Shown here: positions 1 to 64,000 of the stretch, in pieces
How the letters are laid out: every line of letters starts with the position of its first letter
Position numbering within the stretch: the first letter of the stretch is position 1
Assembly (NCBI RefSeq): GCF_022024055.1
Contig: NZ_CP091788.1
Coordinates: 620,001-684,000, forward strand
From: Prevotella sp. E2-28
GTDB taxonomy: Bacteria > Bacteroidota > Bacteroidia > Bacteroidales > Bacteroidaceae
Direction of reading: 5' to 3'
DNA: 64,000 nucleotides
Notes under the pieces: generated by a model
Seen by the model: the letters and a program-made list of their open reading frames with translations, nothing else
Told to the model about the DNA's origin: nothing
Database searches by the model: none
Made by a program: the position numbers and the translations under genes

Positions 1-21
1 GGGGTGAGAGGTGAGAGGTGA
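1..21. repeat. Heptamer tandem repeat inside folK
   Basis: Three units read GGGGTGA, GAGGTGA, GAGGTGA on the + strand and may continue beyond the edge. They are read in frame by folK as part of ...NLTSHLSP. A change of one 7-base unit would shift the folK frame. Confidence 0.7.
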
Positions 22-310
22 GATTGCGGTCGGTGGCGTGGGCTTCGGTTTTGCCGAGCTGGTGCTCAATGTGTTGGTTGGCTTTTAATACTTGATGAGG
101 CGAAAGAGGGGTCTCTACGAGAATGACGGCATTGACGAACTGATTCTTAGACTCGTAGCCCCAAGGCTCGGAATAGAAAAGAGCAGAGTGGCGCATCACG
201 GTGCCAATCTGCTCATTTATCAATGAAATTGCTTTGCGTAGGTTCTCTTCCTTGTTTCCTAAGTTAGACCCAAGGCCCAGATATACCTGATGCAAATTTC
301 CATTTTTCAA
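1..310 (-). CDS. folK: FolK, dihydropterin pyrophosphokinase (partial)
   Basis: Transfers pyrophosphate from ATP to 6-hydroxymethyl-7,8-dihydropterin in folate synthesis. The visible part is the N-terminal two thirds, with the family opening VYLGLGSNLGNKEENLRKA and the segment SEPWGYESKNQFVNAVI. The gene runs off the left edge. No in-frame ATG exists: a TAA lies three codons upstream of the first candidate, TTG at 308-310, which gives MKNGNLHQVYLG. A second TTG lies four codons further in. The only nearby ATG is out of frame, so I call a TTG start. The gene follows queA by 26 bases and is probably the last visible gene of the ftsX operon. At the window edge the frame passes through a heptamer repeat where the family expects its conserved R...DIDIL region, so the gene may carry an insertion or be disturbed there. 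Confidence 0.85.
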   Translation of the reverse strand, partial: MKNGNLHQVYLGLGSNLGNKEENLRKAISLINEQIGTVMRHSALFYSEPWGYESKNQFVNAVILVETPLSPHQVLKANQHIEHQLGKTEAHATDRNLTSHLSP

Positions 311-340
311 TTCTTAAACCTTAAACCTCAAAGTTCTTAA
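311..340. repeat. Degenerate heptamer repeat at queA/folK junction
   Basis: Units TTCTTAA, ACCTTAA, ACCTCAA and then TTCTTAA fill the gap between queA and folK and include the queA stop codon. The pattern resembles arrays at 19222, 25286 and 27082. Confidence 0.5.
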
Positions 341-1479
341 TCGTCAAGTACCAACATGGCGTCACCGTAGCAGCCAAACTTGAAGTCGTTCTTTAACGCA
401 GTCTTGTAGGCTTCAACGGTAAGGTCGTAGCCAGCAAAAGCAGCAGTAGCCATCATCATGGTTGATTCTGGGTGATAGAAGTTGGTGATGATGCTGTTGG
501 CCAATCCGAACTCATAAGGTGGAAAGATGAACTTGTTGGTCCATCCGCTGAATTCTTTCAGCATACCATCAGTGCCTACTGCAGATTCTGTGGCACGCAT
601 GGTGCTGATACCTACTGCGCAGATATGGCGACCTTCGTTCTTGGCATTATTCACGATGTCACAAGCCTCTGGGGTAATAATCATCTGCTCAGAGTTCATC
701 TTGTGCTTGGTCAAATCCTCAACCTCGATGGGGTCAAACGAACCAAGGCTGCAATGAACGGTGACGAAAGCAAACTGATAGCCACGAATCTCCATCATCT
801 TCATCAGCTCACGACTGAAGTGAAGACCGGTAGAGGGCGCTGTGACGGCACCTTCGTGCTTGGCATAGATGGTCTGGAACTGCTCCATATCATCGGGCTC
901 AGCCTTACGACGGTCAACGATATAACGGGGCAGGGGAGCCTCGCCAAGTGAGAACAGCTCGCGCTTAAACTCATCGTGAGGACAGTCGTAGAGGAAACGC
1001 AGGGTACGTCCACGACTGGTGGTGTTGTCGATAACCTCAGCCACCATAGGACCCTCGCCATCGAAGAACAGCTTATTGCCTATGCGGATCTTTCGGGCAG
1101 GCTCAACGAGAACATCCCACAAACGCAACTCTTCATTGAGCTCGCGAAGAAGGAATACCTCAATCTGAGCATCAGTCTTCTCCTTCGTTCCGTAAAGACG
1201 TGCAGGGAATACTTTTGTATCGTTGAATATAAAGGTGTCTCCTTCATCGAAATAATCGAGCAGGTTACGGAATGTCATATATTCCTCGGTATCGTTGCCG
1301 TCGGCGTCTTTCTTGAAAATCTCAATCTTTTCGCTCTTACGGTGTACCACCATCAGTTTACACTGGTCGCGGTTATATACTCGGTCAATGGTTCCGTCTT
1401 CGTTTTCAAAAGCACGGTGAGGCGGGTAGAGAGCTACCTGTTCCTCGGGGAGTTTGAATTTGAATTGCGATAGTTTCAT
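337..1479 (-). CDS. queA: QueA, tRNA ribosyltransferase-isomerase
   Basis: S-adenosylmethionine:tRNA ribosyltransferase-isomerase moves the ribosyl group of SAM onto 7-aminomethyl-7-deazaguanine in tRNA, the step that makes epoxyqueuosine. Family motifs visible are [15 protein letters not shown] near residue 85, [13 protein letters not shown] near residue 210 and [11 protein letters not shown] near residue 335. At 380 residues it is longer than the roughly 345-residue enterobacterial protein. The extra sequence lies near the N terminus (residues 20-60), between the opening strand and the first conserved block. The start is ATG at 1477-1479. It sits in the ftsX-DUF3098-uppP-truB-queA-folK run, 36 bases after truB and without its own visible promoter, so it is probably cotranscribed. 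Two neighbours, truB and queA, both modify tRNA. Confidence 0.95.
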
Positions 1480-1515
1480 ATTTCCTTTTTACGTGATTAT
1501 GTTATCACAAAATAA

Positions 1516-2223
1516 TTATTTCTTGATTTCTATTTCTTGTTGTTCCAGCCAAGCAGGGAATTTGTCGAGCGTCAGGCAGTCTTCAATGCGTACATCGCCT
1601 AGACGGGTGCGACAAAGGGCTGTAAGGAAGGCACCGCTACCCAGGGCTTCGCCAATGTCGCGAGCCAAGGAACGGATATAGGTACCCTTGCCGCAGCTAA
1701 CGCGGATGCTCATCTGCATGGTATCGGGATTGAAGTCGGTCAACTCAATCTCGTCAATATGAATGGGCTTTGCTTTCAGTTCTGCCTCACTGCCCTGACG
1801 TGCCAGCGTGTAGGCGCGGTGTCCGTCAATCATCACGGCGGAATAGATGGGGGGCACCTGCTGGATGTCTCCAACAAAACGGGGAAGCACACGCTCGATG
1901 AGGGCGCGCGTGATATGGCGAGTGGGGTAGGTCATATCAACCGTATGCTCACGATCATAACTGGGCGTGGTAGCCCCCAGTTGTAGTGTGGCTGTATATT
2001 CTTTAGATGCTAGTTGTAATGACTCAATGCGCTTGGTTGCTTTGCCTGTACAGAGAATCAGTACACCAGTAGCCAGTGGGTCGAGCGTGCCAGCATGGCC
2101 TGTCTTCAATCGCTTCATATGGAGTGCTTTCGACAGACGGGTGCGGACATAGGCCAACGCACCGAATGATGACATCCGGTAGGGCTTGTTGATATATATG
2201 AATTCTCCCTCTTGAAAGTTCAT
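1516..2223 (-). CDS. truB: TruB, tRNA pseudouridine-55 synthase
   Basis: Converts uridine 55 of the tRNA T-loop to pseudouridine. The catalytic aspartate is in KTGHAGTLDPLATGVL, about residue 48, and the later GKGTYIRSLARDIGEALG motif is intact. At 235 residues it matches the short form of the family, in which only a remnant of the C-terminal PUA-like region is present. The start codon lies three bases after the uppP stop, so translation is probably coupled. The gene ends 36 bases before queA. Nothing in the sequence suggests separate regulation. Confidence 0.95.
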   Translation of the reverse strand: MNFQEGEFIYINKPYRMSSFGALAYVRTRLSKALHMKRLKTGHAGTLDPLATGVLILCTGKATKRIESLQLASKEYTATLQLGATTPSYDREHTVDMTYPTRHITRALIERVLPRFVGDIQQVPPIYSAVMIDGHRAYTLARQGSEAELKAKPIHIDEIELTDFNPDTMQMSIRVSCGKGTYIRSLARDIGEALGSGAFLTALCRTRLGDVRIEDCLTLDKFPAWLEQQEIEIKK

Positions 2224-2226
2224 GCG

Positions 2227-3102
2227 TTAATCGACCATTGCAAGTGATTGACCTGTCAGCAGCAAGATGATGATGATGCCGCCAACGATGATGCGGTAGA
2301 TGCCGAATGCCTTGAAACCGTATTTCGTCAGGAATGCAACAAACCATTTCATGGCCAGCAGAGCCACAATAAATGCCACTACACAGCCCAGGATGAGCAT
2401 CATGATGTTGTGGGGAGTGGCCCATTCGGCTTCTTCCTTCAGCAAATCGAGCAAGTCGAGCAGAGTGGCTCCTGCCATTGTGGGCACAGCCAGGAAGAAT
2501 GAGAACTCGGCAGCCCGCTTGCGGGTCAGTCCCTGCGTCATGCCGCCTACGATAGTTGCCATTGAGCGAGATACACCGGGAATAACGGAAATACACTGAT
2601 ATAGGCCAATGTTGAAAGCGCGCTTCTCGTTCAGTTTGGTGGCATCGGTGCCCTTGTTGAACAGTTTGTCGCAGAAAAGCATGAAGATACCGCCAACTAC
2701 AAGCATGACGGCCACCACCTCAACGCTGTCGAGCAGCCAGTCGAGCAGGCCGGACTTCTTTGCGGCAAGGCCGATGATAACGGCGGGCAACACTCCCACG
2801 ATGAGCAGCCAGTAGAAGTAGTACTTATGCTTCAGCTTCTGTAAGAGCGAACTGCCTTCGGGCGCTGGCGTGTTGTCAAATTGGAAAAAGCGTTTCCAAT
2901 ATAGGCAGACAACAGACAGTATGGCACCAAACTGGATGATGAATGTGAAGGCATGGACGAAAGCCTTGTCGCTCTTGCTGAGAGAGGCGGGATCCAGGCC
3001 AAGCAGATGCTGGGTGATAATCATGTGGCCGGTAGAAGATACGGGCAAGAATTCGGTGAGCCCTTCTACAACGGCAATGATAATAGTCTGTAGCCAATCC
3101 AT
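2227..3102 (-). CDS. uppP: UppP/BacA, undecaprenyl-diphosphatase
   Basis: Integral membrane phosphatase that turns undecaprenyl diphosphate into undecaprenyl phosphate, recycling the lipid carrier for peptidoglycan and surface glycans. It also gives basal bacitracin resistance in the family. The two signature motifs are present: EGLTEFLPVSSTGHM at residues 13-27 and the PGVSRSMAT motif near residue 175. The rest is a series of hydrophobic segments typical of the family, ending with GGIIIILLLTG. The length of 291 residues is slightly above the usual 265-280, with a hydrophilic insert around residues 80-95. It is three bases from both DUF3098 upstream and truB downstream, so it belongs firmly to the ftsX operon. 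Confidence 0.95.
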   Translation of the reverse strand: MDWLQTIIIAVVEGLTEFLPVSSTGHMIITQHLLGLDPASLSKSDKAFVHAFTFIIQFGAILSVVCLYWKRFFQFDNTPAPEGSSLLQKLKHKYYFYWLLIVGVLPAVIIGLAAKKSGLLDWLLDSVEVVAVMLVVGGIFMLFCDKLFNKGTDATKLNEKRAFNIGLYQCISVIPGVSRSMATIVGGMTQGLTRKRAAEFSFFLAVPTMAGATLLDLLDLLKEEAEWATPHNIMMLILGCVVAFIVALLAMKWFVAFLTKYGFKAFGIYRIIVGGIIIILLLTGQSLAMVD

Positions 3103-3105
3103 GTC

Positions 3106-3327
3106 TTACTTGCTTTTGTGGACAACGGCATAAATCATTGAAACAAAGCCAATAAGACATACCACTGGCGCAACTTTTATACGCTGTGCACTGAAAATGT
3201 CGGGATTATAGGCTTCTTGGGTAGATCCGTCACCAGCCATTAGGATGAAACCGATGATGACGATTATCATGCTGATTGCCAAAAGGATGAAATTCATTCG
3301 TCCAAAAGCAAAATCTTTCTTATCCAT
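3106..3327 (-). CDS. DUF3098 small membrane protein
   Basis: A 73-residue protein with two predicted membrane helices, roughly residues 12-32 and 52-70. The opening KKDFAFGRMNFILLAISM and the later VAPVVCLIGFVSMIYAV match the Bacteroidetes family DUF3098. Its function is not known. The family is recurrently found directly between ftsX and uppP in this phylum, as here, so a role in envelope growth or division is an inference from context only. It is 38 bases downstream of ftsX and three bases upstream of uppP. Confidence 0.85.
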   Translation of the reverse strand: MDKKDFAFGRMNFILLAISMIIVIIGFILMAGDGSTQEAYNPDIFSAQRIKVAPVVCLIGFVSMIYAVVHKSK

Positions 3328-3365
3328 TTCTTTTTATTTTGTATTAAAAATGTAATTATCAAACC

Positions 3366-4244
3366 TTAAATCTTGTACAACTCACCTGCTGTCATACGTA
3401 AGAACTTATTGACAGATAACAGCGTACAAATCATTGTAATAACAAAGCCGAAAACAAACACGGAGGCGGCTGTGATGGCTAACTCGCGCCATGTCATAAT
3501 GTCTTCAATATGAGGCATGTAAGGCATAATGGCATAGATGATGCAACCAATCAGAATACAGGTCAGGATAGCTGAGATGATTCCTACAACGACGGCCTGT
3601 TTGAGGAAGGGACGGCGGATGAATCCCCATGATGCACCAACGAGTTTCATTGTGTGGATAAGGAAACGACGTGAGTAAACACTCAGTTGGATAGAGTTGC
3701 TAATCAGTGTGTAGCAAATGAAGATGAGTAATGCCGACAGTCCCAAGAGGGCTATGCTGATAGGCTCAAGAATGCGGTTCATACCTTCAATCTCATCTTT
3801 GGTATAGGCTACATCAACAACTCGTTTGTCCTTAAGAAGTTTTTTCTTGATTTGTGCTAAAGAATCTGTGTTAGCATAGTCTGCTTCCATCGTGACAGTC
3901 AGCTCTGGAGAGAAAGGGTTGGTGCCTGTAAACTCGGTAGGGTCAATGCCCATCTCTTTGGTGGCCATCTTTAAAGCATCTTCGCTACTTATATAAGTCA
4001 CATGATGGGCATAGGGGCGGCTTTCGATGACGCGTCCTAAAGCCAATCCGTTCTCCTTGGAAATGGTGTCGCCAAGGATAACGCTGATTTCTACGTTCTC
4101 TCGTAAACTTCTTTGTAAATTGTGAGCTGTCAGTACAGATAGCATTACTAATCCCAAGAGCGTTAGTACCATTGTGGTGCTAATACATAAGGTCAGCATT
4201 TGCAGCCCGTGCCGACGTTTCTCCAGATTTCTGCTTTTTCTCAT
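3366..4244 (-). CDS. ftsX: FtsX-like cell-division permease
   Basis: Membrane partner of the FtsE ATPase, which in bacteria signals to peptidoglycan hydrolases during division. The architecture is that of FtsX: an N-terminal cytoplasmic tail rich in Arg/Lys, a first helix near residues 20-42, a periplasmic domain of about 120 residues, and three C-terminal helices near residues 165-185, 215-240 and 260-285, with the FtsX core TMKLVGASWGFIRRPF between them. The length of 292 residues is normal. No ftsE is adjacent. In Bacteroidetes the two genes are often apart, so this is not evidence of loss. It is the first gene of the operon that runs to folK and has a consensus promoter 42-73 bases upstream of its ATG. 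Confidence 0.92.
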   Translation of the reverse strand: MRKSRNLEKRRHGLQMLTLCISTTMVLTLLGLVMLSVLTAHNLQRSLRENVEISVILGDTISKENGLALGRVIESRPYAHHVTYISSEDALKMATKEMGIDPTEFTGTNPFSPELTVTMEADYANTDSLAQIKKKLLKDKRVVDVAYTKDEIEGMNRILEPISIALLGLSALLIFICYTLISNSIQLSVYSRRFLIHTMKLVGASWGFIRRPFLKQAVVVGIISAILTCILIGCIIYAIMPYMPHIEDIMTWRELAITAASVFVFGFVITMICTLLSVNKFLRMTAGELYKI

Positions 4245-4285
4245 TTGAATAAGAGCCTATGAAGGCAAATTCGTAAAATAATTCT

Positions 4286-4317
4286 GCAAAGGTACTACAA
4301 AAAGGGTTAATGGCAAA
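4286..4317 (-). promoter_or_regulatory. Consensus Bacteroidetes promoter for ftsX operon
   Basis: On the minus strand TTTG (4317-4314), a 19-base spacer and TACCTTTG (4294-4287) form an exact TTTG-N19-TAnnTTTG pair. The predicted transcript begins about 35 bases before the ftsX ATG. Confidence 0.85.
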
Positions 4318-4420
4318 ACGTTTTAAGAATTATTTGCAATCAACTTTTGATATGCGATAATTTTTCTGTGCGTAACAAAAATAATTCATCGTTAAGTACC
4401 TCTATTTCATAAAACTTTTG

Positions 4421-4429
4421 TACCTTTGC
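4421..4429 (+). promoter_or_regulatory. -7 promoter element for IMP cyclohydrolase/mre operon
   Basis: TACCTTTGC lies 34 bases upstream of the chosen ATG at 4463. I see no good TTTG partner at 19-20 bases, so promoter strength may depend on other contacts. This box overlaps an upstream in-frame TTG at 4418, which argues against using that TTG as the start. Confidence 0.65.
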
Positions 4430-4462
4430 AACCCCAAACATATAACGTTATATAAAATAGGT

Positions 4463-5062
4463 ATGGCTGAAGTTAAAAAGATTAAGACCGCACTGATTTC
4501 CGTATTCCACAAAGATGGATTGGACGAGTTGTTGAAGAAGTTGAACGCAGAAGGCGTTAAGTTCTTGTCTACTGGTGGTACCCAGAAGTTTATTGAAGAG
4601 CAGGGCTATCCTTGCCAGAAGGTAGAGGATGTAACTACATATCCTTCTATCTTGGGTGGTCGTGTAAAGACCTTACACCCAAAGGTATTTGGAGGAATCC
4701 TCGGACGTCGTGACAATGAAGGTGATCGTGAGCAGATGGCTAAGTACGAGATTCCTGAGATTGATCTCGTGATTGTTGACCTCTATCCCTTTGAGCAGAC
4801 TGTTGCCAGTGGCGCTAGCGAGGCTGATATTATCGAGAAGATTGATATCGGTGGTATTTCGCTGATCCGTGCTGGTGCAAAGAATTTCAAGGACGTAGTG
4901 ATTGTTCCTTCAAAAGCTGAGTACGGCGTATTGCTTGATATCCTGAATCAGAAAGGCGCTCAGACAGATATCGAAGATCGTAAGATGTTCGCTTCTCGTG
5001 CTTTCGGCGTTAGCAGTCATTATGACACAGCCATTCATAGTTGGTTTGTTGCCAACAAGTAA
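4463..5062 (+). CDS. Stand-alone IMP cyclohydrolase (PurH N-terminal domain)
   Basis: Closes the ring of FAICAR to make IMP, the last step of purine synthesis. The 199-residue protein is only the MGS-like cyclohydrolase domain of PurH. Visible motifs are FLSTGGTQKFIEEQG, TTYPSILGGRVKTLHPKVF and DLVIVDLYPFEQTV. The AICAR formyltransferase domain, about 300 residues in bifunctional PurH, is absent. The stop is followed 34 bases later by mreB, so it cannot be recovered by a nearby frameshift, and a separate formyltransferase gene must exist elsewhere if the pathway is complete. ATG at 4463 is preferred over upstream TTG 4418, which overlaps the promoter. It leads the mreBCD-mrdA-rodA run. Confidence 0.9.
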   Translation: MAEVKKIKTALISVFHKDGLDELLKKLNAEGVKFLSTGGTQKFIEEQGYPCQKVEDVTTYPSILGGRVKTLHPKVFGGILGRRDNEGDREQMAKYEIPEIDLVIVDLYPFEQTVASGASEADIIEKIDIGGISLIRAGAKNFKDVVIVPSKAEYGVLLDILNQKGAQTDIEDRKMFASRAFGVSSHYDTAIHSWFVANK

Positions 5063-5096
5063 GAACGGGATAATTTCGTAATCGTATTTTTAAAGA

Positions 5097-6119
5097 ATGG
5101 GATTTTTTAGTTTTAGACAAGAACTGGCCATGGACCTTGGCACGGCCAACACGATTATAATCAGTGATGACAAGATCGTGGTAGATGAACCATCTGTGGT
5201 GGCTTTGGACCGCCGTACGGACAAGATGATTGCCGTAGGACAGATGGCCAAGATGATGTATGAAAAGACACATGACAATATCCGCACTATCCGTCCGCTT
5301 CGTGACGGTGTGATAGCCGACTTCTCTGCTTGTGAACAGATGATGCGTGGCTTGATCAAGATGGTGCATACAGGTCATCATTTCTTCTCGCCTTCGCTGC
5401 GTATGGTGATTGGCGTTCCCAGTGGTTCTACTGAAGTGGAGCTGCGTGCAGTACGTGATTCTGCCGAGCATGCTGATGGACGTGATGTCTATCTGATTTT
5501 TGAACCGATGGCTGCCGCTATTGGTATCGGTATTGATGTGGAGGCTCCAGAGGGAAACATGATTGTTGATATCGGTGGCGGTTCTACTGAGATTGCAGTT
5601 ATCTCGCTGGGCGGTATCGTATCAAACAACTCAATCCGTACGGCTGGTGATGACCTGACAGCCGATATTCAGGAATATATGTCTCGCCAGCATAACGTGA
5701 AGGTTTCTGAGCGTATGGCCGAGCGTATTAAGATTAACGTAGGCTCTGCATTGACCGATCTGGGTGATGAAGGTCCTGAGGACTATATCGTACATGGCCC
5801 TAACCGTATCACTGCTCTGCCTATGGAGGTTCCTGTATGCTATCAGGAAATTGCCCATTGCTTGGATAAGACTATTGCCAAGATTGAGAACGCTGTGCTC
5901 TCGGCTTTGGAGAATACACCTCCCGAACTGTATGCCGATATCGTGAAGAACGGTATTTACCTCAGTGGTGGCGGTGCTCTGCTGCGTGGTCTGGACAAGC
6001 GTCTGGAGGATAAAATCAATATTGAATTCCATGTACCTGAGGATCCTTTGCATTCTGTGGCAAAGGGTGCTGGTGTCGCACTGAAGAATGTTGACCGTTT
6101 CAAATTCTTGATGAGATAG
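5097..6119 (+). CDS. mreB: MreB, actin-like cell-shape protein
   Basis: Bacterial actin that polymerises on the inner membrane and guides lateral peptidoglycan synthesis. The 340-residue length is standard. The ATP-binding motifs are visible: phosphate 1 in AMDLGTANTIII (residues 11-22), phosphate 2 in NMIVDIGGGSTEIAV near residue 155, and the adenosine motif GIYLSGGGALLRGL near residue 287. The N-terminal stretch MGFFSFRQE may help membrane contact. The ATG at 5097 fits the family start. It is followed by mreC after a single base, so the two are translationally linked. Confidence 0.97.
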   Translation: MGFFSFRQELAMDLGTANTIIISDDKIVVDEPSVVALDRRTDKMIAVGQMAKMMYEKTHDNIRTIRPLRDGVIADFSACEQMMRGLIKMVHTGHHFFSPSLRMVIGVPSGSTEVELRAVRDSAEHADGRDVYLIFEPMAAAIGIGIDVEAPEGNMIVDIGGGSTEIAVISLGGIVSNNSIRTAGDDLTADIQEYMSRQHNVKVSERMAERIKINVGSALTDLGDEGPEDYIVHGPNRITALPMEVPVCYQEIAHCLDKTIAKIENAVLSALENTPPELYADIVKNGIYLSGGGALLRGLDKRLEDKINIEFHVPEDPLHSVAKGAGVALKNVDRFKFLMR

Positions 6120-6120
6120 G

Positions 6121-6981
6121 ATGCACAACCTGCTGGCATTCCTTACCCAATACTACCACTGGCTAATCTTCCTTTTTTTGGAAGTAGTCAGTGGTGTGAT
6201 GCTGTTTAAGTACAACAGTTATCAAGGCAGTACGTGGATATCATCTGCTAATGCTGTGGTTGGTACGGTCTATGAATGGCAGTCGGGTATTGAGCATTTC
6301 TTTTCTTTATCCCAAAGAAGTGAGGAACTGACTAAGCGGAATCTTCTCCTGGAGCGTCAGGTGGAGTTGCTGCGACAGGATTTGGCCGAAGCGAACGTCG
6401 ATTCTTCCAGGTTCCAGAAACGGGAGATGGAGTTGCTGCATCAGTATGAGCTGATATCAGCTAAAGTGGTAAGCAATACGGTGCATCGTATAGATAACCT
6501 GATTACCATTGATAAAGGTAGTGCTGATGGCGTGAAGACTGATATGGGCGTGGCTTGTGGAACAGGTCTTGTGGGTGTGGTCTATCAGACCTGTGACCAT
6601 TATTCGGTAGTTATTCCAGTGTTGAATCATCTATCGCATATTAGTGTTACCATCCGTAATCGCGGTTATTTCGGCTATCTGACTTGGGATGGCAGAACGC
6701 CTGTGGTGGCTTATGTTGAGGATGTACCCCGTCATGCGCAGTTTAAAAATGGTGACTGGGTGGAGACGAGTGGCTATTCCTCTATTTTCCCACCAGGAAT
6801 CTCTGTTGGTAAGATAGTTGATATCAAGGACTCTGAGGATGGCTTGTCTTATCGCCTGAAGGTGCATCTTTCTACAGATTTCTCATGTCTACGAGATGTC
6901 TGTGTTATTACTGAACAAGGATTTACAGAGCGTATGGAGTTGCAACAAGCAGCTATTGATTCTCTGAAACGCATACAATAA
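6121..6981 (+). CDS. mreC: MreC, rod-shape scaffold protein
   Basis: Periplasmic scaffold of the elongasome that links MreB and PBP2. The protein of 286 residues has one N-terminal membrane helix (residues 12-30), a coiled coil around residues 65-105 (RSEELTKRNLLLERQVELL), and the two beta-barrel MreC core, recognisable from VHRIDNLITIDKGSADGVK and VETSGYSSIFPPGISVGKI. It is one base from mreB and eight from mreD. Length and order are those of Bacteroidetes mre operons. Confidence 0.95.
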   Translation: MHNLLAFLTQYYHWLIFLFLEVVSGVMLFKYNSYQGSTWISSANAVVGTVYEWQSGIEHFFSLSQRSEELTKRNLLLERQVELLRQDLAEANVDSSRFQKREMELLHQYELISAKVVSNTVHRIDNLITIDKGSADGVKTDMGVACGTGLVGVVYQTCDHYSVVIPVLNHLSHISVTIRNRGYFGYLTWDGRTPVVAYVEDVPRHAQFKNGDWVETSGYSSIFPPGISVGKIVDIKDSEDGLSYRLKVHLSTDFSCLRDVCVITEQGFTERMELQQAAIDSLKRIQ

Positions 6982-6988
6982 AGGGTTT

Positions 6989-7486
6989 ATGATAGCGGAT
7001 ATTTTTCAGCGAATATTAATGTTGATAGCATTCTGCTTGGCACAGGTCTTGGTGTTTAACCGAGTTCATGTGTTTAACTGTGTTACGCCTTTATTGTATG
7101 TTTATTTTGCTATTATCTTCCCACGTAATTATCCGAAATGGGCTATCTTATTGTGGTGTTTCACAATAGGAGTGATTATGGATGCATTTTCTAACACGCC
7201 AGGTGTGGCATCGGCTTCCATGACTTTAATAGGTGTGTTGCAGCCCATCCTTTTGGAATTGTTCTTGCCTCGTGATGCTGATGAGAAGATAAAGGTATCG
7301 GCATCGGTGCTGGGTATAGGGAAGTTTGTTACAATGTCGTCAATCCTGACTTTTATTTTCTGTCTGGTCTTTTTTACTCTGGAGGCATTTAGTTTCTTTG
7401 ATTGGATCTATTGGCTGGAGAGTGTGGTGGGTAGTACCATCCTCACACTTATTCTGATTTTTACATTTGAGTGTTTTAGGAAGTAG
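6989..7486 (+). CDS. mreD: MreD, rod-shape membrane protein
   Basis: A 165-residue inner membrane protein of the elongasome. It is very hydrophobic with about five helices, opening with FQRILMLIAFCLAQVLVFN and containing the acidic central turn PRDADEKIKV. Sequence conservation in MreD is weak, so the call rests on size, hydrophobicity and its position between mreC and mrdA. The gene begins seven bases after the mreC stop. Confidence 0.9.
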   Translation: MIADIFQRILMLIAFCLAQVLVFNRVHVFNCVTPLLYVYFAIIFPRNYPKWAILLWCFTIGVIMDAFSNTPGVASASMTLIGVLQPILLELFLPRDADEKIKVSASVLGIGKFVTMSSILTFIFCLVFFTLEAFSFFDWIYWLESVVGSTILTLILIFTFECFRK

Positions 7487-7495
7487 TCGGGAAAC

Positions 7496-9346
7496 GTGAA
7501 GAATTACGAGCTGGACAATAGGCGGTTTGTGATAGCGGGCGTGGCAATACTGATTGTCGCTGTCTATATCATACGTTTGTTTACGCTCCAGCTAATGAGT
7601 GACGACTATAAGAAGAATGCAGACTCAAATGCTTTCCTGAAAAAGATTGATTATCCTTCCCGTGGCGTTATCACTGACCGTAACGGAAAACTGCTGGTAT
7701 ATAACCAACCGTCGTATGATATTATGGTAGTGATGAACGAGGCAAAGGACCATTTGGATACAATGGATTTCTGTGATGCCCTCGGCATTTCAAGGGCAGA
7801 ATTTGATGAACGCATGGCTAGCATCAAAGATCGTTCAAAGAATCCTGGTTATTCGCGTTTTACACAGCAGATGTTCCGAAGTCAGTTGTCTGACCATGAC
7901 TTCAGTGTGTTACAGGAGAAAATGTATCGTTTCCCTGGTTTTTATGTTCAGAAGCGTAGTATTCGCCAATACGAATATCCGTATGCAGCTCACGTATTAG
8001 GTGATGTAGCTGAGGTGTCACCTGCTGATATTGAGGAGGATGATTATTACCAGTCGGGCGACTACATAGGAAAGTTGGGCATAGAACGCTCGTATGAGAA
8101 ATATCTTCGCGGCGAGAAGGGCGTGCAGATATTGTTGCGTGATGCTCATGGACGTATTCAGGGTAGTTATATGAATGGTGAGCTAGACCGTCCACCAGTA
8201 CCTGGTAAGAACCTGACCCTTGGGCTCGATATTGAATTGCAGGCATTGGGTGAGCGTTTGTTGGAAGGGAAAATAGGATCGATTGTTGCTATTGAACCAA
8301 AGACGGGAGAGATATTATGTATGGTCAGTTCTCCAAGCTATGACCCTCGGATGATGGTTGGACGACAGCGTTCCAAAAGTCACCGTATGTTGAGTCAGGA
8401 TGCGTGGAAACCATTGTTGAACCGTTCTATCATGGGACAGTACCCGCCAGGCTCGACGTTTAAGACAACTCAGGCATTGACATTCCTTTCTGAGGGAATT
8501 ATTACTCCACAGACAGCATATCCCTGTTATCATGGTTTCGTGTTTAAAGGATTGCGCGTGGGATGTCATGGTCATGGTTCGCCTCTGCCGCTGGTGCCGG
8601 CTTTATCGACATCATGTAATGGTTTTTTCTGCTGGGGACTGTATCACATGATTGGTAACCGTCAGAAATATCCTACAGTGCAAGTGGCTATGGACACATG
8701 GCGCGACTATATGGTTTCCATGGGCTTTGGCTATCGGTTAGGTGTAGATCTGCCAGGCGAACGACGCGGCTTGATTCCTAATGCATTCTTTTATGATAAG
8801 GCTTATAAGGGTTCTTGGAATGGACTAACTATCATCTCTATATCTATCGGACAGGGTGAGGTAAATGCAACCCCTCTTCAGATTGCGAACTTAGGGGCTA
8901 CGATAGCTAACCGTGGTTATTTCATTACCCCTCATGTGGTGAAAACAATAGAGGATGGTGAACTGGATACCCTTTTCACTAAGAAACGTTATACGATGGC
9001 GAAGCGTGAGGCTTATGACTATGTGGTGCAGGGTATGCGTTCTGCAGCCCTTGGCGGTACATGTCATGAGTTGGCAAAATATGATTTTATGGCATGTGGC
9101 AAGACGGGTACGGCTCAGAACCGTGGTCATGACCACTCCGTTTTTATGGGATTTGCCCCTATGGATGATCCTAAGATAGCTGTAGCTGTTTATGTAGAAA
9201 ATGGTGGGTGGGGTGCAACCTACGGTGTGCCTATCGGTGGCTTGATTATGGAGAAGTATCTGCATGGTGAGTTGTCTGAGGCATCTAAGGCAAGGGCGCT
9301 TGATATTCAGGAAAAACGAATCAACTATGGTACGTCAGACAGATAG
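7496..9346 (+). CDS. mrdA: PBP2, elongation-specific peptidoglycan transpeptidase
   Basis: Penicillin-binding protein 2 cross-links peptidoglycan during elongation and works with RodA. Domain order is an N-terminal membrane helix (residues 12-32), the PBP dimerisation domain (about 55-215), then the transpeptidase. All three active-site motifs are present: STFK with Ser320 and Lys323 in PPGSTFKTTQ, SCN at residues 373-375, and KTGT near residue 530. The start is GTG at 7496-7498, nine bases after mreD, with AGGAAG upstream as a plausible ribosome site. The 3' end overlaps rodA by 20 bases. The length of 616 residues is normal. Confidence 0.96.
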   Translation: MKNYELDNRRFVIAGVAILIVAVYIIRLFTLQLMSDDYKKNADSNAFLKKIDYPSRGVITDRNGKLLVYNQPSYDIMVVMNEAKDHLDTMDFCDALGISRAEFDERMASIKDRSKNPGYSRFTQQMFRSQLSDHDFSVLQEKMYRFPGFYVQKRSIRQYEYPYAAHVLGDVAEVSPADIEEDDYYQSGDYIGKLGIERSYEKYLRGEKGVQILLRDAHGRIQGSYMNGELDRPPVPGKNLTLGLDIELQALGERLLEGKIGSIVAIEPKTGEILCMVSSPSYDPRMMVGRQRSKSHRMLSQDAWKPLLNRSIMGQYPPGSTFKTTQALTFLSEGIITPQTAYPCYHGFVFKGLRVGCHGHGSPLPLVPALSTSCNGFFCWGLYHMIGNRQKYPTVQVAMDTWRDYMVSMGFGYRLGVDLPGERRGLIPNAFFYDKAYKGSWNGLTIISISIGQGEVNATPLQIANLGATIANRGYFITPHVVKTIEDGELDTLFTKKRYTMAKREAYDYVVQGMRSAALGGTCHELAKYDFMACGKTGTAQNRGHDHSVFMGFAPMDDPKIAVAVYVENGGWGATYGVPIGGLIMEKYLHGELSEASKARALDIQEKRINYGTSDR

Positions 9347-10796
9347 GAAAAACAGCGTTATACGTTCCATTGACTGGTGGACGGTAATCATCTATGTGGC
9401 TCTGTTGTCATTTGGATGGATTAGTGTCTGCGGTGCCAGCTATGACTATGGTGATGCGGATCTGTTCTCACTATCGGCACGTTCTGGTATGCAGATTGTG
9501 TGGATAGGTACCTCACTCGTACTGGGTACTGTCCTGTTGTTGCTTGATGATAGACTTTACGATACTTTCGCTTATGTTATCTTTGGCATATTGCTATTAT
9601 TGCTGTTTGCAACGATATTCAATCCGCATAGTATCAAAGGATCCCGATCATGGCTTGTGCTTGGCCCTTTGCGCCTACAGCCTGCTGAGTTTGCCAAATT
9701 TGCAACGGCCTTGGCTTTGGCAAAGTTCATGGGTACATACGGCTATGATATCAATAAGACAAAAGATTTCCTGAAGACATTAGCTATTATCTTGACCCCC
9801 ATGCTCTTTATTGTCATGCAGCGTGAAACGGGTTCTGCACTGGTATATCTGGCTTTCTTCCTAGTGTTCTATCGTGAGGGAATGACGGGTAGTGTATTGT
9901 TTACGGGTGTAGCAATGGTGCTTTATTTTGTAATAGGAATCCGTTTTGCCGAGCCTACAATATGGCATACACCTACCTCGGTGGGGTATTTTGTGGTATT
10001 TATCCTGATCCAGGTATTTTCTTCTGCTATGATAGGCGTTTATTGCAGACGCTGGGATAAAGCTCTTTTATGTATGGGAGTATGTCAGGGTGTTACTCTT
10101 GTATGTCTGTTGTTTTCCTTCTATGTTATTCCATTTGACCTGTTTTGGGTGCAGTTGTCCTTGTGTGTGTTGCTGATGGGCTATTTGCTTTGGCATGCAA
10201 TGCGCACGCGTGTACATAATTATTTATGGATATTCGCATTTGCAGCAGGTTCTCTTATTTTCTTCAATTCTGCTGATTATGCCTTGAATAATGTATTGGA
10301 GAAGCATCAGCGTACACGTATTAATGTGTTATTGGGACTGGAAGAAGACTTGAAAGGTGCAGGCTATAATGTACATCAGAGTGAGATAGCCATTGGCTCA
10401 GGTGGTCTTGAAGGTAAAGGATTCCTGAATGGCACACAGACAAAGTTAAAGTATGTGCCTGAACAAGATACTGATTTTATCTTTTGTACCGTTGGTGAGG
10501 AAGAAGGTTTTGTGGGAGCTGCTGGTGTCCTTCTGTTGTTCCTGGCATTGATTCTAAGACTCATTCATTTGGCGGAACGTCAGCAAACAACATTTGGACG
10601 TGTTTACGGTTATTGTGTATTGTCCATATTCCTATTTCATGTGTTTATCAATGTTGGTATGGTATTAGGACTAACGCCGGTTATTGGTATTCCTTTGCCG
10701 TTTTTCTCTTATGGCGGATCGTCACTGTGGGGCTTTACGTTCTTGCTGTTTATCTTCTTGCGTATAGACGCTGGGCGTAACCTGATAAAGACCTAA
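9327..10796 (+). CDS. rodA: RodA, SEDS peptidoglycan glycosyltransferase
   Basis: SEDS-family polymerase that extends glycan strands in the elongasome with PBP2. The protein is polytopic. SEDS motifs are visible in GSRSWLVLGPLRLQPAEFAK near residue 110, in FIFCTVGEEEGFVGA and in PVIGIPLPFFSYGGSSLW near the C terminus. ATG at 9327 is chosen because it gives MVRQTDRKNSVIRSIDWWTV directly before the first helix. The longer frame from 9264 would overlap mrdA by 80 bases without adding conserved sequence. The length is 489 residues, longer than the 370-residue E. coli protein, with extra membrane segments in the middle (around residues 180-310) as in other Bacteroidetes. The 3' end overlaps the convergent gldH by four bases. 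Confidence 0.94.
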   Translation: MVRQTDRKNSVIRSIDWWTVIIYVALLSFGWISVCGASYDYGDADLFSLSARSGMQIVWIGTSLVLGTVLLLLDDRLYDTFAYVIFGILLLLLFATIFNPHSIKGSRSWLVLGPLRLQPAEFAKFATALALAKFMGTYGYDINKTKDFLKTLAIILTPMLFIVMQRETGSALVYLAFFLVFYREGMTGSVLFTGVAMVLYFVIGIRFAEPTIWHTPTSVGYFVVFILIQVFSSAMIGVYCRRWDKALLCMGVCQGVTLVCLLFSFYVIPFDLFWVQLSLCVLLMGYLLWHAMRTRVHNYLWIFAFAAGSLIFFNSADYALNNVLEKHQRTRINVLLGLEEDLKGAGYNVHQSEIAIGSGGLEGKGFLNGTQTKLKYVPEQDTDFIFCTVGEEEGFVGAAGVLLLFLALILRLIHLAERQQTTFGRVYGYCVLSIFLFHVFINVGMVLGLTPVIGIPLPFFSYGGSSLWGFTFLLFIFLRIDAGRNLIKT

Positions 10797-11266
10797 TTAT
10801 TCGTCTGCTTTTTTAAGCTGATACCGATGTCTGTGATACCAGGCAGCACTTCTCTTTTCATGTAATGGCTGATACTGATATGTACGGAATCGCCTTCCTT
10901 TAGCGTAATGGATGGTAGGGGTATGTCGTATTGTAAGTGCCTGAGTCCTTTTCCTAAGAAGTTGCCTTCCTGATTAGTCATTTGGATGTTGATGGTGTCT
11001 GAACTATGCGTGGCGTCAGGAAACACCTGCTGGTCAACAATAAGTGTCAGGTTTGTGAAAGGGTAGTTGTTGGTTGCCCTTAGTCCTAATGTCTGAAAAT
11101 AGTTGCCGTCTTCCTGACTGATAATATCAAATTCAGCCTTGTCACTACGTATCCATCCATTTGTACTGATGCTTTCATAGTGGCTATAAATTGTTGGGCG
11201 GTTGCAACTGGCCAGTGCCAGTGCAACCGCTATTATTGCATAGATGCTATTCTTGCGCAGGCTCAT
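10793..11266 (-). CDS. gldH: GldH-like lipoprotein
   Basis: A 157-residue lipoprotein of the GldH family, first described as needed for gliding motility in Flavobacterium. It is widely kept in non-motile Bacteroidales, where its role is unclear. The signal region AIIAVALALASCNRP has a lipobox cysteine at about residue 21. The body NGWIRSDKAEFDI and NLTLIVDQQVFPD fit the family. ATG at 11266 overlaps the ricT 3' end by 20 bases. An ATG four codons upstream (11278) is also possible. The long upstream extension of the frame is basic and merely antisense to low-complexity codons of ricT. It is the last gene of the metF-holB-ricT-gldH operon. Confidence 0.85.
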   Translation of the reverse strand: MSLRKNSIYAIIAVALALASCNRPTIYSHYESISTNGWIRSDKAEFDIISQEDGNYFQTLGLRATNNYPFTNLTLIVDQQVFPDATHSSDTINIQMTNQEGNFLGKGLRHLQYDIPLPSITLKEGDSVHISISHYMKREVLPGITDIGISLKKQTNN

Positions 11267-12401
11267 TCCTTGATTCATCCTTGGGCTTTTGTGGCTTCTT
11301 TTTCTTCTTTTTCTTCTTAGCCTTATCGAAACGATGGATGTCATCGCCAGCCAACAAGTCAACGGGTGCATTCTCCTGCTGTTTCTTCTTTTTCTCCTCA
11401 TCAGGCTGCAAATCGGCAGGCTTCTGTCCTCGCTTGTTCATCTCGATAATCTCCTTGGCGCGCTCTGCAGTGATAGTCTCCAGATTTGCGGCAATGCGCT
11501 TGTCTGTAGAGTAGGTAACGAGACCGGCAAGGATATCGGCTTTGAAATAGAAATAGTCGGAGTCGAGTGTCTGCAGTACGATTTCGCGATTGGGCAGTTT
11601 TTTGCCTGCTTCCATGTAGTCATCTACTTCGTAGTTTAGACAGCACTTCAGTTTTGCACACATACCTGCTAATTTCTGTGGATTCAATGAGATATCCTGA
11701 TAGCGGGCTGCACCTGTTGAGACACTCACGAAGTTCTTCATCCATGTAGCACAACAAAGCTCACGTCCGCAGGGACCAGTACCGCCAATGCGACCAGCTT
11801 CCTGACGGGCACCAATTTGCTTCATCTCAATGCGTACATGAAAGGCAGCAGCCAAGTCTTTAATCAACTGGCGGAAGTCCACACGTTCGTCAGCGATATA
11901 GTAGAAAATGGCTTTCTGACCATCGCCTTGATACTCTACGTCGCCAATCTTCATGTCCAATCCCAGATTCTTGGCTATCTCGCGGCTTTGAATCATGGTC
12001 TCGTGTTCGCGGGCTTTTGCTTCGTGGTATTTGTCCATGTCAACTTGACGAGCCAGTCGGTAGATGCGTTTGATATCATCAGCACTTTTCAGGTTGGCTT
12101 TCTTGATTTGCAAGTTTACGAGGCGGCCAGTTAATGTAACCACGCCGATATCATGACCAGGGCTAGCTTCTACTGCTACTATATCGCCTTTTTTCAGGGG
12201 CAGATTGTTCACATTATGGTAATAGCCCTTACGGGTGTGTTTGAACTGCACCTCCACCAAGTCGGTTGTGTCCATATTGCCTGGAACGTCAGCCAGCCAG
12301 TCGTAGGTATTCAACTGTCGGTCCTGTCGTCCTACGGCGGCTCTACAGAGTCCACGGTCACAGCCTGTTCGTATTTCGTAAGTCCTTTGTTTCTCTTCCA
12401 T
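11247..12401 (-). CDS. ricT: RicT/PSP1-family regulatory protein
   Basis: PSP1 C-terminal domain protein, homologous to Bacillus RicT (YaaT). In Bacillus RicT works with RicA and RicF in an iron-sulfur complex that affects RNA processing and development. Its role in Bacteroidetes is not established. The PSP1 core is visible: NVNNLPLKKGDIVAVEASPG and the cysteine motif GGTGPCGRELCCATW near residue 215, followed by KLAGMCAKLKCCLNYE. Residues 1-30 contain a further CDRGLCRAAV motif. The C terminus from about residue 335 is a lysine-rich, low-complexity tail ending in a run of about nine lysines (KKKKKKKKK). It is five bases from holB, the same neighbourhood as Bacillus holB-ricT, which supports the assignment. 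Confidence 0.92.
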   Translation of the reverse strand: MEEKQRTYEIRTGCDRGLCRAAVGRQDRQLNTYDWLADVPGNMDTTDLVEVQFKHTRKGYYHNVNNLPLKKGDIVAVEASPGHDIGVVTLTGRLVNLQIKKANLKSADDIKRIYRLARQVDMDKYHEAKAREHETMIQSREIAKNLGLDMKIGDVEYQGDGQKAIFYYIADERVDFRQLIKDLAAAFHVRIEMKQIGARQEAGRIGGTGPCGRELCCATWMKNFVSVSTGAARYQDISLNPQKLAGMCAKLKCCLNYEVDDYMEAGKKLPNREIVLQTLDSDYFYFKADILAGLVTYSTDKRIAANLETITAERAKEIIEMNKRGQKPADLQPDEEKKKKQQENAPVDLLAGDDIHRFDKAKKKKKKKKPQKPKDESRNEPAQE

Positions 12402-12406
12402 TTATT

Positions 12407-13507
12407 TTATTTTTGAATAAGCAATACAATCATTTGTAGAGCAAAATCGAAGAATACAATCTTCGAATTTGCGTTTTGTCCTATATCTCGGATAGCACGA
12501 TTGGCCAAGTCATAGAGTGGAAGAATATTTCCTTCATTGATAAAGCGGGCGAAATTCTTTGCAAAATTCTCCTCCTCCTGAGTCATATATGTCAATTCAG
12601 AATTTTGGAAGTTGCTCATAAAATTCTCGCGTAGCATTCGTAGAAAGAATATCAGGAAACGTTTCTGCTTCTCTCGGCCAAAACCGCTCATCGTCTCACT
12701 CCATCTCCTTAAGTCGCGCACCTTGCGTTGGTAAGCCAGTCGCATCAACATGATAAAGAGGTCCAGAAACTGCTCGTTTTCCGAACCGGCCATCAATGCT
12801 TCCGTTGCCTTCAGCCATGAACCGTTAGCAAGTCGGCTGATGCGTTGTGCCGAGTTCTCGTCAATCCCTCTTTTCTCAATGAGGGCCTGTCGAATGTCTT
12901 CGCTGGCAATCTTCTTGACGTCTATGCGCTGTACACGACTACGGATGGTCTCCAACAGTTTGTCAGGCTCTTCGCAAATCATGATGAACACTGTTTGCGA
13001 GGGAGGCTCTTCTATGAGCTTCAGCAGTTTGTTAGCGCATTCAATGTTCATGCGTTCAGGTAGCCAAATAATGCTTACTTTATAGCCACCCTGACTTGAT
13101 TTGAGTGATAGCTTGCGTACTAAGTCATCGCTTTCTCCTGCTGTAATGATAGCCTGTTGATTTTCTGCTCCAATAGCAGTCAGCCATTCGTCCAGCGTAA
13201 AATAAGGCCCCTGCATGATCAGTTCGTGCCATTCGCGCGCAAAGTCATCGCTCACAGGCTTATGGTCACTACTCATTGAGGGCAGTTTGATGGTGGGGTA
13301 GGTGAAGTGCAGGTCTGGATGCTCTAGTTTTTGCACCATGGCATTGTCTTCGCCTAATAAGTAGGATGCAAAGGCTACTGCTAAAGCCATCTTTCCACTA
13401 CCTGTAGGGCCGCAAAGCATAATGGCATGAGGCAGACGCTCTTCTCTGACCATCTGTATCAGGCGCTCTTGCACCTCTTTCTGTCCTATGACTTCACTGA
13501 ACCTCAC
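12407..13507 (-). CDS. holB: DNA polymerase III delta-prime subunit
   Basis: Clamp-loader AAA+ subunit that helps place the sliding clamp on DNA. The N-terminal RFSEVIGQKEVQERLIQMV and the Walker A MLCGPTGSGKMA near residue 33 are present. The sensor region MNIECANKLLKLIEEPPSQT and the arginine-bearing TIRSRVQRIDVK are clear. The usual zinc-binding cysteines of delta-prime are not evident, which is seen in Bacteroidetes. The length of 366 residues is normal. The gene is three bases after metF and five before ricT. Confidence 0.9.
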   Translation of the reverse strand: MRFSEVIGQKEVQERLIQMVREERLPHAIMLCGPTGSGKMALAVAFASYLLGEDNAMVQKLEHPDLHFTYPTIKLPSMSSDHKPVSDDFAREWHELIMQGPYFTLDEWLTAIGAENQQAIITAGESDDLVRKLSLKSSQGGYKVSIIWLPERMNIECANKLLKLIEEPPSQTVFIMICEEPDKLLETIRSRVQRIDVKKIASEDIRQALIEKRGIDENSAQRISRLANGSWLKATEALMAGSENEQFLDLFIMLMRLAYQRKVRDLRRWSETMSGFGREKQKRFLIFFLRMLRENFMSNFQNSELTYMTQEEENFAKNFARFINEGNILPLYDLANRAIRDIGQNANSKIVFFDFALQMIVLLIQK

Positions 13508-13510
13508 TCC

Positions 13511-14470
13511 TTATTCTTTCAGTCTTTTAACAATCTCCACCACAGAATCTACAGCTCCAACGGTGTAGAAGTGAATATCATTCACACCATGTGCATAGAG
13601 TTCGCGGCACTGTTGTACAGTCCATTCTATGCCCAACTGTTTAGCGTCGGCATCTGTCTTACATTTCACTATATCCTTAGCCAAAGCCTCAGGAATGTCA
13701 CAATGGAATGTACGAGGTACTACGCTGAGCTGATTCAACTTAGCGAGTGGCTTAATGCCAGGAATGATTGGAATCGTGATACCCATCTGACGAGCCTTTT
13801 CAACGAAAGTGAAGTATTTCTCATTATCATAGAAAAGCTGTGTTACAGCATATTGCGCCCCTAGTTCCTGTTTCTCTTTCAGATAGAGCATGTCCATTTC
13901 CAAATTAGGCGCCTCCTCGTGCTTCTCAGGATAGCAAGCTACACCAATATCGAACTTAGAGCCAGGGTTCTTGATGGGCTCGCCGTTGACAAAGAATCCC
14001 TCGTTGAAACGCTGTACCTGGCGAATCAAGTCCGTTGTGTGGCTGTAGCCACCTGGTGTTGGCGTAAACACACGATCTTCTTTCGCTTTGTCACCGCGAA
14101 GTAACAATAAGTCGGTAATACCTAGGAACTGCAGGTCTAGCAACTCGTATTCTATGTCCTCTGCAGAGGCTCCGCTACAGATGACATGTGGCTGTACGGG
14201 CACATTGAATCGCTGCTGGATGGCTGCGGCCACGGCTACAGTACCAGGACGCAAACGCATACGTTGACGCTCGAAGCGTCCATCGCTTAATTCCTTATAT
14301 ACAAACTCGCTATGATGCGTGGTAATATTAATGAAAGCGGGATTCAGTTCGCACAACTTTTCAATGTCGGCAAACAACCGCTCTGTGCCTGTCCCCTTCA
14401 GTGGGGGCAGCACCTCGAACGAGAACTGGTGCTCGTCGCTGTTTTTGGTTATCAGGTTTGCTACGGCCAT
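13511..14470 (-). CDS. metF: MetF, methylenetetrahydrofolate reductase
   Basis: Flavoenzyme reducing 5,10-methylene-THF to 5-methyl-THF for methionine synthesis. Family motifs are FSFEVLPPLKGTGTERL at the N terminus, NITTHHSE, PHVICSGASAEDIEYELL and GAQYAVTQLFYDNEKYF. The 319-residue length is slightly above the 296 of E. coli. I place the start at ATG 14468-14470 (MAVANLITKNS). The frame continues 13 codons upstream, but that part would run through the -7 box and spacer of its own promoter. The predicted transcript start is only about five bases before this ATG, so the message is nearly leaderless. It is the first gene of metF-holB-ricT-gldH. Confidence 0.93.
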   Translation of the reverse strand: MAVANLITKNSDEHQFSFEVLPPLKGTGTERLFADIEKLCELNPAFINITTHHSEFVYKELSDGRFERQRMRLRPGTVAVAAAIQQRFNVPVQPHVICSGASAEDIEYELLDLQFLGITDLLLLRGDKAKEDRVFTPTPGGYSHTTDLIRQVQRFNEGFFVNGEPIKNPGSKFDIGVACYPEKHEEAPNLEMDMLYLKEKQELGAQYAVTQLFYDNEKYFTFVEKARQMGITIPIIPGIKPLAKLNQLSVVPRTFHCDIPEALAKDIVKCKTDADAKQLGIEWTVQQCRELYAHGVNDIHFYTVGAVDSVVEIVKRLKE

Positions 14471-14478
14471 AATAGGCT

Positions 14479-14510
14479 GCAAAGTTACGAAAAGTTGAGC
14501 ACAATACAAA
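14479..14510 (-). promoter_or_regulatory. Consensus promoter for metF operon
   Basis: TTTG (14510-14507), a 19-base spacer and TAACTTTG (14487-14480) on the minus strand give an exact consensus. The -7 box ends nine bases before the ATG. The stretch CAAAGTTACGAAAAGT is shared with the dispersed repeat at 16171 and 32323. Confidence 0.85.
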
Positions 14511-14540
14511 AAAACTTGTTCTTTTTTTGGAATAGGGCAC

Positions 14541-16109
14541 CTACTTTCGTTGATTCTCAGTCTCTTCGCGCTTCGCTTTATAGAAACGGTCTACGAAATT
14601 GATTTGCTCGCGATTGGGAACCATTATGAGTGAGGCACCGTTACTGAATTGCATTGTGGTAGGTTTGCTATCATCGAATGTGGGCCAGTAGGGCAGTCCC
14701 TTTCCATTTGGATTACCTGTTTTTGCAAAGTTTACCCAATACTGTTGGAGCATCTCGGCAACGGCTGCCTCATGGGGATATTGGTCGGCATGAGAAATGA
14801 ATTCATTGTTCAAATACATGATATCGTCTGCATGAGCCACGCCCTTGCGACGCGAATCCTGTGAGAAACTACGTGTAGAAGGTTGGGCCAGATAGGCTGC
14901 ATAGGCTCCACTCTTGCCAGTCTTAGTTTGCAGACTCACCCATGCATAGGATGGCCATGCGAATCCCATATCGCGGAAGGCATCTCCAAAACCATGCCAG
15001 GCTTCGTCGTCAGTATTGCCAGGATAGTATTTCAAGGCTTCATTGGCCCAGTTACCGAAGATATTGCTGACCGTCTTCTTATAATCCTCAGCCTTGATAT
15101 TGCCAGGCGCAAAGAGGGCACCTTCATCGCTGTTAGTCATCACAATAACGGGCACATCATTATATTCGCCTCGTTCGTAGAGACGGTATTGGTCATCGCA
15201 GATGACATAGCCATCGACACAAGGCCAAAAACCAGCGAATCCTACATTGCCGTCGCAGAGCGCCATCGCGTCCATCTTACGCATTTGTTTGATGTTCTTT
15301 TTCTTCAAGTGTTTTTGGAAAGCTAATCCCTGTTGCTCAGCACCTTTCTGTGAGGCATCAAGTCCTAAACTACGCGGCTGATCACTCCATGGGGCAAACG
15401 AACCACCGCTATGACTAATAACGGCACGGAAGAGCCCTTTGGTTAAAGGTGATGCACATAGCATACTACAACTGATAGCACCAGCCGATTCGCCAAAGAT
15501 TGTTACCTTCGAAGGATCACCACCAAAGTTCTTGATGTTGCGCTGCACCCATTGTAGGGCGTATATTTGATCTAGCAAACCATAGTTTCCGGAATGTCCA
15601 TCAGGTGACTCTTTGCTGAGTTCAGGATGGGCCATAAAGCCCAGTGCTCCAGTACGATATTCAATGCTGACGATGACTACACCACGACGGGCAAGACTTG
15701 TCCAGAGGTCGCCACCATACCATTCCGTTTGGAAGCCGCCGCCATGAATCCATACCATCACAGGTAGCTGGTCTGTAACGGATTTCGCAGGCGTAGCGAT
15801 GCCTAGATATAAACAGTCCTCACTCATCATGTCGGCCGTTCTGCCAGGACGAGTGGGCTGTGGGGGTAAAGGGCCAAATGTGTCGCACACCCTGACACCC
15901 TCCCATGATTTAGCAGGCTGTGGCGCCTTCCAACGCAGGTCGCCTACAGGTGGTGCAGCATAGGGAATAGCCTTAAATACAGCTAAGTCACCGTCAACGA
16001 TTCCTTCTACATCGCCTGTTTCCACGTGTGTTTTCAGTAATGGTTGTCCTTGCGCTTCTGTTATTAAAACAAATAGTCCTAAGACCAATAATGATAGACA
16101 CTTTTTCAT
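14541..16109 (-). CDS. Secreted type-B carboxylesterase
   Basis: Alpha/beta hydrolase of the carboxylesterase type B family (PnbA-like), expected to hydrolyse esters in the periplasm or outside the cell. The Sec signal peptide is MKKCLSLLVLGLFVL..., ending at AQGQ near residue 22. Family landmarks are FKAIPYAAPPVGDLRWKAPQ, EDCLYL, the oxyanion motif WIHGGGF and the nucleophile elbow GESAGA near residue 210. An acidic member in NSDEGALF and a histidine in RKGVAHADDIMYL complete a plausible triad. The substrate cannot be told from sequence. In gut and rumen Prevotella such enzymes often act on plant-cell-wall esters. Two promoter-like pairs lie upstream, inside the dispersed repeat at 16171-16294. 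Confidence 0.9.
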   Translation of the reverse strand: MKKCLSLLVLGLFVLITEAQGQPLLKTHVETGDVEGIVDGDLAVFKAIPYAAPPVGDLRWKAPQPAKSWEGVRVCDTFGPLPPQPTRPGRTADMMSEDCLYLGIATPAKSVTDQLPVMVWIHGGGFQTEWYGGDLWTSLARRGVVIVSIEYRTGALGFMAHPELSKESPDGHSGNYGLLDQIYALQWVQRNIKNFGGDPSKVTIFGESAGAISCSMLCASPLTKGLFRAVISHSGGSFAPWSDQPRSLGLDASQKGAEQQGLAFQKHLKKKNIKQMRKMDAMALCDGNVGFAGFWPCVDGYVICDDQYRLYERGEYNDVPVIVMTNSDEGALFAPGNIKAEDYKKTVSNIFGNWANEALKYYPGNTDDEAWHGFGDAFRDMGFAWPSYAWVSLQTKTGKSGAYAAYLAQPSTRSFSQDSRRKGVAHADDIMYLNNEFISHADQYPHEAAVAEMLQQYWVNFAKTGNPNGKGLPYWPTFDDSKPTTMQFSNGASLIMVPNREQINFVDRFYKAKREETENQRK

Positions 16110-16171
16110 AAGTTTGCTAAGAATGATTTTTAATTATTGATGTAAGTTCGTTAAATATCGTTTATTGAGGA

Positions 16172-16203
16172 CAAAGTTACGAAAAAACGAAGGAAAAGCC
16201 AAA
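16172..16203 (-). promoter_or_regulatory. Promoter pair 1 in repeat A
   Basis: TTTG (16203-16200), a 20-base spacer and TAACTTTG (16179-16172) point toward the esterase gene, whose ATG is 62 bases downstream of the box. Confidence 0.7.
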
Positions 16204-16244
16204 TTTATTTGAGCTTTTCTGAGTGCTAGTAACTTCGGCGAAGC

Positions 16245-16275
16245 CAAAGTTACGAAAAGTCGAGTGAAATGCAAA
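16245..16275 (-). promoter_or_regulatory. Promoter pair 2 in repeat A
   Basis: TTTG (16275-16272), a 19-base spacer and TAACTTTG (16252-16245) form a second, exact consensus in tandem with pair 1. Confidence 0.65.
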
Positions 16276-16385
16276 AGGAAAACAAGTTTTTCTTACAAAG
16301 TTGCACTTTTGTAATGCAAAGTTCATGGACAAAAGGACACAAAGATTAAAAATAGTTTACAGCGTTTCTTTTTCCCTTTCTCTTT

Positions 16386-16416
16386 TTTGTCATATGAAAA
16401 ATACCGTATATCTTTG
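16386..16416 (+). promoter_or_regulatory. Consensus promoter for hypothetical gene 16492
   Basis: TTTG (16386-16389), a 19-base spacer and TATCTTTG (16409-16416) form an exact pair. The leader to the ATG would be about 70 bases. Confidence 0.8.
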
Positions 16417-16469
16417 CAAGTAATAAAACCATTAGGAATCTTTCTTAGATATGAGAGCGATGAATCAAA

Positions 16470-17000
16470 GAGTCCCCGTGATCCGTAGTGTATGAAAATT
16501 AGTAACTTAAAAAAGAATTCTGATTATTCAGTTCTAAAACAGTGGTGTATAACCATTTGTGATTATCTGTTATCCATAGATTCCGAATTTTTAAATTTGG
16601 TATACGGAAAATATGGTGTAATGGAGGTAATTGACAATATCGACAAGACACATAACCTTATAAAAATGAAGGCTTTATATAAGGAAATAAACATCTTGGT
16701 TGGAGAAGGTATGTTGTCCCAAAAACAGATGGATGACCTAAACCAGTTGCTGAAAGAGAAGTTTAGTCATAACATAGCAGATAAGAAGGACATAGAGACA
16801 GATATAATTCAAAAGATTATCAAGCGTGGGAAGATACGCAACGACCGCGAATATGAACTTGTGAAACGACGCGAGGAGGAAGTCTATCAAGACGACAGAC
16901 AGGCTGATTATGCAGATACCTTACGAAGCCTGATGATAGATTATGGCGGGGCCTAATGCCCCCTATCCTTTGATTTCGTCTATTAGATCTGCGGGGACTC
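16470..17000. repeat. Inverted repeat pair flanking hypothetical gene
   Basis: GAGTCCCCG at 16470-16478 is the exact reverse complement of CGGGGACTC at 16992-17000. Similarity extends weakly on both sides (ATGAATCAAAGAG versus ATGATCATTTAGAG). The arms enclose the gene at 16492. Confidence 0.5.
16492..16956 (+). CDS. Hypothetical AT-rich protein, 154 residues
   Basis: I do not recognise this family. The protein is hydrophilic and largely helical in appearance, with no signal peptide or membrane helix. Its second half is strongly charged, for example KKDIETDIIQKIIKRGKIRN and KRREEEVYQDDRQADYADT. It is visibly more AT-rich than neighbouring genes, which suggests acquisition from elsewhere. It has its own exact consensus promoter, so it is probably a real gene, although no clear ribosome site precedes the ATG. 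Related inverted repeats containing GAGTCCCCG and CGGGGACTC flank it. It is convergent with the fructokinase gene and separated from it by a long hairpin. Confidence 0.6.
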   Translation: MKISNLKKNSDYSVLKQWCITICDYLLSIDSEFLNLVYGKYGVMEVIDNIDKTHNLIKMKALYKEINILVGEGMLSQKQMDDLNQLLKEKFSHNIADKKDIETDIIQKIIKRGKIRNDREYELVKRREEEVYQDDRQADYADTLRSLMIDYGGA

Positions 17001-17083
17001 TAAATGATCATAAAGGATCAAGGGGAGGCAGCGGCTGATTCATGAGTCCGACAGTATCAAGAAACAGCTAAGAAAATAAGTAA

Positions 17084-17130
17084 TCTATCTTCCAATTTCT
17101 GCAAGACTCCGCAGATAATTGGAAGATAGA
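17084..17130. terminator. Long hairpin between convergent genes
   Basis: Perfect 14-bp arms (TCTATCTTCCAATT at 17084-17097 and its complement at 17117-17130) plus an inner 5-bp stem TCTGC/GCAGA around an 8-base loop. The structure lies between convergent genes, where a bidirectional terminator is expected. No U-tract follows, so it could instead be an mRNA-end stabiliser or a mobile-element trace. Confidence 0.6.
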
Positions 17131-17162
17131 CTTTGCTATGAGGCTGGTGGATTTTTGTTAAA

Positions 17163-18044
17163 TCAGTCACGCAGTCTGTCGGGCAGCGTGGGCATGGCAC
17201 CGTTTTGGGTGCAGATAAAGGCAGAGACTTCGACGGCTTTCTTGTGTGCTTCTTCCATAGGTTTGCCGTTGAGGATGGCAGCACAGAAAGAACCGGTGAA
17301 GGAGTCACCAGCGCCCACAGTGTCGGCCACCTTCACTTTGGGTGTCTCTTGGAATGATGTCAGACCCGGTGCAAAGACATACGAGCCATTGGTGCCACAG
17401 GTCAGTACCAACATCTTCAAACCATACTCAGCCAGCATCTTTTCGCAGATGCCACGCATATCTAAAACATCGTAACCATACATACGTTTGATGACCACCA
17501 ACTCCTCGTCATTAATCTTCAGAATGTTACAGCGTTTGAGCGACTCTTCGATAACATCCTTAGTATAGAACTGCTGGCGCAGGTTAATATCGAAGATCTT
17601 CAGGCAATCGGCTGGTGTGTTGTCCAGGAACTGACGGATGGTTGCCCACGACGTCACGTATCGCTGAGCCAAGGAGCCGAAACAGACGGCACGGCAGTTA
17701 CGGGCTATCTCAGCAATCTCAGGTATATAGGGAATGTTGTCCCATGCAACGTTTTCCTTGATCTCATAGGCGGGAATGCCGTCACCCGAGAGTGTCACCT
17801 GAACAGTACCTGTAGGATAGTTCACGCGGGGAAGCAGATAGTTCAGCCCATGTTCCTTCAGTGCCTCGATGGTTTCGTCGGCCAGTTTGTCCTCGCCGAG
17901 TGCACTCACGGCAATGGTATTGTCCATACCAAGGAACTGTCCGGCATGATAGGCGAAGTTGGCGGGTGCGCCACCCAGTTTCTTACCTTCTGGAAGTACA
18001 TCCCACAGGACTTCGCCGAGTCCTACTACATAACGTTTATTCAT
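17163..18044 (-). CDS. scrK: Fructokinase (PfkB family)
   Basis: Phosphorylates fructose in the cytoplasm, linking the fructan locus to glycolysis. The PfkB signatures are present: GGAPANFAYHAGQF near residue 25 with the sugar-binding GGAPAN, and DTVGAGDSFTGSF near residue 245 with the catalytic aspartate in GAGD. The length of 293 residues is typical. It begins three bases after the MFS permease and is the last gene of the leftward GH32-permease-kinase run. Fructose specificity is inferred from the GH32 and permease neighbours. The family also includes ribokinase-like enzymes for other sugars. Confidence 0.9.
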   Translation of the reverse strand: MNKRYVVGLGEVLWDVLPEGKKLGGAPANFAYHAGQFLGMDNTIAVSALGEDKLADETIEALKEHGLNYLLPRVNYPTGTVQVTLSGDGIPAYEIKENVAWDNIPYIPEIAEIARNCRAVCFGSLAQRYVTSWATIRQFLDNTPADCLKIFDINLRQQFYTKDVIEESLKRCNILKINDEELVVIKRMYGYDVLDMRGICEKMLAEYGLKMLVLTCGTNGSYVFAPGLTSFQETPKVKVADTVGAGDSFTGSFCAAILNGKPMEEAHKKAVEVSAFICTQNGAMPTLPDRLRD

Positions 18045-18047
18045 AAT

Positions 18048-19211
18048 TTATGCGGTTTTTAATTGTTTGATATACGTAAAGAGATAAAGTACACCGATGG
18101 CCATTACCAGTACGGCTCCAGCCTGTCCCATAGCATCACTCATAAAGCCCATGAGGAGTGGGAAGATGGTACCACCAAAGAGTCCCATAATCATCAGTCC
18201 GCTAACCTCGTTCTGTTTCCCTGACATCGACTCAAGGGCTGTTGCGAAGCACATAGAGAAGACATTCGAGTTGCCATAACCTACTAATGCGATAGCGGCG
18301 TAGAGCATCCACTGCTCTGTGCCAAAGAACAGACCGCACATTGACAGGGCCATCATCACCACTGAAATAATAAAAAATGTACGCATCTTTAACACTCGGA
18401 GGAAGAACGAACCCGTTAAACAACCAATGGTACGGAAAATAAAGTATAGACTTGTGGCAAAGGCAGCTTCATTAAGCGTCATTCCCAGTCGTTCCATCAG
18501 AATCTTCGGAGCTGTGGTATTCGTACCCACATCAATGCCCACATGACACATAATTCCAAAGAACGACAGCAGAACGATAGGTGTGCCCAGCAGTTTGAAG
18601 CACTCCACAAAAGTGGAAGGTCTTCCCTCTATGGCTGGTTCATCAATCGGTGTAACGAACAGCAGAATGGTGGATAATATGCAAACCGCAAAGAAGATAG
18701 CAAAGAGTACACGCCAGTCGAGTCCAAATTCTAGAATAACCTTCGTGGCGCCCCACATAGCCAAGTAAGGTGCCGAGAACGAGGCGATAGCCTTCACAAA
18801 CTGTCCGAAAGTCAGCGTTGAGGCCAGATTGCCGCCACCCATTACCGTCGACACCAAGGGGTTCAAAGATGTCTGCATTAAAGCATTACCGATACCAAGT
18901 AGCGAGAAAGCAGCCAACATCACGCCGAAAGTTTCGCCAAACAGAGGTAGCAGCAGTGATACAACGGTCACTACCAGTGAGAGCAGTACAGTCTTCTTAC
19001 GGCCTATCTTGTTCATCAGCATGCCCGTCGGAACGCTGAAGATGAGGAACCAGAAGAACACCAGCGAGGGGAACACGTTAGCCACGGAGTCAGAGAGACC
19101 CAAATCGGCCTTTACATAGTTGGAGGCGATGCCCACCAAGTCGACGAAGCCCATGCAGAAGAAGCAGAGCATCACGGGAATCAGGTAAATAGATTTGTTT
19201 TGCTTAGTCAT
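18048..19211 (-). CDS. MFS sugar permease, probable fructose importer
   Basis: A 387-residue major facilitator protein with about 12 helices. The motif-A-like loop MLMNKIGRKKTVLLSL lies near residue 65, and the opening LIPVMLCFFCMGFVDLVGIA resembles the FucP-type proton symporters. Its placement between GH32 and fructokinase, both within a few tens of bases, makes fructose or short fructo-oligosaccharide uptake across the inner membrane the best inference. The B. thetaiotaomicron fructan locus (BT1758) has a permease in the equivalent place. Its ATG lies 10 bases downstream of the heptamer array that contains the GH32 stop codon. Confidence 0.87.
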   Translation of the reverse strand: MTKQNKSIYLIPVMLCFFCMGFVDLVGIASNYVKADLGLSDSVANVFPSLVFFWFLIFSVPTGMLMNKIGRKKTVLLSLVVTVVSLLLPLFGETFGVMLAAFSLLGIGNALMQTSLNPLVSTVMGGGNLASTLTFGQFVKAIASFSAPYLAMWGATKVILEFGLDWRVLFAIFFAVCILSTILLFVTPIDEPAIEGRPSTFVECFKLLGTPIVLLSFFGIMCHVGIDVGTNTTAPKILMERLGMTLNEAAFATSLYFIFRTIGCLTGSFFLRVLKMRTFFIISVVMMALSMCGLFFGTEQWMLYAAIALVGYGNSNVFSMCFATALESMSGKQNEVSGLMIMGLFGGTIFPLLMGFMSDAMGQAGAVLVMAIGVLYLFTYIKQLKTA

Positions 19212-19221
19212 ATGTCTTAAT

Positions 19222-19256
19222 TATCAATAATCAATTATCAATTTTCAATTTTCAAT
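19222..19256. repeat. Five heptamers at the GH32/permease junction
   Basis: Five 7-base units of form WWTCAAT on the + strand (ATTGAWW on the coding strand) run without gaps. The GH32 stop codon at 19245-19247 lies inside the array, so copy-number change would alter the last residues of GH32. Confidence 0.75.
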
Positions 19257-20945
19257 TTGATAAATCGTTGCTTTTCCACCATTCACCTTGATAGTATTAT
19301 AAGGTTCTGAGGGGAATACTAGATTCGTCATCGCCATCTTGCCATCTGCATCAAAAGCCTCGATGCTACAGCGGTCAACAAAGATGCGCAACTGCTTGAT
19401 CTGTCCGTAAGTAGGAGCTTTGGTCTCACAGGGGAAAGCCTCGCTAAAACTCACGTCACCACTCTTCGTACGGTCCATTTTGAACGTCTGTTTCGTAGTG
19501 TCATAACGCATCACGACCTCTTCACCCTTCGTATTCGACAGGATAATCTCCGTTTGATTCTTTACGTCAACCACAATCTCACAGGTCTCTGTGGGTTTCT
19601 TCACCTTCTGACCACGCACGGCCAGCATCTCCTTCGATGGTACTACGCTCACGTAGGTCTCCTCACCATATTGGAAGATTCCTAGGTCACGGGGAATTGA
19701 GTTGGCACTGCGATACTGCTTTGTTGGCACCTGATTGGCATACTGCCAGTTCGACATCCAAGCCAGCACCACTCTTCTATTCTCTGGCGCATTATAGAAC
19801 GATACTGTAGCATAGTGATCCTTGCCATAGTCAAGCCACTTTGTCACCTTCGGCATCGACTCGCAAGTGAATTTCTTGCCGTCGAACTGTCCGATAAAAT
19901 ATTGTGTGGCACTGCCACCAAACGGTCCACCAGGGTTGATATTGCACAGAAGTACCCACTTCTTGGTCGTTTGGTTGTTTGGTTGTTTGGTCGTTTGGGT
20001 AAGAGGGAACAGGTCGGGACACTCCCACACGCCACTATGATTACCGTATTCTTTGCCAAAAGATGACTCATACGTCCACTCTTTCAAGTCCTTCGACGAG
20101 TAGATGCGCATCTCCTGTCCTGCAGCCAGAATAAGGTTCCACACCTTCGCATCCTCGTTCCAGAAAGCCTTTGGGTCACGGAAATCAGGTATGTCGCTGG
20201 TTGTCAGGATAGGATTACCACTATACTTCTCAAACGTGCGTCCACCATCCTTCGATACGGCCATCGACTGTGTCTGATGATGACCGGCAGAGGTATAGAA
20301 AGCCACCACATCATTGCCATTCGTCACACACGAACCACTGAAGATACTGCCCAACCAATCCATCTCGATGGCTGCAGGCTGTGCTTCCCAATGAACAAGA
20401 TCCTTCGAAGTGCTGTGACCCCACGTCATGTTCTCCCACTGAGAACCGTAGGGATTATACTGGAAATAAAGGTGCCACACACCATCTTTATAAAACATCC
20501 CGTTAGGATCATTCATCCAACCATACAGTGGCGTATGATGATAAGCCGGACGGAATTTTTCGCGATTCGTTGTATCAAACTCGTTGCTATATTTCATATC
20601 CTTCCAGCAAACGAAATCGCCTACAGCACCCTTCTGACGGCGGTCGCCCTGCCATTCTATATCAAGAAGAGCAGTGCCTCTTATTTCGAACGGTACATAA
20701 TAGTCCACGCGATCTATAGACAACTTCACATTGATGCGCTGCACCATATTATTATAGTTATCCAACACCGCAATAGAAGCGATATCCTCCGTTTCCTGCA
20801 CAGGCAACAGTAGATAACGGGAGTCCTGCGTCAATTTCAACATGGCGTGACGATCACCCAGCACAATGGGCTTCACCTGTGCAAAGGCCATGCAGGTCAG
20901 CAGCACGATCATCAGTGTCAATAAGCATCTTTTCTTCATATTCAT
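19245..20945 (-). CDS. GH32 fructan hydrolase, secreted
   Basis: Glycoside hydrolase family 32 enzyme that releases fructose from levan, inulin or sucrose-type substrates. It has a signal peptide ending at AFAQ (residue 23), a beta-sandwich-like N-terminal region to about residue 125, the five-bladed propeller, and the C-terminal sandwich. Catalytic motifs are WMNDPNG (nucleophile Asp) near residue 145, FRDPKAF (stabiliser) near residue 255 and WECPDLF (acid/base Glu) near residue 310. There is no lipobox, so it is probably periplasmic. Just after ECPD an octamer repeat adds the polar loop TQTTKQPNNQTTKK. It has its own promoter and operator after a terminator, then runs into permease and kinase. 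Confidence 0.94.
   Translation of the reverse strand: MNMKKRCLLTLMIVLLTCMAFAQVKPIVLGDRHAMLKLTQDSRYLLLPVQETEDIASIAVLDNYNNMVQRINVKLSIDRVDYYVPFEIRGTALLDIEWQGDRRQKGAVGDFVCWKDMKYSNEFDTTNREKFRPAYHHTPLYGWMNDPNGMFYKDGVWHLYFQYNPYGSQWENMTWGHSTSKDLVHWEAQPAAIEMDWLGSIFSGSCVTNGNDVVAFYTSAGHHQTQSMAVSKDGGRTFEKYSGNPILTTSDIPDFRDPKAFWNEDAKVWNLILAAGQEMRIYSSKDLKEWTYESSFGKEYGNHSGVWECPDLFPLTQTTKQPNNQTTKKWVLLCNINPGGPFGGSATQYFIGQFDGKKFTCESMPKVTKWLDYGKDHYATVSFYNAPENRRVVLAWMSNWQYANQVPTKQYRSANSIPRDLGIFQYGEETYVSVVPSKEMLAVRGQKVKKPTETCEIVVDVKNQTEIILSNTKGEEVVMRYDTTKQTFKMDRTKSGDVSFSEAFPCETKAPTYGQIKQLRIFVDRCSIEAFDADGKMAMTNLVFPSEPYNTIKVNGGKATIYQIEN
19967..19998. repeat. Octamer tandem repeat inside GH32
   Basis: Four 8-base units TCGTTTGG, TTGTTTGG, TTGTTTGG, TCGTTTGG on the + strand encode a Gln/Asn/Thr-rich loop. 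Since 8 is not a multiple of 3, slippage by one unit would truncate the enzyme. Confidence 0.85.
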
Positions 20946-20971
20946 TTGCTTTTAGTTTTGGGAAACTGCTG

Positions 20972-20979
20972 CAAAATTA
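20972..20979 (-). promoter_or_regulatory. -7 element of GH32 promoter
   Basis: TAATTTTG on the minus strand lies 26 bases before the GH32 ATG. There is no TTTG at 19-20 bases, as expected for an activator-dependent promoter. Confidence 0.6.
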
Positions 20980-21030
20980 CATGATTTCTCTTTTCTATTC
21001 TATAAATAATGATACAAACACTAATAAAAA

Positions 21031-21066
21031 ACGTTCATTGTACGAAAAATAGTAACAATGAACGAT
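21031..21066. promoter_or_regulatory. Fructan operator, site 1
   Basis: CGTTCATTGT (21032-21041) and ACAATGAACG (21055-21064) are perfect inverted arms with a 13-base gap. CATTG begins 57 bases upstream of the first base of the -7 box, the same distance as at sites 2 and 3. Confidence 0.7.
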
Positions 21067-21084
21067 ATTTCGCAAACAAAACAA

Positions 21085-21115
21085 TCCGCCCAAGACCATC
21101 ACGGCCTTAGGCGGA
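21085..21115 (-). terminator. Rho-independent terminator after gene 21152
   Basis: On the minus strand a 13-bp stem (TCCGCCTAAGGCC with GGTCTTGGGCGGA, two G-U pairs) with a 5-base loop is followed by TTGTTTTGTTTG. It isolates the upstream gene from the GH32 promoter. Confidence 0.85.
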
Positions 21116-21151
21116 ATCTTTAAAAACTATGAAACACTAATAACTAAAAAC

Positions 21152-22021
21152 TTATCTGATGATCTTTTTACCATTTACAATGTAGAGGCCTTTAGCTGTA
21201 GGCTGTTGACCATTAGCTATACGACGTCCGTCGAGGGTGTACCATCCTTCAGACATTTGCCCCCTTACATCTGACATCGTTTGGATTCCCGTATTATCCT
21301 TCTTCACAAGTACGATAGCGGTAAAGTTGAAAGGATCACCGTCTTCCTTATTGCACTGAACCATAAGCCTGTCAACATCTGCCAGTCTCGCAGCCATATC
21401 GACGTTCTCAATATTGAGTTCTGCATACTCGTTAGTCATAGTCATGGTATTCTGGTCGCCAAGCTTTCCGTCATCGCCCCATTTTGTGAGAACATTGATG
21501 ACGTAGTTGGTACGGTTGGCCTCAGAATAGAAGCGGATGGCCTTGTAGTCACTCCAGTTGACACCATCAAACGAAGTCTTTGCCACCTCTAAAGTACTCC
21601 ATGAGTCCATCCAGAAATAACCAGTCCAAACGGTATTATCATCAACATTATCCTTACCATCACCATACCAAGCCTTGGTGGCTGTAAAGCCAGTGCCACA
21701 GACTTCCAGTCCTGATTCCTTCAGACGTGCCAGCATGCCTTTGGTAATGAATACCTCCATAGAATTCTGGTCCTGATAGAGATGATGCTCGTAGCGTGTG
21801 CCAGGCAGCATTCCTCCGTTACTATGAAGCTCGATGACTTCGCCTGTAGCGTTAGTAAACTCAATGACGATTTTCTGACCAACTTGCGCATCAGCGAACT
21901 TTGCAGATTCAATGTTCAATGTGTTGTCCCAGTTCACTTGGTGCGAACCTTCCCACAAATCAGTAGCAGAAACAAAAGTAGTGGTTGCCATCAGGCACAA
22001 GAGTAAAAAAACTTTCTTCAT
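21152..22021 (-). CDS. Secreted two-domain binding-like protein
   Basis: A 289-residue exported protein with signal peptide ending at FVSA (about residue 19). No enzyme motif is visible. Domain 1 (about 20-115) begins DLWEGSHQVNW, and its spacing of LWEG, NW, Q.A.VG, GML and TK elements matches the duplicated domain of the lipoprotein at 32983. Domain 2 (about 130-245) begins TVWTGYFWMDSW and may be a distant repeat of the first. The C terminus WYTLDGRRIANGQQ...GLYIVNGKKIIR resembles the short sorting-like tails common on Prevotella secreted proteins. The gene sits inside the fructan locus with its own promoter, operator and terminator, so glycan binding is the favoured but unproven role. Confidence 0.75.
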   Translation of the reverse strand: MKKVFLLLCLMATTTFVSATDLWEGSHQVNWDNTLNIESAKFADAQVGQKIVIEFTNATGEVIELHSNGGMLPGTRYEHHLYQDQNSMEVFITKGMLARLKESGLEVCGTGFTATKAWYGDGKDNVDDNTVWTGYFWMDSWSTLEVAKTSFDGVNWSDYKAIRFYSEANRTNYVINVLTKWGDDGKLGDQNTMTMTNEYAELNIENVDMAARLADVDRLMVQCNKEDGDPFNFTAIVLVKKDNTGIQTMSDVRGQMSEGWYTLDGRRIANGQQPTAKGLYIVNGKKIIR

Positions 22022-22065
22022 AATTTATTGGTTTTAATTATACAGTAAAAATGATTTTGATGTTG

Positions 22066-22073
22066 CAAAGGTA
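22066..22073 (-). promoter_or_regulatory. -7 element of gene 21152 promoter
   Basis: TACCTTTG on the minus strand lies 44 bases before the ATG at 22021. No -33 partner is evident, and the operator at 22125 lies upstream. Confidence 0.65.
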
Positions 22074-22124
22074 GATATATAATCCTGTCAAGGCTATAAA
22101 CCTTGTTTCATAGGCAAACAAAAA

Positions 22125-22160
22125 TCGTTCATTGTAACAAATCTGTTAGCAATGAACGAT
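22125..22160. promoter_or_regulatory. Fructan operator, site 2
   Basis: Arms TCGTTCATTG (22125-22134) and CAATGAACGA (22150-22159), with inner arms TAACA and TGTTA. CATTG starts 57 bases upstream of the -7 box. It aligns without gaps to site 1. Confidence 0.7.
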
Positions 22161-22183
22161 TATTATTAAAAATACTATTACTA

Positions 22184-23800
22184 CTAATACTGACTAACCT
22201 TCACATCAGATACTGTTATCGAGCCACCGTAGTTGTTAATACTCCAGCAATTCTTCTGGACGCCATAGATGCGGTTAGTGTAGCAAACATTATCGTTGAC
22301 ATACATCACCATAACACTGTTGTCGGTATAGATATCTATCTTATAGACGTTGTCTGACGGACGAGAAAAGCCGTAGCTGTCGATACCCTCTACAAATCCC
22401 TTGCCTTCACTACCTTCCTGTTCGAAGTTCACTTTACGCCAGTTCTCATTTTCAGGATTGAAGACCATCGTGTAGTACTTATTGGAATCTGTGCCACGCA
22501 CCAGAGAAATACCAAACTTATCCCAATTATTAGAAGTAGTTACAGTCAGCGAGATATGGTTATGTGTACCTAAGCGGTTGTAGAGTACGTAGGCATCGTC
22601 GCCAGAGAGTGTTCCGTTGCTGTAGCCATTGCTGGCCATCACATTGAGACTCTGAGGCTGATTGTACTTGCCAGACATTGCGGGCACTTCTCCCACGGTG
22701 AGCGTACCATCAGCGTGCTGGATGATCTTGTGGCATACCAATGCACCACTCCAGTTGGGCTCGCTACCATCACCAGCCCCCACGTTGGTATTCATCTCGT
22801 GGATATCAGCACCTGAGCGGAAGGGACACCAGCCCCAGATATAACGATCAGTACCGTTAGAAGCTGTTTTGCCGGCATAGAAACCACGGCTGTCGAGGAT
22901 ACCCTCCTTACCGTCCTTCGGCCAGTTGGCACCCGGATCACTGAAACAAGCCTTCAGTGCATCCCACGACGTAGCCATCATATACTTCACCTTGCGGCTC
23001 CAAGATGCCTTGTAGCTCTCACTATAGACTAGATACCAGTAATCGCCCATCTTAAAGATATCAGGACACTCAAGCATACGGTCCCAAATCATGTTGAACT
23101 GACCTGCGTGGCTCCAAGTCTTCATGTCGCTTGAAGTGAACTCTGCAAACTTTGGATCGCCGCCACTAATGGGACGGGTGCTGATGACCATGTGATACAA
23201 TCCATCCTCAGCCTCAAAAATCTGCGGGTCACGGAAGTCAACACCAGAGTAGCCAAAGTCAGGGCCATTGAGCTGCCACAGTTCATCACGTGTCCAGGTT
23301 TTGAAGTCTGGTGATGTTGCACGCATCACAGCCTCTGTGTATTTAGCGTTGGTATTGTGGCCTGTATAATAAATATAGTAGAGACCATCCTGCTCACTAT
23401 AGTAGCAGCAACCTGTACCCAGAGCAGCATCCTGTTGGAAGTCGTTAGTGCCTACTGGTAATATCTCGCCCTGCGATTGATAGTTGCAGCCATCGGTGGT
23501 TGACACACCCCAGATAGGGTGGAAACGATAGGCCATATTATTGGTGTACTCCTGCAGGTAGAGCACCTTAAACTCACCAGCCTTCTTGTCGTAGAACGGC
23601 ATGGGGTCACCACAGCGTCCAATGGCAGGGGTATAGTAGGTGCCAAAAACTGTCTCGTCAGTAGGAGTGAAGAACGTGGTCGTTCCTGTCCAGTCTTTGG
23701 CGGGATCGCCAGTAACATCATCGTCACTACATGATACACAGAGGATGCCGAACAAGCAAAGAGCACCAAGATTCAACATATTAAATATCTTCGTTTTCAT
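22184..23800 (-). CDS. GH32 surface lipoprotein, fructan hydrolase
   Basis: A GH32 enzyme of 538 residues, anchored by a lipoprotein signal with lipobox cysteine in ILCVSCSDDD (about residue 24). The acidic residues after the cysteine favour export to the cell surface in Bacteroidetes. Catalytic positions are the Asp in IGRCGDPMPFYD near residue 65, the RDP triplet in GVDFRDPQIFE near residue 190 and the Glu in MLECPDIFK near residue 243. The nucleophile motif is not the usual NDPNG, which is a feature of a surface-enzyme branch of the family. A C-terminal sandwich follows. This position next to DUF4960 and SusD matches the B. thetaiotaomicron fructan locus, where a surface GH32 endo-acts on levan. 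Endo-action here is inference. Confidence 0.9.
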   Translation of the reverse strand: MKTKIFNMLNLGALCLFGILCVSCSDDDVTGDPAKDWTGTTTFFTPTDETVFGTYYTPAIGRCGDPMPFYDKKAGEFKVLYLQEYTNNMAYRFHPIWGVSTTDGCNYQSQGEILPVGTNDFQQDAALGTGCCYYSEQDGLYYIYYTGHNTNAKYTEAVMRATSPDFKTWTRDELWQLNGPDFGYSGVDFRDPQIFEAEDGLYHMVISTRPISGGDPKFAEFTSSDMKTWSHAGQFNMIWDRMLECPDIFKMGDYWYLVYSESYKASWSRKVKYMMATSWDALKACFSDPGANWPKDGKEGILDSRGFYAGKTASNGTDRYIWGWCPFRSGADIHEMNTNVGAGDGSEPNWSGALVCHKIIQHADGTLTVGEVPAMSGKYNQPQSLNVMASNGYSNGTLSGDDAYVLYNRLGTHNHISLTVTTSNNWDKFGISLVRGTDSNKYYTMVFNPENENWRKVNFEQEGSEGKGFVEGIDSYGFSRPSDNVYKIDIYTDNSVMVMYVNDNVCYTNRIYGVQKNCWSINNYGGSITVSDVKVSQY

Positions 23801-23877
23801 AACTATAATTCGTTTAATTCGTTAATTCTTTTAGTCGTTTCGCATTGTAAAAGCGCTTACGCGATTACGTAGTTTTA

Positions 23878-25275
23878 TCACTCACCAGTAAGGTACTTAT
23901 ACGCATTCATCATGATGGACCCCATATTGTCATGATAGTTCGAAGTATAAGCTGTGGGGGAGTTCCAGTCGAAGAGTCCGGAACCGAAGCAAATAACACC
24001 GCCCTTGCCATATTCGCCATTAGCAGCCTTCAGTTCCCATGAAGAGACACTGTTGTCGCCACCCAAAGCACGTCCGCCTGTCTTTGCCTCAACGGCATCC
24101 TTACCGGTTTCGTATTCGCCCCAGAAGCCGAACTGTGACGTCGTATTACAGATGGTATAGTCCTTATCAAGTGTATAGACTGCATTCTCTGCAGCACCAG
24201 GATAGGTCTTCAGGTCTTTCCACAATGGGTGGTTGATGTCGTAAGCATAGAAGTGCCAAGGATCATCGCCCATCAGGTCGGAGCCTTCGCCACCACCGCC
24301 ACCCCAAACATTGTTGGGATAAGCATCAGCGGGCATAGCACCCAATGCAATAGCGAAGTTCACAGCAGAGCGTCCTAATACAAAGCCCACACCACGCTGC
24401 CAGCACTCTTTCATCTTGGAGATTGCCGACATAGCTGCCTTCTCTGCCTCAGCAAAGCCGTTGTAGTTGCCGTATGAAGAGCAATGACGATGGAAGAAGA
24501 TAAACTTACACTCGTCGAGCGATACGTTACCATTAGCCAGGTCGCTCCAAGAAGCGTAGGCTGAGCCAGCGATATTACCTGTGAGCCACTTAGCAGCAGC
24601 CTTTTCTTCATCATTGAGCATTTCTATATTCTCTGCCTCACCTACGAACAGGGCCTTAGGCTTGTCGATAAGCACTGCATAAACGGTATAGGTGTTTGTA
24701 GCCGTATTGTCAGTCAAGGTAATCTGGAAAGGTTCTGTAAAGTTTCCCTTCGTACCACTGGCAGGACTGCATGTGGCGTCCTCACTGCACTCCACCTCGA
24801 AGGTTGCATTAGCAAGATCCACACCGCTGTTGGCAGTCACAGATACAGTCACGGTCTTGTCGGCCTGATTGATGGCTCCCTTAACACCCTCAAGGAGGAA
24901 GAGATTCATAATGGCCTCATCATTGCGTACAGCCACCTGATAATCCATCACGAGGTCACCATTGGTGATATGCAGAGTCCTGTCTGCCATAAGATTGATG
25001 TGGTCGCCCACTTTGAAATTGCTCTTTGCACCAGAGGAGATGGTGAGTCCCGTAATTTCCATATCATCCTTTGCGGTGAAGTCTACGGGTACCTTCACCT
25101 TGATAAGGTGCTTCTCAGTGTTGATAGTGGCAGTATATTGTCCGTTGAGTACAAACTCCTGAACCAGACATTCTCCGCTGATTTCAATGCTGCCAGTATG
25201 GTCATCGACAGAGCATGCTGCAAAACCGCAAACAATGCAGATGAGACCTATGATGTTTAATATCTTTGTTTTCAT
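23878..25275 (-). CDS. DUF4960 surface fructan-binding lipoprotein
   Basis: A 465-residue lipoprotein in the SusE position of the fructan locus. The lipobox is GFAACSVDD (Cys about residue 21). The N-terminal part holds two or three Ig-like segments (to about residue 205), including FEVECSEDATCSPASGTKG. The C-terminal half from PKALFVGEAENIEML onward is the DUF4960 domain, with the glycine-rich VWGGGGGEGSDLMGDDPWHF and ending GSGLFDWNSPTAYTSN. The B. thetaiotaomicron homologue BT1761 carries the same domain and binds levan. Binding, not catalysis, is expected. It is transcribed with SusC and SusD. Confidence 0.88.
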   Translation of the reverse strand: MKTKILNIIGLICIVCGFAACSVDDHTGSIEISGECLVQEFVLNGQYTATINTEKHLIKVKVPVDFTAKDDMEITGLTISSGAKSNFKVGDHINLMADRTLHITNGDLVMDYQVAVRNDEAIMNLFLLEGVKGAINQADKTVTVSVTANSGVDLANATFEVECSEDATCSPASGTKGNFTEPFQITLTDNTATNTYTVYAVLIDKPKALFVGEAENIEMLNDEEKAAAKWLTGNIAGSAYASWSDLANGNVSLDECKFIFFHRHCSSYGNYNGFAEAEKAAMSAISKMKECWQRGVGFVLGRSAVNFAIALGAMPADAYPNNVWGGGGGEGSDLMGDDPWHFYAYDINHPLWKDLKTYPGAAENAVYTLDKDYTICNTTSQFGFWGEYETGKDAVEAKTGGRALGGDNSVSSWELKAANGEYGKGGVICFGSGLFDWNSPTAYTSNYHDNMGSIMMNAYKYLTGE

Positions 25276-25285
25276 TTTTTTTACC

Positions 25286-25320
25286 TCTTAATTCTTAACT
25301 CTTAATACGTAACTCTTAAC
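25286..25320. repeat. Five heptamers between DUF4960 gene and susD
   Basis: Units TCTTAAT, TCTTAAC, TCTTAAT, ACGTAAC, TCTTAAC run without gaps and end four bases before the susD stop codon. Confidence 0.7.
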
Positions 25321-25324
25321 TCGT

Positions 25325-27073
25325 TTACCAGCTTCCGCAGTTTTGCGTGTAGTGTCCGTTAGAAGCTGCTATCTGTTCGAATGGAACAGGCAGGTATTCA
25401 TTTTTATTGGCAGTAAATGAAGAGCCTTTCAGGAAGTTCATCGTAGCACTCTCGTCTGTATAGAACTTGTTGATAACAGTAGCGGCATCGCCCCAGCGTA
25501 CGAGGTCAAAGAAACGCTCACACTCCATTGCCAACTCCAGACGGCGTTCCATCTTTACAATCTTCATAGTCTGATCCTTGTCGTAAGAACCATTATACTT
25601 ACCTACGGCATAGTGTACGCCATACTTGTTGGGGTAGCCCGAAACGATGCTGTTGCTCATCATGCCGATAGCACGCTGACGTACTTGGTTCACCAATGTG
25701 ATGGCCTCTGTAGTGTTATTCAACTGAGCCTGAGCCTCAGCACGCATCAGCAGTACATCAGCATAGCGCAGCACCACGCGGTTCATTGACGAAGCCCATT
25801 GGTTGTCACAGTTGAAGAGATACATATTGGTGAGATCGGGATCAACATTCTGTTTCAGAGACACAAAATAGCCATAGTCGCCACCAGAACGGCTCCACGT
25901 ATTACTCTCGCTCATCATGTAGGCGGTGTTGAACATATAAGGAGTTCCTGGCACACCAACGGTGACAAAGAGTCGGGGGTCAACAGTTTCGGCAGAACCA
26001 ACGGTATAGTCAACCGAAGCGAAATTATCAAGTATGGGCAGACCATCGCTGTTGGTACGATAGGCATCAACCAGATTATGTGAAGGCTTGTAGAAGTCGC
26101 AACCAGAGTCGTGCACCTTTGGAATACAAGGCACAATCAGACGATTAGAGAAGTTCACGTTACCATATTCCGTACCGTCGTTGCGCGAGTACTGGATAGC
26201 CCAGATGCTCTCCTTGCCGTTCTCGTACTGCTCCTCAGGACGGAACAGGTTATGCAGGTCGGTCTCCAAACCGTAGCCAGCAGCGGTATAGATAGCAGGA
26301 GTGGTATATTCAACCACTTTTTTCAGATCATCCTCGTTAATGCTGGTCACCTCGTTGGTGTTGGCATCGTCTTGATGATAAGCCTTATAAAGATATACTT
26401 TAGCCAGGAATGCGGCGGCGGCAGCCTTGGTGGGACGCCCCTTTTCTGTCTGCGTCACAGGTAGCACGGCATAAGCATCCTCTAGATCGTTGATAATCTG
26501 CTGCCAGCCCTCATCATTGGTGTACTCGGTGTTCGAGAGGTTGTTGTAGTCTTCCTCCTGCATATTAGGCTTATTAACAAAAGGAATCTTCTTGAACAAG
26601 CGCTTCAACTGGAAATGTCCGTAAGCACGAAGGAATTTCATCTCAGCTGTGCGCTGCTGAATCTTGGTGTTGCTCTGGTCGGCTGTCTGCAGCATATCCA
26701 AAGAGAGGGATACACGCGACAGGTAGTTATATAGCTTCCCCCAGATAGAAGCGAAAGGCCAATCAGTCGTGTTGATACCTACTTCCTTCTCCAAATTGTG
26801 GAACGGACCGCCATCGCTGGCATCAGCACCGCCTACGTAAGCATCGTCAGAGCGTGTGTCGTAGTTCCACAAAGAGAACGATGCATTCATGTCCTCGATA
26901 GATACCAGACCTGCGTATGCAGAAATAATCACATTGTCAATATACTTGGCATCCTTGACTTCGTCCTGTGTCAGCGTAGCCTGAGGCACCTGCTCCTCCA
27001 AGAAATCAGAGCAAGAGGTGAAGCCAAAGCCTATCAGACCAGCACAGATTATATTGAATATCTTAGTTTTCAT
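25325..27073 (-). CDS. susD: SusD-like fructan-binding lipoprotein
   Basis: Surface lipoprotein that forms the lid of the SusC/SusD importer and binds the glycan. The lipobox is GFTSCSDFLEE (Cys about residue 21), the classic SusD start. Helical repeat regions are visible, such as RTAEMKFLRAYGHFQLKRLF near residue 140 and RYADVLLMRAEAQAQLNN near residue 435. The C terminus has ERFFDLVRWGD and EYLPVPFEQI, conserved in the family. The length of 582 residues is normal. It is read after susC through a 36-base gap filled by heptamers. Confidence 0.94.
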   Translation of the reverse strand: MKTKIFNIICAGLIGFGFTSCSDFLEEQVPQATLTQDEVKDAKYIDNVIISAYAGLVSIEDMNASFSLWNYDTRSDDAYVGGADASDGGPFHNLEKEVGINTTDWPFASIWGKLYNYLSRVSLSLDMLQTADQSNTKIQQRTAEMKFLRAYGHFQLKRLFKKIPFVNKPNMQEEDYNNLSNTEYTNDEGWQQIINDLEDAYAVLPVTQTEKGRPTKAAAAAFLAKVYLYKAYHQDDANTNEVTSINEDDLKKVVEYTTPAIYTAAGYGLETDLHNLFRPEEQYENGKESIWAIQYSRNDGTEYGNVNFSNRLIVPCIPKVHDSGCDFYKPSHNLVDAYRTNSDGLPILDNFASVDYTVGSAETVDPRLFVTVGVPGTPYMFNTAYMMSESNTWSRSGGDYGYFVSLKQNVDPDLTNMYLFNCDNQWASSMNRVVLRYADVLLMRAEAQAQLNNTTEAITLVNQVRQRAIGMMSNSIVSGYPNKYGVHYAVGKYNGSYDKDQTMKIVKMERRLELAMECERFFDLVRWGDAATVINKFYTDESATMNFLKGSSFTANKNEYLPVPFEQIAASNGHYTQNCGSW

Positions 27074-27081
27074 AACTTTCT

Positions 27082-27109
27082 TTCTTAATTCTTAATTATT
27101 AACTCTTAA
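27082..27109. repeat. Four heptamers between susD and susC
   Basis: TTCTTAA, TTCTTAA, TTATTAA, CTCTTAA run without gaps and abut the susC stop codon at 27110-27112. Confidence 0.75.
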
Positions 27110-30100
27110 TTAGAACGACACGTTCAATCCGAATGTCATGTTCAGAGGAATAGGATAGCCGAATCCGGGGTTCTCGGGGTCGGCACCAGAGAACTTACTG
27201 CTCTTCAGGGTCAAAAGGTTCTGTGCAGAAGCATAGAGGCGGATGCGCTCCATGTGCAGTTTCTTAGAGAAGGCTTTTGGTACGTTGTAGCCCAACTGGA
27301 TAGTACGCAGTTTAACGAAAGAGCCATTCTCTATATAGTAAGAAGAAACACGGCCCTCATTGTTCGTATCACTTGTGGTGAGGGCAGGGATATCACTTCC
27401 AGAATTGGCGGGAGTCCAAGCATCGAGCACACGTACACCTTTATTCAGATAAGGCACGTTGATATTGGTGTTAGCCCAGAAGTCGGTCTGTGACTTATAG
27501 CCTCGGCAGTCAACGTCCACACCCTGAACACCTTGCCAGAACATCGTGAAGTCAAAGTCTTTATACTCCAGATAGACGTTCAGGCCCCATGTGAAGTCGG
27601 GTGTCGGGTCGTAAATCCAGTCCTGATCGGCCTCTGTAATCTTACCATCACCGTTCAGATCCTTATAGCGGATGCGGCCAAGACCAGCACCTTCCTGTAC
27701 GGCGTGGTTGTCAATCTCTTCCTGACTCTTGAATATGCCGTCAGCTATATAGCCCACCTGAGCACCCATAGGGTGACCAATGACGCTCTTTACACCATTA
27801 CCACCGAACTTTCCGTTGGCAGCCACCGTTGCAGGCAGTTTTGTAATCTCGTTGGTATAGCGGCTGATATTTCCATTGATATCCCATGAGAAACCGTTGG
27901 ACAGCTTATGGCGATAGCCTACTGACAGTTCCCAACCGATGTTTTTCATCTCACCGGCATTAATCCACTGTGAAGCACCCTCACCCATAGCACCAATACC
28001 TTCCATTGGCAGCAGGATGTCGCTGGTCAACTTATGGAACCAGTCGAAGCCACCGTAGATCTCGTTGCCGAGCAGGGCGAAGTCGATACCAATATTATGC
28101 TGGGTGGTTGTCTCCCATTTGATATCCTCATTGCCACGCTGTGTACGTACATAGCCGTTATCTAGGGCATAACCACCGTTGTTGCCGGCAATATCATAAG
28201 AAGTTCCTGCCTGTCCGCTTCCCCAGAGGCCTGTAGTAACCACAGCCTTGTAGAGTGTATAGCGGGCGGTATTCGAGATTTCCTGGTTACCGGTCTGTCC
28301 CCAAGAATAGCGCAACTTCAGGTTATCCAGGAAGTTGATGCCTTTCATGAATTTCTCTTCACTGATTCTCCAACCTGCACTGGCAGATGGGAAGATACCA
28401 TACTGGTTATTCTTACCGAAACGGCTTGAACCATCACGACGCATGGTCAGCGAAGCCAGATACTTATCGGCATAGGTATAGTTCACCTTTCCAAAGAATG
28501 ATACCAGTGAGAAACCATCACCTGAACCTTCTGCCAACTGACGACCAGAACCTGCCGATGGCCACATATAATCCGTATTGAGAATACTCATTTCGTAGCG
28601 CTTGGCACTGTTCCAGTTGTAATCCTGACGGTTTACCTCCATACCAATCATGGCATCACCACGATGCTTGCCAATTTCCAGATTGTAGGTGACAATGGCG
28701 TTCCACATCCAGCGCATCCAGTGCTCCTGTTTGCTCTCAGCAGCTGTCTCAGTACGCATCACCTTACCGTTTGCAATAGGATAAGTGAAGAAGCGCTGCT
28801 GTTTCTGACTGTAGTCCATACCCAACGTGGTGCGAATCATGAAGTCTTTAAACGGTGTGATACTCAAATGTATGTCACCAAATGAACGCCACTGGGTGTA
28901 TTCGTTATCCTTATTATTATAGAGCAGGCTCAGTGGGTTCTCACGCTCAGAATAAGCACCGAGAGCCTGAGCGAACTCACCATTCTCAGCATAGATGGGA
29001 AAGTTGGGGTTAAACTCCAAGGCGTTCTCCAGAATACCGCCAGGGGCATCAGTTCCCTTGGTACGGTTCATCGTAAAGTTCTCACCTATTGTTACCAGTC
29101 CGTCAATCAACTTATAATCGCTATTGGCACGGGCTGACAAACGACTGAACTGACTATCCTTGATAGTACCCTTGTTTTCGTAATAGCCCACTGAGAAGAA
29201 CGAATTGCCCCGCTTAGAGCCATTGCTTATTGAGAGGTTATATTGCTGTACAATACCTGTACGGGTAATTTCATTAAACCAATCGGTATCACCCGTACGA
29301 ACAGTTGCGTTCTCGTCGAGATACATGTTCATTGACAACTTGTTCAGCACGGGGTTGCCGTTTTTGTCGTAGCTCCAATCAAAGTTGTAGCCCAGATTAT
29401 TGTTATTGGGATTGAGACCGTCATTAACAGAAGCCTGCCAGAAAGCACGTCCCCACTCACTGGCATTCATCGTCTCAATCTTATTTGTATAAAAAGAAGC
29501 AGCAACACTGGCGTCAAAGTTCACCTTAACGGCACCTTCCTTACCCTTTTTCGTAGTGATGATAATCACACCATTGGCAGCACGGCTACCATAGATAGAA
29601 GCTGAGGCGGCATCTTTCAACACCTGAATTGATTCAATATCGTTGCCGTTCAACTCATGCATACCAGCCTTCGTGGGTACACCGTCAATGATATACAAAG
29701 GATCATTGTCGTTCAGTGTGCCGATACCACGAATGCGAACACTGGCAGCACCAGAGGGATTACCATCGGCAGCGATATTCATGCCTGGCACACGACCCTG
29801 CATAGCCTTGATGGGGTTGTTCTCGTTTTGCTTGGCGAGGTCGGCAGGGCTCACCGTCGAGATGGCACCTGTTAAGTCGGCCTTACGCTGAGTGGTATAA
29901 CCCGTTACAACTACTTCATTCAACAGAAGTTCGTCCTGCTTCAGTTGAATTTTCATACCATTGGCAGCTTCGGCCTCAATGGGGTCGTAACCAATGTAAG
30001 TGACAACGAGCATCGTGCCGGCCTTAACCTTCAGTTTGAAATTACCATCGATGTCAGTAACCGTTCCATTCGATGTGTCTTTCTCCTTTACGGTAGCACC

Positions 30101-30217
30101 GATTACGCCTTCGCCAGTCTCATCGACTACCGAACCCGTAATCTCTGTTTGTGCGTACATTAAAGTACTCACAAGAATGAGCAACGTGCTCATTAGGATT
30201 CTCCTTAGTTCTTTCAT
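27110..30217 (-). CDS. susC: SusC-like TonB-dependent fructan transporter
   Basis: Outer-membrane TonB-dependent transporter of the fructan locus, about 1035 residues. Domain order is signal peptide ending LMYAQ, a carboxypeptidase-D-like domain (TEITGSVVDETGEGVIGATV), a TonB-box region (LLLNEVVVTGYTTQRKADLT), the plug with VRIRGIGTLNDNDPLYIIDG, and the beta-barrel, which ends in phenylalanine (GLNVSF). ATG 30217 is chosen because it gives MKELRRILMSTLLIL. The 16 codons upstream are polar and close to the promoter. It is the first gene of the SusC-SusD-DUF4960-GH32 run. A -7 box and the operator at 30301-30358 lie upstream. Confidence 0.95.
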   Translation of the reverse strand: MKELRRILMSTLLILVSTLMYAQTEITGSVVDETGEGVIGATVKEKDTSNGTVTDIDGNFKLKVKAGTMLVVTYIGYDPIEAEAANGMKIQLKQDELLLNEVVVTGYTTQRKADLTGAISTVSPADLAKQNENNPIKAMQGRVPGMNIAADGNPSGAASVRIRGIGTLNDNDPLYIIDGVPTKAGMHELNGNDIESIQVLKDAASASIYGSRAANGVIIITTKKGKEGAVKVNFDASVAASFYTNKIETMNASEWGRAFWQASVNDGLNPNNNNLGYNFDWSYDKNGNPVLNKLSMNMYLDENATVRTGDTDWFNEITRTGIVQQYNLSISNGSKRGNSFFSVGYYENKGTIKDSQFSRLSARANSDYKLIDGLVTIGENFTMNRTKGTDAPGGILENALEFNPNFPIYAENGEFAQALGAYSERENPLSLLYNNKDNEYTQWRSFGDIHLSITPFKDFMIRTTLGMDYSQKQQRFFTYPIANGKVMRTETAAESKQEHWMRWMWNAIVTYNLEIGKHRGDAMIGMEVNRQDYNWNSAKRYEMSILNTDYMWPSAGSGRQLAEGSGDGFSLVSFFGKVNYTYADKYLASLTMRRDGSSRFGKNNQYGIFPSASAGWRISEEKFMKGINFLDNLKLRYSWGQTGNQEISNTARYTLYKAVVTTGLWGSGQAGTSYDIAGNNGGYALDNGYVRTQRGNEDIKWETTTQHNIGIDFALLGNEIYGGFDWFHKLTSDILLPMEGIGAMGEGASQWINAGEMKNIGWELSVGYRHKLSNGFSWDINGNISRYTNEITKLPATVAANGKFGGNGVKSVIGHPMGAQVGYIADGIFKSQEEIDNHAVQEGAGLGRIRYKDLNGDGKITEADQDWIYDPTPDFTWGLNVYLEYKDFDFTMFWQGVQGVDVDCRGYKSQTDFWANTNINVPYLNKGVRVLDAWTPANSGSDIPALTTSDTNNEGRVSSYYIENGSFVKLRTIQLGYNVPKAFSKKLHMERIRLYASAQNLLTLKSSKFSGADPENPGFGYPIPLNMTFGLNVSF

Positions 30218-30262
30218 CTGCGTTTTGTTTTGATTAGTACTAAATGTTTCAGATTTCTGACG

Positions 30263-30270
30263 CAAAACTA
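30263..30270 (-). promoter_or_regulatory. -7 element of susC promoter (fructan)
   Basis: TAGTTTTG on the minus strand lies 45 bases before the susC ATG. There is no consensus -33, consistent with activator control from the adjacent operator. Confidence 0.6.
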
Positions 30271-30300
30271 CTAACTAATATCTCTTATATATAAAAGAAA

Positions 30301-30358
30301 TCGTTCATACCATCCAAAATATGTTGCATTGTAACATTTTTGTGATGGAATGAACGAT
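30301..30358. promoter_or_regulatory. Fructan operator, site 3
   Basis: Outer arms TCGTTCAT (30301-30308) and ATGAACGA (30350-30357), with the conserved CATTGTAACA at 30327-30336. CATTG begins 57 bases upstream of the -7 box, exactly as at sites 1 and 2. The right part ATGAACGATTATT equals site 2. Confidence 0.7.
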
Positions 30359-30384
30359 TATTACTATTTATTCAAAAATTATTA

Positions 30385-31917
30385 TTAAGATGAACGCAAC
30401 TCACCTGGTACTTTTCCATATTCATCCTTGAAACATTTGGTAAAGTAACTAGGTGAAGTGAAACCAACGGCATAAGCTACCTCACTTACACTCTTGTCGG
30501 TAGTAAGCAGCATCTGGTAGGCTTTTTTCAGGCGGGCAGTGCGTAGCAGTTCCACAGGGGAGGCATCAGTAATAGATTTCACCTTGCGATAGAGCTGCAC
30601 ACGACTGAGGTTCATATCAGCGGCCAGATCTTCCACACTGACATCGCTATCATCGAGACGTGCTTCAACAACCTCCTTAAAGCGAGTAATAAAGAGGGAG
30701 GTCGCAGCAGGATCATCATGTTCTTCCTGTTCCTGATTACTATCGGACGTTTCCTCCTGCATGACAGCTGTCTCCTGATTAACGGAGGGCACTAAAGGCT
30801 TCATGTCCCACAAGGTGTTTACCACACGCTCCTTTTGAAGAGTTATCCTTCTCAGATGATAGAGATAGAACAAGACTATAATCACGATGAGAAGAACGAC
30901 TACACCAATGGCCAACCAACTGACTACGCGCTGAGTATCGAGTTCATGAAGATAGCCATCGGCCTTCCTGTGCAATTGGTCCAAATGAGCCGACTGACGC
31001 ATGATTTCCTCGCTCTCCATCAGTAGCACCTTGGCATTATCACGAGTAACGAGAGCTGACATCATCATGGTTTCCTTTTCATAAGGCTTGCCTTCAAGTA
31101 TTCTAATGGCCAAATCGATAATCTGGTCACCATGAGTGGGATAAATATATGAGGCATCAAGTAGCGAATCACGTACTAACTGGATGCCGCCATTTTCACC
31201 AGGCAGACCATCGATGCCGCAGTATTTTATTGTGGATGTCCCTAAAGCTATGCGGGCACCCATTGCCATTCGGTCATTTTGACCAAAGACGAAATCGATA
31301 TTGTTCAAGTCACCCTGATAGTCTTTCACGGCCTTGACGGCGCTTTCCTCCGTCCAGTCGCCTTGAAGCGTAGCCACAACTTCTATATTGGGGAAGTTCT
31401 TTAAGGCATCAGCAAAGCCATTATGGCGCTCAATGGCAGGTGACGAGCCTTCAAGTCCCATGATTTCCACGACACGTCCTTTTCCATGTAGTTGTGAGGC
31501 GATGTATTCACCCATCAAACGGCCCATCTCGTAGTTATCGGCAGAGATGAAGGCGGTGAACTTCTGTGAATTGGTCTTGCGCTCGAACACAATGACGGGA
31601 ATGCCCTTGTCGAAGGCACGGTCGATGGCAGGAGAAATTGTCGCCACCTGATTAGGTGCAACAATCAGAAGGTCAATACCCGTAGCCACGAGACTGTCTA
31701 TCTGCTGAACCTGTCGCTCGTCACTATCATAAGCGGCAGCAAATCGCAGTTCCACATCACCTTGTAAGTAGGCACCCATCCTTAGTTCCGCATTCTGCTT
31801 CTCCCGCCAGATGTCTTCTGAACATTGCGACACTCCTATCTTATGCCGCTTCCCACTTTGCGAGCAGGAAGTCAAAACAACCAATATTATAATAACGCAC
31901 AAATTCAGTTTCTGCAT
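30385..31917 (-). CDS. Membrane sensor-AraC regulator of fructan locus, kinase-less
   Basis: A 510-residue one-protein sensor and DNA-binding regulator. An N-terminal signal with a cysteine in VVLTSCSQS (about residue 18) is followed by a type-1 periplasmic sugar-binding domain (about 25-300), with FDKGIPVIVFERK and FVFGQNDRMAMGARIALG as in LacI/RbsB proteins. One membrane helix follows (VVSWLAIGVVVLLIVIIVLF, about 330-352), then an acidic linker and an AraC-type HTH (about 410-508; DLAADMNLSRVQLYRKVKS, EVAYAVGFTSPSYFTKCF). In B. thetaiotaomicron the fructan sensor BT1754 joins the same kind of sensor to histidine kinase, receiver and AraC domains. Here kinase and receiver are missing and the linker is far too short to hide them. 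It probably senses fructose and activates the locus. Confidence 0.88.
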   Translation of the reverse strand: MQKLNLCVIIILVVLTSCSQSGKRHKIGVSQCSEDIWREKQNAELRMGAYLQGDVELRFAAAYDSDERQVQQIDSLVATGIDLLIVAPNQVATISPAIDRAFDKGIPVIVFERKTNSQKFTAFISADNYEMGRLMGEYIASQLHGKGRVVEIMGLEGSSPAIERHNGFADALKNFPNIEVVATLQGDWTEESAVKAVKDYQGDLNNIDFVFGQNDRMAMGARIALGTSTIKYCGIDGLPGENGGIQLVRDSLLDASYIYPTHGDQIIDLAIRILEGKPYEKETMMMSALVTRDNAKVLLMESEEIMRQSAHLDQLHRKADGYLHELDTQRVVSWLAIGVVVLLIVIIVLFYLYHLRRITLQKERVVNTLWDMKPLVPSVNQETAVMQEETSDSNQEQEEHDDPAATSLFITRFKEVVEARLDDSDVSVEDLAADMNLSRVQLYRKVKSITDASPVELLRTARLKKAYQMLLTTDKSVSEVAYAVGFTSPSYFTKCFKDEYGKVPGELRSS

Positions 31918-31938
31918 AACACATCAATTTTTCGGCTA

Positions 31939-31946
31939 CAAAAGTA
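31939..31946 (-). promoter_or_regulatory. -7 element of the fructan regulator gene
   Basis: TACTTTTG on the minus strand ends 21 bases before the ATG at 31917. Upstream is a pyrimidine-rich run on the + strand, and I see no -33 match. Confidence 0.5.
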
Positions 31947-32100
31947 CTTCTTTTTTTCTTTTTTTTGCTCTTTTTTGGGAAAAAGTGAAATAATAATGCA
32001 ATAATTTATTCTCAAAAGCATACAATATTAAGAAAAACGCCATAGCAAAGGTTTATTAAGGTTTAACCTATCAGAAAGGCATTAGAAAAATGAATATTAA

Positions 32101-32132
32101 TTTGGTAGAGTCCCTTTTTTGTTATACCTTTG
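32101..32132 (+). promoter_or_regulatory. Consensus promoter in intergenic region
   Basis: TTTG (32101-32104), a 20-base spacer and TACCTTTG (32125-32132) on the + strand. The predicted start falls at the first bases of the hairpin at 32135. No gene on the + strand follows. Confidence 0.75.
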
Positions 32133-32134
32133 CA

Positions 32135-32290
32135 CCCGACAAGAGCCATTTAGACAGGCTGGTGGCTCATTGTCGGGTGTTCTTCGACAAGCGAAGCGGC
32201 AAAGCCGAGCGCATTGATACAGTTTATAGAGAATGTGGAATTGAGAACGGTCTCCAAATCGTAACCTTGTTTTTCCTCAATTCCCCAGAC
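32135..32290 (+). ncRNA. Candidate structured RNA with own promoter
   Basis: Immediately after a consensus promoter come four successive hairpins: CCCGACAA-GAGCCA paired with TGGCTC-A-TTGTCGGG (32135-32177, 14 bp with one bulged A), CTTCG/CGAAG (32182-32196), CGGC/GCCG (32197-32207), and GGAATTGAG/CTCAATTCC (32237-32284, 9 bp, 30-base loop). No plausible protein is encoded. Its size of about 150-190 bases would fit a 6S-like or other regulatory RNA of Bacteroidetes, but I cannot match it to a named family. The 3' end is uncertain, as there is no clear terminator before the dispersed repeat. Confidence 0.5.
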
Positions 32291-32322
32291 TGCCTTTATT
32301 TAAAGAAATCCAGCAAATTCTT

Positions 32323-32446
32323 ACAAAGTTACGAAAAAACGAAGGAAAAGCCAAATTTATTTGAGCTTTTCTGAGTGCTAGTAACTTCGGCGAAGCCAAA
32401 GTTACGAAAAGTCGAGTAAAATGCAAAAGGAAAACTTGTTTTTCTT
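32323..32446. repeat. Dispersed 124-bp repeat, copy B
   Basis: Second copy of the block at 16171-16294, in the same orientation, with three differences. Both internal minus-strand promoter pairs are preserved. Here no minus-strand gene lies close downstream: they would read back across the RNA candidate toward the fructan regulator. Confidence 0.9.
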
Positions 32447-32482
32447 TTCATTTCCGAGCGCAAAGGACTCAAAATCAAAGTA

Positions 32483-32578
32483 CAACTTGGGAAGTTGCGC
32501 ATCACAACTACGGCAGTTGCGATGCGTAAGTATATGAGTTACGAGTGTTAAGTCATATACTTAGGAAAATAAGTCCTA
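32483..32578. repeat. Cluster of hairpins, left group
   Basis: CAACTT-GGG-AAGTTG (32483-32497) overlaps a longer hairpin, 32495-32529, with inner stem CAACT/AGTTG and outer TTGCGCATC/GATGCGTAA. Next are perfect 10-bp arms AAGTATATGA (32528-32537) and TCATATACTT (32553-32562), then TAGGA/TCCTA (32562-32578). No coding frame is convincing here. Confidence 0.65.
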
Positions 32579-32767
32579 TAGTTAGAAGCGTAAAGTGGCA
32601 CTTTGTGATTATGGAGCTGCCTGTTCGTGACCTTCGAACTGCCGGTTCGTCGGTCTTCCGCTCCGTCCTCGTCATCCTTGAGCGGCGTGTTCGTACAGTT
32701 TTTGGAAAGACCCACCCCAATTTTTCTGAAATGCCTTTGTATAAAGGGAGTGCGGAAAATAAACACT

Positions 32768-32839
32768 CCCCCCAACACTAACCCCAAGACCCCCCCCAAC
32801 AGTAACCCTAAGACCCACCCTAGGAGGTTTGGGGTTAGT
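32768..32839. repeat. C/G-tract repeat block with G-quadruplex potential
   Basis: A 24-base unit of the form CAACACTAACCCCAAGAC occurs at 32773 and 32797, separated by runs of 6-9 C. An inverted partner TTGGGGTTAGT at 32829-32839 pairs with ACTAACCCCAA at 32777-32787. The minus strand has six or more runs of at least three G within 70 bases. Confidence 0.7.
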
Positions 32840-32857
32840 CTTGACACAAATACAGCA

Positions 32858-32894
32858 GTTACGCACCACAACTACGGGAGTTGTGACGCGTAAC
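32858..32894. repeat. Hairpin, right group
   Basis: GTTACGC-AC-CACAACT, loop ACGGG, then AGTTGTG-AC-GCGTAAC. Two 7-bp stems are separated by a symmetric AC/AC internal loop. The centre ACAACTACGGGAGTTG is nearly the same as in the hairpin at 32495-32529. Confidence 0.75.
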
Positions 32895-32918
32895 TATGAT
32901 GTTTATATAACAAAATGA

Positions 32919-32942
32919 GGATGTGCCAATTTTGACACACCC
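32919..32942 (-). terminator. Probable terminator of the beta-glucan operon
   Basis: On the minus strand an 11-position stem with two mismatches (GGGTGTGTCAA with TTGGCACATCC) is followed by TCATTTTGTTATAT. It lies about 40 bases after the stop codon of the last gene. Confidence 0.55.
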
Positions 32943-32982
32943 CCAAGCTAGTGTTTTTATTGAAGATAAAGCGATGCGACAA

Positions 32983-34305
32983 TTATTCAAAAGTCACCTT
33001 AGTCAGTTTATAGCCAAAGCCTGTGATGAGCATACCCTTGGCGTCAGCAATGGCCTTATGGTCAGCTGTGTAGGTGAACTCATAGGGGTTGGGCTGAGCA
33101 TCGAGGCCGTCAACCTGAGGCACGATGTCGCTTGTCCAATCCTGGTTGGTGACACGCAAAGCATGATATTCGGCATCAATGATATCGAAGGTCAGACGAA
33201 CAGTAGCACCAACAGGAACATCGGCCATCTGTTCAGGAGAGAGGTATACATTGGCATCGCCCCAGTTGATATCCGAGGCACCTTCCCACAATGTGGTCTC
33301 TGCAGGAGCAACACCCTCGACAACAATCACCTTGGTCAACTTATAGCCAAAGCCCGTGATAAGCATACCCTTGGCATCAGCAATAGCCTTATGGTCGGCG
33401 GTGTAGGTGAACTCATAGGGGCTGGGATAAGACTCGAAACCGTCAACCTGAGGAACGATGTCGCTTGACCAGTCTTGGTTGGTGATGCGTAAAGCATGAT
33501 ATTCGGCATCAGGAACTTCATAAACCAGGCGAATCGTAGCACCAACAGAAACATCGGCCATCTGTTCAGGAGAGAGGAATACATTGGCATCGCCCCAGTT
33601 GATATCTATGCTACCCTCCCAGAGCACAGTCTCCTTAATGCCCGGATCTACATATTCATCATTGCTTACGGTAAACCAGCCACAGCCATAGCGTGTGCCG
33701 CTCTCGTCCTGAATGCTGACCATATATTCGCCTGCGTCCATTTGGGGCACGTCGAAAGTAACCTTTCCGTTAGCATAGGATACGTTGCTGGCCTCCTGCT
33801 GACCAATAAACACCTTCTCGACGGTGGTCACATTCGTGCATTCGATGGTCTTGGTGGTACCTATAGTGAGCCAGCGAGACTTGGCATCGGTGGCCAGTTC
33901 GGGGTCGCCAGCCAAGGGGCGTACCACGAGCTTGCAGGTGCGAGAGGTTGAGAGTCCCATAGTGGTGGTTGCCACAATTTTCAGGATATGGTCGCCAGCC
34001 AATACGGGGACATCGATGGTAAGGCCTTCGGCCACCTTCTCATCATCAATGAGCCATGTGACAGTAGTATAGTTTACAGGAGTCACAATGGCCTCGAATG
34101 TAAAGTTCTGGGTGCGATCGATGGTCGTCAGCACTGCAGGTTCGCCATTCTTTCCTTCTGGGATGTCTGTGTTCAGAATGCGTGGAGCATCGTTCTCACT
34201 GGCAGTGAAGAACGGGTCTTCGTCGCTTGAGCAGGCTGTAGTCGCAACCAAACCGAAGCCCACAAAGAACATGGCGAGATATTTTGAAATATTCTTGGTA
34301 ATCAT
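32983..34305 (-). CDS. Surface glycan-binding-like lipoprotein with duplicated domain
   Basis: A 440-residue lipoprotein at the SusE/F position of the beta-glucan locus. The lipobox is VATTACSSDED (Cys about residue 25). Ig-like segments follow to about residue 220, for example FEAIVTPVNYTTVTWLIDDE with a PKD-like look and an IPT-like segment ending GYCGW-like GYGCGWFTVSND. The C terminus is two nearly identical domains, residues 226-329 and 337-440, each starting LWEG.SDINWGDAN and ending GFGYKLTKV. The same domain type appears once in the secreted protein at 21152. Aromatic residues (LWEG, NW, QDW) could form sugar-stacking sites, which is inference. No catalytic motif is seen. It is last in the operon, 35 bases after susD. 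Confidence 0.8.
   Translation of the reverse strand: MITKNISKYLAMFFVGFGLVATTACSSDEDPFFTASENDAPRILNTDIPEGKNGEPAVLTTIDRTQNFTFEAIVTPVNYTTVTWLIDDEKVAEGLTIDVPVLAGDHILKIVATTTMGLSTSRTCKLVVRPLAGDPELATDAKSRWLTIGTTKTIECTNVTTVEKVFIGQQEASNVSYANGKVTFDVPQMDAGEYMVSIQDESGTRYGCGWFTVSNDEYVDPGIKETVLWEGSIDINWGDANVFLSPEQMADVSVGATIRLVYEVPDAEYHALRITNQDWSSDIVPQVDGFESYPSPYEFTYTADHKAIADAKGMLITGFGYKLTKVIVVEGVAPAETTLWEGASDINWGDANVYLSPEQMADVPVGATVRLTFDIIDAEYHALRVTNQDWTSDIVPQVDGLDAQPNPYEFTYTADHKAIADAKGMLITGFGYKLTKVTFE
32986..33630. repeat. Tandem duplication inside lipoprotein gene
   Basis: Two direct copies offset by 333 bases (111 codons), spanning 32986-33297 and 33319-33630, remain highly similar at the DNA level, including many synonymous positions. 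This indicates a recent duplication. Confidence 0.85.
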
Positions 34306-34339
34306 AGTTTTCTCTTTTTTACTTTTAAACTTTTTTCTC

Positions 34340-36085
34340 TTATTTCACGTTGATGTCTTTTACATCCCACCAGAGACGCTTGTGCCAGTCATCCTTACCA
34401 CCCAAGCGATTGAGGGCGTCAGTATAGTTGGCCTTGTTGTATTTGTTCTCAAGGAGGGGATAACACAGACGAGTAGGTGTCTGGAGGTTATTGTCATCGT
34501 AGGTGAAGTCGGATTCAAACTTACTCAACATTGTGCGGTCACGTAGCGCGGGATAGTCGCTTCTGCGCAGGTTAGCCCATGCTTCGGCGGGATTCATCAT
34601 GTGCAGAATCCAAGCCTGGGTGTTGATAGCTTCCTTAGCATTGGTGCTCAGAGCAGTGGCTTGAGATGTCACGAAAGTATTAATCTCAGCATCAGAGATG
34701 CTATTGGTCGTATTCAGATATTGCTCATTCATCCACTTTATTGAAGCTTTGATGCCAGCGTTAAAGTGATCCTTTATGGTACCAGGCACGTTCCATCCGT
34801 TCAGTTTTGCCTCTGCCAACAGGAACTCAACCTCGGCAGAAGTGATGAGTGTACCTGGGCGGTCAGGCATTTCGAAATCAATAGACAAGAAAGGACGCAT
34901 CATGCGGGCTGGATAGTTACTACCATCGAAACCTGCTTCAGGATACTGCTGAACGAGTTTGTCGAGGGTGGGGATAGCAGAGTTGGCAGGTGCATTAACC
35001 CAGTTGTTCCACCAAGCAGCACCTGGGTCACAGGGGTGCTCAGTTTCACCAGCACTCGTCAGATAAGCCAAAACCTCGTCGGTCACGTCAACATTCCACT
35101 CGCGGTCGGGCTTAATCTCACTACGCTTCGTGTTGATATAGTGGCGGCAGATGCGATACAAGCGGGGATCGTTGCTATTGTTCAGGATGTTGAATAACGT
35201 TGAACATACAAAAGTAGGAGAGGTAGGATCCTGACCATAGAGAATTTCGCCCAAAGCATTTACACGGAAGTCTAAGTCGCGTGAGCCATCATATAGCGTG
35301 AAGGGACCGTCAGTATAGATAATGTAGGCATCTTCACTGGCTTCGGTGATATAGCCACCTTCGTCTGCCAATGCCTTTTCAAATTCCTGCTGAGCCTTGG
35401 TGGGGTTCACCTCGCTAATACGCATGGCGTAGCGCAAGCGCAGTGAGTTTGCATACTTACGCCAAGCAGCAGCATCACCGTTCAGACTTGTTACATCACC
35501 TCCAATGCGGTCGGTGCCAGTGCCCAATTGTGCTGAACATTTGGTGAGTTCGTCGAAGATAAAGTCGTAAATAGTTTCCTGAGTGTCGTACTTAGGAGTT
35601 GAGATGTTTTTGATGAAACCAAGACCAGCTTCTGTGCAAGGCAGGTCGCCATAGGTGTCGGTGAGTACAGCCATCAAGTAAGCACGGTGAATACGCAGGG
35701 CAGCGTTAGTGTTAGGCTTGTCCTCAGAGTTATAGATGGCATCTACTAGGTTCTTGATAGACACGGCATAGTATTGATCCCAGATAAGGCGCATCTGATC
35801 ATCATTGGCATGCACACTGCCAGCATAGTTGCTGACGTTCCAGCCACCAGCAAAATGCTGAGTAAAACCAGTGATATAGCTGCGATAAGTATCCATCAGG
35901 CCGAAATCACCATAGGTCTGCAGCAGGGCTGTGGTTAATTGTGCGCTGGGGTCGATAGAAGTGGCTTTACTCTCGTCAGTATTTACCTCTTCCATGTAGT
36001 TGTCGCTGCAAGCTGTGAGAACTGCTGTCATGCAGAAGCATACAGAACAAGCAACGAAAGTATTCTTAATATATTTTGTAATCAT
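34340..36085 (-). CDS. susD: SusD-like lipoprotein (beta-glucan locus)
   Basis: A 581-residue lipoprotein with lipobox AVLTACSDNYME (Cys about residue 26). It belongs to the SusD/RagB superfamily, nearer the SusD-like_2 branch, whose members open with DNYMEEVNTD and DPSAQLTTALLQTYG. Conserved pieces are RIHRAYLMAVLTDTYGDLPC near residue 130, AWRKYANSLRLRYAMRISE near residue 208 and the C-terminal AWILHMMNPAEAWANLRRSD. It should bind oligosaccharide over the SusC channel. It begins 15 bases after susC and is followed by the duplicated-domain lipoprotein. Confidence 0.92.
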   Translation of the reverse strand: MITKYIKNTFVACSVCFCMTAVLTACSDNYMEEVNTDESKATSIDPSAQLTTALLQTYGDFGLMDTYRSYITGFTQHFAGGWNVSNYAGSVHANDDQMRLIWDQYYAVSIKNLVDAIYNSEDKPNTNAALRIHRAYLMAVLTDTYGDLPCTEAGLGFIKNISTPKYDTQETIYDFIFDELTKCSAQLGTGTDRIGGDVTSLNGDAAAWRKYANSLRLRYAMRISEVNPTKAQQEFEKALADEGGYITEASEDAYIIYTDGPFTLYDGSRDLDFRVNALGEILYGQDPTSPTFVCSTLFNILNNSNDPRLYRICRHYINTKRSEIKPDREWNVDVTDEVLAYLTSAGETEHPCDPGAAWWNNWVNAPANSAIPTLDKLVQQYPEAGFDGSNYPARMMRPFLSIDFEMPDRPGTLITSAEVEFLLAEAKLNGWNVPGTIKDHFNAGIKASIKWMNEQYLNTTNSISDAEINTFVTSQATALSTNAKEAINTQAWILHMMNPAEAWANLRRSDYPALRDRTMLSKFESDFTYDDNNLQTPTRLCYPLLENKYNKANYTDALNRLGGKDDWHKRLWWDVKDINVK

Positions 36086-36100
36086 AATAGTATCTTCTCT

Positions 36101-39100
36101 TTAGAATTTAACGTTGACGTTGAAACCATAGCTGCGGCGTGAGGGCAGCGAACCATATTCTAGACCAAGACCAGAAGTGTTGTAACCAGAGTCTGGATCG
36201 ATATTAGGAATGTTCTTCCAAACGATAAATGGATTGCGGGCAACGAATGAAACGCTCAGGCCTTTTACATATTTGCCAACCATCTGTTCTGGGAAAGTAT
36301 AGCCTAAGGTAATCTCACGGCACTTCACATACGAGTTGTCGTAGATGAACATCGAGGGAGCATTGTCGGCAGCACTCTTCCAATATGATTCGGGGTTTAC
36401 TGGAATGTTGTTGGGGCTATAAGTGCCGTCAGCGTTTTCGAGAACACCAGGCACAATGTAACCCTCACACTTGCCTGCAGCACGCCATTCTTCGATGGTC
36501 ATGTTGGCAGCCTTACGGTTCTCTTCTGAGCGGTACCACTCTTCGCGACCAGCCAGTGTGCCAGCAGCTTTACCAGTGGCATAAGCCGAGCGCATGGACA
36601 TTGAGAAGAGGTCGGCACCAACCTTCACGTCGAAACCTGCGGAGAGACGGAAGTTCTTGTAGGTCAGGGTAGAGTAGAAACCGCCTGTCCAGTCCCAAGA
36701 GGCATTACCCAGTGTGTGGGTGGTCTCGCTAACATAGGGCAGACCGCTCTCAGGATTGATGAGCACGTCACCGTTTTCGTTGCGCTGGAAGTCTCGGCCA
36801 ATGATGCTGCCGTAGTTTTCGCCTACCTCAGCACCTACAGAGACACCACACCAGGTGGCCTTCTCCAGTTCGAAGTAATCCATGCCATCCACGAGCGACT
36901 TCACCTTATTGACGTTCTTCGAGAAGTTCACGCCAGCATCCCAGGCAAAGTCCTTGATCTGCAGCACGCGACCGTTCAGGGCCACCTCGATACCTTTGTT
37001 CTGGATTTCGCCGGCATTCACAAGGCGATAGTTATAACCAGAGGTTGATGAAGAGGCCAAACCTATAATTTGGTCCTTAGATAACTGGTTGTAATAAGTT
37101 ACATCCAGACCCAGACGACCTTGGAAGAACTTCATCTCCAGACCCAGTTCGAATGAATTGGTGCGGGTGGGCTTCAGATCTTTATTGGGCTTTGTACTGT
37201 TGTTAATCATACCAATAACATAGCCACCATATGAATACTTGCCAGTGGTGTAGCTCAACGCCAATTGATAGGGATCGGTATCACTACCAACCTGAGCCCA
37301 AGAAGCACGGAACTTACCATAGTTGATGATGCTCTTGTTCTTAAGGAATTCAGAGAAGACAACGCTACCAGAGAAAGAAGGGTAGAGATAGACATTGTTG
37401 CTGACGGGCAGGGTAGATGACTTGTCGCCACGAAGCGTTGCTTCCAAATAGTAGGTGTGCATGTATCCTACGCTGGCTGATCCAAAGAGAGAGTTTATCT
37501 GTTTCTTATAGGTGTTCTGTTGAATGCTCTGTTGAGCGTAGTTCATGATAGCAACCACGTCCTTCATCTGCTGGTCTGTGCCAGTGAAGATGCTGGTCTT
37601 GTTGTCCACCTTGAAAATATTTCCACCAAGGGTGGCATTCACGTCGAAATCACCAAACTGATTGTTATACAGTGCCAGCAACTCGGCATTCAGTGTGCGG
37701 TTGTTATAGTTCTGGTTCTGCAGTTGTCCGGCAGACTTACCAGGCGTAGTGCGGCAGATGAAGTCTTCGAACGTCATGAAGTTCATGTCGGTACCTACGG
37801 TGCCTTGCAACTTCAAGTGCTCGTTGATGTTCCATATGGCCTTACCTGTCAGACGGAATACATCCTTTGCTGAGGTGTTCTCATTCTTATAGAGGTCCCA
37901 ATAGGGGTTCTTGTTATATTGGTCGTTACCGTTCCAGTTGGCATAGTCACCATCGCTGGTCTCATAGTTCTTTAACCAAGCCTGGTTATAAGTGCCTGCC
38001 AGTGTCATAAGGTTTTTACCAACGTTGCTTTGAGAGTCACCCAAAGCAGGACGGTTCTTCACATCTTCACGGGTGTAGTTGGCTGTGAAGTCGAAGTCCA
38101 CAGGACCGGCTGATGTGGTGACGCGCAGGTTAAAGTTATCACGGCTCATGTGTGTGTTAGGCAGGATATCTTTGTTGCGCATATCGGTCATTGAGAAGCG
38201 GACACCAGTCTTGCCAGAGTTCACACTCATGACAGCTGTGTTCTGGGCTGTCATACCTGTGCGGAAGAAGTCACGAGTATTGTTGGGATACATCTGGAAG
38301 GGACGCTTCTCATGGTCAAAATACTCTACTAGGAAGTTGTCTGCCTTGGCACCCCAGCTGGCATTGGTACCTGTGGTAGCAGTGCGACTGTATGCACCAC
38401 CGTAACCCATACCATAGGTCTGCTGGATGTCGTCCCATTGTGAACTCTGTATATCGAATGTCAGCGAACCATTGTATTCAATGCTTATCTTGTCCTTCTC
38501 GGCCTTTTTAGTAGTGATGAGAATCACACCATGAGAAGCACGGCTACCATAAAGGGCTGAAGCGGCAGGACCTTTCAGAACCGTCATGTTCTCAATATCG
38601 TCAGGATTGATAGCCGAGATGCCATCGCCTAGATCGTAGCCACCTTCTGTGCCGGCACTTGCGAAGTTCGTATTGTCGAGGGGCACACCGTCGATGACAT
38701 ACAGAGGCTGGTTGTTTCCTGTCAACTCGGTATTACCACGTAGCATGACGCGTGTAGAGCCAGAGTTGCCACCAGCTGTTTGGTTAACGACCAGACCAGC
38801 TACCTTACCCGCCAATGAGTTCATGACATTAGTCTCTTTTGCTTTGGTCAGTTCATCTCCTTTGACTTCTGCTACTCCATAACCCAGTGCTTTGCGCTCG
38901 CGCTTTACACCTAAGGCAGTTACAACGACCTCACTCAATTGAGTCTTGTCTTCTTCCATCTTGACTTTCATGCCATTTTGGGCTTTTACCTTGATGGTTG
39001 TGTAACCCACATAGCTGATTTCCAGCATATCGCCAGGTTTACACTTGATGGAAAACTTTCCATTGAGGTCTGTGACAGTACCAACATTGGAATCTACAAC

Positions 39101-39271
39101 CTTGATGGTGGCACCTATCATAGGTCCGTCTGCATCCTCTATGACACCAGTAATTTTGTTGTCGTCAGGAACTGCAGTGATCTGTGTAGTCCGATAATCA
39201 GCAGCGGCTGTCATCGGCATCCACGTCATGCCTGCGCCGAGCAGGCAAAGAAGCATCATTTTTTTGTTCAT
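36101..39271 (-). CDS. susC: SusC-like TonB-dependent transporter (beta-glucan locus)
   Basis: Outer-membrane importer of 1056 residues. A signal peptide (MLLCLLGAGMTWMPMTAAA) is followed by the carboxypeptidase-D-like domain (KITGVIEDADGPMIGATIKV), the TonB-box region LSEVVVTALGVKRERKALGY, the plug with VMLRGNTELTGNNQPLYVID, and a barrel ending FNVNVKF. It is read after the GPH symporter through a 31-base gap without a visible promoter, so it is probably expressed from the GH5 promoter at 45608. Cellodextrin or mixed-linkage glucan uptake is inferred from the GH5 and GH94 neighbours. Confidence 0.95.
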   Translation of the reverse strand: MNKKMMLLCLLGAGMTWMPMTAAADYRTTQITAVPDDNKITGVIEDADGPMIGATIKVVDSNVGTVTDLNGKFSIKCKPGDMLEISYVGYTTIKVKAQNGMKVKMEEDKTQLSEVVVTALGVKRERKALGYGVAEVKGDELTKAKETNVMNSLAGKVAGLVVNQTAGGNSGSTRVMLRGNTELTGNNQPLYVIDGVPLDNTNFASAGTEGGYDLGDGISAINPDDIENMTVLKGPAASALYGSRASHGVILITTKKAEKDKISIEYNGSLTFDIQSSQWDDIQQTYGMGYGGAYSRTATTGTNASWGAKADNFLVEYFDHEKRPFQMYPNNTRDFFRTGMTAQNTAVMSVNSGKTGVRFSMTDMRNKDILPNTHMSRDNFNLRVTTSAGPVDFDFTANYTREDVKNRPALGDSQSNVGKNLMTLAGTYNQAWLKNYETSDGDYANWNGNDQYNKNPYWDLYKNENTSAKDVFRLTGKAIWNINEHLKLQGTVGTDMNFMTFEDFICRTTPGKSAGQLQNQNYNNRTLNAELLALYNNQFGDFDVNATLGGNIFKVDNKTSIFTGTDQQMKDVVAIMNYAQQSIQQNTYKKQINSLFGSASVGYMHTYYLEATLRGDKSSTLPVSNNVYLYPSFSGSVVFSEFLKNKSIINYGKFRASWAQVGSDTDPYQLALSYTTGKYSYGGYVIGMINNSTKPNKDLKPTRTNSFELGLEMKFFQGRLGLDVTYYNQLSKDQIIGLASSSTSGYNYRLVNAGEIQNKGIEVALNGRVLQIKDFAWDAGVNFSKNVNKVKSLVDGMDYFELEKATWCGVSVGAEVGENYGSIIGRDFQRNENGDVLINPESGLPYVSETTHTLGNASWDWTGGFYSTLTYKNFRLSAGFDVKVGADLFSMSMRSAYATGKAAGTLAGREEWYRSEENRKAANMTIEEWRAAGKCEGYIVPGVLENADGTYSPNNIPVNPESYWKSAADNAPSMFIYDNSYVKCREITLGYTFPEQMVGKYVKGLSVSFVARNPFIVWKNIPNIDPDSGYNTSGLGLEYGSLPSRRSYGFNVNVKF

Positions 39272-39302
39272 TGTTGATTTGGTAATATTTATTTTTCAGA
39301 TG

Positions 39303-40643
39303 TTAACGTTTAATGGGATAGATGTATAGCAATCCAATCATGATAAGTGCTATGAGAGCTGGGAATACGGAGAATAGAGCCCAAATCATGCTGTTGACGG
39401 AATCTGCATCGGTTATGGTGATGACGGTCTGGCCATCAGCATCAGTACCCGAGATGAAACCGGCAATACCCAGCAAGAGAGCCACAAGTGAGCCACTGAT
39501 TGCTGTACCGAATTTCTGCGACATAGTACCACTAGAGAAAATAAGACCTGTAGAAGATGTTCCGTTCTTTTCTGTAGCATAGTCGGCTACATCGGCATAC
39601 ATCGACCACAATAGTGGTGAATACAGACCAATACCGATTGAGGTGATAATCACGATCGCAACGAGCACCCATATATAGGCAGCGTCCATGGGAACAAAGA
39701 AGAATCCTACAGATGTCACTACGCAGATAAGGGCAGCCCACATAAAGGCCTTGCGCTTGGAACCTACCCATTTGGTAAAGATGGGAGATACGCCACCGAA
39801 GACCATGCAGGTCAACTCGCCAAAGGTCATAAACACTGTGTAGTTGATAATGAATCCACTGACGGTGACATCACCATGTAGGCAGTACTCGAACATATAA
39901 CCAGCTACTGCAAAGCGGAAGCCATTGAAGAAGTTCGTGCAGATGCCTACAAGGGTGAGAATAATCCAAGGACGATTACGGAACAAATCACCAAAGGGTT
40001 TCAGTGAGAACTTCTCTGCACGTACAGGCTTCAGACGCTCTTTGGTCAACAAACCGCAGGCCAGTGTGCCGGCAGCTGCAATGACACCAAAGAAAGCTCC
40101 CAGAACGGCATATTGGTGTTGGTCGCTTCCGCCAACGATTTTCTGCAGATAGGGGAATGACAACAACGTGATGAAGCCCATAGCGTAGGCACCTACCATA
40201 CGGTAGCTTGAGAATTGGTTCTTCTCATTGTCGTCCTCAGTCATCACTCCCAGGAGTGAGCCATAGGGTACATTGACAGCCGTATAGACCATCATCATCA
40301 GCAGATAGAGTGTATAAGCCCAGATACGCTTACCTGTAGGTCCAAACTCAGGCGTGTAGAGCAGTAATGCAAAGATGAGGCCAAAGGGAATGGCTCCAAA
40401 GATTATCCACGGGCGATAGGTGCCCCATCGGCTCTGCGTGCGGTCAGCTAATGAACCCATCAATGGATCTGTCACCACATCAAACATACGGGCAATGAGC
40501 ATTAGCGTTGCAGTATCGGCAACTGTTAGTCCAAAGACGTTTGTGAAGAACAGGGGAAACGCAATCGACATGACTTTCCATGTAATACCACCTGCTGCTG
40601 CATCTCCTAATGCATACCCTATTTTTTCTTTTAACTGTGCCAT
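39303..40643 (-). CDS. GPH-family sugar:cation symporter
   Basis: A 446-residue inner-membrane transporter of the glycoside-pentoside-hexuronide family with 12 predicted helices. Typical features are IGYALGDAAAGGITWKVMS at the N terminus, DVVTDPLMGSLADRTQSRWG near residue 60, and the YRPWIIFGAIPFG segment. It lies four bases from the GH94 phosphorylase gene, so it most likely brings cellobiose or short cello-oligosaccharides into the cytoplasm for phosphorolysis. The ion (Na+ or H+) cannot be told. Confidence 0.9.
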   Translation of the reverse strand: MAQLKEKIGYALGDAAAGGITWKVMSIAFPLFFTNVFGLTVADTATLMLIARMFDVVTDPLMGSLADRTQSRWGTYRPWIIFGAIPFGLIFALLLYTPEFGPTGKRIWAYTLYLLMMMVYTAVNVPYGSLLGVMTEDDNEKNQFSSYRMVGAYAMGFITLLSFPYLQKIVGGSDQHQYAVLGAFFGVIAAAGTLACGLLTKERLKPVRAEKFSLKPFGDLFRNRPWIILTLVGICTNFFNGFRFAVAGYMFEYCLHGDVTVSGFIINYTVFMTFGELTCMVFGGVSPIFTKWVGSKRKAFMWAALICVVTSVGFFFVPMDAAYIWVLVAIVIITSIGIGLYSPLLWSMYADVADYATEKNGTSSTGLIFSSGTMSQKFGTAISGSLVALLLGIAGFISGTDADGQTVITITDADSVNSMIWALFSVFPALIALIMIGLLYIYPIKR

Positions 40644-40647
40644 AGCT

Positions 40648-43161
40648 TTACATTGTTACTTCTACGATGTGATGACCAGGGGTGGCCTTGATGATAACGC
40701 CTTCAATAGCAGAACCATCGAGAACAATACTGCTTACACCGCTTTGCTTACCGTTAGGATTTCGAACGATAATATCAAAAGTGGTATCGCGTAAAACACG
40801 ACGTACTTTGTATTCTTTCAAAGTAGAGGGAATACATGGATCAATTTCTATACCGTCGTAGGTCGGCTTGATACCCAGAATATACTGTGTAATGGTGAGC
40901 CAGTTCCATGCTGCGGTACCTGTGAGCCAAGAGTTCTTGCCTTCGCCAGGCTTGGCAGCATCTTTACCTGCTACCATCTGACAATAGACATAAGGCTCCA
41001 CTTTGTGCAACTGTTGATCTTTAATCCATGCAGGACAGATCTTAGTGTAGTGTTCCCAAGCATCATTGCCACGACGAGCTACGGTCTCACCGATGATGAC
41101 CCAAGGATTGTTGTGGCAGAAAATACCGGCATTTTCCTTATAGCCAGCAGGGTAGCTGGATATCTCTCCCATCTCTACATGATAGGTTGTGAAGGCAGGG
41201 TTATTGAGCACCATGCCATGTTCGCAATCCAGGTATTTCTTGCAGGAGTCGAGTGCTTTATCAACCATTCCGTCTTCCTGACCGATGCCAGCCATTGTGC
41301 AGAAGCCCTGACTCTCGATGAAGATTTTTCCTTCTTCGCATTCTTTTGAACCGATTTTATTGCCGTAGAAGTCGTAGGCACGCAGATACCACTCACCGTC
41401 CCAACCGTGTTTCTTCACAGCCTCGACCATCGAGTCGATGCATTTCTGGGCGCGGTCGGCTTCCGTCCTGTATACGTCGCCATCTACTGAATCGGCCAGC
41501 TTTTTACAAAGCTCTACATACTCCTTACCTGTGAATACAAACAGACCGGCAATCATTAGTGATTCAGCCTTTGACCCTTCACTATTATTTTCTGTGGTCT
41601 GGAAACTCTCGTTGGGGTCCCATGAGAAGCAGTTCAGGTTCAGACAATCGTTCCAGTCGGCACGACCTATGAGAGGTAACATGTGAGGACCAAGATTTTC
41701 CACCACATGGTTAAACGAGATGCGGAGGTGCTCGAAGAGTGTTACTTCTGAGCCTGGCTGGTTATCAAAAGGCACCATTTCATCGAGGATAGAGAAATCT
41801 CCCGTCTCCTTGATATAGGCTACAGTGCCAAAGATAAGCCAGCAGGGATCATCGTTAAAACCGCCACCAATATCGTTATTGCCACGTTTGGTCAGAGGTT
41901 GATACTGGTGATAGCAGCCACCATCAGGGAATTGTGTTGATGCAATGTCGATGATACGCTGACGGGCACGACTTGGAATCTGATGTACAAAGCCCACGAG
42001 GTCCTGATTAGAATCGCGGAATCCCATGCCACGTCCTACGCCGCTCTCGAAGAATGAGGCCGAGCGCGAGAAACAGAACGTAATCATACACTGATACTGG
42101 TTCCAGATATTTACCATACGGTCCAGACGCTCGTCGCCACTTTCTACGGTGTATTTCGAAAGCAAATTGTCCCACATTTGGCGCAGTTCCTCAAAAGCAG
42201 CATCTACGGCTTCTACGGTAGAGAAGCGAGAGATGGTGTCGTGAGCCTTGCACTTGTTGACCAGTGTCACATCAGAGTCTTGTGAACTGATAAGCTCCCC
42301 TTTGCGTTTACGCTCGATATCCTCTACAGAGAACTTCTCGTCTTGTTCATTCTCCACATAGCCCAGTAAGAAGACAAAGACCTTCGACTCGCCAGGCTGC
42401 AACTCAACCTCTATGTATTGTGAGGCAATGGGGCTCCAACCGTGAGCCAATGAGTTAGAAGGCTTGCCAGCCACTACGCATTGTGGGTTAGAGAAGTCAT
42501 TATACAGTCCGATGAATGATTCGCGATCGGTATCGTAACCATTCACTTCGGCGTTGGTCAGCGCATAGTAGGCATAATGATTGCGGCGCTCTTTGTATTC
42601 TGTCTTGTGATAGATGGTGGCACCACCATTCTCTATCTCCACCTCACCTGTTGACCAGTTGCGCTGGAAGTTCTCCATGTCCGTAGCGGCATTCCACAAA
42701 CACCACTCTGTGAAAGAGAATAGTTTCAGGTGCTTTACCTCGTTGCTGGTATTCTTCAGCGTAAGCTTTTGCACCTCGGCCCAGGTCTTCAAGGGAACAA
42801 AGAAGAGTATAGAAGCCTCTACACCATTCTTACTACCAATGATGCGGGTGTAGTTCATGCCGTGACGGCACTCATAAGAATCAAGTTGTGTCTTGCAGGG
42901 CTTCCAACCTGGCGACCAAATGTCCTTACCGTCGTTGATATAGAAATAACGACCACCTGCATCCATAGGCACACCATTATAGCGATAGCGGGTGATTCGG
43001 CGGAACTTGGCATCTTTATAGAAGTCATAACCGCCAGCTGTGTTTGAGATGAGGCCGAAGAAATCCTCGTTGCCCAGATAGTTGATCCAAGGGAACGGTG
43101 TCGCTGGATCGTTAATCACATATTCTCTGTTCTTATCGTCAAAAAAACCAAATGTTTTCAT
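40648..43161 (-). CDS. GH94 cellobiose/cellodextrin phosphorylase
   Basis: Cytoplasmic enzyme that splits cellobiose or cellodextrin with phosphate to glucose-1-phosphate and a shortened sugar, saving ATP. The 837-residue length is typical of the family. Landmarks are [20 protein letters not shown] near residue 100, [20 protein letters not shown] near residue 380, the substrate-binding [20 protein letters not shown] near residue 415 and the catalytic aspartate in [10 protein letters not shown] near residue 500. There is no signal peptide. Cellobiose phosphorylase is favoured over laminaribiose or chitobiose activity because of the two GH5 genes, but the sequence alone does not settle this. 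Confidence 0.93.
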
Positions 43162-43182
43162 ATTTGTTATTTTGTTATCTTA

Positions 43183-44307
43183 TTATTTTCCTGTCAGCAA
43201 GTCCACCAATGGCTTATCCTTGAAATCGTTCTTCTGCTGATCCCAGAACCCGAAGTCGGCATCATAGCACCATGTTGTCCATGCAATGTTAAACTCATCA
43301 AAGACGCTCAACATGTCCTTGGTCCACTTGTAAGCCAGTTCGCGATTAACAGGTTCATAGACACCCCATTCGCCGCAGAACAACTGTAGATCGTACTTCT
43401 TTGCCACCTCGATGGCATCCTTGAAGTCCTCGCGAATTCTGTTAACGTCCCATACTTGTGTGAGATAGGGCTCCAACAAAGGCTTCAGTGTATCAGGTGC
43501 TGCCTCATAATCTTCCTTTGATACTAGCACGCCAGGGTAGTTTACCTCACCAGTGTATCTGCCGATTGGCGTCCACCAAGCACCATAATGAGTCAGAATC
43601 ATGGGATTGTAATAATGGAATGAGAGCACAATATTCTTATCACCCTCGGGCACTTTCAGAAATTTCATGGTCTCGTAGCCCTGCCACAGATTTGAACCGA
43701 TGACCAGTGTACGCTGGGGCTCACGCTCACGTAGAGCCTTGTGTACCTTGGCAATCAATTGATTCCATTGCTCATGCTTTTCTGCTACAGGCTCATTCAT
43801 AAACTCATAAGCCACAGAGTCGTTACTATAGCCCTTCAGAGCGTCCGATAATTCGTACCACATATTGATGAGTTGCTGCTGCGCCTCCTCAGAAGTAAAC
43901 AGTGTGTTAGCATTTCCATCACCCTCATTTACGGCGTTGAAATAGTGTGAACGGATGATATGCAGGTCAACGATAGCACGTAGGTGGTGCTTGCCACACT
44001 GGTCAAGGGCGAAGGTCAGCAAGTTCCATGCTTCAGGTAGCTTGTTTCCTTCTTCATCCCAAAACTGCACTTCATCAATAGGGATACGTACGAAATCGAA
44101 TCCCAGTGAGTCCAGACGTGCAAAATCGTCCTCTTGGATGTGCAACTGGCGAGCCTCGCCACGCTCTTCTGACTGTGATAGCCAGTGGCTGAGGTTTGTA
44201 CCGCGGTGAATACGGAAGTCATTCACTTCGTTGTTTTTCTCATTCTTGGTCGAACAGGCTGAGAAGACCAGCACGACAGCGGCAAAAATGGTTAAGATCT
44301 TTTTCAT
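43183..44307 (-). CDS. GH5-family glycosidase lipoprotein
   Basis: A 374-residue lipoprotein (lipobox VLVFSACSTKNE, Cys about residue 18) of clan GH-A, family GH5. The N-terminal IHRGTNLSHWLSQ and FDFVRIPIDEVQF form the first barrel strands. The acid/base Glu is in YEFMNEPVAEK near residue 170 and the nucleophile Glu in LFCGEWGVYEP near residue 315. Conserved SFHYYNPMI lies between them. It is predicted to cleave beta-glucan or cello-oligosaccharides at the surface or in the periplasm. The subfamily is uncertain. It lies between GH5_4 and GH94. Confidence 0.88.
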   Translation of the reverse strand: MKKILTIFAAVVLVFSACSTKNEKNNEVNDFRIHRGTNLSHWLSQSEERGEARQLHIQEDDFARLDSLGFDFVRIPIDEVQFWDEEGNKLPEAWNLLTFALDQCGKHHLRAIVDLHIIRSHYFNAVNEGDGNANTLFTSEEAQQQLINMWYELSDALKGYSNDSVAYEFMNEPVAEKHEQWNQLIAKVHKALREREPQRTLVIGSNLWQGYETMKFLKVPEGDKNIVLSFHYYNPMILTHYGAWWTPIGRYTGEVNYPGVLVSKEDYEAAPDTLKPLLEPYLTQVWDVNRIREDFKDAIEVAKKYDLQLFCGEWGVYEPVNRELAYKWTKDMLSVFDEFNIAWTTWCYDADFGFWDQQKNDFKDKPLVDLLTGK

Positions 44308-44354
44308 TTCAATCTATTGTTATAATGTTTTTGTTATTTCGTTCTTATAAATGA

Positions 44355-45578
44355 TTATTTGTTTTTGCCTTCCATGATGCCAGTCAGCACCCAGTCGGCC
44401 TTAACCTTCATGTTGGCTCTGCGATCAAAAATGCCGAAGTGCTCAGGACCGCTACCAAAGGAGTTGTTATCCCATACGAAGGTTGAGAAACCACGCTTCT
44501 TAGCTTCGCTGACTAGGAAACGACAGTAATAAGTCATGTTTTCGTGGATGAGTTCGGTTTGTCCAGCCTTCTGACGATCACTGACACCCCATTCGCCCAT
44601 CACGACGCCAAGACCTTGATTGGACCATGTGTTCACTACTTTGTCGAAGAATTCGCTCATGGTTTTTTCGTTGCTTTCCGAGGCCTCGCCCTTGTCCTTG
44701 TAAGGTGTGCCCCAGAAATTGTACTTACACTCGCCAGCATAGTCCCAAGGCGTATAGTAATGAAACTCTACACTCATAAAGTCGTTGCCGTTGCCCTCAA
44801 CATCCGTAGGCACGATGAAATCGCCATTATTGATGCCGAAATCAGGGTTACAAACGTAAGTCTGTACGATGAGGTGGCGTTTTTCATTGTTACCGCCAGT
44901 GGCACGTACCACGTCGATGAATGTTTGGTTGTATGAGTTCTGCACAGCCAGGTTCTCGGCAGTAGGCTTGCCCCAATTGTCCTTGACGTGTACTTCATTG
45001 GTACCGGCAAAAGCTACACGATAGTCATACTGGGTAAACTCGCTGGCGATGTTCAGCCATAGCAGAGCCAACTTCTGATTGTTCTCTTCTTTATATGCAT
45101 TGGTGGGGCGACCTTCCAACCACTTGTCGTGGTGGGTGTTGATAATCACCTTCAAGTCGTTTTGTAGGCACCAGTCCACCACCTCTTTAATGCGTGAGAG
45201 CCATGCCTTGTCTATGCTCATAGCCTGAGGATTGGTGATATGGCACTGCCAGCGTACAGGAATACGTACGGCATTGAAGCCAGCTTCCTTTACGGCCTTA
45301 ATCATCTTTTTTGTCACTACGGGATTGCCCCATGCTGTTTCTGCCTTGATGCTATTGTCTGGCATACCAATCAACATTGACTCGCCGTCTTGACCAGGAG
45401 CTGAACATTCAAACTGGTTGCCAAGGTTCCATCCTACCACATCGGCATTCCATTCCTTAGCTGTGGGGGCTTTTGTTGCATTAGGTTCATTTGTCTCGTC
45501 AACGGACTGACTGCCGCAAGCCAGCATACTACTAGTTGCCAGCACTGAGAACAAGAAAGTAGAAAAAAATCTTTTCAT
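44355..45578 (-). CDS. GH5_4-like endo-beta-glucanase lipoprotein
   Basis: First enzyme gene of the beta-glucan operon, 407 residues. The lipobox is SSMLACGSQS (Cys about residue 21). Motifs of GH5 subfamily 4 are VVGWNLGNQFE, FNAVRIPVRWQCHI, VIINTHHDKWL, FAGTNEVHV (acid/base Glu, NEV replacing the common NEP), VEFHYYTPWD and the nucleophile in VVMGEWGVSD. GH5_4 enzymes act on mixed-linkage glucan, xyloglucan or cellulose. The gene has its own -7 box at 45608 and a pair of direct repeats upstream that may be the regulator's binding site. Confidence 0.9.
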   Translation of the reverse strand: MKRFFSTFLFSVLATSSMLACGSQSVDETNEPNATKAPTAKEWNADVVGWNLGNQFECSAPGQDGESMLIGMPDNSIKAETAWGNPVVTKKMIKAVKEAGFNAVRIPVRWQCHITNPQAMSIDKAWLSRIKEVVDWCLQNDLKVIINTHHDKWLEGRPTNAYKEENNQKLALLWLNIASEFTQYDYRVAFAGTNEVHVKDNWGKPTAENLAVQNSYNQTFIDVVRATGGNNEKRHLIVQTYVCNPDFGINNGDFIVPTDVEGNGNDFMSVEFHYYTPWDYAGECKYNFWGTPYKDKGEASESNEKTMSEFFDKVVNTWSNQGLGVVMGEWGVSDRQKAGQTELIHENMTYYCRFLVSEAKKRGFSTFVWDNNSFGSGPEHFGIFDRRANMKVKADWVLTGIMEGKNK

Positions 45579-45607
45579 TGCTATTTATAGTTTTATTGTT
45601 TTTGTTT

Positions 45608-45616
45608 GCAAAAGTA
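45608..45616 (-). promoter_or_regulatory. -7 element of the beta-glucan operon
   Basis: TACTTTTGC on the minus strand, 30 bases before the GH5_4 ATG. No -33 TTTG is present at 19-20 bases. This probably drives all seven genes down to 32983. Confidence 0.65.
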
Positions 45617-45651
45617 AAGGAAATGCCGTTAGAAAGGGTTTTATTACATTC

Positions 45652-45696
45652 AAAAAAGGTTTCAAAACTGTAATCTGATAGTTTTGAAACCTTTTT
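45652..45696. terminator. Bidirectional terminator after beta-glucan regulator
   Basis: Perfect 12-bp arms GGTTTCAAAACT (45658-45669) and AGTTTTGAAACC (45680-45691), extended by A-run and T-run pairing. On the minus strand it ends in TTTTTT. The right arm also belongs to the direct-repeat operator candidate. Confidence 0.8.
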
Positions 45697-45713
45697 CTGA
45701 TAGTTTTTATACC
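45675..45713. promoter_or_regulatory. Direct-repeat operator candidate (beta-glucan locus)
   Basis: CTGATAGTTTTGAAACC (45675-45691) and CTGATAGTTTTTATACC (45697-45713) match at 15 of 17 positions with a 22-base period, about two helical turns, as expected for an AraC-type dimer site. They lie about 70-110 bases upstream of the predicted start of the GH5 operon and abut the regulator stop codon. Confidence 0.55.
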
Positions 45714-48485
45714 CTATTTTTGATATTTGGAAGGGGATATGTCGAAATATTTCTTGAATACCGTACTGAAATACTTCGGATTTTCGAAGCCTGTCATGGC
45801 TGCAACATCAGATACGTTATAGCCATTTCGCAGCATAGAGGCAGCTCGTTCTAATCGGATAATACGGATGAAATCTTGTGGCGATTTTCCCGTGTAGGAC
45901 TTCAGCTTAACGTAAAACAGGGTGCGACTCATAGCCATCTCACGACATAGTTGGTCGATGTTAAATTCGGAATCGCTGAGGTGTTCTACAATCAGTTGCG
46001 TTGCTTTATCTACAAAATCCTTACCACTGTCTTTCTCATCTGTTGGTTCTGGAGCCGCAACAGGTAGAGGTGTCGCAGGTTTTACTGCTTGTAGGTGGTC
46101 AATGGTCAGTCGCATGTATTTTTCGTGCAGTTCATATACGCGCCATGCACCATAGAACAATAATAAAATGAATGCGAAATAAATGCACCACATCCACCAT
46201 GTGTTCCACCACGGTTGGGCAATGATGATAATTAGTTCTTTTGTGTCAATCACTGTACCACTGGTTCGGCTTATGCATTGTAGGGTGAAACGATGCTTGC
46301 CAGGTTCCATACTGACGAAGCTGATGTACTGCTGGTCAAAGGGCTGGCTCCACTTTCCGTCGTCAATCATATAACGATAGTTAATGTCGTAGTGGTTGCG
46401 CATGTTCACACTTTCAAACAGCAGGTCGAATGATCTCTGGTTATAAGCTAAATGTATTTCCCCCCTTTCCAGATTTGAGAAAAAGCGTTTGTTTTGAAGT
46501 GCCTCTTGCTCTACTTCACAATTCACACCAAGGAAAATGAGATTGGCAGTATAATTAAGTGCCTGAACATTCTCTGGATGAATAATCAAAGCACCTGTTG
46601 ATGTTCCGAAAATGATATCACCGTTAGGCAGATTGCCTGATGCGCCAAGTGAATAATCACGGTTTAATCCATAGCAATAATTGACGTTAATGACCTGATT
46701 AATCTTGTCGGGCATTACAAACGAAAGTCCCTCGTCAGTTGCAATCCATATACGTCCGTCCTTGCCCTTGACAAGACTTCGCACATAGTTGGAAGGTAAT
46801 CCATCTGCAGTAGTTATCTGTTTGCTTTCATGTTTTGCCAAGTGGTAGATATAAATACCACCGCCATCAGTCGCAATCCATAAGTTTAGTCCTTCAGTGA
46901 GCAGATGGTTAACGAAAGGATTGACATCAGTAATCCCCGAAGGCGCATAATTCAGTTCCTTGATTTCTTCATTGCCTGGCGTGATAAGTTTCAGGCCAAA
47001 AGCAGTACCTACAGCAATCTGCCCTGATGTCAATTGAATGATTGCCTGTACATCATGGATAGGGTAATACTGAGGTGTAGGATTATTGGGGGATTTGTAA
47101 TAAAGGTCACCATTCAGGCTTCCCACCCACAGCCCACCGTCCTTGTCATACAGCGTGGCATAGACATGATTATCAGTCAACGGGCTGTTGTTCGTAGTAT
47201 AGATGTGACGTATGTTTGCTTGATTGTCAATTTCATATACACCTCTTCCGTATGTTGATACTAGTACATTCCCGTCGGGCGTTCTTGATGCATTAAGAAC
47301 GACGGTGCCTTGACCACAATGTTGCCATAAGCTAGTTTTGGAATTAAAGATGTTGATACCATTATCGGTACCAATGAGTATTAAGTCGTCAGACAATGCC
47401 ATGACCGTGTTGACATGGTCGTTTGACAGGCTTTGATGGTCATTTGCTATATGGCGGAATATGGCGGTGGTGCTACCTACCGGCCGTGCAATGTCTATTC
47501 CTCCGGAATAAGTGCCGATGATAATGTTCTTCCACGTGTCAACAGCAATACTGTAAACGCCGTTTCCATGTAGCACGCTATGTTCGCTTTCGTTTGCATC
47601 GAATAGTAGTGAGCATTCTCCCTGTCCATCGCGCGCCATTTGCCAAACACCCTCGCCATCAATACCGAATAACATCGTCTCATCGTCGTAAGGGCAGATA
47701 CTACGGATGGGGTTACCCTGTGTGGAGCCACTGGTAAGACTAATAAAATGGTCGGTTGCAATAGTTCCATCCTGTTTGAATGTCACAATATGCAGACCAT
47801 TTTCATAGCCACCCAGCCATAGCTTACCTGATAGCTCATCATAGTAGCCGCTTTCGGTGTTGTAGGAAAGTAATTGTTTTCCTTTCTCGTTGTAAACACC
47901 TTCGCGTGCACAGAAAAGCAGACCGTCTTTAGTTGGTATGATGCGATTAACGTAAACGTCTTTGATGATTTGCTTTAGCGAGTCATTGGCAAAAGAATAT
48001 ACACCGTTGTGTAAAGCCAAGAAGAATATGTCTCCTTCAATATGAATGTCATTGAGTGCTACATCGTAGCCTATGATACTTGAAATACTGGTATGGAATT
48101 CAAATACGTCGCGTATAGGATTGTATGCATAGATAGAACCACGATTGTCAAAGGCATATATATGTGAGGAATCTGTGGCTAAATAAATGAAACGTCCTCC
48201 CATGTGAGCGTATGGCGTATTTTGCTCAAGCGAATAACTCTTAAGACGAGATCCGTTGTAACGCCCAATGCCAGTAGAAGATGACCACCAGATAGCACCG
48301 GAAGGTGCCTGAGTGATAGAGAATACACGCAAACTTGGCATTCCTTCGTTTTTCCCTAGATGTGAAAACGTAAAGTCCTTTACCTGTATAGCTTTGCTGC
48401 TAGTGGTTAGCAGCATGAGCAACAGGATAATCTTTATTTTAATAAGATGGTGTATTGTTTTATATTCTTTCGAATGACTCTTCAC
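45714..48485 (-). CDS. Propeller sensor-AraC regulator, kinase-less (beta-glucan locus)
   Basis: A 923-residue membrane regulator resembling a hybrid two-component system without its kinase. After a signal peptide (IILLLMLLTTSSKA) comes a large periplasmic region of two-component-type propeller repeats, for example GGLWVGSLNGDLYYKSP, LWIATDGGGIYIYHL and GRIWIATDEGLSFV. A Y_Y_Y domain follows (INYRYMIDDGKWSQPF), then one membrane helix (WWMWCIYFAFILLLFYGAWRV), a 40-50 residue linker rich in Pro and acidic residues, and an AraC HTH (QLCREMAMSRTLFYVKLKS, DVAAMTGFENPKYFSTVFKK). Typical hybrid systems are 1300-1400 residues. I choose GTG 48485 with AAGGA eight bases upstream, because the longer frame from TTG 48512 overlaps the -7 box. 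Confidence 0.88.
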   Translation of the reverse strand: MKSHSKEYKTIHHLIKIKIILLLMLLTTSSKAIQVKDFTFSHLGKNEGMPSLRVFSITQAPSGAIWWSSSTGIGRYNGSRLKSYSLEQNTPYAHMGGRFIYLATDSSHIYAFDNRGSIYAYNPIRDVFEFHTSISSIIGYDVALNDIHIEGDIFFLALHNGVYSFANDSLKQIIKDVYVNRIIPTKDGLLFCAREGVYNEKGKQLLSYNTESGYYDELSGKLWLGGYENGLHIVTFKQDGTIATDHFISLTSGSTQGNPIRSICPYDDETMLFGIDGEGVWQMARDGQGECSLLFDANESEHSVLHGNGVYSIAVDTWKNIIIGTYSGGIDIARPVGSTTAIFRHIANDHQSLSNDHVNTVMALSDDLILIGTDNGINIFNSKTSLWQHCGQGTVVLNASRTPDGNVLVSTYGRGVYEIDNQANIRHIYTTNNSPLTDNHVYATLYDKDGGLWVGSLNGDLYYKSPNNPTPQYYPIHDVQAIIQLTSGQIAVGTAFGLKLITPGNEEIKELNYAPSGITDVNPFVNHLLTEGLNLWIATDGGGIYIYHLAKHESKQITTADGLPSNYVRSLVKGKDGRIWIATDEGLSFVMPDKINQVINVNYCYGLNRDYSLGASGNLPNGDIIFGTSTGALIIHPENVQALNYTANLIFLGVNCEVEQEALQNKRFFSNLERGEIHLAYNQRSFDLLFESVNMRNHYDINYRYMIDDGKWSQPFDQQYISFVSMEPGKHRFTLQCISRTSGTVIDTKELIIIIAQPWWNTWWMWCIYFAFILLLFYGAWRVYELHEKYMRLTIDHLQAVKPATPLPVAAPEPTDEKDSGKDFVDKATQLIVEHLSDSEFNIDQLCREMAMSRTLFYVKLKSYTGKSPQDFIRIIRLERAASMLRNGYNVSDVAAMTGFENPKYFSTVFKKYFDISPSKYQK

Positions 48486-48508
48486 GGCAATTTTCCTTTT
48501 TTTTCTTT

Positions 48509-48517
48509 GCAAATGTA
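48509..48517 (-). promoter_or_regulatory. -7 element of the beta-glucan regulator gene
   Basis: TACATTTGC on the minus strand ends 24 bases before the GTG start. A weak -33 candidate (TTGG) lies 20 bases upstream. Confidence 0.55.
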
Positions 48518-48617
48518 GCTATTTTTTAGTTGAAATCCAAGTATTTCTTCAAGTTTTTTATTATGCGAATCAATAAAAAAGGTACAGCCTAAGAGAATGA
48601 CTTCGTAAGTCTAAGAC

Positions 48618-48680
48618 AAAAAAATGTCCCTTCACATTCACCGCAACATCTTGTATGACTGTGCGATATGGTGAAGGGAC
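48618..48680 (-). terminator. Rho-independent terminator after SPFH gene
   Basis: 10-bp arms GTCCCTTCAC and GTGAAGGGAC (48671-48680 with 48626-48635), with a long 35-base loop, are followed on the minus strand by a run of seven T. Confidence 0.8.
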
Positions 48681-48699
48681 TGTTTTACGGGTTGTTGAA

Positions 48700-49653
48700 T
48701 TATTCGCTCTTGAACAAATCTTTGATGCCACCGATGCTACCCATCAAATTGGTAGCCTCGTAAGGCAGGTAAACGGTCTTGGTCTTGTCGCCAGTAGCCA
48801 GTTCCTGCAGCATCTGGATGTACTTCTGTGCCAGCAGGTAGTTAGCAGGATTAGAGCTTCCGCCTACAGCCTTTGTAATCAGTTCGATAGCCTGAGCCTC
48901 GGCCTCGGCCTTGCGGATACGAGCCTGTGCTTCACCTTCAGCAGTCAGAATAGCCTGTTGCTTAGCAGCCTCGGCACGGTTAATCATAGCAGTCTTCTCA
49001 CCTTCAGATGCCAGAATCTCTGCAGCTTTTTCACCCTCAGATGTCAGAATCTGTGCACGTTTGTTACGCTCTGCCTGCATCTGTTTCTCCATTGCTGTCA
49101 GAACAGATGATGGAGGTGTGATGTCCTGCAACTCTACTCGGTTTACCTTCACACCCCACTTGTCAGTTGCTTCATCGAGCACCAAGCGAAGTTTATTGTT
49201 GATAGTATCACGAGAAGTAAGGGTCTCGTCCAGTTCCAACTCACCAATAATATTACGTAGAGTGGTTTGGGTCAGCTTTTCAATAGCATTCGGCAGATTG
49301 TTGATCTCGTAAGCCACCTTCTTAGGATCCATGATCTGGAAATAAAGCAGTGCATTGATTTCCATTTGGATGTTATCCTTTGTGATAACGTTTTGCGAGG
49401 GGAAGTCGTACACCTGTTCACGCAGGTCGATGGTTGAAGAGTAAGAGTAGCGTCCGTGATTCAGTACAACAATGTTTTTGGCACTGTCAACAAAGGGGAT
49501 GATAAAATTCACACCAGCCTCAAGTGTGGCATGATAACGACCCAGTCGTTCAATGATTTTTGTTTCCGACTGCGGGATGATAACCAATGCCTTCTTTACA
49601 ATCAAGATGGCTACAACAGCCAAGGCAATGAAAAAATAAAGTGTAATGTCCAT
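48700..49653 (-). CDS. SPFH/stomatin-family membrane protein (QmcA-like)
   Basis: A 317-residue band-7 protein with one N-terminal helix (residues 5-24, FFIALAVVAILIV) facing a cytoplasmic or periplasmic SPFH domain (VIIPQSETKIIERLGRYHAT). It ends in a long Ala/Glu-rich coiled coil from about residue 190 (EGEKAAEILASEGEKTAMIN). It belongs to the paraslipin/QmcA group, which is paired with NfeD proteins. The family scaffolds membrane microdomains and can assist proteases. The exact role here is unknown. It is read from the NfeD gene across a 28-base gap. Confidence 0.92.
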   Translation of the reverse strand: MDITLYFFIALAVVAILIVKKALVIIPQSETKIIERLGRYHATLEAGVNFIIPFVDSAKNIVVLNHGRYSYSSTIDLREQVYDFPSQNVITKDNIQMEINALLYFQIMDPKKVAYEINNLPNAIEKLTQTTLRNIIGELELDETLTSRDTINNKLRLVLDEATDKWGVKVNRVELQDITPPSSVLTAMEKQMQAERNKRAQILTSEGEKAAEILASEGEKTAMINRAEAAKQQAILTAEGEAQARIRKAEAEAQAIELITKAVGGSSNPANYLLAQKYIQMLQELATGDKTKTVYLPYEATNLMGSIGGIKDLFKSE

Positions 49654-49681
49654 AATGTTTTGTTTTTAGTTTATAATACTT

Positions 49682-50131
49682 TTAATTACATACTTCTACT
49701 GTAACAATGGTGCTTTCGCGGCCAACAACCTTTACGCGTGTGTTGGCGGGAATCTCCTCGTCGTTTTGAGCTACAGCCTTCCATAAGTCACCGTCAATAG
49801 CTACATAGCCGAAACCGTTAGCTTTGATAGTTTCCTTTACACGTCCCTGTCGGCCCAATAAGGCATCAGCATTGCTTACGAATTTGCTGTCGTTACGATG
49901 CAAATAGCGCAGAACGAAGGGACGCACCTGAAATAGGCTGAACAGTGTTACCGCTCCAAACACGGCCAACTGCACATAGATATTTGCAAAGGGAGCTGTG
50001 ATAGCAGCACTGGCAGCACCAATCGCAATACACATGAGAAAGAAATCGCCTGATGTCAGCTCAAGTATCAGGCCTAGGACTGCTACTACAGCCCATAATT
50101 GCCACATGTTGGCTAATAGATAATCGATCAT
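49682..50131 (-). CDS. NfeD-like membrane protein, short form
   Basis: A 149-residue short NfeD protein with two or three membrane helices (residues 10-30, 35-50, 55-75) and a C-terminal OB-fold (LLGRQGRVKETIKANGFGYV and NTRVKVVGRESTIVTVE). The serine-protease domain of long NfeD proteins is absent. Short NfeD and SPFH proteins are a standard gene pair and probably act together at the membrane. It may be cotranscribed with the upstream HTH gene, 36 bases away. Confidence 0.9.
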   Translation of the reverse strand: MIDYLLANMWQLWAVVAVLGLILELTSGDFFLMCIAIGAASAAITAPFANIYVQLAVFGAVTLFSLFQVRPFVLRYLHRNDSKFVSNADALLGRQGRVKETIKANGFGYVAIDGDLWKAVAQNDEEIPANTRVKVVGRESTIVTVEVCN

Positions 50132-50167
50132 AGCTTTATTAATTAAATTGTTCTTACCTTATATATA

Positions 50168-50830
50168 TTATATAGACAGCAGGAAATCGTCCCAGTCTTT
50201 TGCTGAACCTTTCTTGCCAAATACTTTCTGATAGAGACGGCTCCTACTAGTAGATACGCTCTCTTTTGAATGGGCCGTCAGCAATGCAATATCTTTGGGA
50301 AGAATATGGATTTTCACCAGCATACATACATGATAGTCATAAGTGGTCAGTTTGTAGAGGCTATACAGCTTTTCTGAGAAGCCCGTGTACACACTATCCA
50401 CCAGTATGGCTAGCTGTTGCCAATCTTCGTCGCTCAGACTTCGGCCTTCGGCAGCCAGTCTTTGAATTCTCAGATAGATATCTGAACGGAAGATGTCGCC
50501 CTCGGCTCTTTCACGTTTCTCGTTTTCTATGCGTGCCATCGTGTTGGCGTAGTCAAGCTTTGCTTTCTTCTCCTCCAGTTCCAAACGGAGTAGTGAATTC
50601 TCTGATCCCAATTTCTGGATTAATTTCTCCAGTTCCTCAATCTTCTGTCGGTTGGCTTCCACGTCAGCCACTTCCTGCATAGCGCGTACCTTATCTAAAC
50701 GCTCCTGTAGTGAGAGCACTTTTCGTCGGCTGTTCTGCCATGTGACTACAAACAGCGCCACGTAGGTAAGTGCACCTATCACTAATAGGAACATCTCTCG
50801 CTGTGTAAGTATCGTCAACATCTGATTCAT
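50168..50830 (-). CDS. Membrane-tethered coiled-coil HTH protein
   Basis: A roughly 220-residue protein. One membrane helix lies near the N terminus (MFLLVIGALTYVALFVVTW), followed by a coiled coil of about 75 residues (EELEKLIQKLGSENSLLRLE). A C-terminal HTH resembles those ending Bacteroidetes TPR-type regulators (LTTYDYHVCMLVKIHILPKD, SRSRLYQKVFGKKGSAKDWD). The N-terminal TPR repeats usual for that group are missing. The start is ATG 50830, or ATG 50821. The frame extends 17 codons upstream, but the promoter box lies inside that extension. The predicted transcript starts at or within a few bases of the ATG. Targets are unknown. Confidence 0.8.
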   Translation of the reverse strand: MNQMLTILTQREMFLLVIGALTYVALFVVTWQNSRRKVLSLQERLDKVRAMQEVADVEANRQKIEELEKLIQKLGSENSLLRLELEEKKAKLDYANTMARIENEKRERAEGDIFRSDIYLRIQRLAAEGRSLSDEDWQQLAILVDSVYTGFSEKLYSLYKLTTYDYHVCMLVKIHILPKDIALLTAHSKESVSTSRSRLYQKVFGKKGSAKDWDDFLLSI

Positions 50831-50834
50831 GTCG

Positions 50835-50866
50835 CAAAGGTACATGAAAATAGTGAACCATCCAAA
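50835..50866 (-). promoter_or_regulatory. Consensus promoter, leaderless start
   Basis: TTTG (50866-50863), a 20-base spacer and TACCTTTG (50842-50835) on the minus strand. The ATG at 50830 is only four bases after the box, so translation probably begins at or near the first base of the message. Confidence 0.75.
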
Positions 50867-50970
50867 TATTTCCGTTTGCAATAGTTCGCAAATGCATTTT
50901 AAGTTTGCAAAAATTTGCAGAGGGGTATAGATAGTATCTTTTTTGCCCCCAATTGTTCTTCCGTATTCAT

Positions 50971-51004
50971 AAAAAACGTCCCGCTCGTAAAGGAGTGGGA
51001 CGTT
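50971..51004 (-). terminator. Rho-independent terminator after GH51
   Basis: Stem AACGTCCCACTCC with its partner GAGCGGGACGTT (one G-U, short loop TTTAC) is followed by six T on the minus strand. Confidence 0.88.
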
Positions 51005-51034
51005 ACTGAAAGTTTTCGGATATGTATATTCTTC

Positions 51035-53041
51035 TTATTTCTTAATCTTGTAAAGGCGGAACGACATAGCTGGAAGTTGGTCGTTAAGGATTGCCTGTTT
51101 CTTGTCGGCCGTACACTGCGCAGTACCAGCTATTGGCTTAATCTTCTCTGGCTGGTCAAGGGTGTTCTCGTCATCCATGGAACCATTATAACTAAGGGTC
51201 AGAGTTTGAGCGGTGCGGTCGCCCTTGATTCCCTGCAAGTTGAGGGTGATAGGCTGAGCCTGTTTAGAGGTGTTGATAACCTTAATGATAATCTCGCCTG
51301 TAGTCTTGTCGAACACAGAAGAGGCGAAAAGACCGTCTTGATCTGGCTGTCCGGCAACGGGCTTCTTCTCCATCGTAAGTGAAAGTACGTTGGTGCCTTT
51401 GTTCTGAGCGTACATCTGTTGAACGTAGTAAGATACAGATTTGAACATACGCAAGTTGTCGTACCAAATCATGTCAGGACGCCACTGCCAACCCTCAACA
51501 TGGGCGAAGAGGGGAGCGTAGGTAGCCATTTCTACAATGTCAGCATTACGCTCAATACCCGTCATGAAGGCAGCTTCATAGAGCGAAGTCTCATAGTGAT
51601 TCCATTTCTTGCCTTTTCCGTGACAAGCATACTCGCCAGCAAAGACTTTCGGACCCTTTCGGTCATAACTGTCATAGCGCAAAGCACCGCAGTTGGGGTA
51701 ACGATCTTTAGGAGCAGTGCCCAAGAACCACTCCTCGTTACGATAGAAATGCTCGTCCACGAGGTCAGCCTTCTGATCTTTCATTGCTACCCATCCTTTT
51801 TCAAACATTTTTCCTTCGGAGTCAGGACCACTGGTGCCTACAATCTTGATGTTGGGATACTTTGCACGAACAGCAGCTACAAAAGGCTTCAGACGCTCGA
51901 AGTAAGGATCGTCCCACTGCTCGTTACCAATACCGATATACTTCATGTTGAAAGGGGCTGGATGGCCCATGTCAGCACGTAGCTTACCCCACTTGGTGTC
52001 AACAGAACCGTTGGCAAACTCGATGAGATCCAGACAGTCGTCGATGAATGGCTGCAACTCGTCCATAGCAGCATGAGCTTTCTCATCTCGATTCTGGAAC
52101 TGACAAGCCAGTCCGACTGAGAGTACGGGCAGAGGCTCTGCCTTAATGTCTTCGCAGAGTTGGAAGAACTCAAAGAAGCCTAAACCGTAGGTCTGGAAAT
52201 AGTCAGGGAAGTAACGGCTGGTGAAAGTATAGTGCCAGCGGTTCTCGTTCAAAGGACGGTTCTCAACGGGCCCCACGGTATTCTTCCACTGATAGCGCGT
52301 CTCGAGATCGGTACCCTCAACAATACATCCCCCAGGGAAACGGAATACGCCTGGATGTACATCCTCAAGAGCCTTGGCGAGGTCTGCACGCAGGCCATTC
52401 TCACGTTCCTTGTATGTTTTGACGGGGAAGAGACTAATATGCTCAAGGTCGGTTGTGACCTTACTGTCGCCCCATACACGGAGATGAGCCTTAGCAAAGG
52501 TGCGCTTAGGCTTAATAATAGCGGTGTATTTTTTCCATTCCTTACCGTCAATGTCTAAGCCTACATTTCCTAATTTCTGGTCGTCGCTCATCGTGGCATT
52601 GTCAACAATGTCAATCCACAACTTTGCACTGCCGCCATTAGGTACACGAGCCCAAACAGAGAAACGATATTCCTCGCCACCCTTTACGCCCATGCCAAAG
52701 AATCCATGATTCTCAATCATGGTGTGCTTGTCATTGTGGCCAGAAGGTGCCAAACGTACGTAATGGGGATTTTTATCGAAAGGACCGTCATTCTTCAGTG
52801 TTACCTTACCAGAGATATCCCATCCAGTGAAAGGATTAGGAAATTCAAACGAGCGGTTTTTGACCAATTCAGCATACAGTCCGCCATCAGCGGCATAGTT
52901 GATGTCCTCAAAGAAAAGACCATACATAGTAGATGATACGGGAGCACCGAGTTTCTTGGTGTTTACGTCCATCACATGCTGAGCCTGAGCCGACATCGAT
53001 GTAGCGATGGTCAGTGCTAGTGTTAAGTGTTTCAGATTCAT
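51035..53041 (-). CDS. GH51 alpha-L-arabinofuranosidase, secreted
   Basis: A 668-residue exported enzyme that removes arabinofuranose from arabinan, arabinoxylan or oligosaccharides. The signal peptide ends at SAQAQ (residue 20). An N-terminal lectin-like sandwich region (about 60-190, with GEEYRFSVWARVPNGGSAKL) precedes the barrel. The acid/base Glu is in IGIGNEQWDD near residue 375 and the nucleophile Glu in KVFAGEYACHG near residue 470. PGVFRFPGGCIVEG is the conserved GH51 sugar-binding strand. It ends in the usual C-terminal sandwich. It stands alone between its own promoter and terminator, not in a PUL. Confidence 0.93.
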   Translation of the reverse strand: MNLKHLTLALTIATSMSAQAQHVMDVNTKKLGAPVSSTMYGLFFEDINYAADGGLYAELVKNRSFEFPNPFTGWDISGKVTLKNDGPFDKNPHYVRLAPSGHNDKHTMIENHGFFGMGVKGGEEYRFSVWARVPNGGSAKLWIDIVDNATMSDDQKLGNVGLDIDGKEWKKYTAIIKPKRTFAKAHLRVWGDSKVTTDLEHISLFPVKTYKERENGLRADLAKALEDVHPGVFRFPGGCIVEGTDLETRYQWKNTVGPVENRPLNENRWHYTFTSRYFPDYFQTYGLGFFEFFQLCEDIKAEPLPVLSVGLACQFQNRDEKAHAAMDELQPFIDDCLDLIEFANGSVDTKWGKLRADMGHPAPFNMKYIGIGNEQWDDPYFERLKPFVAAVRAKYPNIKIVGTSGPDSEGKMFEKGWVAMKDQKADLVDEHFYRNEEWFLGTAPKDRYPNCGALRYDSYDRKGPKVFAGEYACHGKGKKWNHYETSLYEAAFMTGIERNADIVEMATYAPLFAHVEGWQWRPDMIWYDNLRMFKSVSYYVQQMYAQNKGTNVLSLTMEKKPVAGQPDQDGLFASSVFDKTTGEIIIKVINTSKQAQPITLNLQGIKGDRTAQTLTLSYNGSMDDENTLDQPEKIKPIAGTAQCTADKKQAILNDQLPAMSFRLYKIKK

Positions 53042-53095
53042 GTTTGTTAGTAATCGCTTTTATGTTTAATTGGTGTGAATTTGATTCTTCTCGTG

Positions 53096-53127
53096 CAAAA
53101 TTAGTTAAAAGTTATGAAAGATGCAAA
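53096..53127 (-). promoter_or_regulatory. Promoter of GH51 gene
   Basis: TTTG (53127-53124), a 20-base spacer and TAATTTTG (53103-53096) on the minus strand, 54 bases before the ATG. Confidence 0.7.
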
Positions 53128-53146
53128 TAATATCGATTTAAATGAT

Positions 53147-53154
53147 TACTTTTG
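53147..53154 (+). promoter_or_regulatory. -7 element of the receiver-domain gene
   Basis: TACTTTTG on the + strand ends 31 bases before the ATG at 53186. It is divergent from the GH51 promoter and lacks a -33 match. Confidence 0.45.
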
Positions 53155-53185
53155 TAACTCTTTAACTAACTAAACATGTTTAATT

Positions 53186-53542
53186 ATGAAAAAGATACTG
53201 GTAGCAGAGGACAATGATAGCAATTACATTCTGATGACCTATATCCTGAAGCGCTCATACGAATTTGAGCGTGCCGTAAACGGACAAGAGGCTGTGAATA
53301 TGGCTCTGACGGGTAATTTTGATATGGTGTTGATGGATATTAAGATGCCCGTGATGGATGGACTGGAGGCTACGAAGGCTATCAAGGAGAAAATGCCTAA
53401 GCTTCCTGTGGTAGCATTGACGGCAAATGCTTTTGATAGCGACAGACAGTTGGCTCTTGAGGTAGGGTGCGATGATTTCCTGACAAAGCCTATCAGTAGC
53501 GGAAAGTGTTTGGAGACTATTGAAAAGTTCATTGGAAAATAA
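53186..53542 (+). CDS. Single-domain response regulator (CheY-like)
   Basis: A 118-residue receiver domain with no output domain. The acidic pocket is AEDND (residues 7-11), the phosphoacceptor Asp is in MVLMDIKMPVMDG near residue 52, the Thr is in VVALTANAF near residue 80, and the Lys is in FLTKPIS near residue 102. Lone receivers can pass phosphate in a relay or bind partner proteins. No kinase is adjacent, so the partner is unknown. AAL-type residues resemble receivers of hybrid kinases. It lies between GH51 and the TonB receptor and has its own weak promoter. Confidence 0.9.
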   Translation: MKKILVAEDNDSNYILMTYILKRSYEFERAVNGQEAVNMALTGNFDMVLMDIKMPVMDGLEATKAIKEKMPKLPVVALTANAFDSDRQLALEVGCDDFLTKPISSGKCLETIEKFIGK

Positions 53543-53591
53543 GACATAAAAATCCATATAAATGTGGATTGCATGGATGCAAAGATCGTTG

Positions 53592-53599
53592 TACCTTTG
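53592..53599 (+). promoter_or_regulatory. -7 element of TonB receptor gene
   Basis: TACCTTTG, 31 bases before the ATG at 53631. ATTG 20 bases upstream is a near match to the -33 element. Confidence 0.65.
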
Positions 53600-53630
53600 C
53601 ATCCAAATTTTTTATGGTATTTTTTTAAGG

Positions 53631-55958
53631 ATGAAAAAGATTGTTATATTAAGCCTCTGTATGTTATCGGCAGTCGAGATGACAGCGGATAATGTAAAAG
53701 AGGCTTATTTTGAAAATGCAAACGATACCAGTCGCGTAATAGATTTGGATGAGGTGGTTGTAATCGCCCAGCCAAAGGAAGGTTTCTTGTTGAGGCAGCA
53801 ACCACTGAGTAGCAGCGCTTTTGGTGCTCAGGAATTGCAGCAGATGAATGTGCAGAGTCTGGGGCAGTTGTCCGACTATGTGCCTTCGTTTGTAATGCCG
53901 CAGTATGGCAGCCGTCTCACTTCCTCTATGTATATAAGAGGTATAGGCTCACGTGTGAATAACTCGGCTGTGGGTATTTACTATGATCACATCCCCCTGA
54001 TGTCTAAATCAGCTTTTAATACCCATTTCTATATGTTGGATCGTGTGGACATACTGCGTGGTCCTCAGGGTACGCTCTATGGCGCTAATAGTGAGGGTGG
54101 TATCGTTCGTATCTACTCAAAGAACCCCATGAGTTACCAAGGTACAGATGTGAATCTTGGCGTTGGCTCACATTTTACCCGCAAGGCAGAGTTGGCTCAT
54201 TATCATCGTATCAACGAGAAGTTAGCTTTCATGGTGGCAGGCTTCTATAACGGGCAGGATGGCTTCTTTAAGAACACGAATTTTAACACATATAATGATG
54301 AAATGAATGAGGCCGGCGCCAAGGTAAGACTGATGTGGAAACCCTTGGACCGGCTGACATTCGACCTGACCAGTGATTATCAGTACACCATACAGAATGG
54401 TTTCCCTTATGGCTTGTATGATGCAGATAAAGATGAGTCGGCCGATCCTTCTACCACTTTCATGAATACCTATCGTCGTCAGATGGTGAATACCGGTCTT
54501 ACTATTTCGTATGCTTTTGATGATTATCTGCTGACATCTACTACCAGTCACCAGTATCTGTGGGACCGTATGAAGATGGATCAGGACTATGTGGTTGATG
54601 ACTATATGAGTCTGATGCAGGTTCAGAAGATGAATGCGCTGACTCAGGAGTTGGTACTCCGTTCAAAGAATACGAGTCGCTGGCAGCACACCTCAGGTCT
54701 CTTTGGCAGTTATCAGTGGTTGCATACCAATGCTCCTGTAGGAATGGGGGATGCTATGAGTAATTTCATTACGAGCCAGTGGGGTATGCCTTCTTATGTA
54801 GCCAGTATGCTGTCGTTCCAGAATAACCGAGTGCCAGGCGATTTCCGCACACCTCAGTTGAACTTGGGTGCTTATCATGAGTCGAATGTGCTGGTATCTG
54901 ACCGTTTCAAAGTTACACTAGGTCTGCGTTATGACTATAATCAGGTGAAGATTGATTATAATACGTGTACGATGTTTGATCTCGTTGTGAATATGGGACC
55001 AACTCCTACTTCACATTCTTATCTGTCGGAAATTATCTCTAATCAGAAACACAGCTATCATCAGGTGCTTCCTAAACTGGCTTTGACATATTCGTTGAAT
55101 GAGGATGGAAGTAATCTCTATGCCGTAGTAAGCAAGGGCTTCCGTGCTGGCGGTTATAATCTGCAGATGTTTTCTGATATTTTCCAAACAGAGGAACGCA
55201 GTCTTGGCTCTCAGTTGGCCTCGATGATGAATAGTGATTACACTGTAAATCATACTTCAGAACAGATTGAAAATATAGATAAAACAATATCTTACAAACC
55301 AGAAGAGAGTTGGAACTATGAGGCTGGTACACACCTGAGTCTGTTTGACGGAAAGGTGAAAGCCGATGCCGCGTTATTCTTCACTAAGATTCGCAACCAG
55401 CAGTTGTCAGTGATGGCTGGCACCTATGGTTATGGACGTATGATGGTTAATGCTGGTAAGAGTTATAGTTGTGGTGCCGAACTGGCTCTGCGTGGACAGG
55501 CTTTTGATAATCATCTCTCTTGGGGTGCAACCTATAGTTTCACACATGCCGTGTTTAAAGAATATACTGATAGTGTGAAGACAACGTCTGGTTATGAGCC
55601 TATCAGCTATAAAGATAATAATGTACCTTTCATTCCCCAGCATCAGTTCAGCGTGAGTGGCGACTATCGCTTTGACTTGAATGATAATATATTGAAGAGT
55701 ATAGTACTCGGCGTGAATGTCAAGGGTCAGGGTAAGACCTATTGGGAGGCAGATAATAATATGTACCAGAAGTTCTATGCAACAATGGGTGCCCACTTGT
55801 CACTGAATATGGATAAGGTGGTTGTGGACTTCTGGGGACGAAACTTAACCAACACAACTTACAATACATTCCTTGTCAACAGTCAGTTGACAAAACAGAG
55901 TTTTGCTCAGCGCGGCCTGCCTCTGCAGGTTGGCGCTGATGTGAGACTACATTTCTAA
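53631..55958 (+). CDS. TonB-dependent receptor without SusD
   Basis: A 775-residue outer-membrane receptor. The signal peptide is MKKIVILSLCMLSAVEMTA. A short N-terminal segment carries a TonB box (IDLDEVVVIAQPKEG), then the plug (MYIRGIGSRVNNSAVGIYYD, RVDILRGPQGTLYGANSEGG) and a 22-strand-type barrel ending VGADVRLHF. It lacks the carboxypeptidase-D-like domain of SusC proteins, and no susD follows. It therefore looks like an iron-complex, vitamin or oligosaccharide receptor of the general FecA/FyuA type. The next genes are fucose-related, so a fucosylated ligand is possible, but a terminator separates them. ATG 53631 is preceded by AAGG. Confidence 0.88.
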   Translation: MKKIVILSLCMLSAVEMTADNVKEAYFENANDTSRVIDLDEVVVIAQPKEGFLLRQQPLSSSAFGAQELQQMNVQSLGQLSDYVPSFVMPQYGSRLTSSMYIRGIGSRVNNSAVGIYYDHIPLMSKSAFNTHFYMLDRVDILRGPQGTLYGANSEGGIVRIYSKNPMSYQGTDVNLGVGSHFTRKAELAHYHRINEKLAFMVAGFYNGQDGFFKNTNFNTYNDEMNEAGAKVRLMWKPLDRLTFDLTSDYQYTIQNGFPYGLYDADKDESADPSTTFMNTYRRQMVNTGLTISYAFDDYLLTSTTSHQYLWDRMKMDQDYVVDDYMSLMQVQKMNALTQELVLRSKNTSRWQHTSGLFGSYQWLHTNAPVGMGDAMSNFITSQWGMPSYVASMLSFQNNRVPGDFRTPQLNLGAYHESNVLVSDRFKVTLGLRYDYNQVKIDYNTCTMFDLVVNMGPTPTSHSYLSEIISNQKHSYHQVLPKLALTYSLNEDGSNLYAVVSKGFRAGGYNLQMFSDIFQTEERSLGSQLASMMNSDYTVNHTSEQIENIDKTISYKPEESWNYEAGTHLSLFDGKVKADAALFFTKIRNQQLSVMAGTYGYGRMMVNAGKSYSCGAELALRGQAFDNHLSWGATYSFTHAVFKEYTDSVKTTSGYEPISYKDNNVPFIPQHQFSVSGDYRFDLNDNILKSIVLGVNVKGQGKTYWEADNNMYQKFYATMGAHLSLNMDKVVVDFWGRNLTNTTYNTFLVNSQLTKQSFAQRGLPLQVGADVRLHF

Positions 55959-55981
55959 TGTTGACGACGCTTTTAACTATC

Positions 55982-56018
55982 ACTCCTCAGCCTATTTCGG
56001 GTTGAGGAGTTTACTTTT
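55982..56018 (+). terminator. Rho-independent terminator after TonB receptor
   Basis: Arms ACTCCTCA (55982-55989) and TGAGGAGT (56003-56010) are followed by TTACTTTTG on the + strand. Confidence 0.8.
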
Positions 56019-56066
56019 GTGCTATAAAAAGTTTATTTTGTATTATAGGAATTGATAGATTTTTAT

Positions 56067-56074
56067 TACCTTTG
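56067..56074 (+). promoter_or_regulatory. -7 element of fucP-GH29 operon
   Basis: TACCTTTG, 41 bases before the ATG at 56116. The nearest upstream TTTG is 26 bases away, so the promoter deviates from consensus. Confidence 0.6.
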
Positions 56075-56115
56075 TGCCCGCAAAATTTCATAAACCTAAA
56101 GCTGAAAATAGCAAA

Positions 56116-57360
56116 ATGAAACACAACAAAGTAGCCCTTGGCTTGATTTTCTGCCTGTTCTTTTTGTGGGCAATTAGTAGTAATTTGCTGCCTACGATGA
56201 TTCGTCAACTGATGAAAACATGTGAGTTGAACACGTTTGAGGCTTCGTTTACGGAGAGTGCGTATTGGTTAGCATATTTCATTTGTCCGATACCTATCGC
56301 TATGTTCATGCGTCGCTATAGCTATAGAGTGGGCATCATCACGGGTCTGCTTATCGCCGCTATGGGTGGTCTGCTGTTCTTCCCTGCAGCAATGGTGAAG
56401 AGCTACGGCGTCTATCTCTGCATATTCTTTATCATTGCCACGGGTATGTGTTTCCTTGAGACGGCGGCCAATCCTTATGTCACTGTACTTGGAGATGCCA
56501 ATACAGCACCTCGTCGCCTGAATCTGGCACAGTCGTTCAATGGACTGGGTGCTTTCATCTCGGCGATGTTTCTCAGTAAACTGGTGCTCAGTGGCAATGA
56601 TTTCACCCGCGATACCCTTCCTGCTGACTATGTGGGCGGATGGGAGGCCTATATCCAAACCGAGACCGACTCGATGAAACTGCCTTACCTGTTGCTGGCA
56701 TCGGCGCTGATTCTTGTTGCCCTAATCCTTGTATGGGTGAAATTGCCGAAGGTTGGCGATGAAGAACAGGAAGCCAAGGGTATACTGATCGATTTCTCAG
56801 CCTTAAAGAGACCACATTTGCGCTGGGGTGTCATTGCACAATTTTTCTATAATGGAGGTCAGACGGCAGTAAACAGTCTTTTCCTTGTCTATTGTTGTAC
56901 TTATGCAGGTATTGATGAAGAGACGGCTACCACATTCTTTGGCCTTTATATGCTTGCTTTCCTAGTAGGTCGATGGGTAGGAACATTACTGATGGGGCGT
57001 TTCAAACCAGAACAAATGCTCGCTGTCTATGCATTGATGAACGTGGCATTATGTGTTATTATCATGATTTTTGGAGGTTATGTAGGACTTTATGCTATGT
57101 TGGCTGTTTCATTCTTCATGTCAATCATTTATCCGACACAGTTCTCATTGGCTCTTGATGGACTTGGTGAGCAGACTAAGTCGGGCTCCGCATTCTTGGT
57201 AATGGCTATTGTGGGTAATGCTTGCGTGCCTCAGTTTACAGCTTATATCATGCATCAGAACGCACATATCTATCAAATAGCTTACATCGTTCCGTTAGTG
57301 TGCTTCATTGTTTGTGCTTTCTACGGAATAATATATAGAAAACTAAATCCAACAAAATAA
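56116..57360 (+). CDS. fucP: FucP-like fucose/sugar proton symporter
   Basis: A 414-residue major facilitator permease of the FucP (FHS) family with 12 helices. Signatures are LIFCLFFLWAISSNLLPTMI at the N terminus, GMCFLETAANPYVTVLGD near residue 115 and RLNLAQSFNGLGAFISAMFL near residue 140, all typical of fucose permeases. It is one base from the GH29 fucosidase gene, so import of the L-fucose that enzyme releases is strongly suggested. ATG 56116 is preferred to the frame extension at 56074, which overlaps the -7 box. Confidence 0.9.
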   Translation: MKHNKVALGLIFCLFFLWAISSNLLPTMIRQLMKTCELNTFEASFTESAYWLAYFICPIPIAMFMRRYSYRVGIITGLLIAAMGGLLFFPAAMVKSYGVYLCIFFIIATGMCFLETAANPYVTVLGDANTAPRRLNLAQSFNGLGAFISAMFLSKLVLSGNDFTRDTLPADYVGGWEAYIQTETDSMKLPYLLLASALILVALILVWVKLPKVGDEEQEAKGILIDFSALKRPHLRWGVIAQFFYNGGQTAVNSLFLVYCCTYAGIDEETATTFFGLYMLAFLVGRWVGTLLMGRFKPEQMLAVYALMNVALCVIIMIFGGYVGLYAMLAVSFFMSIIYPTQFSLALDGLGEQTKSGSAFLVMAIVGNACVPQFTAYIMHQNAHIYQIAYIVPLVCFIVCAFYGIIYRKLNPTK

Positions 57361-57361
57361 G

Positions 57362-58978
57362 ATGAAATCAATATTACTAACTATGATTCTGAGCAGTTCC
57401 GTTATGGCAGCTGCGGCACAGGATGACTATCGTATTCCCGTGAGTGAGGAACATGAAAAGATGCAGACGGGACAGTTTGAGCCTACGTGGCAGTCACTTG
57501 AACAACATCAGACACCTGAATGGTTCCGTAATGCAAAGTTCGGTATATGGGCTCACTGGGGTGCACAGTGCGTAGAGGGTAGTGGCGACTGGATGGCTCG
57601 CGAGATGTATATGGAAGGTAATGGTAAGTACAAATACCACGTGGAAAAGTATGGCCATCCGTCCGAGTTTGGCTATAAGGATATCCTTCCGTTGTTCAAG
57701 GCCGAGCGCTGGCAGCCAGATAGTCTCGTGGCACGCTATAAACGTTGTGGTGCGCAGTATTTCTTCGTGTTAGGTAATCATCACGACAATTATGACTTGT
57801 GGGATTCAAAATATCAACCTTGGAATTCAAAGAATATCGGGCCTAAGCGTGATATTCTTGCAGAGTGGGCTGCTGCCGCCAAGAAGCAAGGATTGCCTTT
57901 GGGTATATCCTTCCATGCCGATCATGCATGGACATGGTTTGAACCTTCTCAACGTTATGACTTGGAAGGACCAAAAGCTGGCGTATGGTATGATGGTAAT
58001 CTGACAAAAGAAGACGGAAAAGGAAAATGGTGGGAAGGACTTGACCCGCAAATGCTTTATCAGCAGAATCATCCTATGAGTAAGAACTCTTGGGATAATG
58101 GTGCTATTCACCGTCAGTGGGATTGGAGTCATGGTGCTTGTCCGCCATCACCAGAATTTGTTACTAACTTTTATGACCGTACACTCGATGCAATTAATCG
58201 CTATAACCCAGATATGATTTATTTTGATGTCACTGTGTTGCCGTTTTATCCATTAAGCGACTGTGGCCTGAAGATTGCTACACATCTTTATAATAAAAAT
58301 CCGCGTGGTGTTGTGTTTGGTAAGATTCTGAATGAGGATCAGAAGAAAGCGCTTACGTGGGATGTTGAGCGTGGCGCACCCAATCAGATGATAGAGCAGC
58401 CTTGGCAGACTTGTAACTGTATAGGTGATTGGCATTATAATACTGGTACATATCGTCGGGGCTACCGTACTGCGACTAATATTGTCAAGCAACTTGTTGA
58501 TATCGTATCTAAGAATGGCAACCTGTTACTCAATATCCCTTTGCGTGCAGATGGAACTTATGATGAGAAAGCTGCAGCTTTCCTAGATGAACTGGAGGCT
58601 TGGATGAGTGTTAACGGCGAGAGTATCTTTGGTACACGTCCGTGGGTGAAGTTTGGCGAAGGACCTGTAGCCGAGAAAGATATCAAAATTAATTCGCAAG
58701 GCTTTAACGAGGGGCAATATAACGGAATGGACTATCGTGACATCCGTTTTAATCAGACAAAGAAATACCTCTATGTCACAGCTATGGGATGGCCTCAAGA
58801 TGGAAAGCTGATTGTTAAGTCGTTGGCAAAGAAAAATCCCAACTTCAAGAAGAGCATAAACAACGTCTATCTGTTGGGATTTGGAAAGTTGAAGGCTCGG
58901 CAGACTGCAGAAGGCTTGGAAATACAGTTGCCTGAGCCTTGCAATAAGATTGCACCAGTATTAAGAATCGCGAAATAA
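57362..58978 (+). CDS. GH29 alpha-L-fucosidase, secreted
   Basis: A 538-residue exported enzyme releasing L-fucose from fucosylated glycans. The signal peptide ends at AAAAQDD (residue 20). The family barrel begins WFRNAKFGIWAHWGAQCVEG, and the histidine pair of the active site is in FFVLGNHHDNYDLWDS near residue 135. The nucleophile Asp is in PDMIYFDVTVLPF near residue 285. NGNLLLNIPLRADG near residue 385 is also conserved. A C-terminal sandwich follows. It is translationally linked to fucP. No fucose isomerase or kinase genes lie nearby, so catabolism must be encoded elsewhere. Confidence 0.93.
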   Translation: MKSILLTMILSSSVMAAAAQDDYRIPVSEEHEKMQTGQFEPTWQSLEQHQTPEWFRNAKFGIWAHWGAQCVEGSGDWMAREMYMEGNGKYKYHVEKYGHPSEFGYKDILPLFKAERWQPDSLVARYKRCGAQYFFVLGNHHDNYDLWDSKYQPWNSKNIGPKRDILAEWAAAAKKQGLPLGISFHADHAWTWFEPSQRYDLEGPKAGVWYDGNLTKEDGKGKWWEGLDPQMLYQQNHPMSKNSWDNGAIHRQWDWSHGACPPSPEFVTNFYDRTLDAINRYNPDMIYFDVTVLPFYPLSDCGLKIATHLYNKNPRGVVFGKILNEDQKKALTWDVERGAPNQMIEQPWQTCNCIGDWHYNTGTYRRGYRTATNIVKQLVDIVSKNGNLLLNIPLRADGTYDEKAAAFLDELEAWMSVNGESIFGTRPWVKFGEGPVAEKDIKINSQGFNEGQYNGMDYRDIRFNQTKKYLYVTAMGWPQDGKLIVKSLAKKNPNFKKSINNVYLLGFGKLKARQTAEGLEIQLPEPCNKIAPVLRIAK

Positions 58979-58983
58979 ATTCC

Positions 58984-59073
58984 TTAGAACTCCACCCTGT
59001 ATGCCAGGTTGGGGAAGGTTAGAGACGTGAACTTATCCACAATGTTGTGGGTTCCCAGGTCGAAGGTCTGTCT
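58984..59073 (-). pseudogene. C-terminal remnant of an outer-membrane protein
   Basis: Directly behind the MATE stop codon and in the same frame, 29 codons read RQTFDLGTHNIVDKF...FPNLAYRVEF followed by TAA. The alternation of aromatic and polar residues and the final Phe are typical of the last strands of an outer-membrane beta-barrel. No start codon or rest of gene is present, so I interpret it as what is left after a deletion or rearrangement. It could be coincidental sequence. Confidence 0.45.
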
Positions 59074-60423
59074 TTAAAGTGCCGTCTTGGATACAAATCC
59101 TTTCGTGCGCCATCTGCCTGACCGCCATCGATGCATAAGGATAACGCCGCGGATGTTCTCATCAAGGGCGAAACCAATCCACATGCCAACGAGCCCAAAG
59201 CCAAGGGGAATGCCAATGACGTAACTCAGGCCAACAGCGATGCTCCACTGGAAGATGATGCCTACAACAAAGGGATAAACAGTGTCACCCGTGGCACGGA
59301 GTGTGCTACCGGCAAAGATGTTTGCCGTACGTCCAATTTCTAAGAACCAGTCGATAATAAGTACCCAGACCCCCATTGTGATGATTTCCTGATTATCAGT
59401 AAGAATGCTGAGAATATCGTGTCCGCCAAGTGCGAGTAGGGCCGAACCTGTCAGTGTGATAATCATAGACCATCGGAAAAAGTAATTGCCGAGTACATAG
59501 GCAGCTTGATGTCGCTGTTGACCTACGAGGTGTCCTACGAGTATGTCGCCTCCTTGTGTGATACTTAGACAGAAAAGATATACAAACATAATGATGTTGT
59601 GGCAGTATGTTCGTGTTGCCAATGCCTCATTGCTAATTTGATTGATGAAGAAGGTGATGACTACTTGCGACAGACAGTATGATATGTTCTCGCTCATAGC
59701 AGGAATACCGATGTATAGCAAATTCTTTAATTCTTTCCAAGGTATAGGGCGAAAATAGTGGATTGGAAAACTGGGGATGTGTATTCGGAAGTGAATAATG
59801 GCCAGTAATACCATTGCAACGGCGCGACTGGTGGCAGTAGCAATAGCAGCTCCTTCAACCCCTAACTGCGGACAGCCCCAACGTCCGAAAATAAGGGCAT
59901 AATTACCTAATATGTTCAAGATATTGACAATGCCAGTCACAACCATTGGGTAGATTACCTTATCGGCACTGCGTAACGAGGCCGAGAACGTAAGTGAAAG
60001 TGCCTGAAAGAACGATAAAGCGCCAGTTAGTCGTAAATACACCAATCCATCGCCCATCAACTCTGGTCGTAATCCCATCAGCTGTAGCAATTGCTCGGCA
60101 TAGAAGAACAATAGTGCACTTACTGATAGTCCGAGTATGAGATTCAGCACAAGTGCCATACCTACCACTTGTACCAGTTTCTTTCTCAGTCCTGCACCAA
60201 TATATTGGGCACAGAGGATGGCTGCACCCATTGAGAAGAACTGATATACAAGGAATACAAGTGAAACAAGTTGATTGTCGAGTCCTACAGCCGCCACACT
60301 ATTATCGCTGTAGCGACTTAGCATCACGGTATCAACAGCACCCAATAGCATCACCAGCGCCATCTCGATGAATACTGGGATGGTGAGCACTTTCAGCTGT
60401 CGCTTCAAAGAGTGAGCTGCCAT
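59074..60423 (-). CDS. MATE-family efflux transporter
   Basis: A 449-residue inner-membrane antiporter with 12 predicted helices and the MatE repeats, beginning IPVFIEMALVMLLGAVDTVM and, in the second half, IPAMSENISYCLSQVVITFF. Conserved LRSADKVIYPMVVTGIVNIL lies near residue 150. MATE proteins export cationic drugs, dyes or metabolites using Na+ or H+. The natural substrate is unknown. The stop codon is followed in frame by an outer-membrane-protein-like remnant. Confidence 0.92.
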   Translation of the reverse strand: MAAHSLKRQLKVLTIPVFIEMALVMLLGAVDTVMLSRYSDNSVAAVGLDNQLVSLVFLVYQFFSMGAAILCAQYIGAGLRKKLVQVVGMALVLNLILGLSVSALLFFYAEQLLQLMGLRPELMGDGLVYLRLTGALSFFQALSLTFSASLRSADKVIYPMVVTGIVNILNILGNYALIFGRWGCPQLGVEGAAIATATSRAVAMVLLAIIHFRIHIPSFPIHYFRPIPWKELKNLLYIGIPAMSENISYCLSQVVITFFINQISNEALATRTYCHNIIMFVYLFCLSITQGGDILVGHLVGQQRHQAAYVLGNYFFRWSMIITLTGSALLALGGHDILSILTDNQEIITMGVWVLIIDWFLEIGRTANIFAGSTLRATGDTVYPFVVGIIFQWSIAVGLSYVIGIPLGFGLVGMWIGFALDENIRGVILMHRWRSGRWRTKGFVSKTAL

Positions 60424-60456
60424 GAAATGGTAAATGTTGTTATCTAATAGAAAAAA

Positions 60457-60762
60457 TTAATCGTTGATGGCTTCAATATAAAAACTAAAAGGGCGAAAGC
60501 CGTCATTACAGCTAATCATGGCACTCATCGGATTCTTCATCCAACCGTCATAAAAGTTTCCCTTGCCTTGTGCCAATGACTCTACAAACGGTTTCATGGA
60601 GTCCCATGCAGAAGGACACAAACCCTCAGGACAATGACCGTCAATGGAAATCCATTGCTGATTCTCCTTGACATCGCAAGTGTGTTCAATCGGATTTTCA
60701 TATTTCGCCATTAAATCAGTATAGATCGTTTGGCGAATGGCCGTAATTCGTACTTTTGGCAT
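60457..60762 (-). CDS. TIGR04076 family protein
   Basis: A 101-residue soluble protein matching the small TIGR04076 family by its start VRITAIRQTIYTDLMAKYEN, the CPEGLCPSAWDSMKP segment near residue 45 and the end CNDGFRPFSFYIE. Cysteines at about 29, 44, 49 and 85 could bind metal. The function is not known. It lies 34 bases downstream of the SDR gene and 33 bases upstream of the MATE gene, all on the minus strand, so the three could share a message. Confidence 0.8.
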   Translation of the reverse strand: MPKVRITAIRQTIYTDLMAKYENPIEHTCDVKENQQWISIDGHCPEGLCPSAWDSMKPFVESLAQGKGNFYDGWMKNPMSAMISCNDGFRPFSFYIEAIND

Positions 60763-60796
60763 AATGGTAAAGGGATGTCCACTATAGTTGTTTCTA

Positions 60797-61552
60797 TTAT
60801 TTCCTTACTATTACACTGCCACTGGCTTGATGCGTAGCAAGTATCAATACTTCAGCAATCTGTACGTGCTCAGGCGCATTTGCTGCATAAACTGCTACGT
60901 CAGCAATATCATCACCTGTCAGAGGCTTAATTCCTTTATATACATTAGCAGCGCGCTCTGTATCACCGTGGAATCGGATGTTGCTGAAGTTTGTTTCTAC
61001 CAAACCTGGCTTCAGGTTTGTAACGCGAATGGCTGTGTTTGCTACATCTATGCGTAAACCATCAGAGAGAGCCTTGACAGCAGCCTTAGTAGCACAATAA
61101 ACATTACCTCCGGCATATGCAGCATCGCCTGCTACTGAACCCACATTGATGATATGACCTTGGTTGCGCTTAACCATTCCTGGCACTACAAGACGTGTCA
61201 TTGTTAGTAAACCCTTGATGTTGGTGTCAATCATCGTATTCCAATCCTCAAGAACACCATCATATTCTGGCTCCAAACCAAGAGCCAGTCCTGCGTTGTT
61301 TACCAATACGTCTATGTTTTGCCATTCTACGGGCAGATTGTCGATACATGTCTTTGCGGCCGTGCAGTCCCTCACGTCAAACACCAGTGTTAATACTTGC
61401 GTGCCTTTGTTTTCCAATTCATCTTTAATCTCTGTAAGTCGCTCAGCATTTCTGCCAGTTAGGATTAATTTGTCACCATTTTCCGCAAACTTTCTTGCAG
61501 AAGCCAGTCCAATACCACTGGTTGCACCTGTAATTAAAACAATTTTATTCAT
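60797..61552 (-). CDS. SDR-family NADP-dependent dehydrogenase (YdfG-like)
   Basis: A classical short-chain dehydrogenase of 251 residues. The cofactor motif is LITGATSGIGLA (residues 6-17). Other motifs are NNAG near residue 88, the catalytic Ser in NVGSVAGDAAYAGG near residue 139 and YCATK (Tyr, Lys) near residue 152. Arg in LTGRNAERL after the second strand favours NADP(H). It resembles YdfG, which oxidises 3-hydroxy acids such as L-allo-threonine or reduces malonic semialdehyde. The true substrate is not shown by sequence. Confidence 0.9.
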   Translation of the reverse strand: MNKIVLITGATSGIGLASARKFAENGDKLILTGRNAERLTEIKDELENKGTQVLTLVFDVRDCTAAKTCIDNLPVEWQNIDVLVNNAGLALGLEPEYDGVLEDWNTMIDTNIKGLLTMTRLVVPGMVKRNQGHIINVGSVAGDAAYAGGNVYCATKAAVKALSDGLRIDVANTAIRVTNLKPGLVETNFSNIRFHGDTERAANVYKGIKPLTGDDIADVAVYAANAPEHVQIAEVLILATHQASGSVIVRK

Positions 61553-61608
61553 GGATAATAATTATAAACACTAGTTTTTATTGGATATTATTTGACGTTG
61601 TAGATTTT

Positions 61609-62559
61609 TTATACGATGTTTTGTGCTTTGCCGTTCAAAAATGCTCTGACATTGTCTGTGGCAATCCGTAGCAACCGCTCGCGAGCTTCCGTTGAAGCCC
61701 AGGCAATATGGGGAGTTATAAATGCGTTGGGTTGTTTAAGTAATGGATTATCTACCTTTGGCGGTTCCTCTGTCAGTACGTCTGCACAGAAAGCTGCCAG
61801 TTGTCCTGATGCAAGGGCATCGGCTACAGCCTGATCATCAATCAGTGGACCACGTCCTGTATTGATAAGAATGGCGGTAGGCTTCATTAGTGGCAGAGTA
61901 TCTGCGTTAATTAAATGGCGTGTGCTATTCGTTAGTGGGCAGTGCAATGAAAGAATATCTGATTGCTTCAATAAATCTTCCAAAGTTACTTTCGTAATGC
62001 CTGTGGGCAGAGCGTCTGCAGGTTTACTTGTGAATGCTTTGACTTCCATTCCGAATGCGAGTGCTATTTGAGCAACGCGAAGACCAATGTTTCCTAGGCC
62101 TACAATGCCAAAAACTTTACCTGCAAGTTCCATGTGTGGGAAGTCCCAATAGCAAAAGTCGGGATTATTACTCCAGCGACTATTACGATTTTGTATAGCA
62201 TAATACTCTGTATGGTTGGTTACAGTTAGTAAATGCGCAAAGACCATTTGTGCAACACTCTCCGTACTATATGCTGGAACATTTGTTACTGTAATACCGT
62301 ACTCATGTGCTGCTTCAATATCCACAACATTATAGCCTGTGGCTAAAACGCCTATATATTTTAACTGTGGCAGTTCTGAAATGATGTCCTTGTTGATGAT
62401 AACTTTATTTGTCAGAATAATCTCTGCATCACTAGCTCTTTTCACGGTCTCACTAGGCTTAGTGCGATCATGCACAATTACTGTGCCAAGTTCTTCTAGT
62501 CCTTTCCATGATAAGTCGCCAGGATTAGCTGCGTAGCCATCGAGTATTACAATCTTCAT
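61609..62559 (-). CDS. D-2-hydroxyacid dehydrogenase
   Basis: NAD(P)-dependent D-isomer 2-hydroxyacid dehydrogenase of 316 residues, with glycerate/hydroxypyruvate-type similarity. The Rossmann motif is GIVGLGNIGLRVAQIA near residue 150. The catalytic Arg is in LINTGRGPLIDD near residue 232, Glu is in EEPPKVDNPLL near residue 265, and His is in ITPHIAWAS near residue 285. The order is that of the family. The substrate could be hydroxypyruvate, glyoxylate or another 2-oxo acid. It is read from its own -7 box at 62588. Confidence 0.9.
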   Translation of the reverse strand: MKIVILDGYAANPGDLSWKGLEELGTVIVHDRTKPSETVKRASDAEIILTNKVIINKDIISELPQLKYIGVLATGYNVVDIEAAHEYGITVTNVPAYSTESVAQMVFAHLLTVTNHTEYYAIQNRNSRWSNNPDFCYWDFPHMELAGKVFGIVGLGNIGLRVAQIALAFGMEVKAFTSKPADALPTGITKVTLEDLLKQSDILSLHCPLTNSTRHLINADTLPLMKPTAILINTGRGPLIDDQAVADALASGQLAAFCADVLTEEPPKVDNPLLKQPNAFITPHIAWASTEARERLLRIATDNVRAFLNGKAQNIV

Positions 62560-62587
62560 AAAGTCTTGCCCTATTTTGTATTTCTTC

Positions 62588-62596
62588 GCAAAGGTA
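62588..62596 (-). promoter_or_regulatory. -7 element of the dehydrogenase gene
   Basis: TACCTTTGC on the minus strand, 28 bases before the ATG at 62559. No -33 match is seen. Confidence 0.6.
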
Positions 62597-62639
62597 CTGT
62601 TTTTTCTCTGAATAGTAGTACCATTGGCTACAAAATAAA

Positions 62640-62730
62640 GTTAAAAGCCCTGACAAAATAAGCCAGGGCAAGTTCTAAAAGAAATGTATCACATTTTCAT
62701 AACTATTTTGATTTGAAATGTTACATTCGA
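62640..62730 (-). ncRNA. Candidate small RNA, about 90 bases
   Basis: A minus-strand unit with a promoter-like box upstream (TACCTTTGC at 62743-62735, TTTG 21 bases further on) and a terminator-like end: stem GCCCTG/CAGGGC (62669-62647, 11-base loop) followed by TTTTAACTTTATTTT. The body can fold GTA.ACATTT with AAATGT..TAC. It has no useful reading frame. It fills the gap between the dehydrogenase and GH36 genes. Confidence 0.4.
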
Positions 62731-62734
62731 CGCT

Positions 62735-62768
62735 GCAAAGGTATGATGAAGTTCGTGTTCAAACAAAT
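62735..62768 (-). promoter_or_regulatory. Promoter of the small RNA candidate
   Basis: TACCTTTG (62743-62736) with TTTG at 62768-62765, spacer 21, slightly longer than the ideal 19-20. Confidence 0.45.
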
Positions 62769-62826
62769 TTCTGGGATAAGCAGCATTCTTTTGTGACGAA
62801 TGGAAAGATATTTCATAATTTTTATC

Positions 62827-62834
62827 TACCTTTG
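62827..62834 (+). promoter_or_regulatory. -7 element of the GH36 gene
   Basis: TACCTTTG, 109 bases before the ATG at 62944. The long leader contains a 9-bp hairpin, CATCAGCAC (62881-62889) with GTGCTGATG (62897-62905). Confidence 0.6.
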
Positions 62835-62943
62835 CATTCCGTATGAATAGTGGAAGAAGACAAACAATATCAGCCAGAATCATCAGCACCACGTTTGTGC
62901 TGATGGCTTTAGCTATAGAAATCCATAACAAAACCTAGAAACA

Positions 62944-64000
62944 ATGAAGAAGTATGTACTAATGGCGGTTACTGTACTGACAATGAGCCAGGTAACCAGT
63001 GCGAAAGATGTGTTTGTAAATACGCCAAAGACCACTTTGATGCTGGCTGTGAATGAGGGGGAGGCACCGCGTGTCCATTATTATGGCTCGCGTCTCAAAG
63101 CCCATCAGGCGCAGGAAGTGTATGATGCCAAGAGCGTGAATTACGAAGCTTACCCAGCTTTTGGTCGTGATAGTTTCGATGAGACGGCTTTGAGTGTAAC
63201 TCATAGCGATGGGAATATGTCAACAGAACTGGTGGTGACGGGATATAAGCAGGAAGGTGACCAGACTATCATCTCCCTGAAGGATAAGAAGTATGACTTC
63301 TTCGTAGATCTCTATTATAAAGCCAATAATCAAAGTGATGTCATTGAGACTTGGACGGTGATTCGTAATGGCGAGAAAAAGGCAATCAAGCTGGAACAGT
63401 ATGCCAGTGGTGTGATAGCACTTCGCCAGGAGGGCGCCTGGCTTACGCACTTTCATGGTTCGTGGGGACAGGAAGCCACGATGACGGAAGAACCCCTGTC
63501 TGCAGGTCTGAAGGTCATTGTGAATCATGATGGTGTGCGCACGGCGATGGACGATCGTGCTGAGGTGATGATTTCACTTGATGGTAAACCTCAGGAGAAT
63601 AGTGGGCGTGTGATTGGCGCTGCCTTATGTTGGACCGGCAACTACAAGCTGCGTATCGAGACACGCGGCAAGTATCGTCATACGTTGTTGGCTGGTATTG
63701 ATGATCTGCATACGGCATATACTCTGAAAAAGGGCGAACAGTTTGAAACACCAAAACTAGCCCTTTGTTATAGTGAGGAGGGTAAAGGTGGCGTAAGTCG
63801 CGCCTTTCATCGTTGGGGACGAAACGGACAGTTGCATAATGGCAAGGCTCTTCGTGAGATTCTGCTGAACTCATGGGAAGGTGTCTATATGAACGTAAAC
63901 CAAGAGGTTTGCGAGCAGATGATGGACGGACTCAAGGAACTGGGTGGCGAACTCTTCGTGGTAGATGATGGTTGGTTTGGGCGCAAATATCGCCGCACGT
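62944..64000 (+). CDS. GH36 alpha-galactosidase (partial)
   Basis: The N-terminal 352 residues of an exported alpha-galactosidase, cut by the right edge of the window. The signal peptide is MKKYVLMAVTVLTMSQVTSA. The large N-terminal sandwich domain of GH36 is recognisable from VHYYGSRLKAHQ, ALCWTGNYKLRIE and FHRWGRNGQL. The barrel begins with ILLNSWEGVYMNVNQEVCEQ and FVVDDGWFGRKY, the DDGWFG motif of the family. The nucleophile and acid/base aspartates lie beyond the window. It would release galactose from raffinose-type sugars or galactomannan. A long leader and its own -7 box precede it. Confidence 0.9.
   Translation, partial: MKKYVLMAVTVLTMSQVTSAKDVFVNTPKTTLMLAVNEGEAPRVHYYGSRLKAHQAQEVYDAKSVNYEAYPAFGRDSFDETALSVTHSDGNMSTELVVTGYKQEGDQTIISLKDKKYDFFVDLYYKANNQSDVIETWTVIRNGEKKAIKLEQYASGVIALRQEGAWLTHFHGSWGQEATMTEEPLSAGLKVIVNHDGVRTAMDDRAEVMISLDGKPQENSGRVIGAALCWTGNYKLRIETRGKYRHTLLAGIDDLHTAYTLKKGEQFETPKLALCYSEEGKGGVSRAFHRWGRNGQLHNGKALREILLNSWEGVYMNVNQEVCEQMMDGLKELGGELFVVDDGWFGRKYRRT

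Follow-up and report, generated by a model that had tools for sequence, protein, structure and literature searches.

Two regulators of polysaccharide utilization in Prevotella sp. E2-28, P0002 and P0001, are likely to be one-component transmembrane activators derived from hybrid two-component systems (HTCS). In the fructan lineage to which P0002 belongs, the phosphorelay would have been lost stepwise, and output cassettes would have been exchanged between sensors. The architecture of the two proteins, their ancestry, the intermediate form, the conflict between the sensor and head trees, and, where found, the common operator with its spacing are read from sequence. Both genes lie in a stretch of 64,000 nucleotides (contig NZ_CP091788.1, positions 620,001 to 684,000), referred to here as the window.

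Two regulators without a phosphorelay

P0002 precedes a fructan locus and P0001 precedes a beta-glucan locus. The features are as follows, with positions counted from the start of the window.

30385..31917, minus strand: P0002, regulator of the fructan locus, with an alpha cassette, 510 aa (Pfam, structure relatives, hydropathy)
30922..31845, minus strand: P0002 sensor, residues 25-332, type-1 sugar-binding, a relative of the BT1754 sensor 2x7x
30859..30921, minus strand: single membrane helix of P0002, residues 333-353 (hydropathy and reading)
30802..30858, minus strand: juxtamembrane segment of P0002, residues 354-372, where the alpha-cassette motif reads LQKERVVNTLWD
30391..30699, minus strand: AraC-type DNA-binding domain of P0002, about residues 407-509 (Pfam HTH_18)
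27110..30265, minus strand: susC of the fructan locus, the first gene to follow the candidate operator
17163..27073, minus strand: rest of the fructan locus (SusD, DUF4960, GH32 with a BT1760-like C, a 289-aa unknown, GH32, MFS, PfkB)
45714..48485, minus strand: P0001, regulator of the beta-glucan locus, with a propeller and Y_Y_Y sensor, 923 aa
46137..46193, minus strand: core of the P0001 membrane helix, about residues 765-783 (hydropathy and reading)
32983..45578, minus strand: beta-glucan locus (two GH5, GH94, MFS_2, SusC, SusD-like, a 440-aa unknown), presumably under P0001 control

P0002 and P0001 combine unrelated sensors with the same kinase-less design. P0002 runs from an N-terminal signal, with a lipobox-like LTSC at residues 15-18, through the sensor, one membrane helix, the juxtamembrane segment, and a low-confidence or disordered linker to an AraC HTH. 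For P0001, an alternative TTG start is possible upstream, at 48512. Pfam (E<=1) finds Peripla_BP_4 and HTH_18 in P0002 and Reg_prop, Y_Y_Y, and HTH_18 in P0001, and neither protein matches HisKA, HATPase, or a receiver family. Between the end of the helix and the conserved Phe with which the HTH begins lie 55 residues in P0002 and 40 in P0001. Among solved structures, the best relative of the P0002 sensor is 2x7x, the sensor of BT1754, and the P0001 sensor is best matched by 3v9f and 4a2l, the propeller sensors of proteins annotated as HTCS.

These results bear out the initial annotation, made from the letters of the window. It had placed the two genes at these positions, now confirmed on the minus strand, and had described each product as a sensor, one membrane helix, a linker of about 40-60 residues, and an AraC HTH. 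It had also called the two sensors unrelated and the kinase and receiver missing, and the domain search that it proposed has found neither domain in either protein. A decayed HTCS with a separate kinase nearby, the other outcome that it had named as a refutation, is ruled out by the missing domains and by the absence of any HATPase match from the window. No split-off kinase lies nearby, because all 33 HATPase matches of the genome are located outside 620001-684000. Furthermore, kinase-less sensor-TM-AraC proteins are intact frames in 75 of 159 loci of the P0002 sensor family and in 22 P0001 relatives. Because such intact relatives occur across the genus, P0002 and P0001 are not products of chance or decay.

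The kinase-less membrane AraC design is common in this genome, alongside HTCS and not replacing them. The genome has 32 HTH_18 matches, and 19 of those in longer frames were examined besides the two window genes. By Pfam, three are full HTCS (L061, L062, and L069), and L070 is a 560-aa HisKA-HATPase-REC-HTH protein with a short N-terminal membrane helix only. Eight others are kinase-less single-span AraC proteins: three of propeller type (L064, L072, and the second gene of L068), four of TPR type, and one other. A crude regular expression, applied to the three propeller genes and the other one, detected no SusC-like gene beside them. Thus, what the initial annotation called a general strategy in this organism holds in that the design is common, and needs tempering in that it stands beside three full HTCS.

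L068 also holds a 1251-aa protein (G000:C1:2082503-2086258) with a propeller, Y_Y_Y, a membrane helix, a receiver, and an HTH, for which Pfam and HATPase scans gave no HisKA or HATPase match. By eye, its phospho-His has become Asp (ASDDLRQP) and its receiver Asp has become Lys (VICKQDMP). This protein is HTCS-sized and ATPase-less, and both of its phospho-sites look lost.

Probable stepwise loss and exchange of output cassettes

Fructan sensors occur in three discrete architectures. The P0002 sensor family is present in 49 of 392 order genomes (E<=1e-25) and in 222 of 276 genus genomes. Among the matches listed, 41 of 58 rows from order genomes are frames of 900-1020 aa, and the genus members fall into three size classes with closely similar sensors. 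From the genus matches listed, 30 loci and 98 further rows were used (100 regions were taken, 98 from the genus and two from other families). The listing also held 22 rows with 887-989 aa frames that did not enter the set, so that class counts are not prevalences. We classed 159 loci: 75 kinase-less, 45 ATPase-less (retaining HisKA and receiver), 36 full HTCS (in 26 of them the locus ends ahead of the HTH), and three truncated. The G018 region, with a 306-aa frame, was left out of the classes. The class HMMs were built from two relatives, and Pfam on ten proteins agrees with them. Residues behind the sensor in closed frames likewise fall into discrete classes of 152-209, 381-424 (with one at 496), and 543-577.

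The ATPase-less proteins keep both phosphorylation sites. The phospho-His is retained in 45 of 45 (34 HE, 11 HQ) and the receiver Asp in 45 of 45; the readable full HTCS have 25 HE and 10 HD at the phospho-His. No HATPase was found in the 45 ATPase-less loci by HMM in six frames at E<=1e-3, nor by Pfam in five ATPase-less relatives. L161 and L200 carry 12-bit HATPase pieces by HMM, have none in the six-frame search, and are kept as ATPase-less. Across the kinase-less and ATPase-less loci, the six-frame search gave a single HATPase match, in L195, which lies on the strand opposite the regulator and is probably a 366-aa frame at 5038-6138, about 2.8 kb off.

Two provisional assignments were revised. 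A first regular expression gave 47 ATPase-less loci, two of which, L091 and L096, proved to be full HTCS by HMM. Frames of 671-736 aa in other families (nine rows, eight examined, G279:C45 left out) were considered as further ATPase-less forms, which is true only for L080 and L081. Five others (L373-L377) have a SpoIIE-like output, by Pfam in two and by motif in the other three, and L378 is a HisKA-HATPase kinase.

P0002 and P0001 descend separately from HTCS by loss of the phosphorelay, because each HTH groups with the HTCS that carry the sister sensor (97 for P0002 and 98 for P0001, both starred, in the HTH tree). The initial annotation had placed the losses in two different sensor lineages, and separate they are. 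Within the fructan lineage, loss of the ATPase was the first step, probably a single event, because the full HTCS split off and the kinase-less rows lie amid ATPase-less ones. In a 132-row sensor tree, 15 full HTCS form one side of a branch (86), and the kinase-less rows are interspersed with 10 label changes, at least five of them forced by starred branches. A careful 87-row sensor tree supports the first split less (43/77 vs 86). The ATPase-less form is an intermediate that the fructan lineage has kept.

Kinase-less proteins of the genus carry two kinds of membrane helix, linker, and head, alpha (64 rows) and beta (eight). The commonest alpha motif is QRERVVNTLWN, and the beta motif is RRHRLERQ; linkers of yet other kinds are present in L092, L236, and L237, which are kinase-less proteins from other families. 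All 64 alpha rows have an LW or IW pair. In the alpha juxtamembrane segment, R occupies position -3 in 56 and E position -4 in 54 of 58 rows picked by a regular expression that required the W. Eighty named loci, from a similar species set and not independent of the 159 classed loci, comprise 59 alpha, five beta, 10 ATPase-less, one short, and five without a class name that we read as alpha variants.

Heads and sensors of the same proteins have different histories. In an HTH-only tree of 87 rows, which used 37 of 64 alpha and six of eight beta rows, alpha is one clade (98/94), as is beta (99/94); with all 130 rows the values are 96 and 100, both starred. The alpha and beta sensors, unlike their HTHs, are scattered in the sensor tree, and the 87-row sensor tree rejects a single clade for alpha (AU p 1.2e-6), for beta (3.6e-4), and for all kinase-less rows (5e-97). 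The alpha protein L112 was set against two groups, four beta rows that share its sensor clade and alpha rows whose sensors fall in other clades. Over residues 321-340 it is 74% identical to own-clade beta vs 59% to other-clade alpha; over residues 341-360 the values are 18% vs 58%. The similarity switch is located where its membrane helix starts, near residue 336.

With heads of single origin, scattered sensors, and similarity that switches at the membrane helix, the simplest account would be that output cassettes were exchanged by recombination at the membrane-helix boundary. Kinase-less forms might instead have arisen by many independent deletions, without any exchange, and the sensor tree alone does need its 10 kinase-less label changes. 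We consider this rather unlikely, however, as the HTH has one origin within alpha and one within beta, the proteins of each kind have a common linker motif, a single clade is rejected for their sensors, and the switch falls at the membrane helix. HTCS descent, the surviving ATPase-less intermediate, and the exchange of output cassettes between sensors are points beyond the initial annotation.

The next large gene behind the regulator is SusC in 38 of 61 alpha, seven of eight beta, 18 of 36 ATPase-less, and seven of nine full loci with a visible downstream gene, counted by a crude regular expression that undercounts and misses the window's own susC. A Prevotella survey of sensor-TM-AraC proteins next to susC had been suggested in the initial annotation. 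Such neighbors are found for both cassettes, although some loci truly have non-SusC genes behind the regulator.

The contact that locks the head in HTCS has drifted in some kinase-less groups. In HTCS, S/CHIP in the receiver and an Asp and a Lys in the head form an inhibitory receiver-head contact; in the current view the receiver keeps hold of the AraC head until it is phosphorylated, and the lock Asp is present in 95% of Bacteroides HTCS (PMC11253607, excerpt). Using the 39-residue spacing of BT4124 from the same excerpt, we mapped the position of the lock Asp (alpha6) by counting back from the Lys of the recognition helix. The Asp is kept in 16 of 21 fructan HTCS and eight of nine P0001-like HTCS (24 of 30 together), in 10 of 45 ATPase-less, five of 64 alpha, one of 23 P0001-type, eight of eight beta, and two of three other kinase-less proteins. 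The head Lys is kept in 62 of 64 alpha, eight of eight beta, 45 of 45 ATPase-less, 21 of 21 fructan HTCS, 22 of 23 P0001-type, five of nine P0001-like HTCS, and one of three other kinase-less proteins. P0002 and P0001 have no S/CHIP-DK contact because they have no receiver.

The lock Asp has thus drifted in two of the three genus kinase-less groups, as expected where nothing is left to lock. Its drift had already begun in the ATPase-less proteins, where the receiver is still there. Counting against such a fit are the beta proteins, which all keep the Asp, and the low count in the ATPase-less proteins despite their receiver.

Candidate operators in both lineages

Kinase-less, ATPase-less, and full HTCS loci of the fructan lineage share one candidate operator and, mostly, its spacing, where found. 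This conserved element behind the regulator reads CGTTC(A/T)...TGAACG, with TGTTAC inside most copies. The sites in the window are listed here, with the candidate of the P0001 lineage.

30302..30356, minus strand: candidate operator, long form, 55 bp, between the regulator and susC
Beginning at 30270: promoter-like box TAGTTTTG, 31 nt behind the long operator
22126..22158, no strand assigned: candidate operator, short form, 33 bp, upstream of 21152-22021, with a box 52 nt behind
21032..21064, no strand assigned: candidate operator, short form, 33 bp, upstream of the GH32 gene 19245-20945, with a box 52 nt behind and a second box-like match at 8 nt
45657..45692, no strand assigned: candidate P0001 operator AGGTTTCAAAACT...AGTTTTGAAACCT, upstream of the GH5 operon

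A strict pattern of the fructan operator was found in 44 of 64 alpha, seven of eight beta, 13 of 45 ATPase-less (16 with a relaxed pattern), and six of 10 full loci. It was missed in 20, one, 32, and four of these, respectively, and in all three kinase-less loci of other families. The reversed pattern gave one match, in an ATPase-less locus, and none in alpha, beta, full, or other loci; shuffled means were 0.24 (alpha), 0.06 (beta), 0.16 (ATPase-less), 0.04 (full), and 0.02 (other). One match in a full HTCS locus (L225), without the core, is probably due to chance. Without it, the copies measure 33-34 or 54-55 bp, so that the two forms are about 21 bp apart in length. Of the 69 sites, 61 are followed at a set distance by a promoter box, TAnn(n)TTTG, which we take to be the Bacteroidetes -7 element. 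Measured to the start of the box, this distance is 31-32 nt for the long form and 52-53 nt for the short form; five of the remaining sites have no box, and three have it elsewhere. Boxes occur in 8% of shuffled flanks. Given these two lengths and spacings, the outer half-site lies about 86 nt from the box in either form. In the 3.76 Mb window genome, a stricter pattern has three sites, all in the fructan locus, and the control has none.

The fructan regulators have thus changed while their candidate site remained constant. The repeats, often followed by T runs, may be terminators as well. It is improbable, though, that they are terminators behind the regulator and nothing else, which would leave conserved DNA targeting unsupported. 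By eye, several copies do form a hairpin followed by T, and, like the site next to susC, the other two in the window come after a gene. Yet the bases CGTTCA, TGTTAC, and TGAACG are kept while the lengths differ by that constant step, the distance to the box is fixed, and the genomic pattern is confined to the fructan locus.

The P0001 lineage has its own kinase-less relatives and candidate operator. The P0001 sensor is found in 60 of 273 genus genomes (E<=1e-80). Kinase-less frames of this type (912-1003 aa) are at least 43% identical to the P0001 sensor, and identity does not exceed 39% in frames of HTCS size (1295-1476 aa); five split or cut rows were left unclassed (G404 twice, G633, G585, and G645). 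The relatives were classed by the length behind the sensor, 151-184 residues in 22 kinase-less proteins vs 537-565 in nine HTCS; an H-box regular expression misses true HTCS too. Pfam found no kinase or receiver in the two of the 22 that were scanned. P0001 heads share one clade (98, starred) with the heads of propeller-sensor HTCS, and no ATPase-less form was seen among the relatives examined.

The candidate P0001 operator has a third AAACC half-site, followed by a box 20 nt behind that half-site. Genome-wide, the element AGGTTTCA...TGAAACCT that precedes the GH5 operon has two copies, one of them in the window. One pattern of this element was found in 14 of 22 kinase-less and two of nine HTCS loci, and a longer pattern in 10 of 22 and one of nine, respectively; neither was found in reverse. 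Each longer-pattern element has a promoter box 20 nt behind it, as in the window.

Proposed transmembrane control and its relation to known systems

We propose that P0002 and P0001 act by direct transmembrane control. Periplasmic sugar binding would alter the geometry of the sensor dimer. This change would pass through the stalk, the membrane, and the juxtamembrane helix, and determine how far apart, or at what angle, the two helices stand. Two AraC heads on flexible linkers would then be positioned on the inverted repeat of the operator, which closely precedes the promoter of susC or GH5. The phosphorelay of the fructan lineage would have been dismantled stepwise, first the ATPase, with HisKA and receiver kept, and then HisKA and receiver. 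The resulting membrane-helix and HTH cassettes, alpha and beta, could then have moved onto other sensors through recombination at the helix boundary. We infer the dimer geometry, the action while anchored, the ligand, and the independence from phosphate.

A model of P0002 as a monomer (pLDDT 73, pTM 0.46) predicts one helix, residues 292-370, through the membrane, no structure up to residue 402, and then the head; residues 360-402, with the juxtamembrane motif and the linker, fall below pLDDT 50. We favor direct control over other readings because the HTH, the operator, and the promoter spacing have all been retained in kinase-less relatives. The initial annotation had favored such control in the manner of ToxR or CadC, a comparison that survives as an analogy only. 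Chances seem about even for the wider proposition, that in the fructan regulators of Prevotella a phosphorelay turned mechanical step by step, with HisKA and receiver of the ATPase-less proteins serving as a phosphate-free relay, these two domains dropped in the kinase-less forms, cassettes swapped beneath sensors and operators that stay constant, and other lineages behaving alike, as the 1251-aa propeller protein of L068 would illustrate.

Other modes of action fit the data less well. The ligand might trigger regulated intramembrane proteolysis, after which the freed HTH would act in the cytoplasm. The alpha linker is a plausible place of cleavage, being acidic, 28-104 residues long (64 rows), and of low model confidence. 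We regard such release as unlikely, since it would not need the conservation seen in the alpha juxtamembrane segment, where LW or IW is invariant. Pairing with kinase-bearing HTCS, by which the kinase-less proteins would be phosphorylated or driven in trans, might explain why the HisKA His and receiver Asp are conserved in all ATPase-less relatives, and some genomes have kinase-less and ATPase-less forms together (G505, G507, G617, and G621). P0002, however, has no receiver to phosphorylate, and it is the single member of its sensor family in the window genome at E<=1e-25. This argues both against such a helper, which we hold to be quite unlikely, and against competition between family members.

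Finally, a head without its receiver might bind DNA constantly, so that the protein represses or blocks transcription. Substitutions at the receiver-head contact of BT4124 in B. thetaiotaomicron do give phosphorylation-independent DNA binding (PMC11253607, excerpt). Repression is nevertheless very improbable, given that P0002 has no family member to compete with and that the operator lies upstream of the promoter box with a spacing equal to that of full HTCS loci. BT1754, a Bacteroides relative among the full HTCS, is required for induction of its own fructan locus (PMC3404733, excerpt).

P0002 and P0001 resemble several known systems in part. Like HTCS, both have a periplasmic sensor and a membrane helix, by prediction, and an AraC HTH of HTCS lineage; unlike HTCS, they have no HisKA with phospho-His, no HATPase_c, and no receiver with Asp. 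BT1754, the fructose HTCS of B. thetaiotaomicron (2x7x), belongs to the sensor family of P0002 (E 7.3e-79 over 307 residues), lies beside a fructan SusC locus, and has an AraC-type head, whereas P0002 is without its HisKA, HATPase, and receiver. The Reg_prop/Y_Y_Y HTCS (3v9f and 4a2l; L268-L276 in Prevotella) have sensors 33-39% identical to that of P0001, heads in the same HTH clade, and, behind some, a similar inverted repeat, but P0001 is missing their kinase and receiver.

Membrane-anchored kinase-less regulators as such are known, for example, ToxR and CadC. The two window regulators resemble these in being one-component and membrane-anchored, by prediction, with a periplasmic sensor and no kinase. 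ToxR and CadC have a winged-helix head at the N terminus, whereas the head of P0002 and P0001 is a C-terminal AraC domain (HTH_18) of HTCS ancestry. XylR of E. coli joins a sugar-binding fold to an AraC head and is cytosolic; its head (4fe4/4fe7) is matched by the P0001 HTH. P0002 differs from XylR in that it carries an N-terminal signal and that a membrane helix separates its sensor from its head. SusR-like regulators have a membrane-spanning design. PUL regulators have been classed as SusR-like, HTCS, and ECF sigma, the SusR-like ones being structurally unrelated to HTCS and the mechanism of the first one being called undefined (PMC6874557, excerpt). Like the SusR-like class, P0002 and P0001 would be PUL regulators apart from HTCS.

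Departures from phosphorylation have been suggested for an HTCS before. BT4236, which has Gln at the phosphorylation site, has been suggested to be phosphorylation-independent (PMC11253607, excerpt). That is a site substitution, whereas in P0002 and P0001 whole domains are gone. We found no description of an HTCS without kinase or without ATPase in open-access titles and the starts of abstracts.

These findings may bear on other fructan loci, such as the inulin locus of Segatella copri DSM18205, where no contiguous HTCS gene was seen (PMC11784079, excerpt). They raise a testable question, namely, what share of HTCS signaling is due to phosphate and what share to geometry transmitted across the membrane. 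For experiments, a ready series is available in the full, ATPase-less, and kinase-less forms of one sensor, all with one operator. The cassette junctions at the membrane helix offer natural splice points for sugar-responsive switches.

Other regulators of the genome and two locus proteins

Two further regulators of the Prevotella sp. E2-28 genome (G000) carry a receiver and an HTH.

G000:C1:1177417-1179099, 560-aa HisKA-HATPase-REC-HTH protein (locus L070)
G000:C1:2082503-2086258 (L068:4004-7759), 1251-aa regulator the size of a hybrid two-component system (HTCS), intact frame

The 560-aa protein has a membrane helix at its N terminus and lacks a sensor domain, the reverse of the window's regulators. 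In the 1251-aa protein, the receiver and HTH are present, HisKA and HATPase were sought and neither was matched, and both phospho-sites, read by eye, are substituted. A further kinase-less membrane class in this genome joins TPR, a membrane helix, and AraC (n = 4; L073, L074, L075, and L077). Pfam searches at 1e-5 returned no matches for the 440-aa protein of the beta-glucan locus (window 32983-34305) or the 289-aa protein of the fructan locus (21152-22021).

Outputs and copies in the P0002 sensor family

Sensors from the family of P0002, the kinase-less fructan-locus regulator, but only 30-33% identical, are joined to other outputs: a SpoIIE-like output at five loci (L373-L377, family f50; Pfam was run on two of the five) and a HisKA-HATPase kinase at one (L378, genome G025). 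Behind the ATPase-less regulator at L217 lies another gene with a sensor of this family, so that the two form a tandem pair. Regulator frames at L158, L220, and L347 end soon after the sensor, and are possibly frameshifted copies.

N-terminal lipobox-like motif

A lipobox-like motif lies near the start of P0002.

31864-31875, minus strand, LTSC

Its Cys is unchanged across 62 aligned rows. A lipobox regular expression matches 42 of 64 alpha and 5 of 8 beta kinase-less regulators, 28 of 45 ATPase-less regulators, and 19 of 36 full HTCSs. The P0002 sensor may in addition be lipid-anchored.
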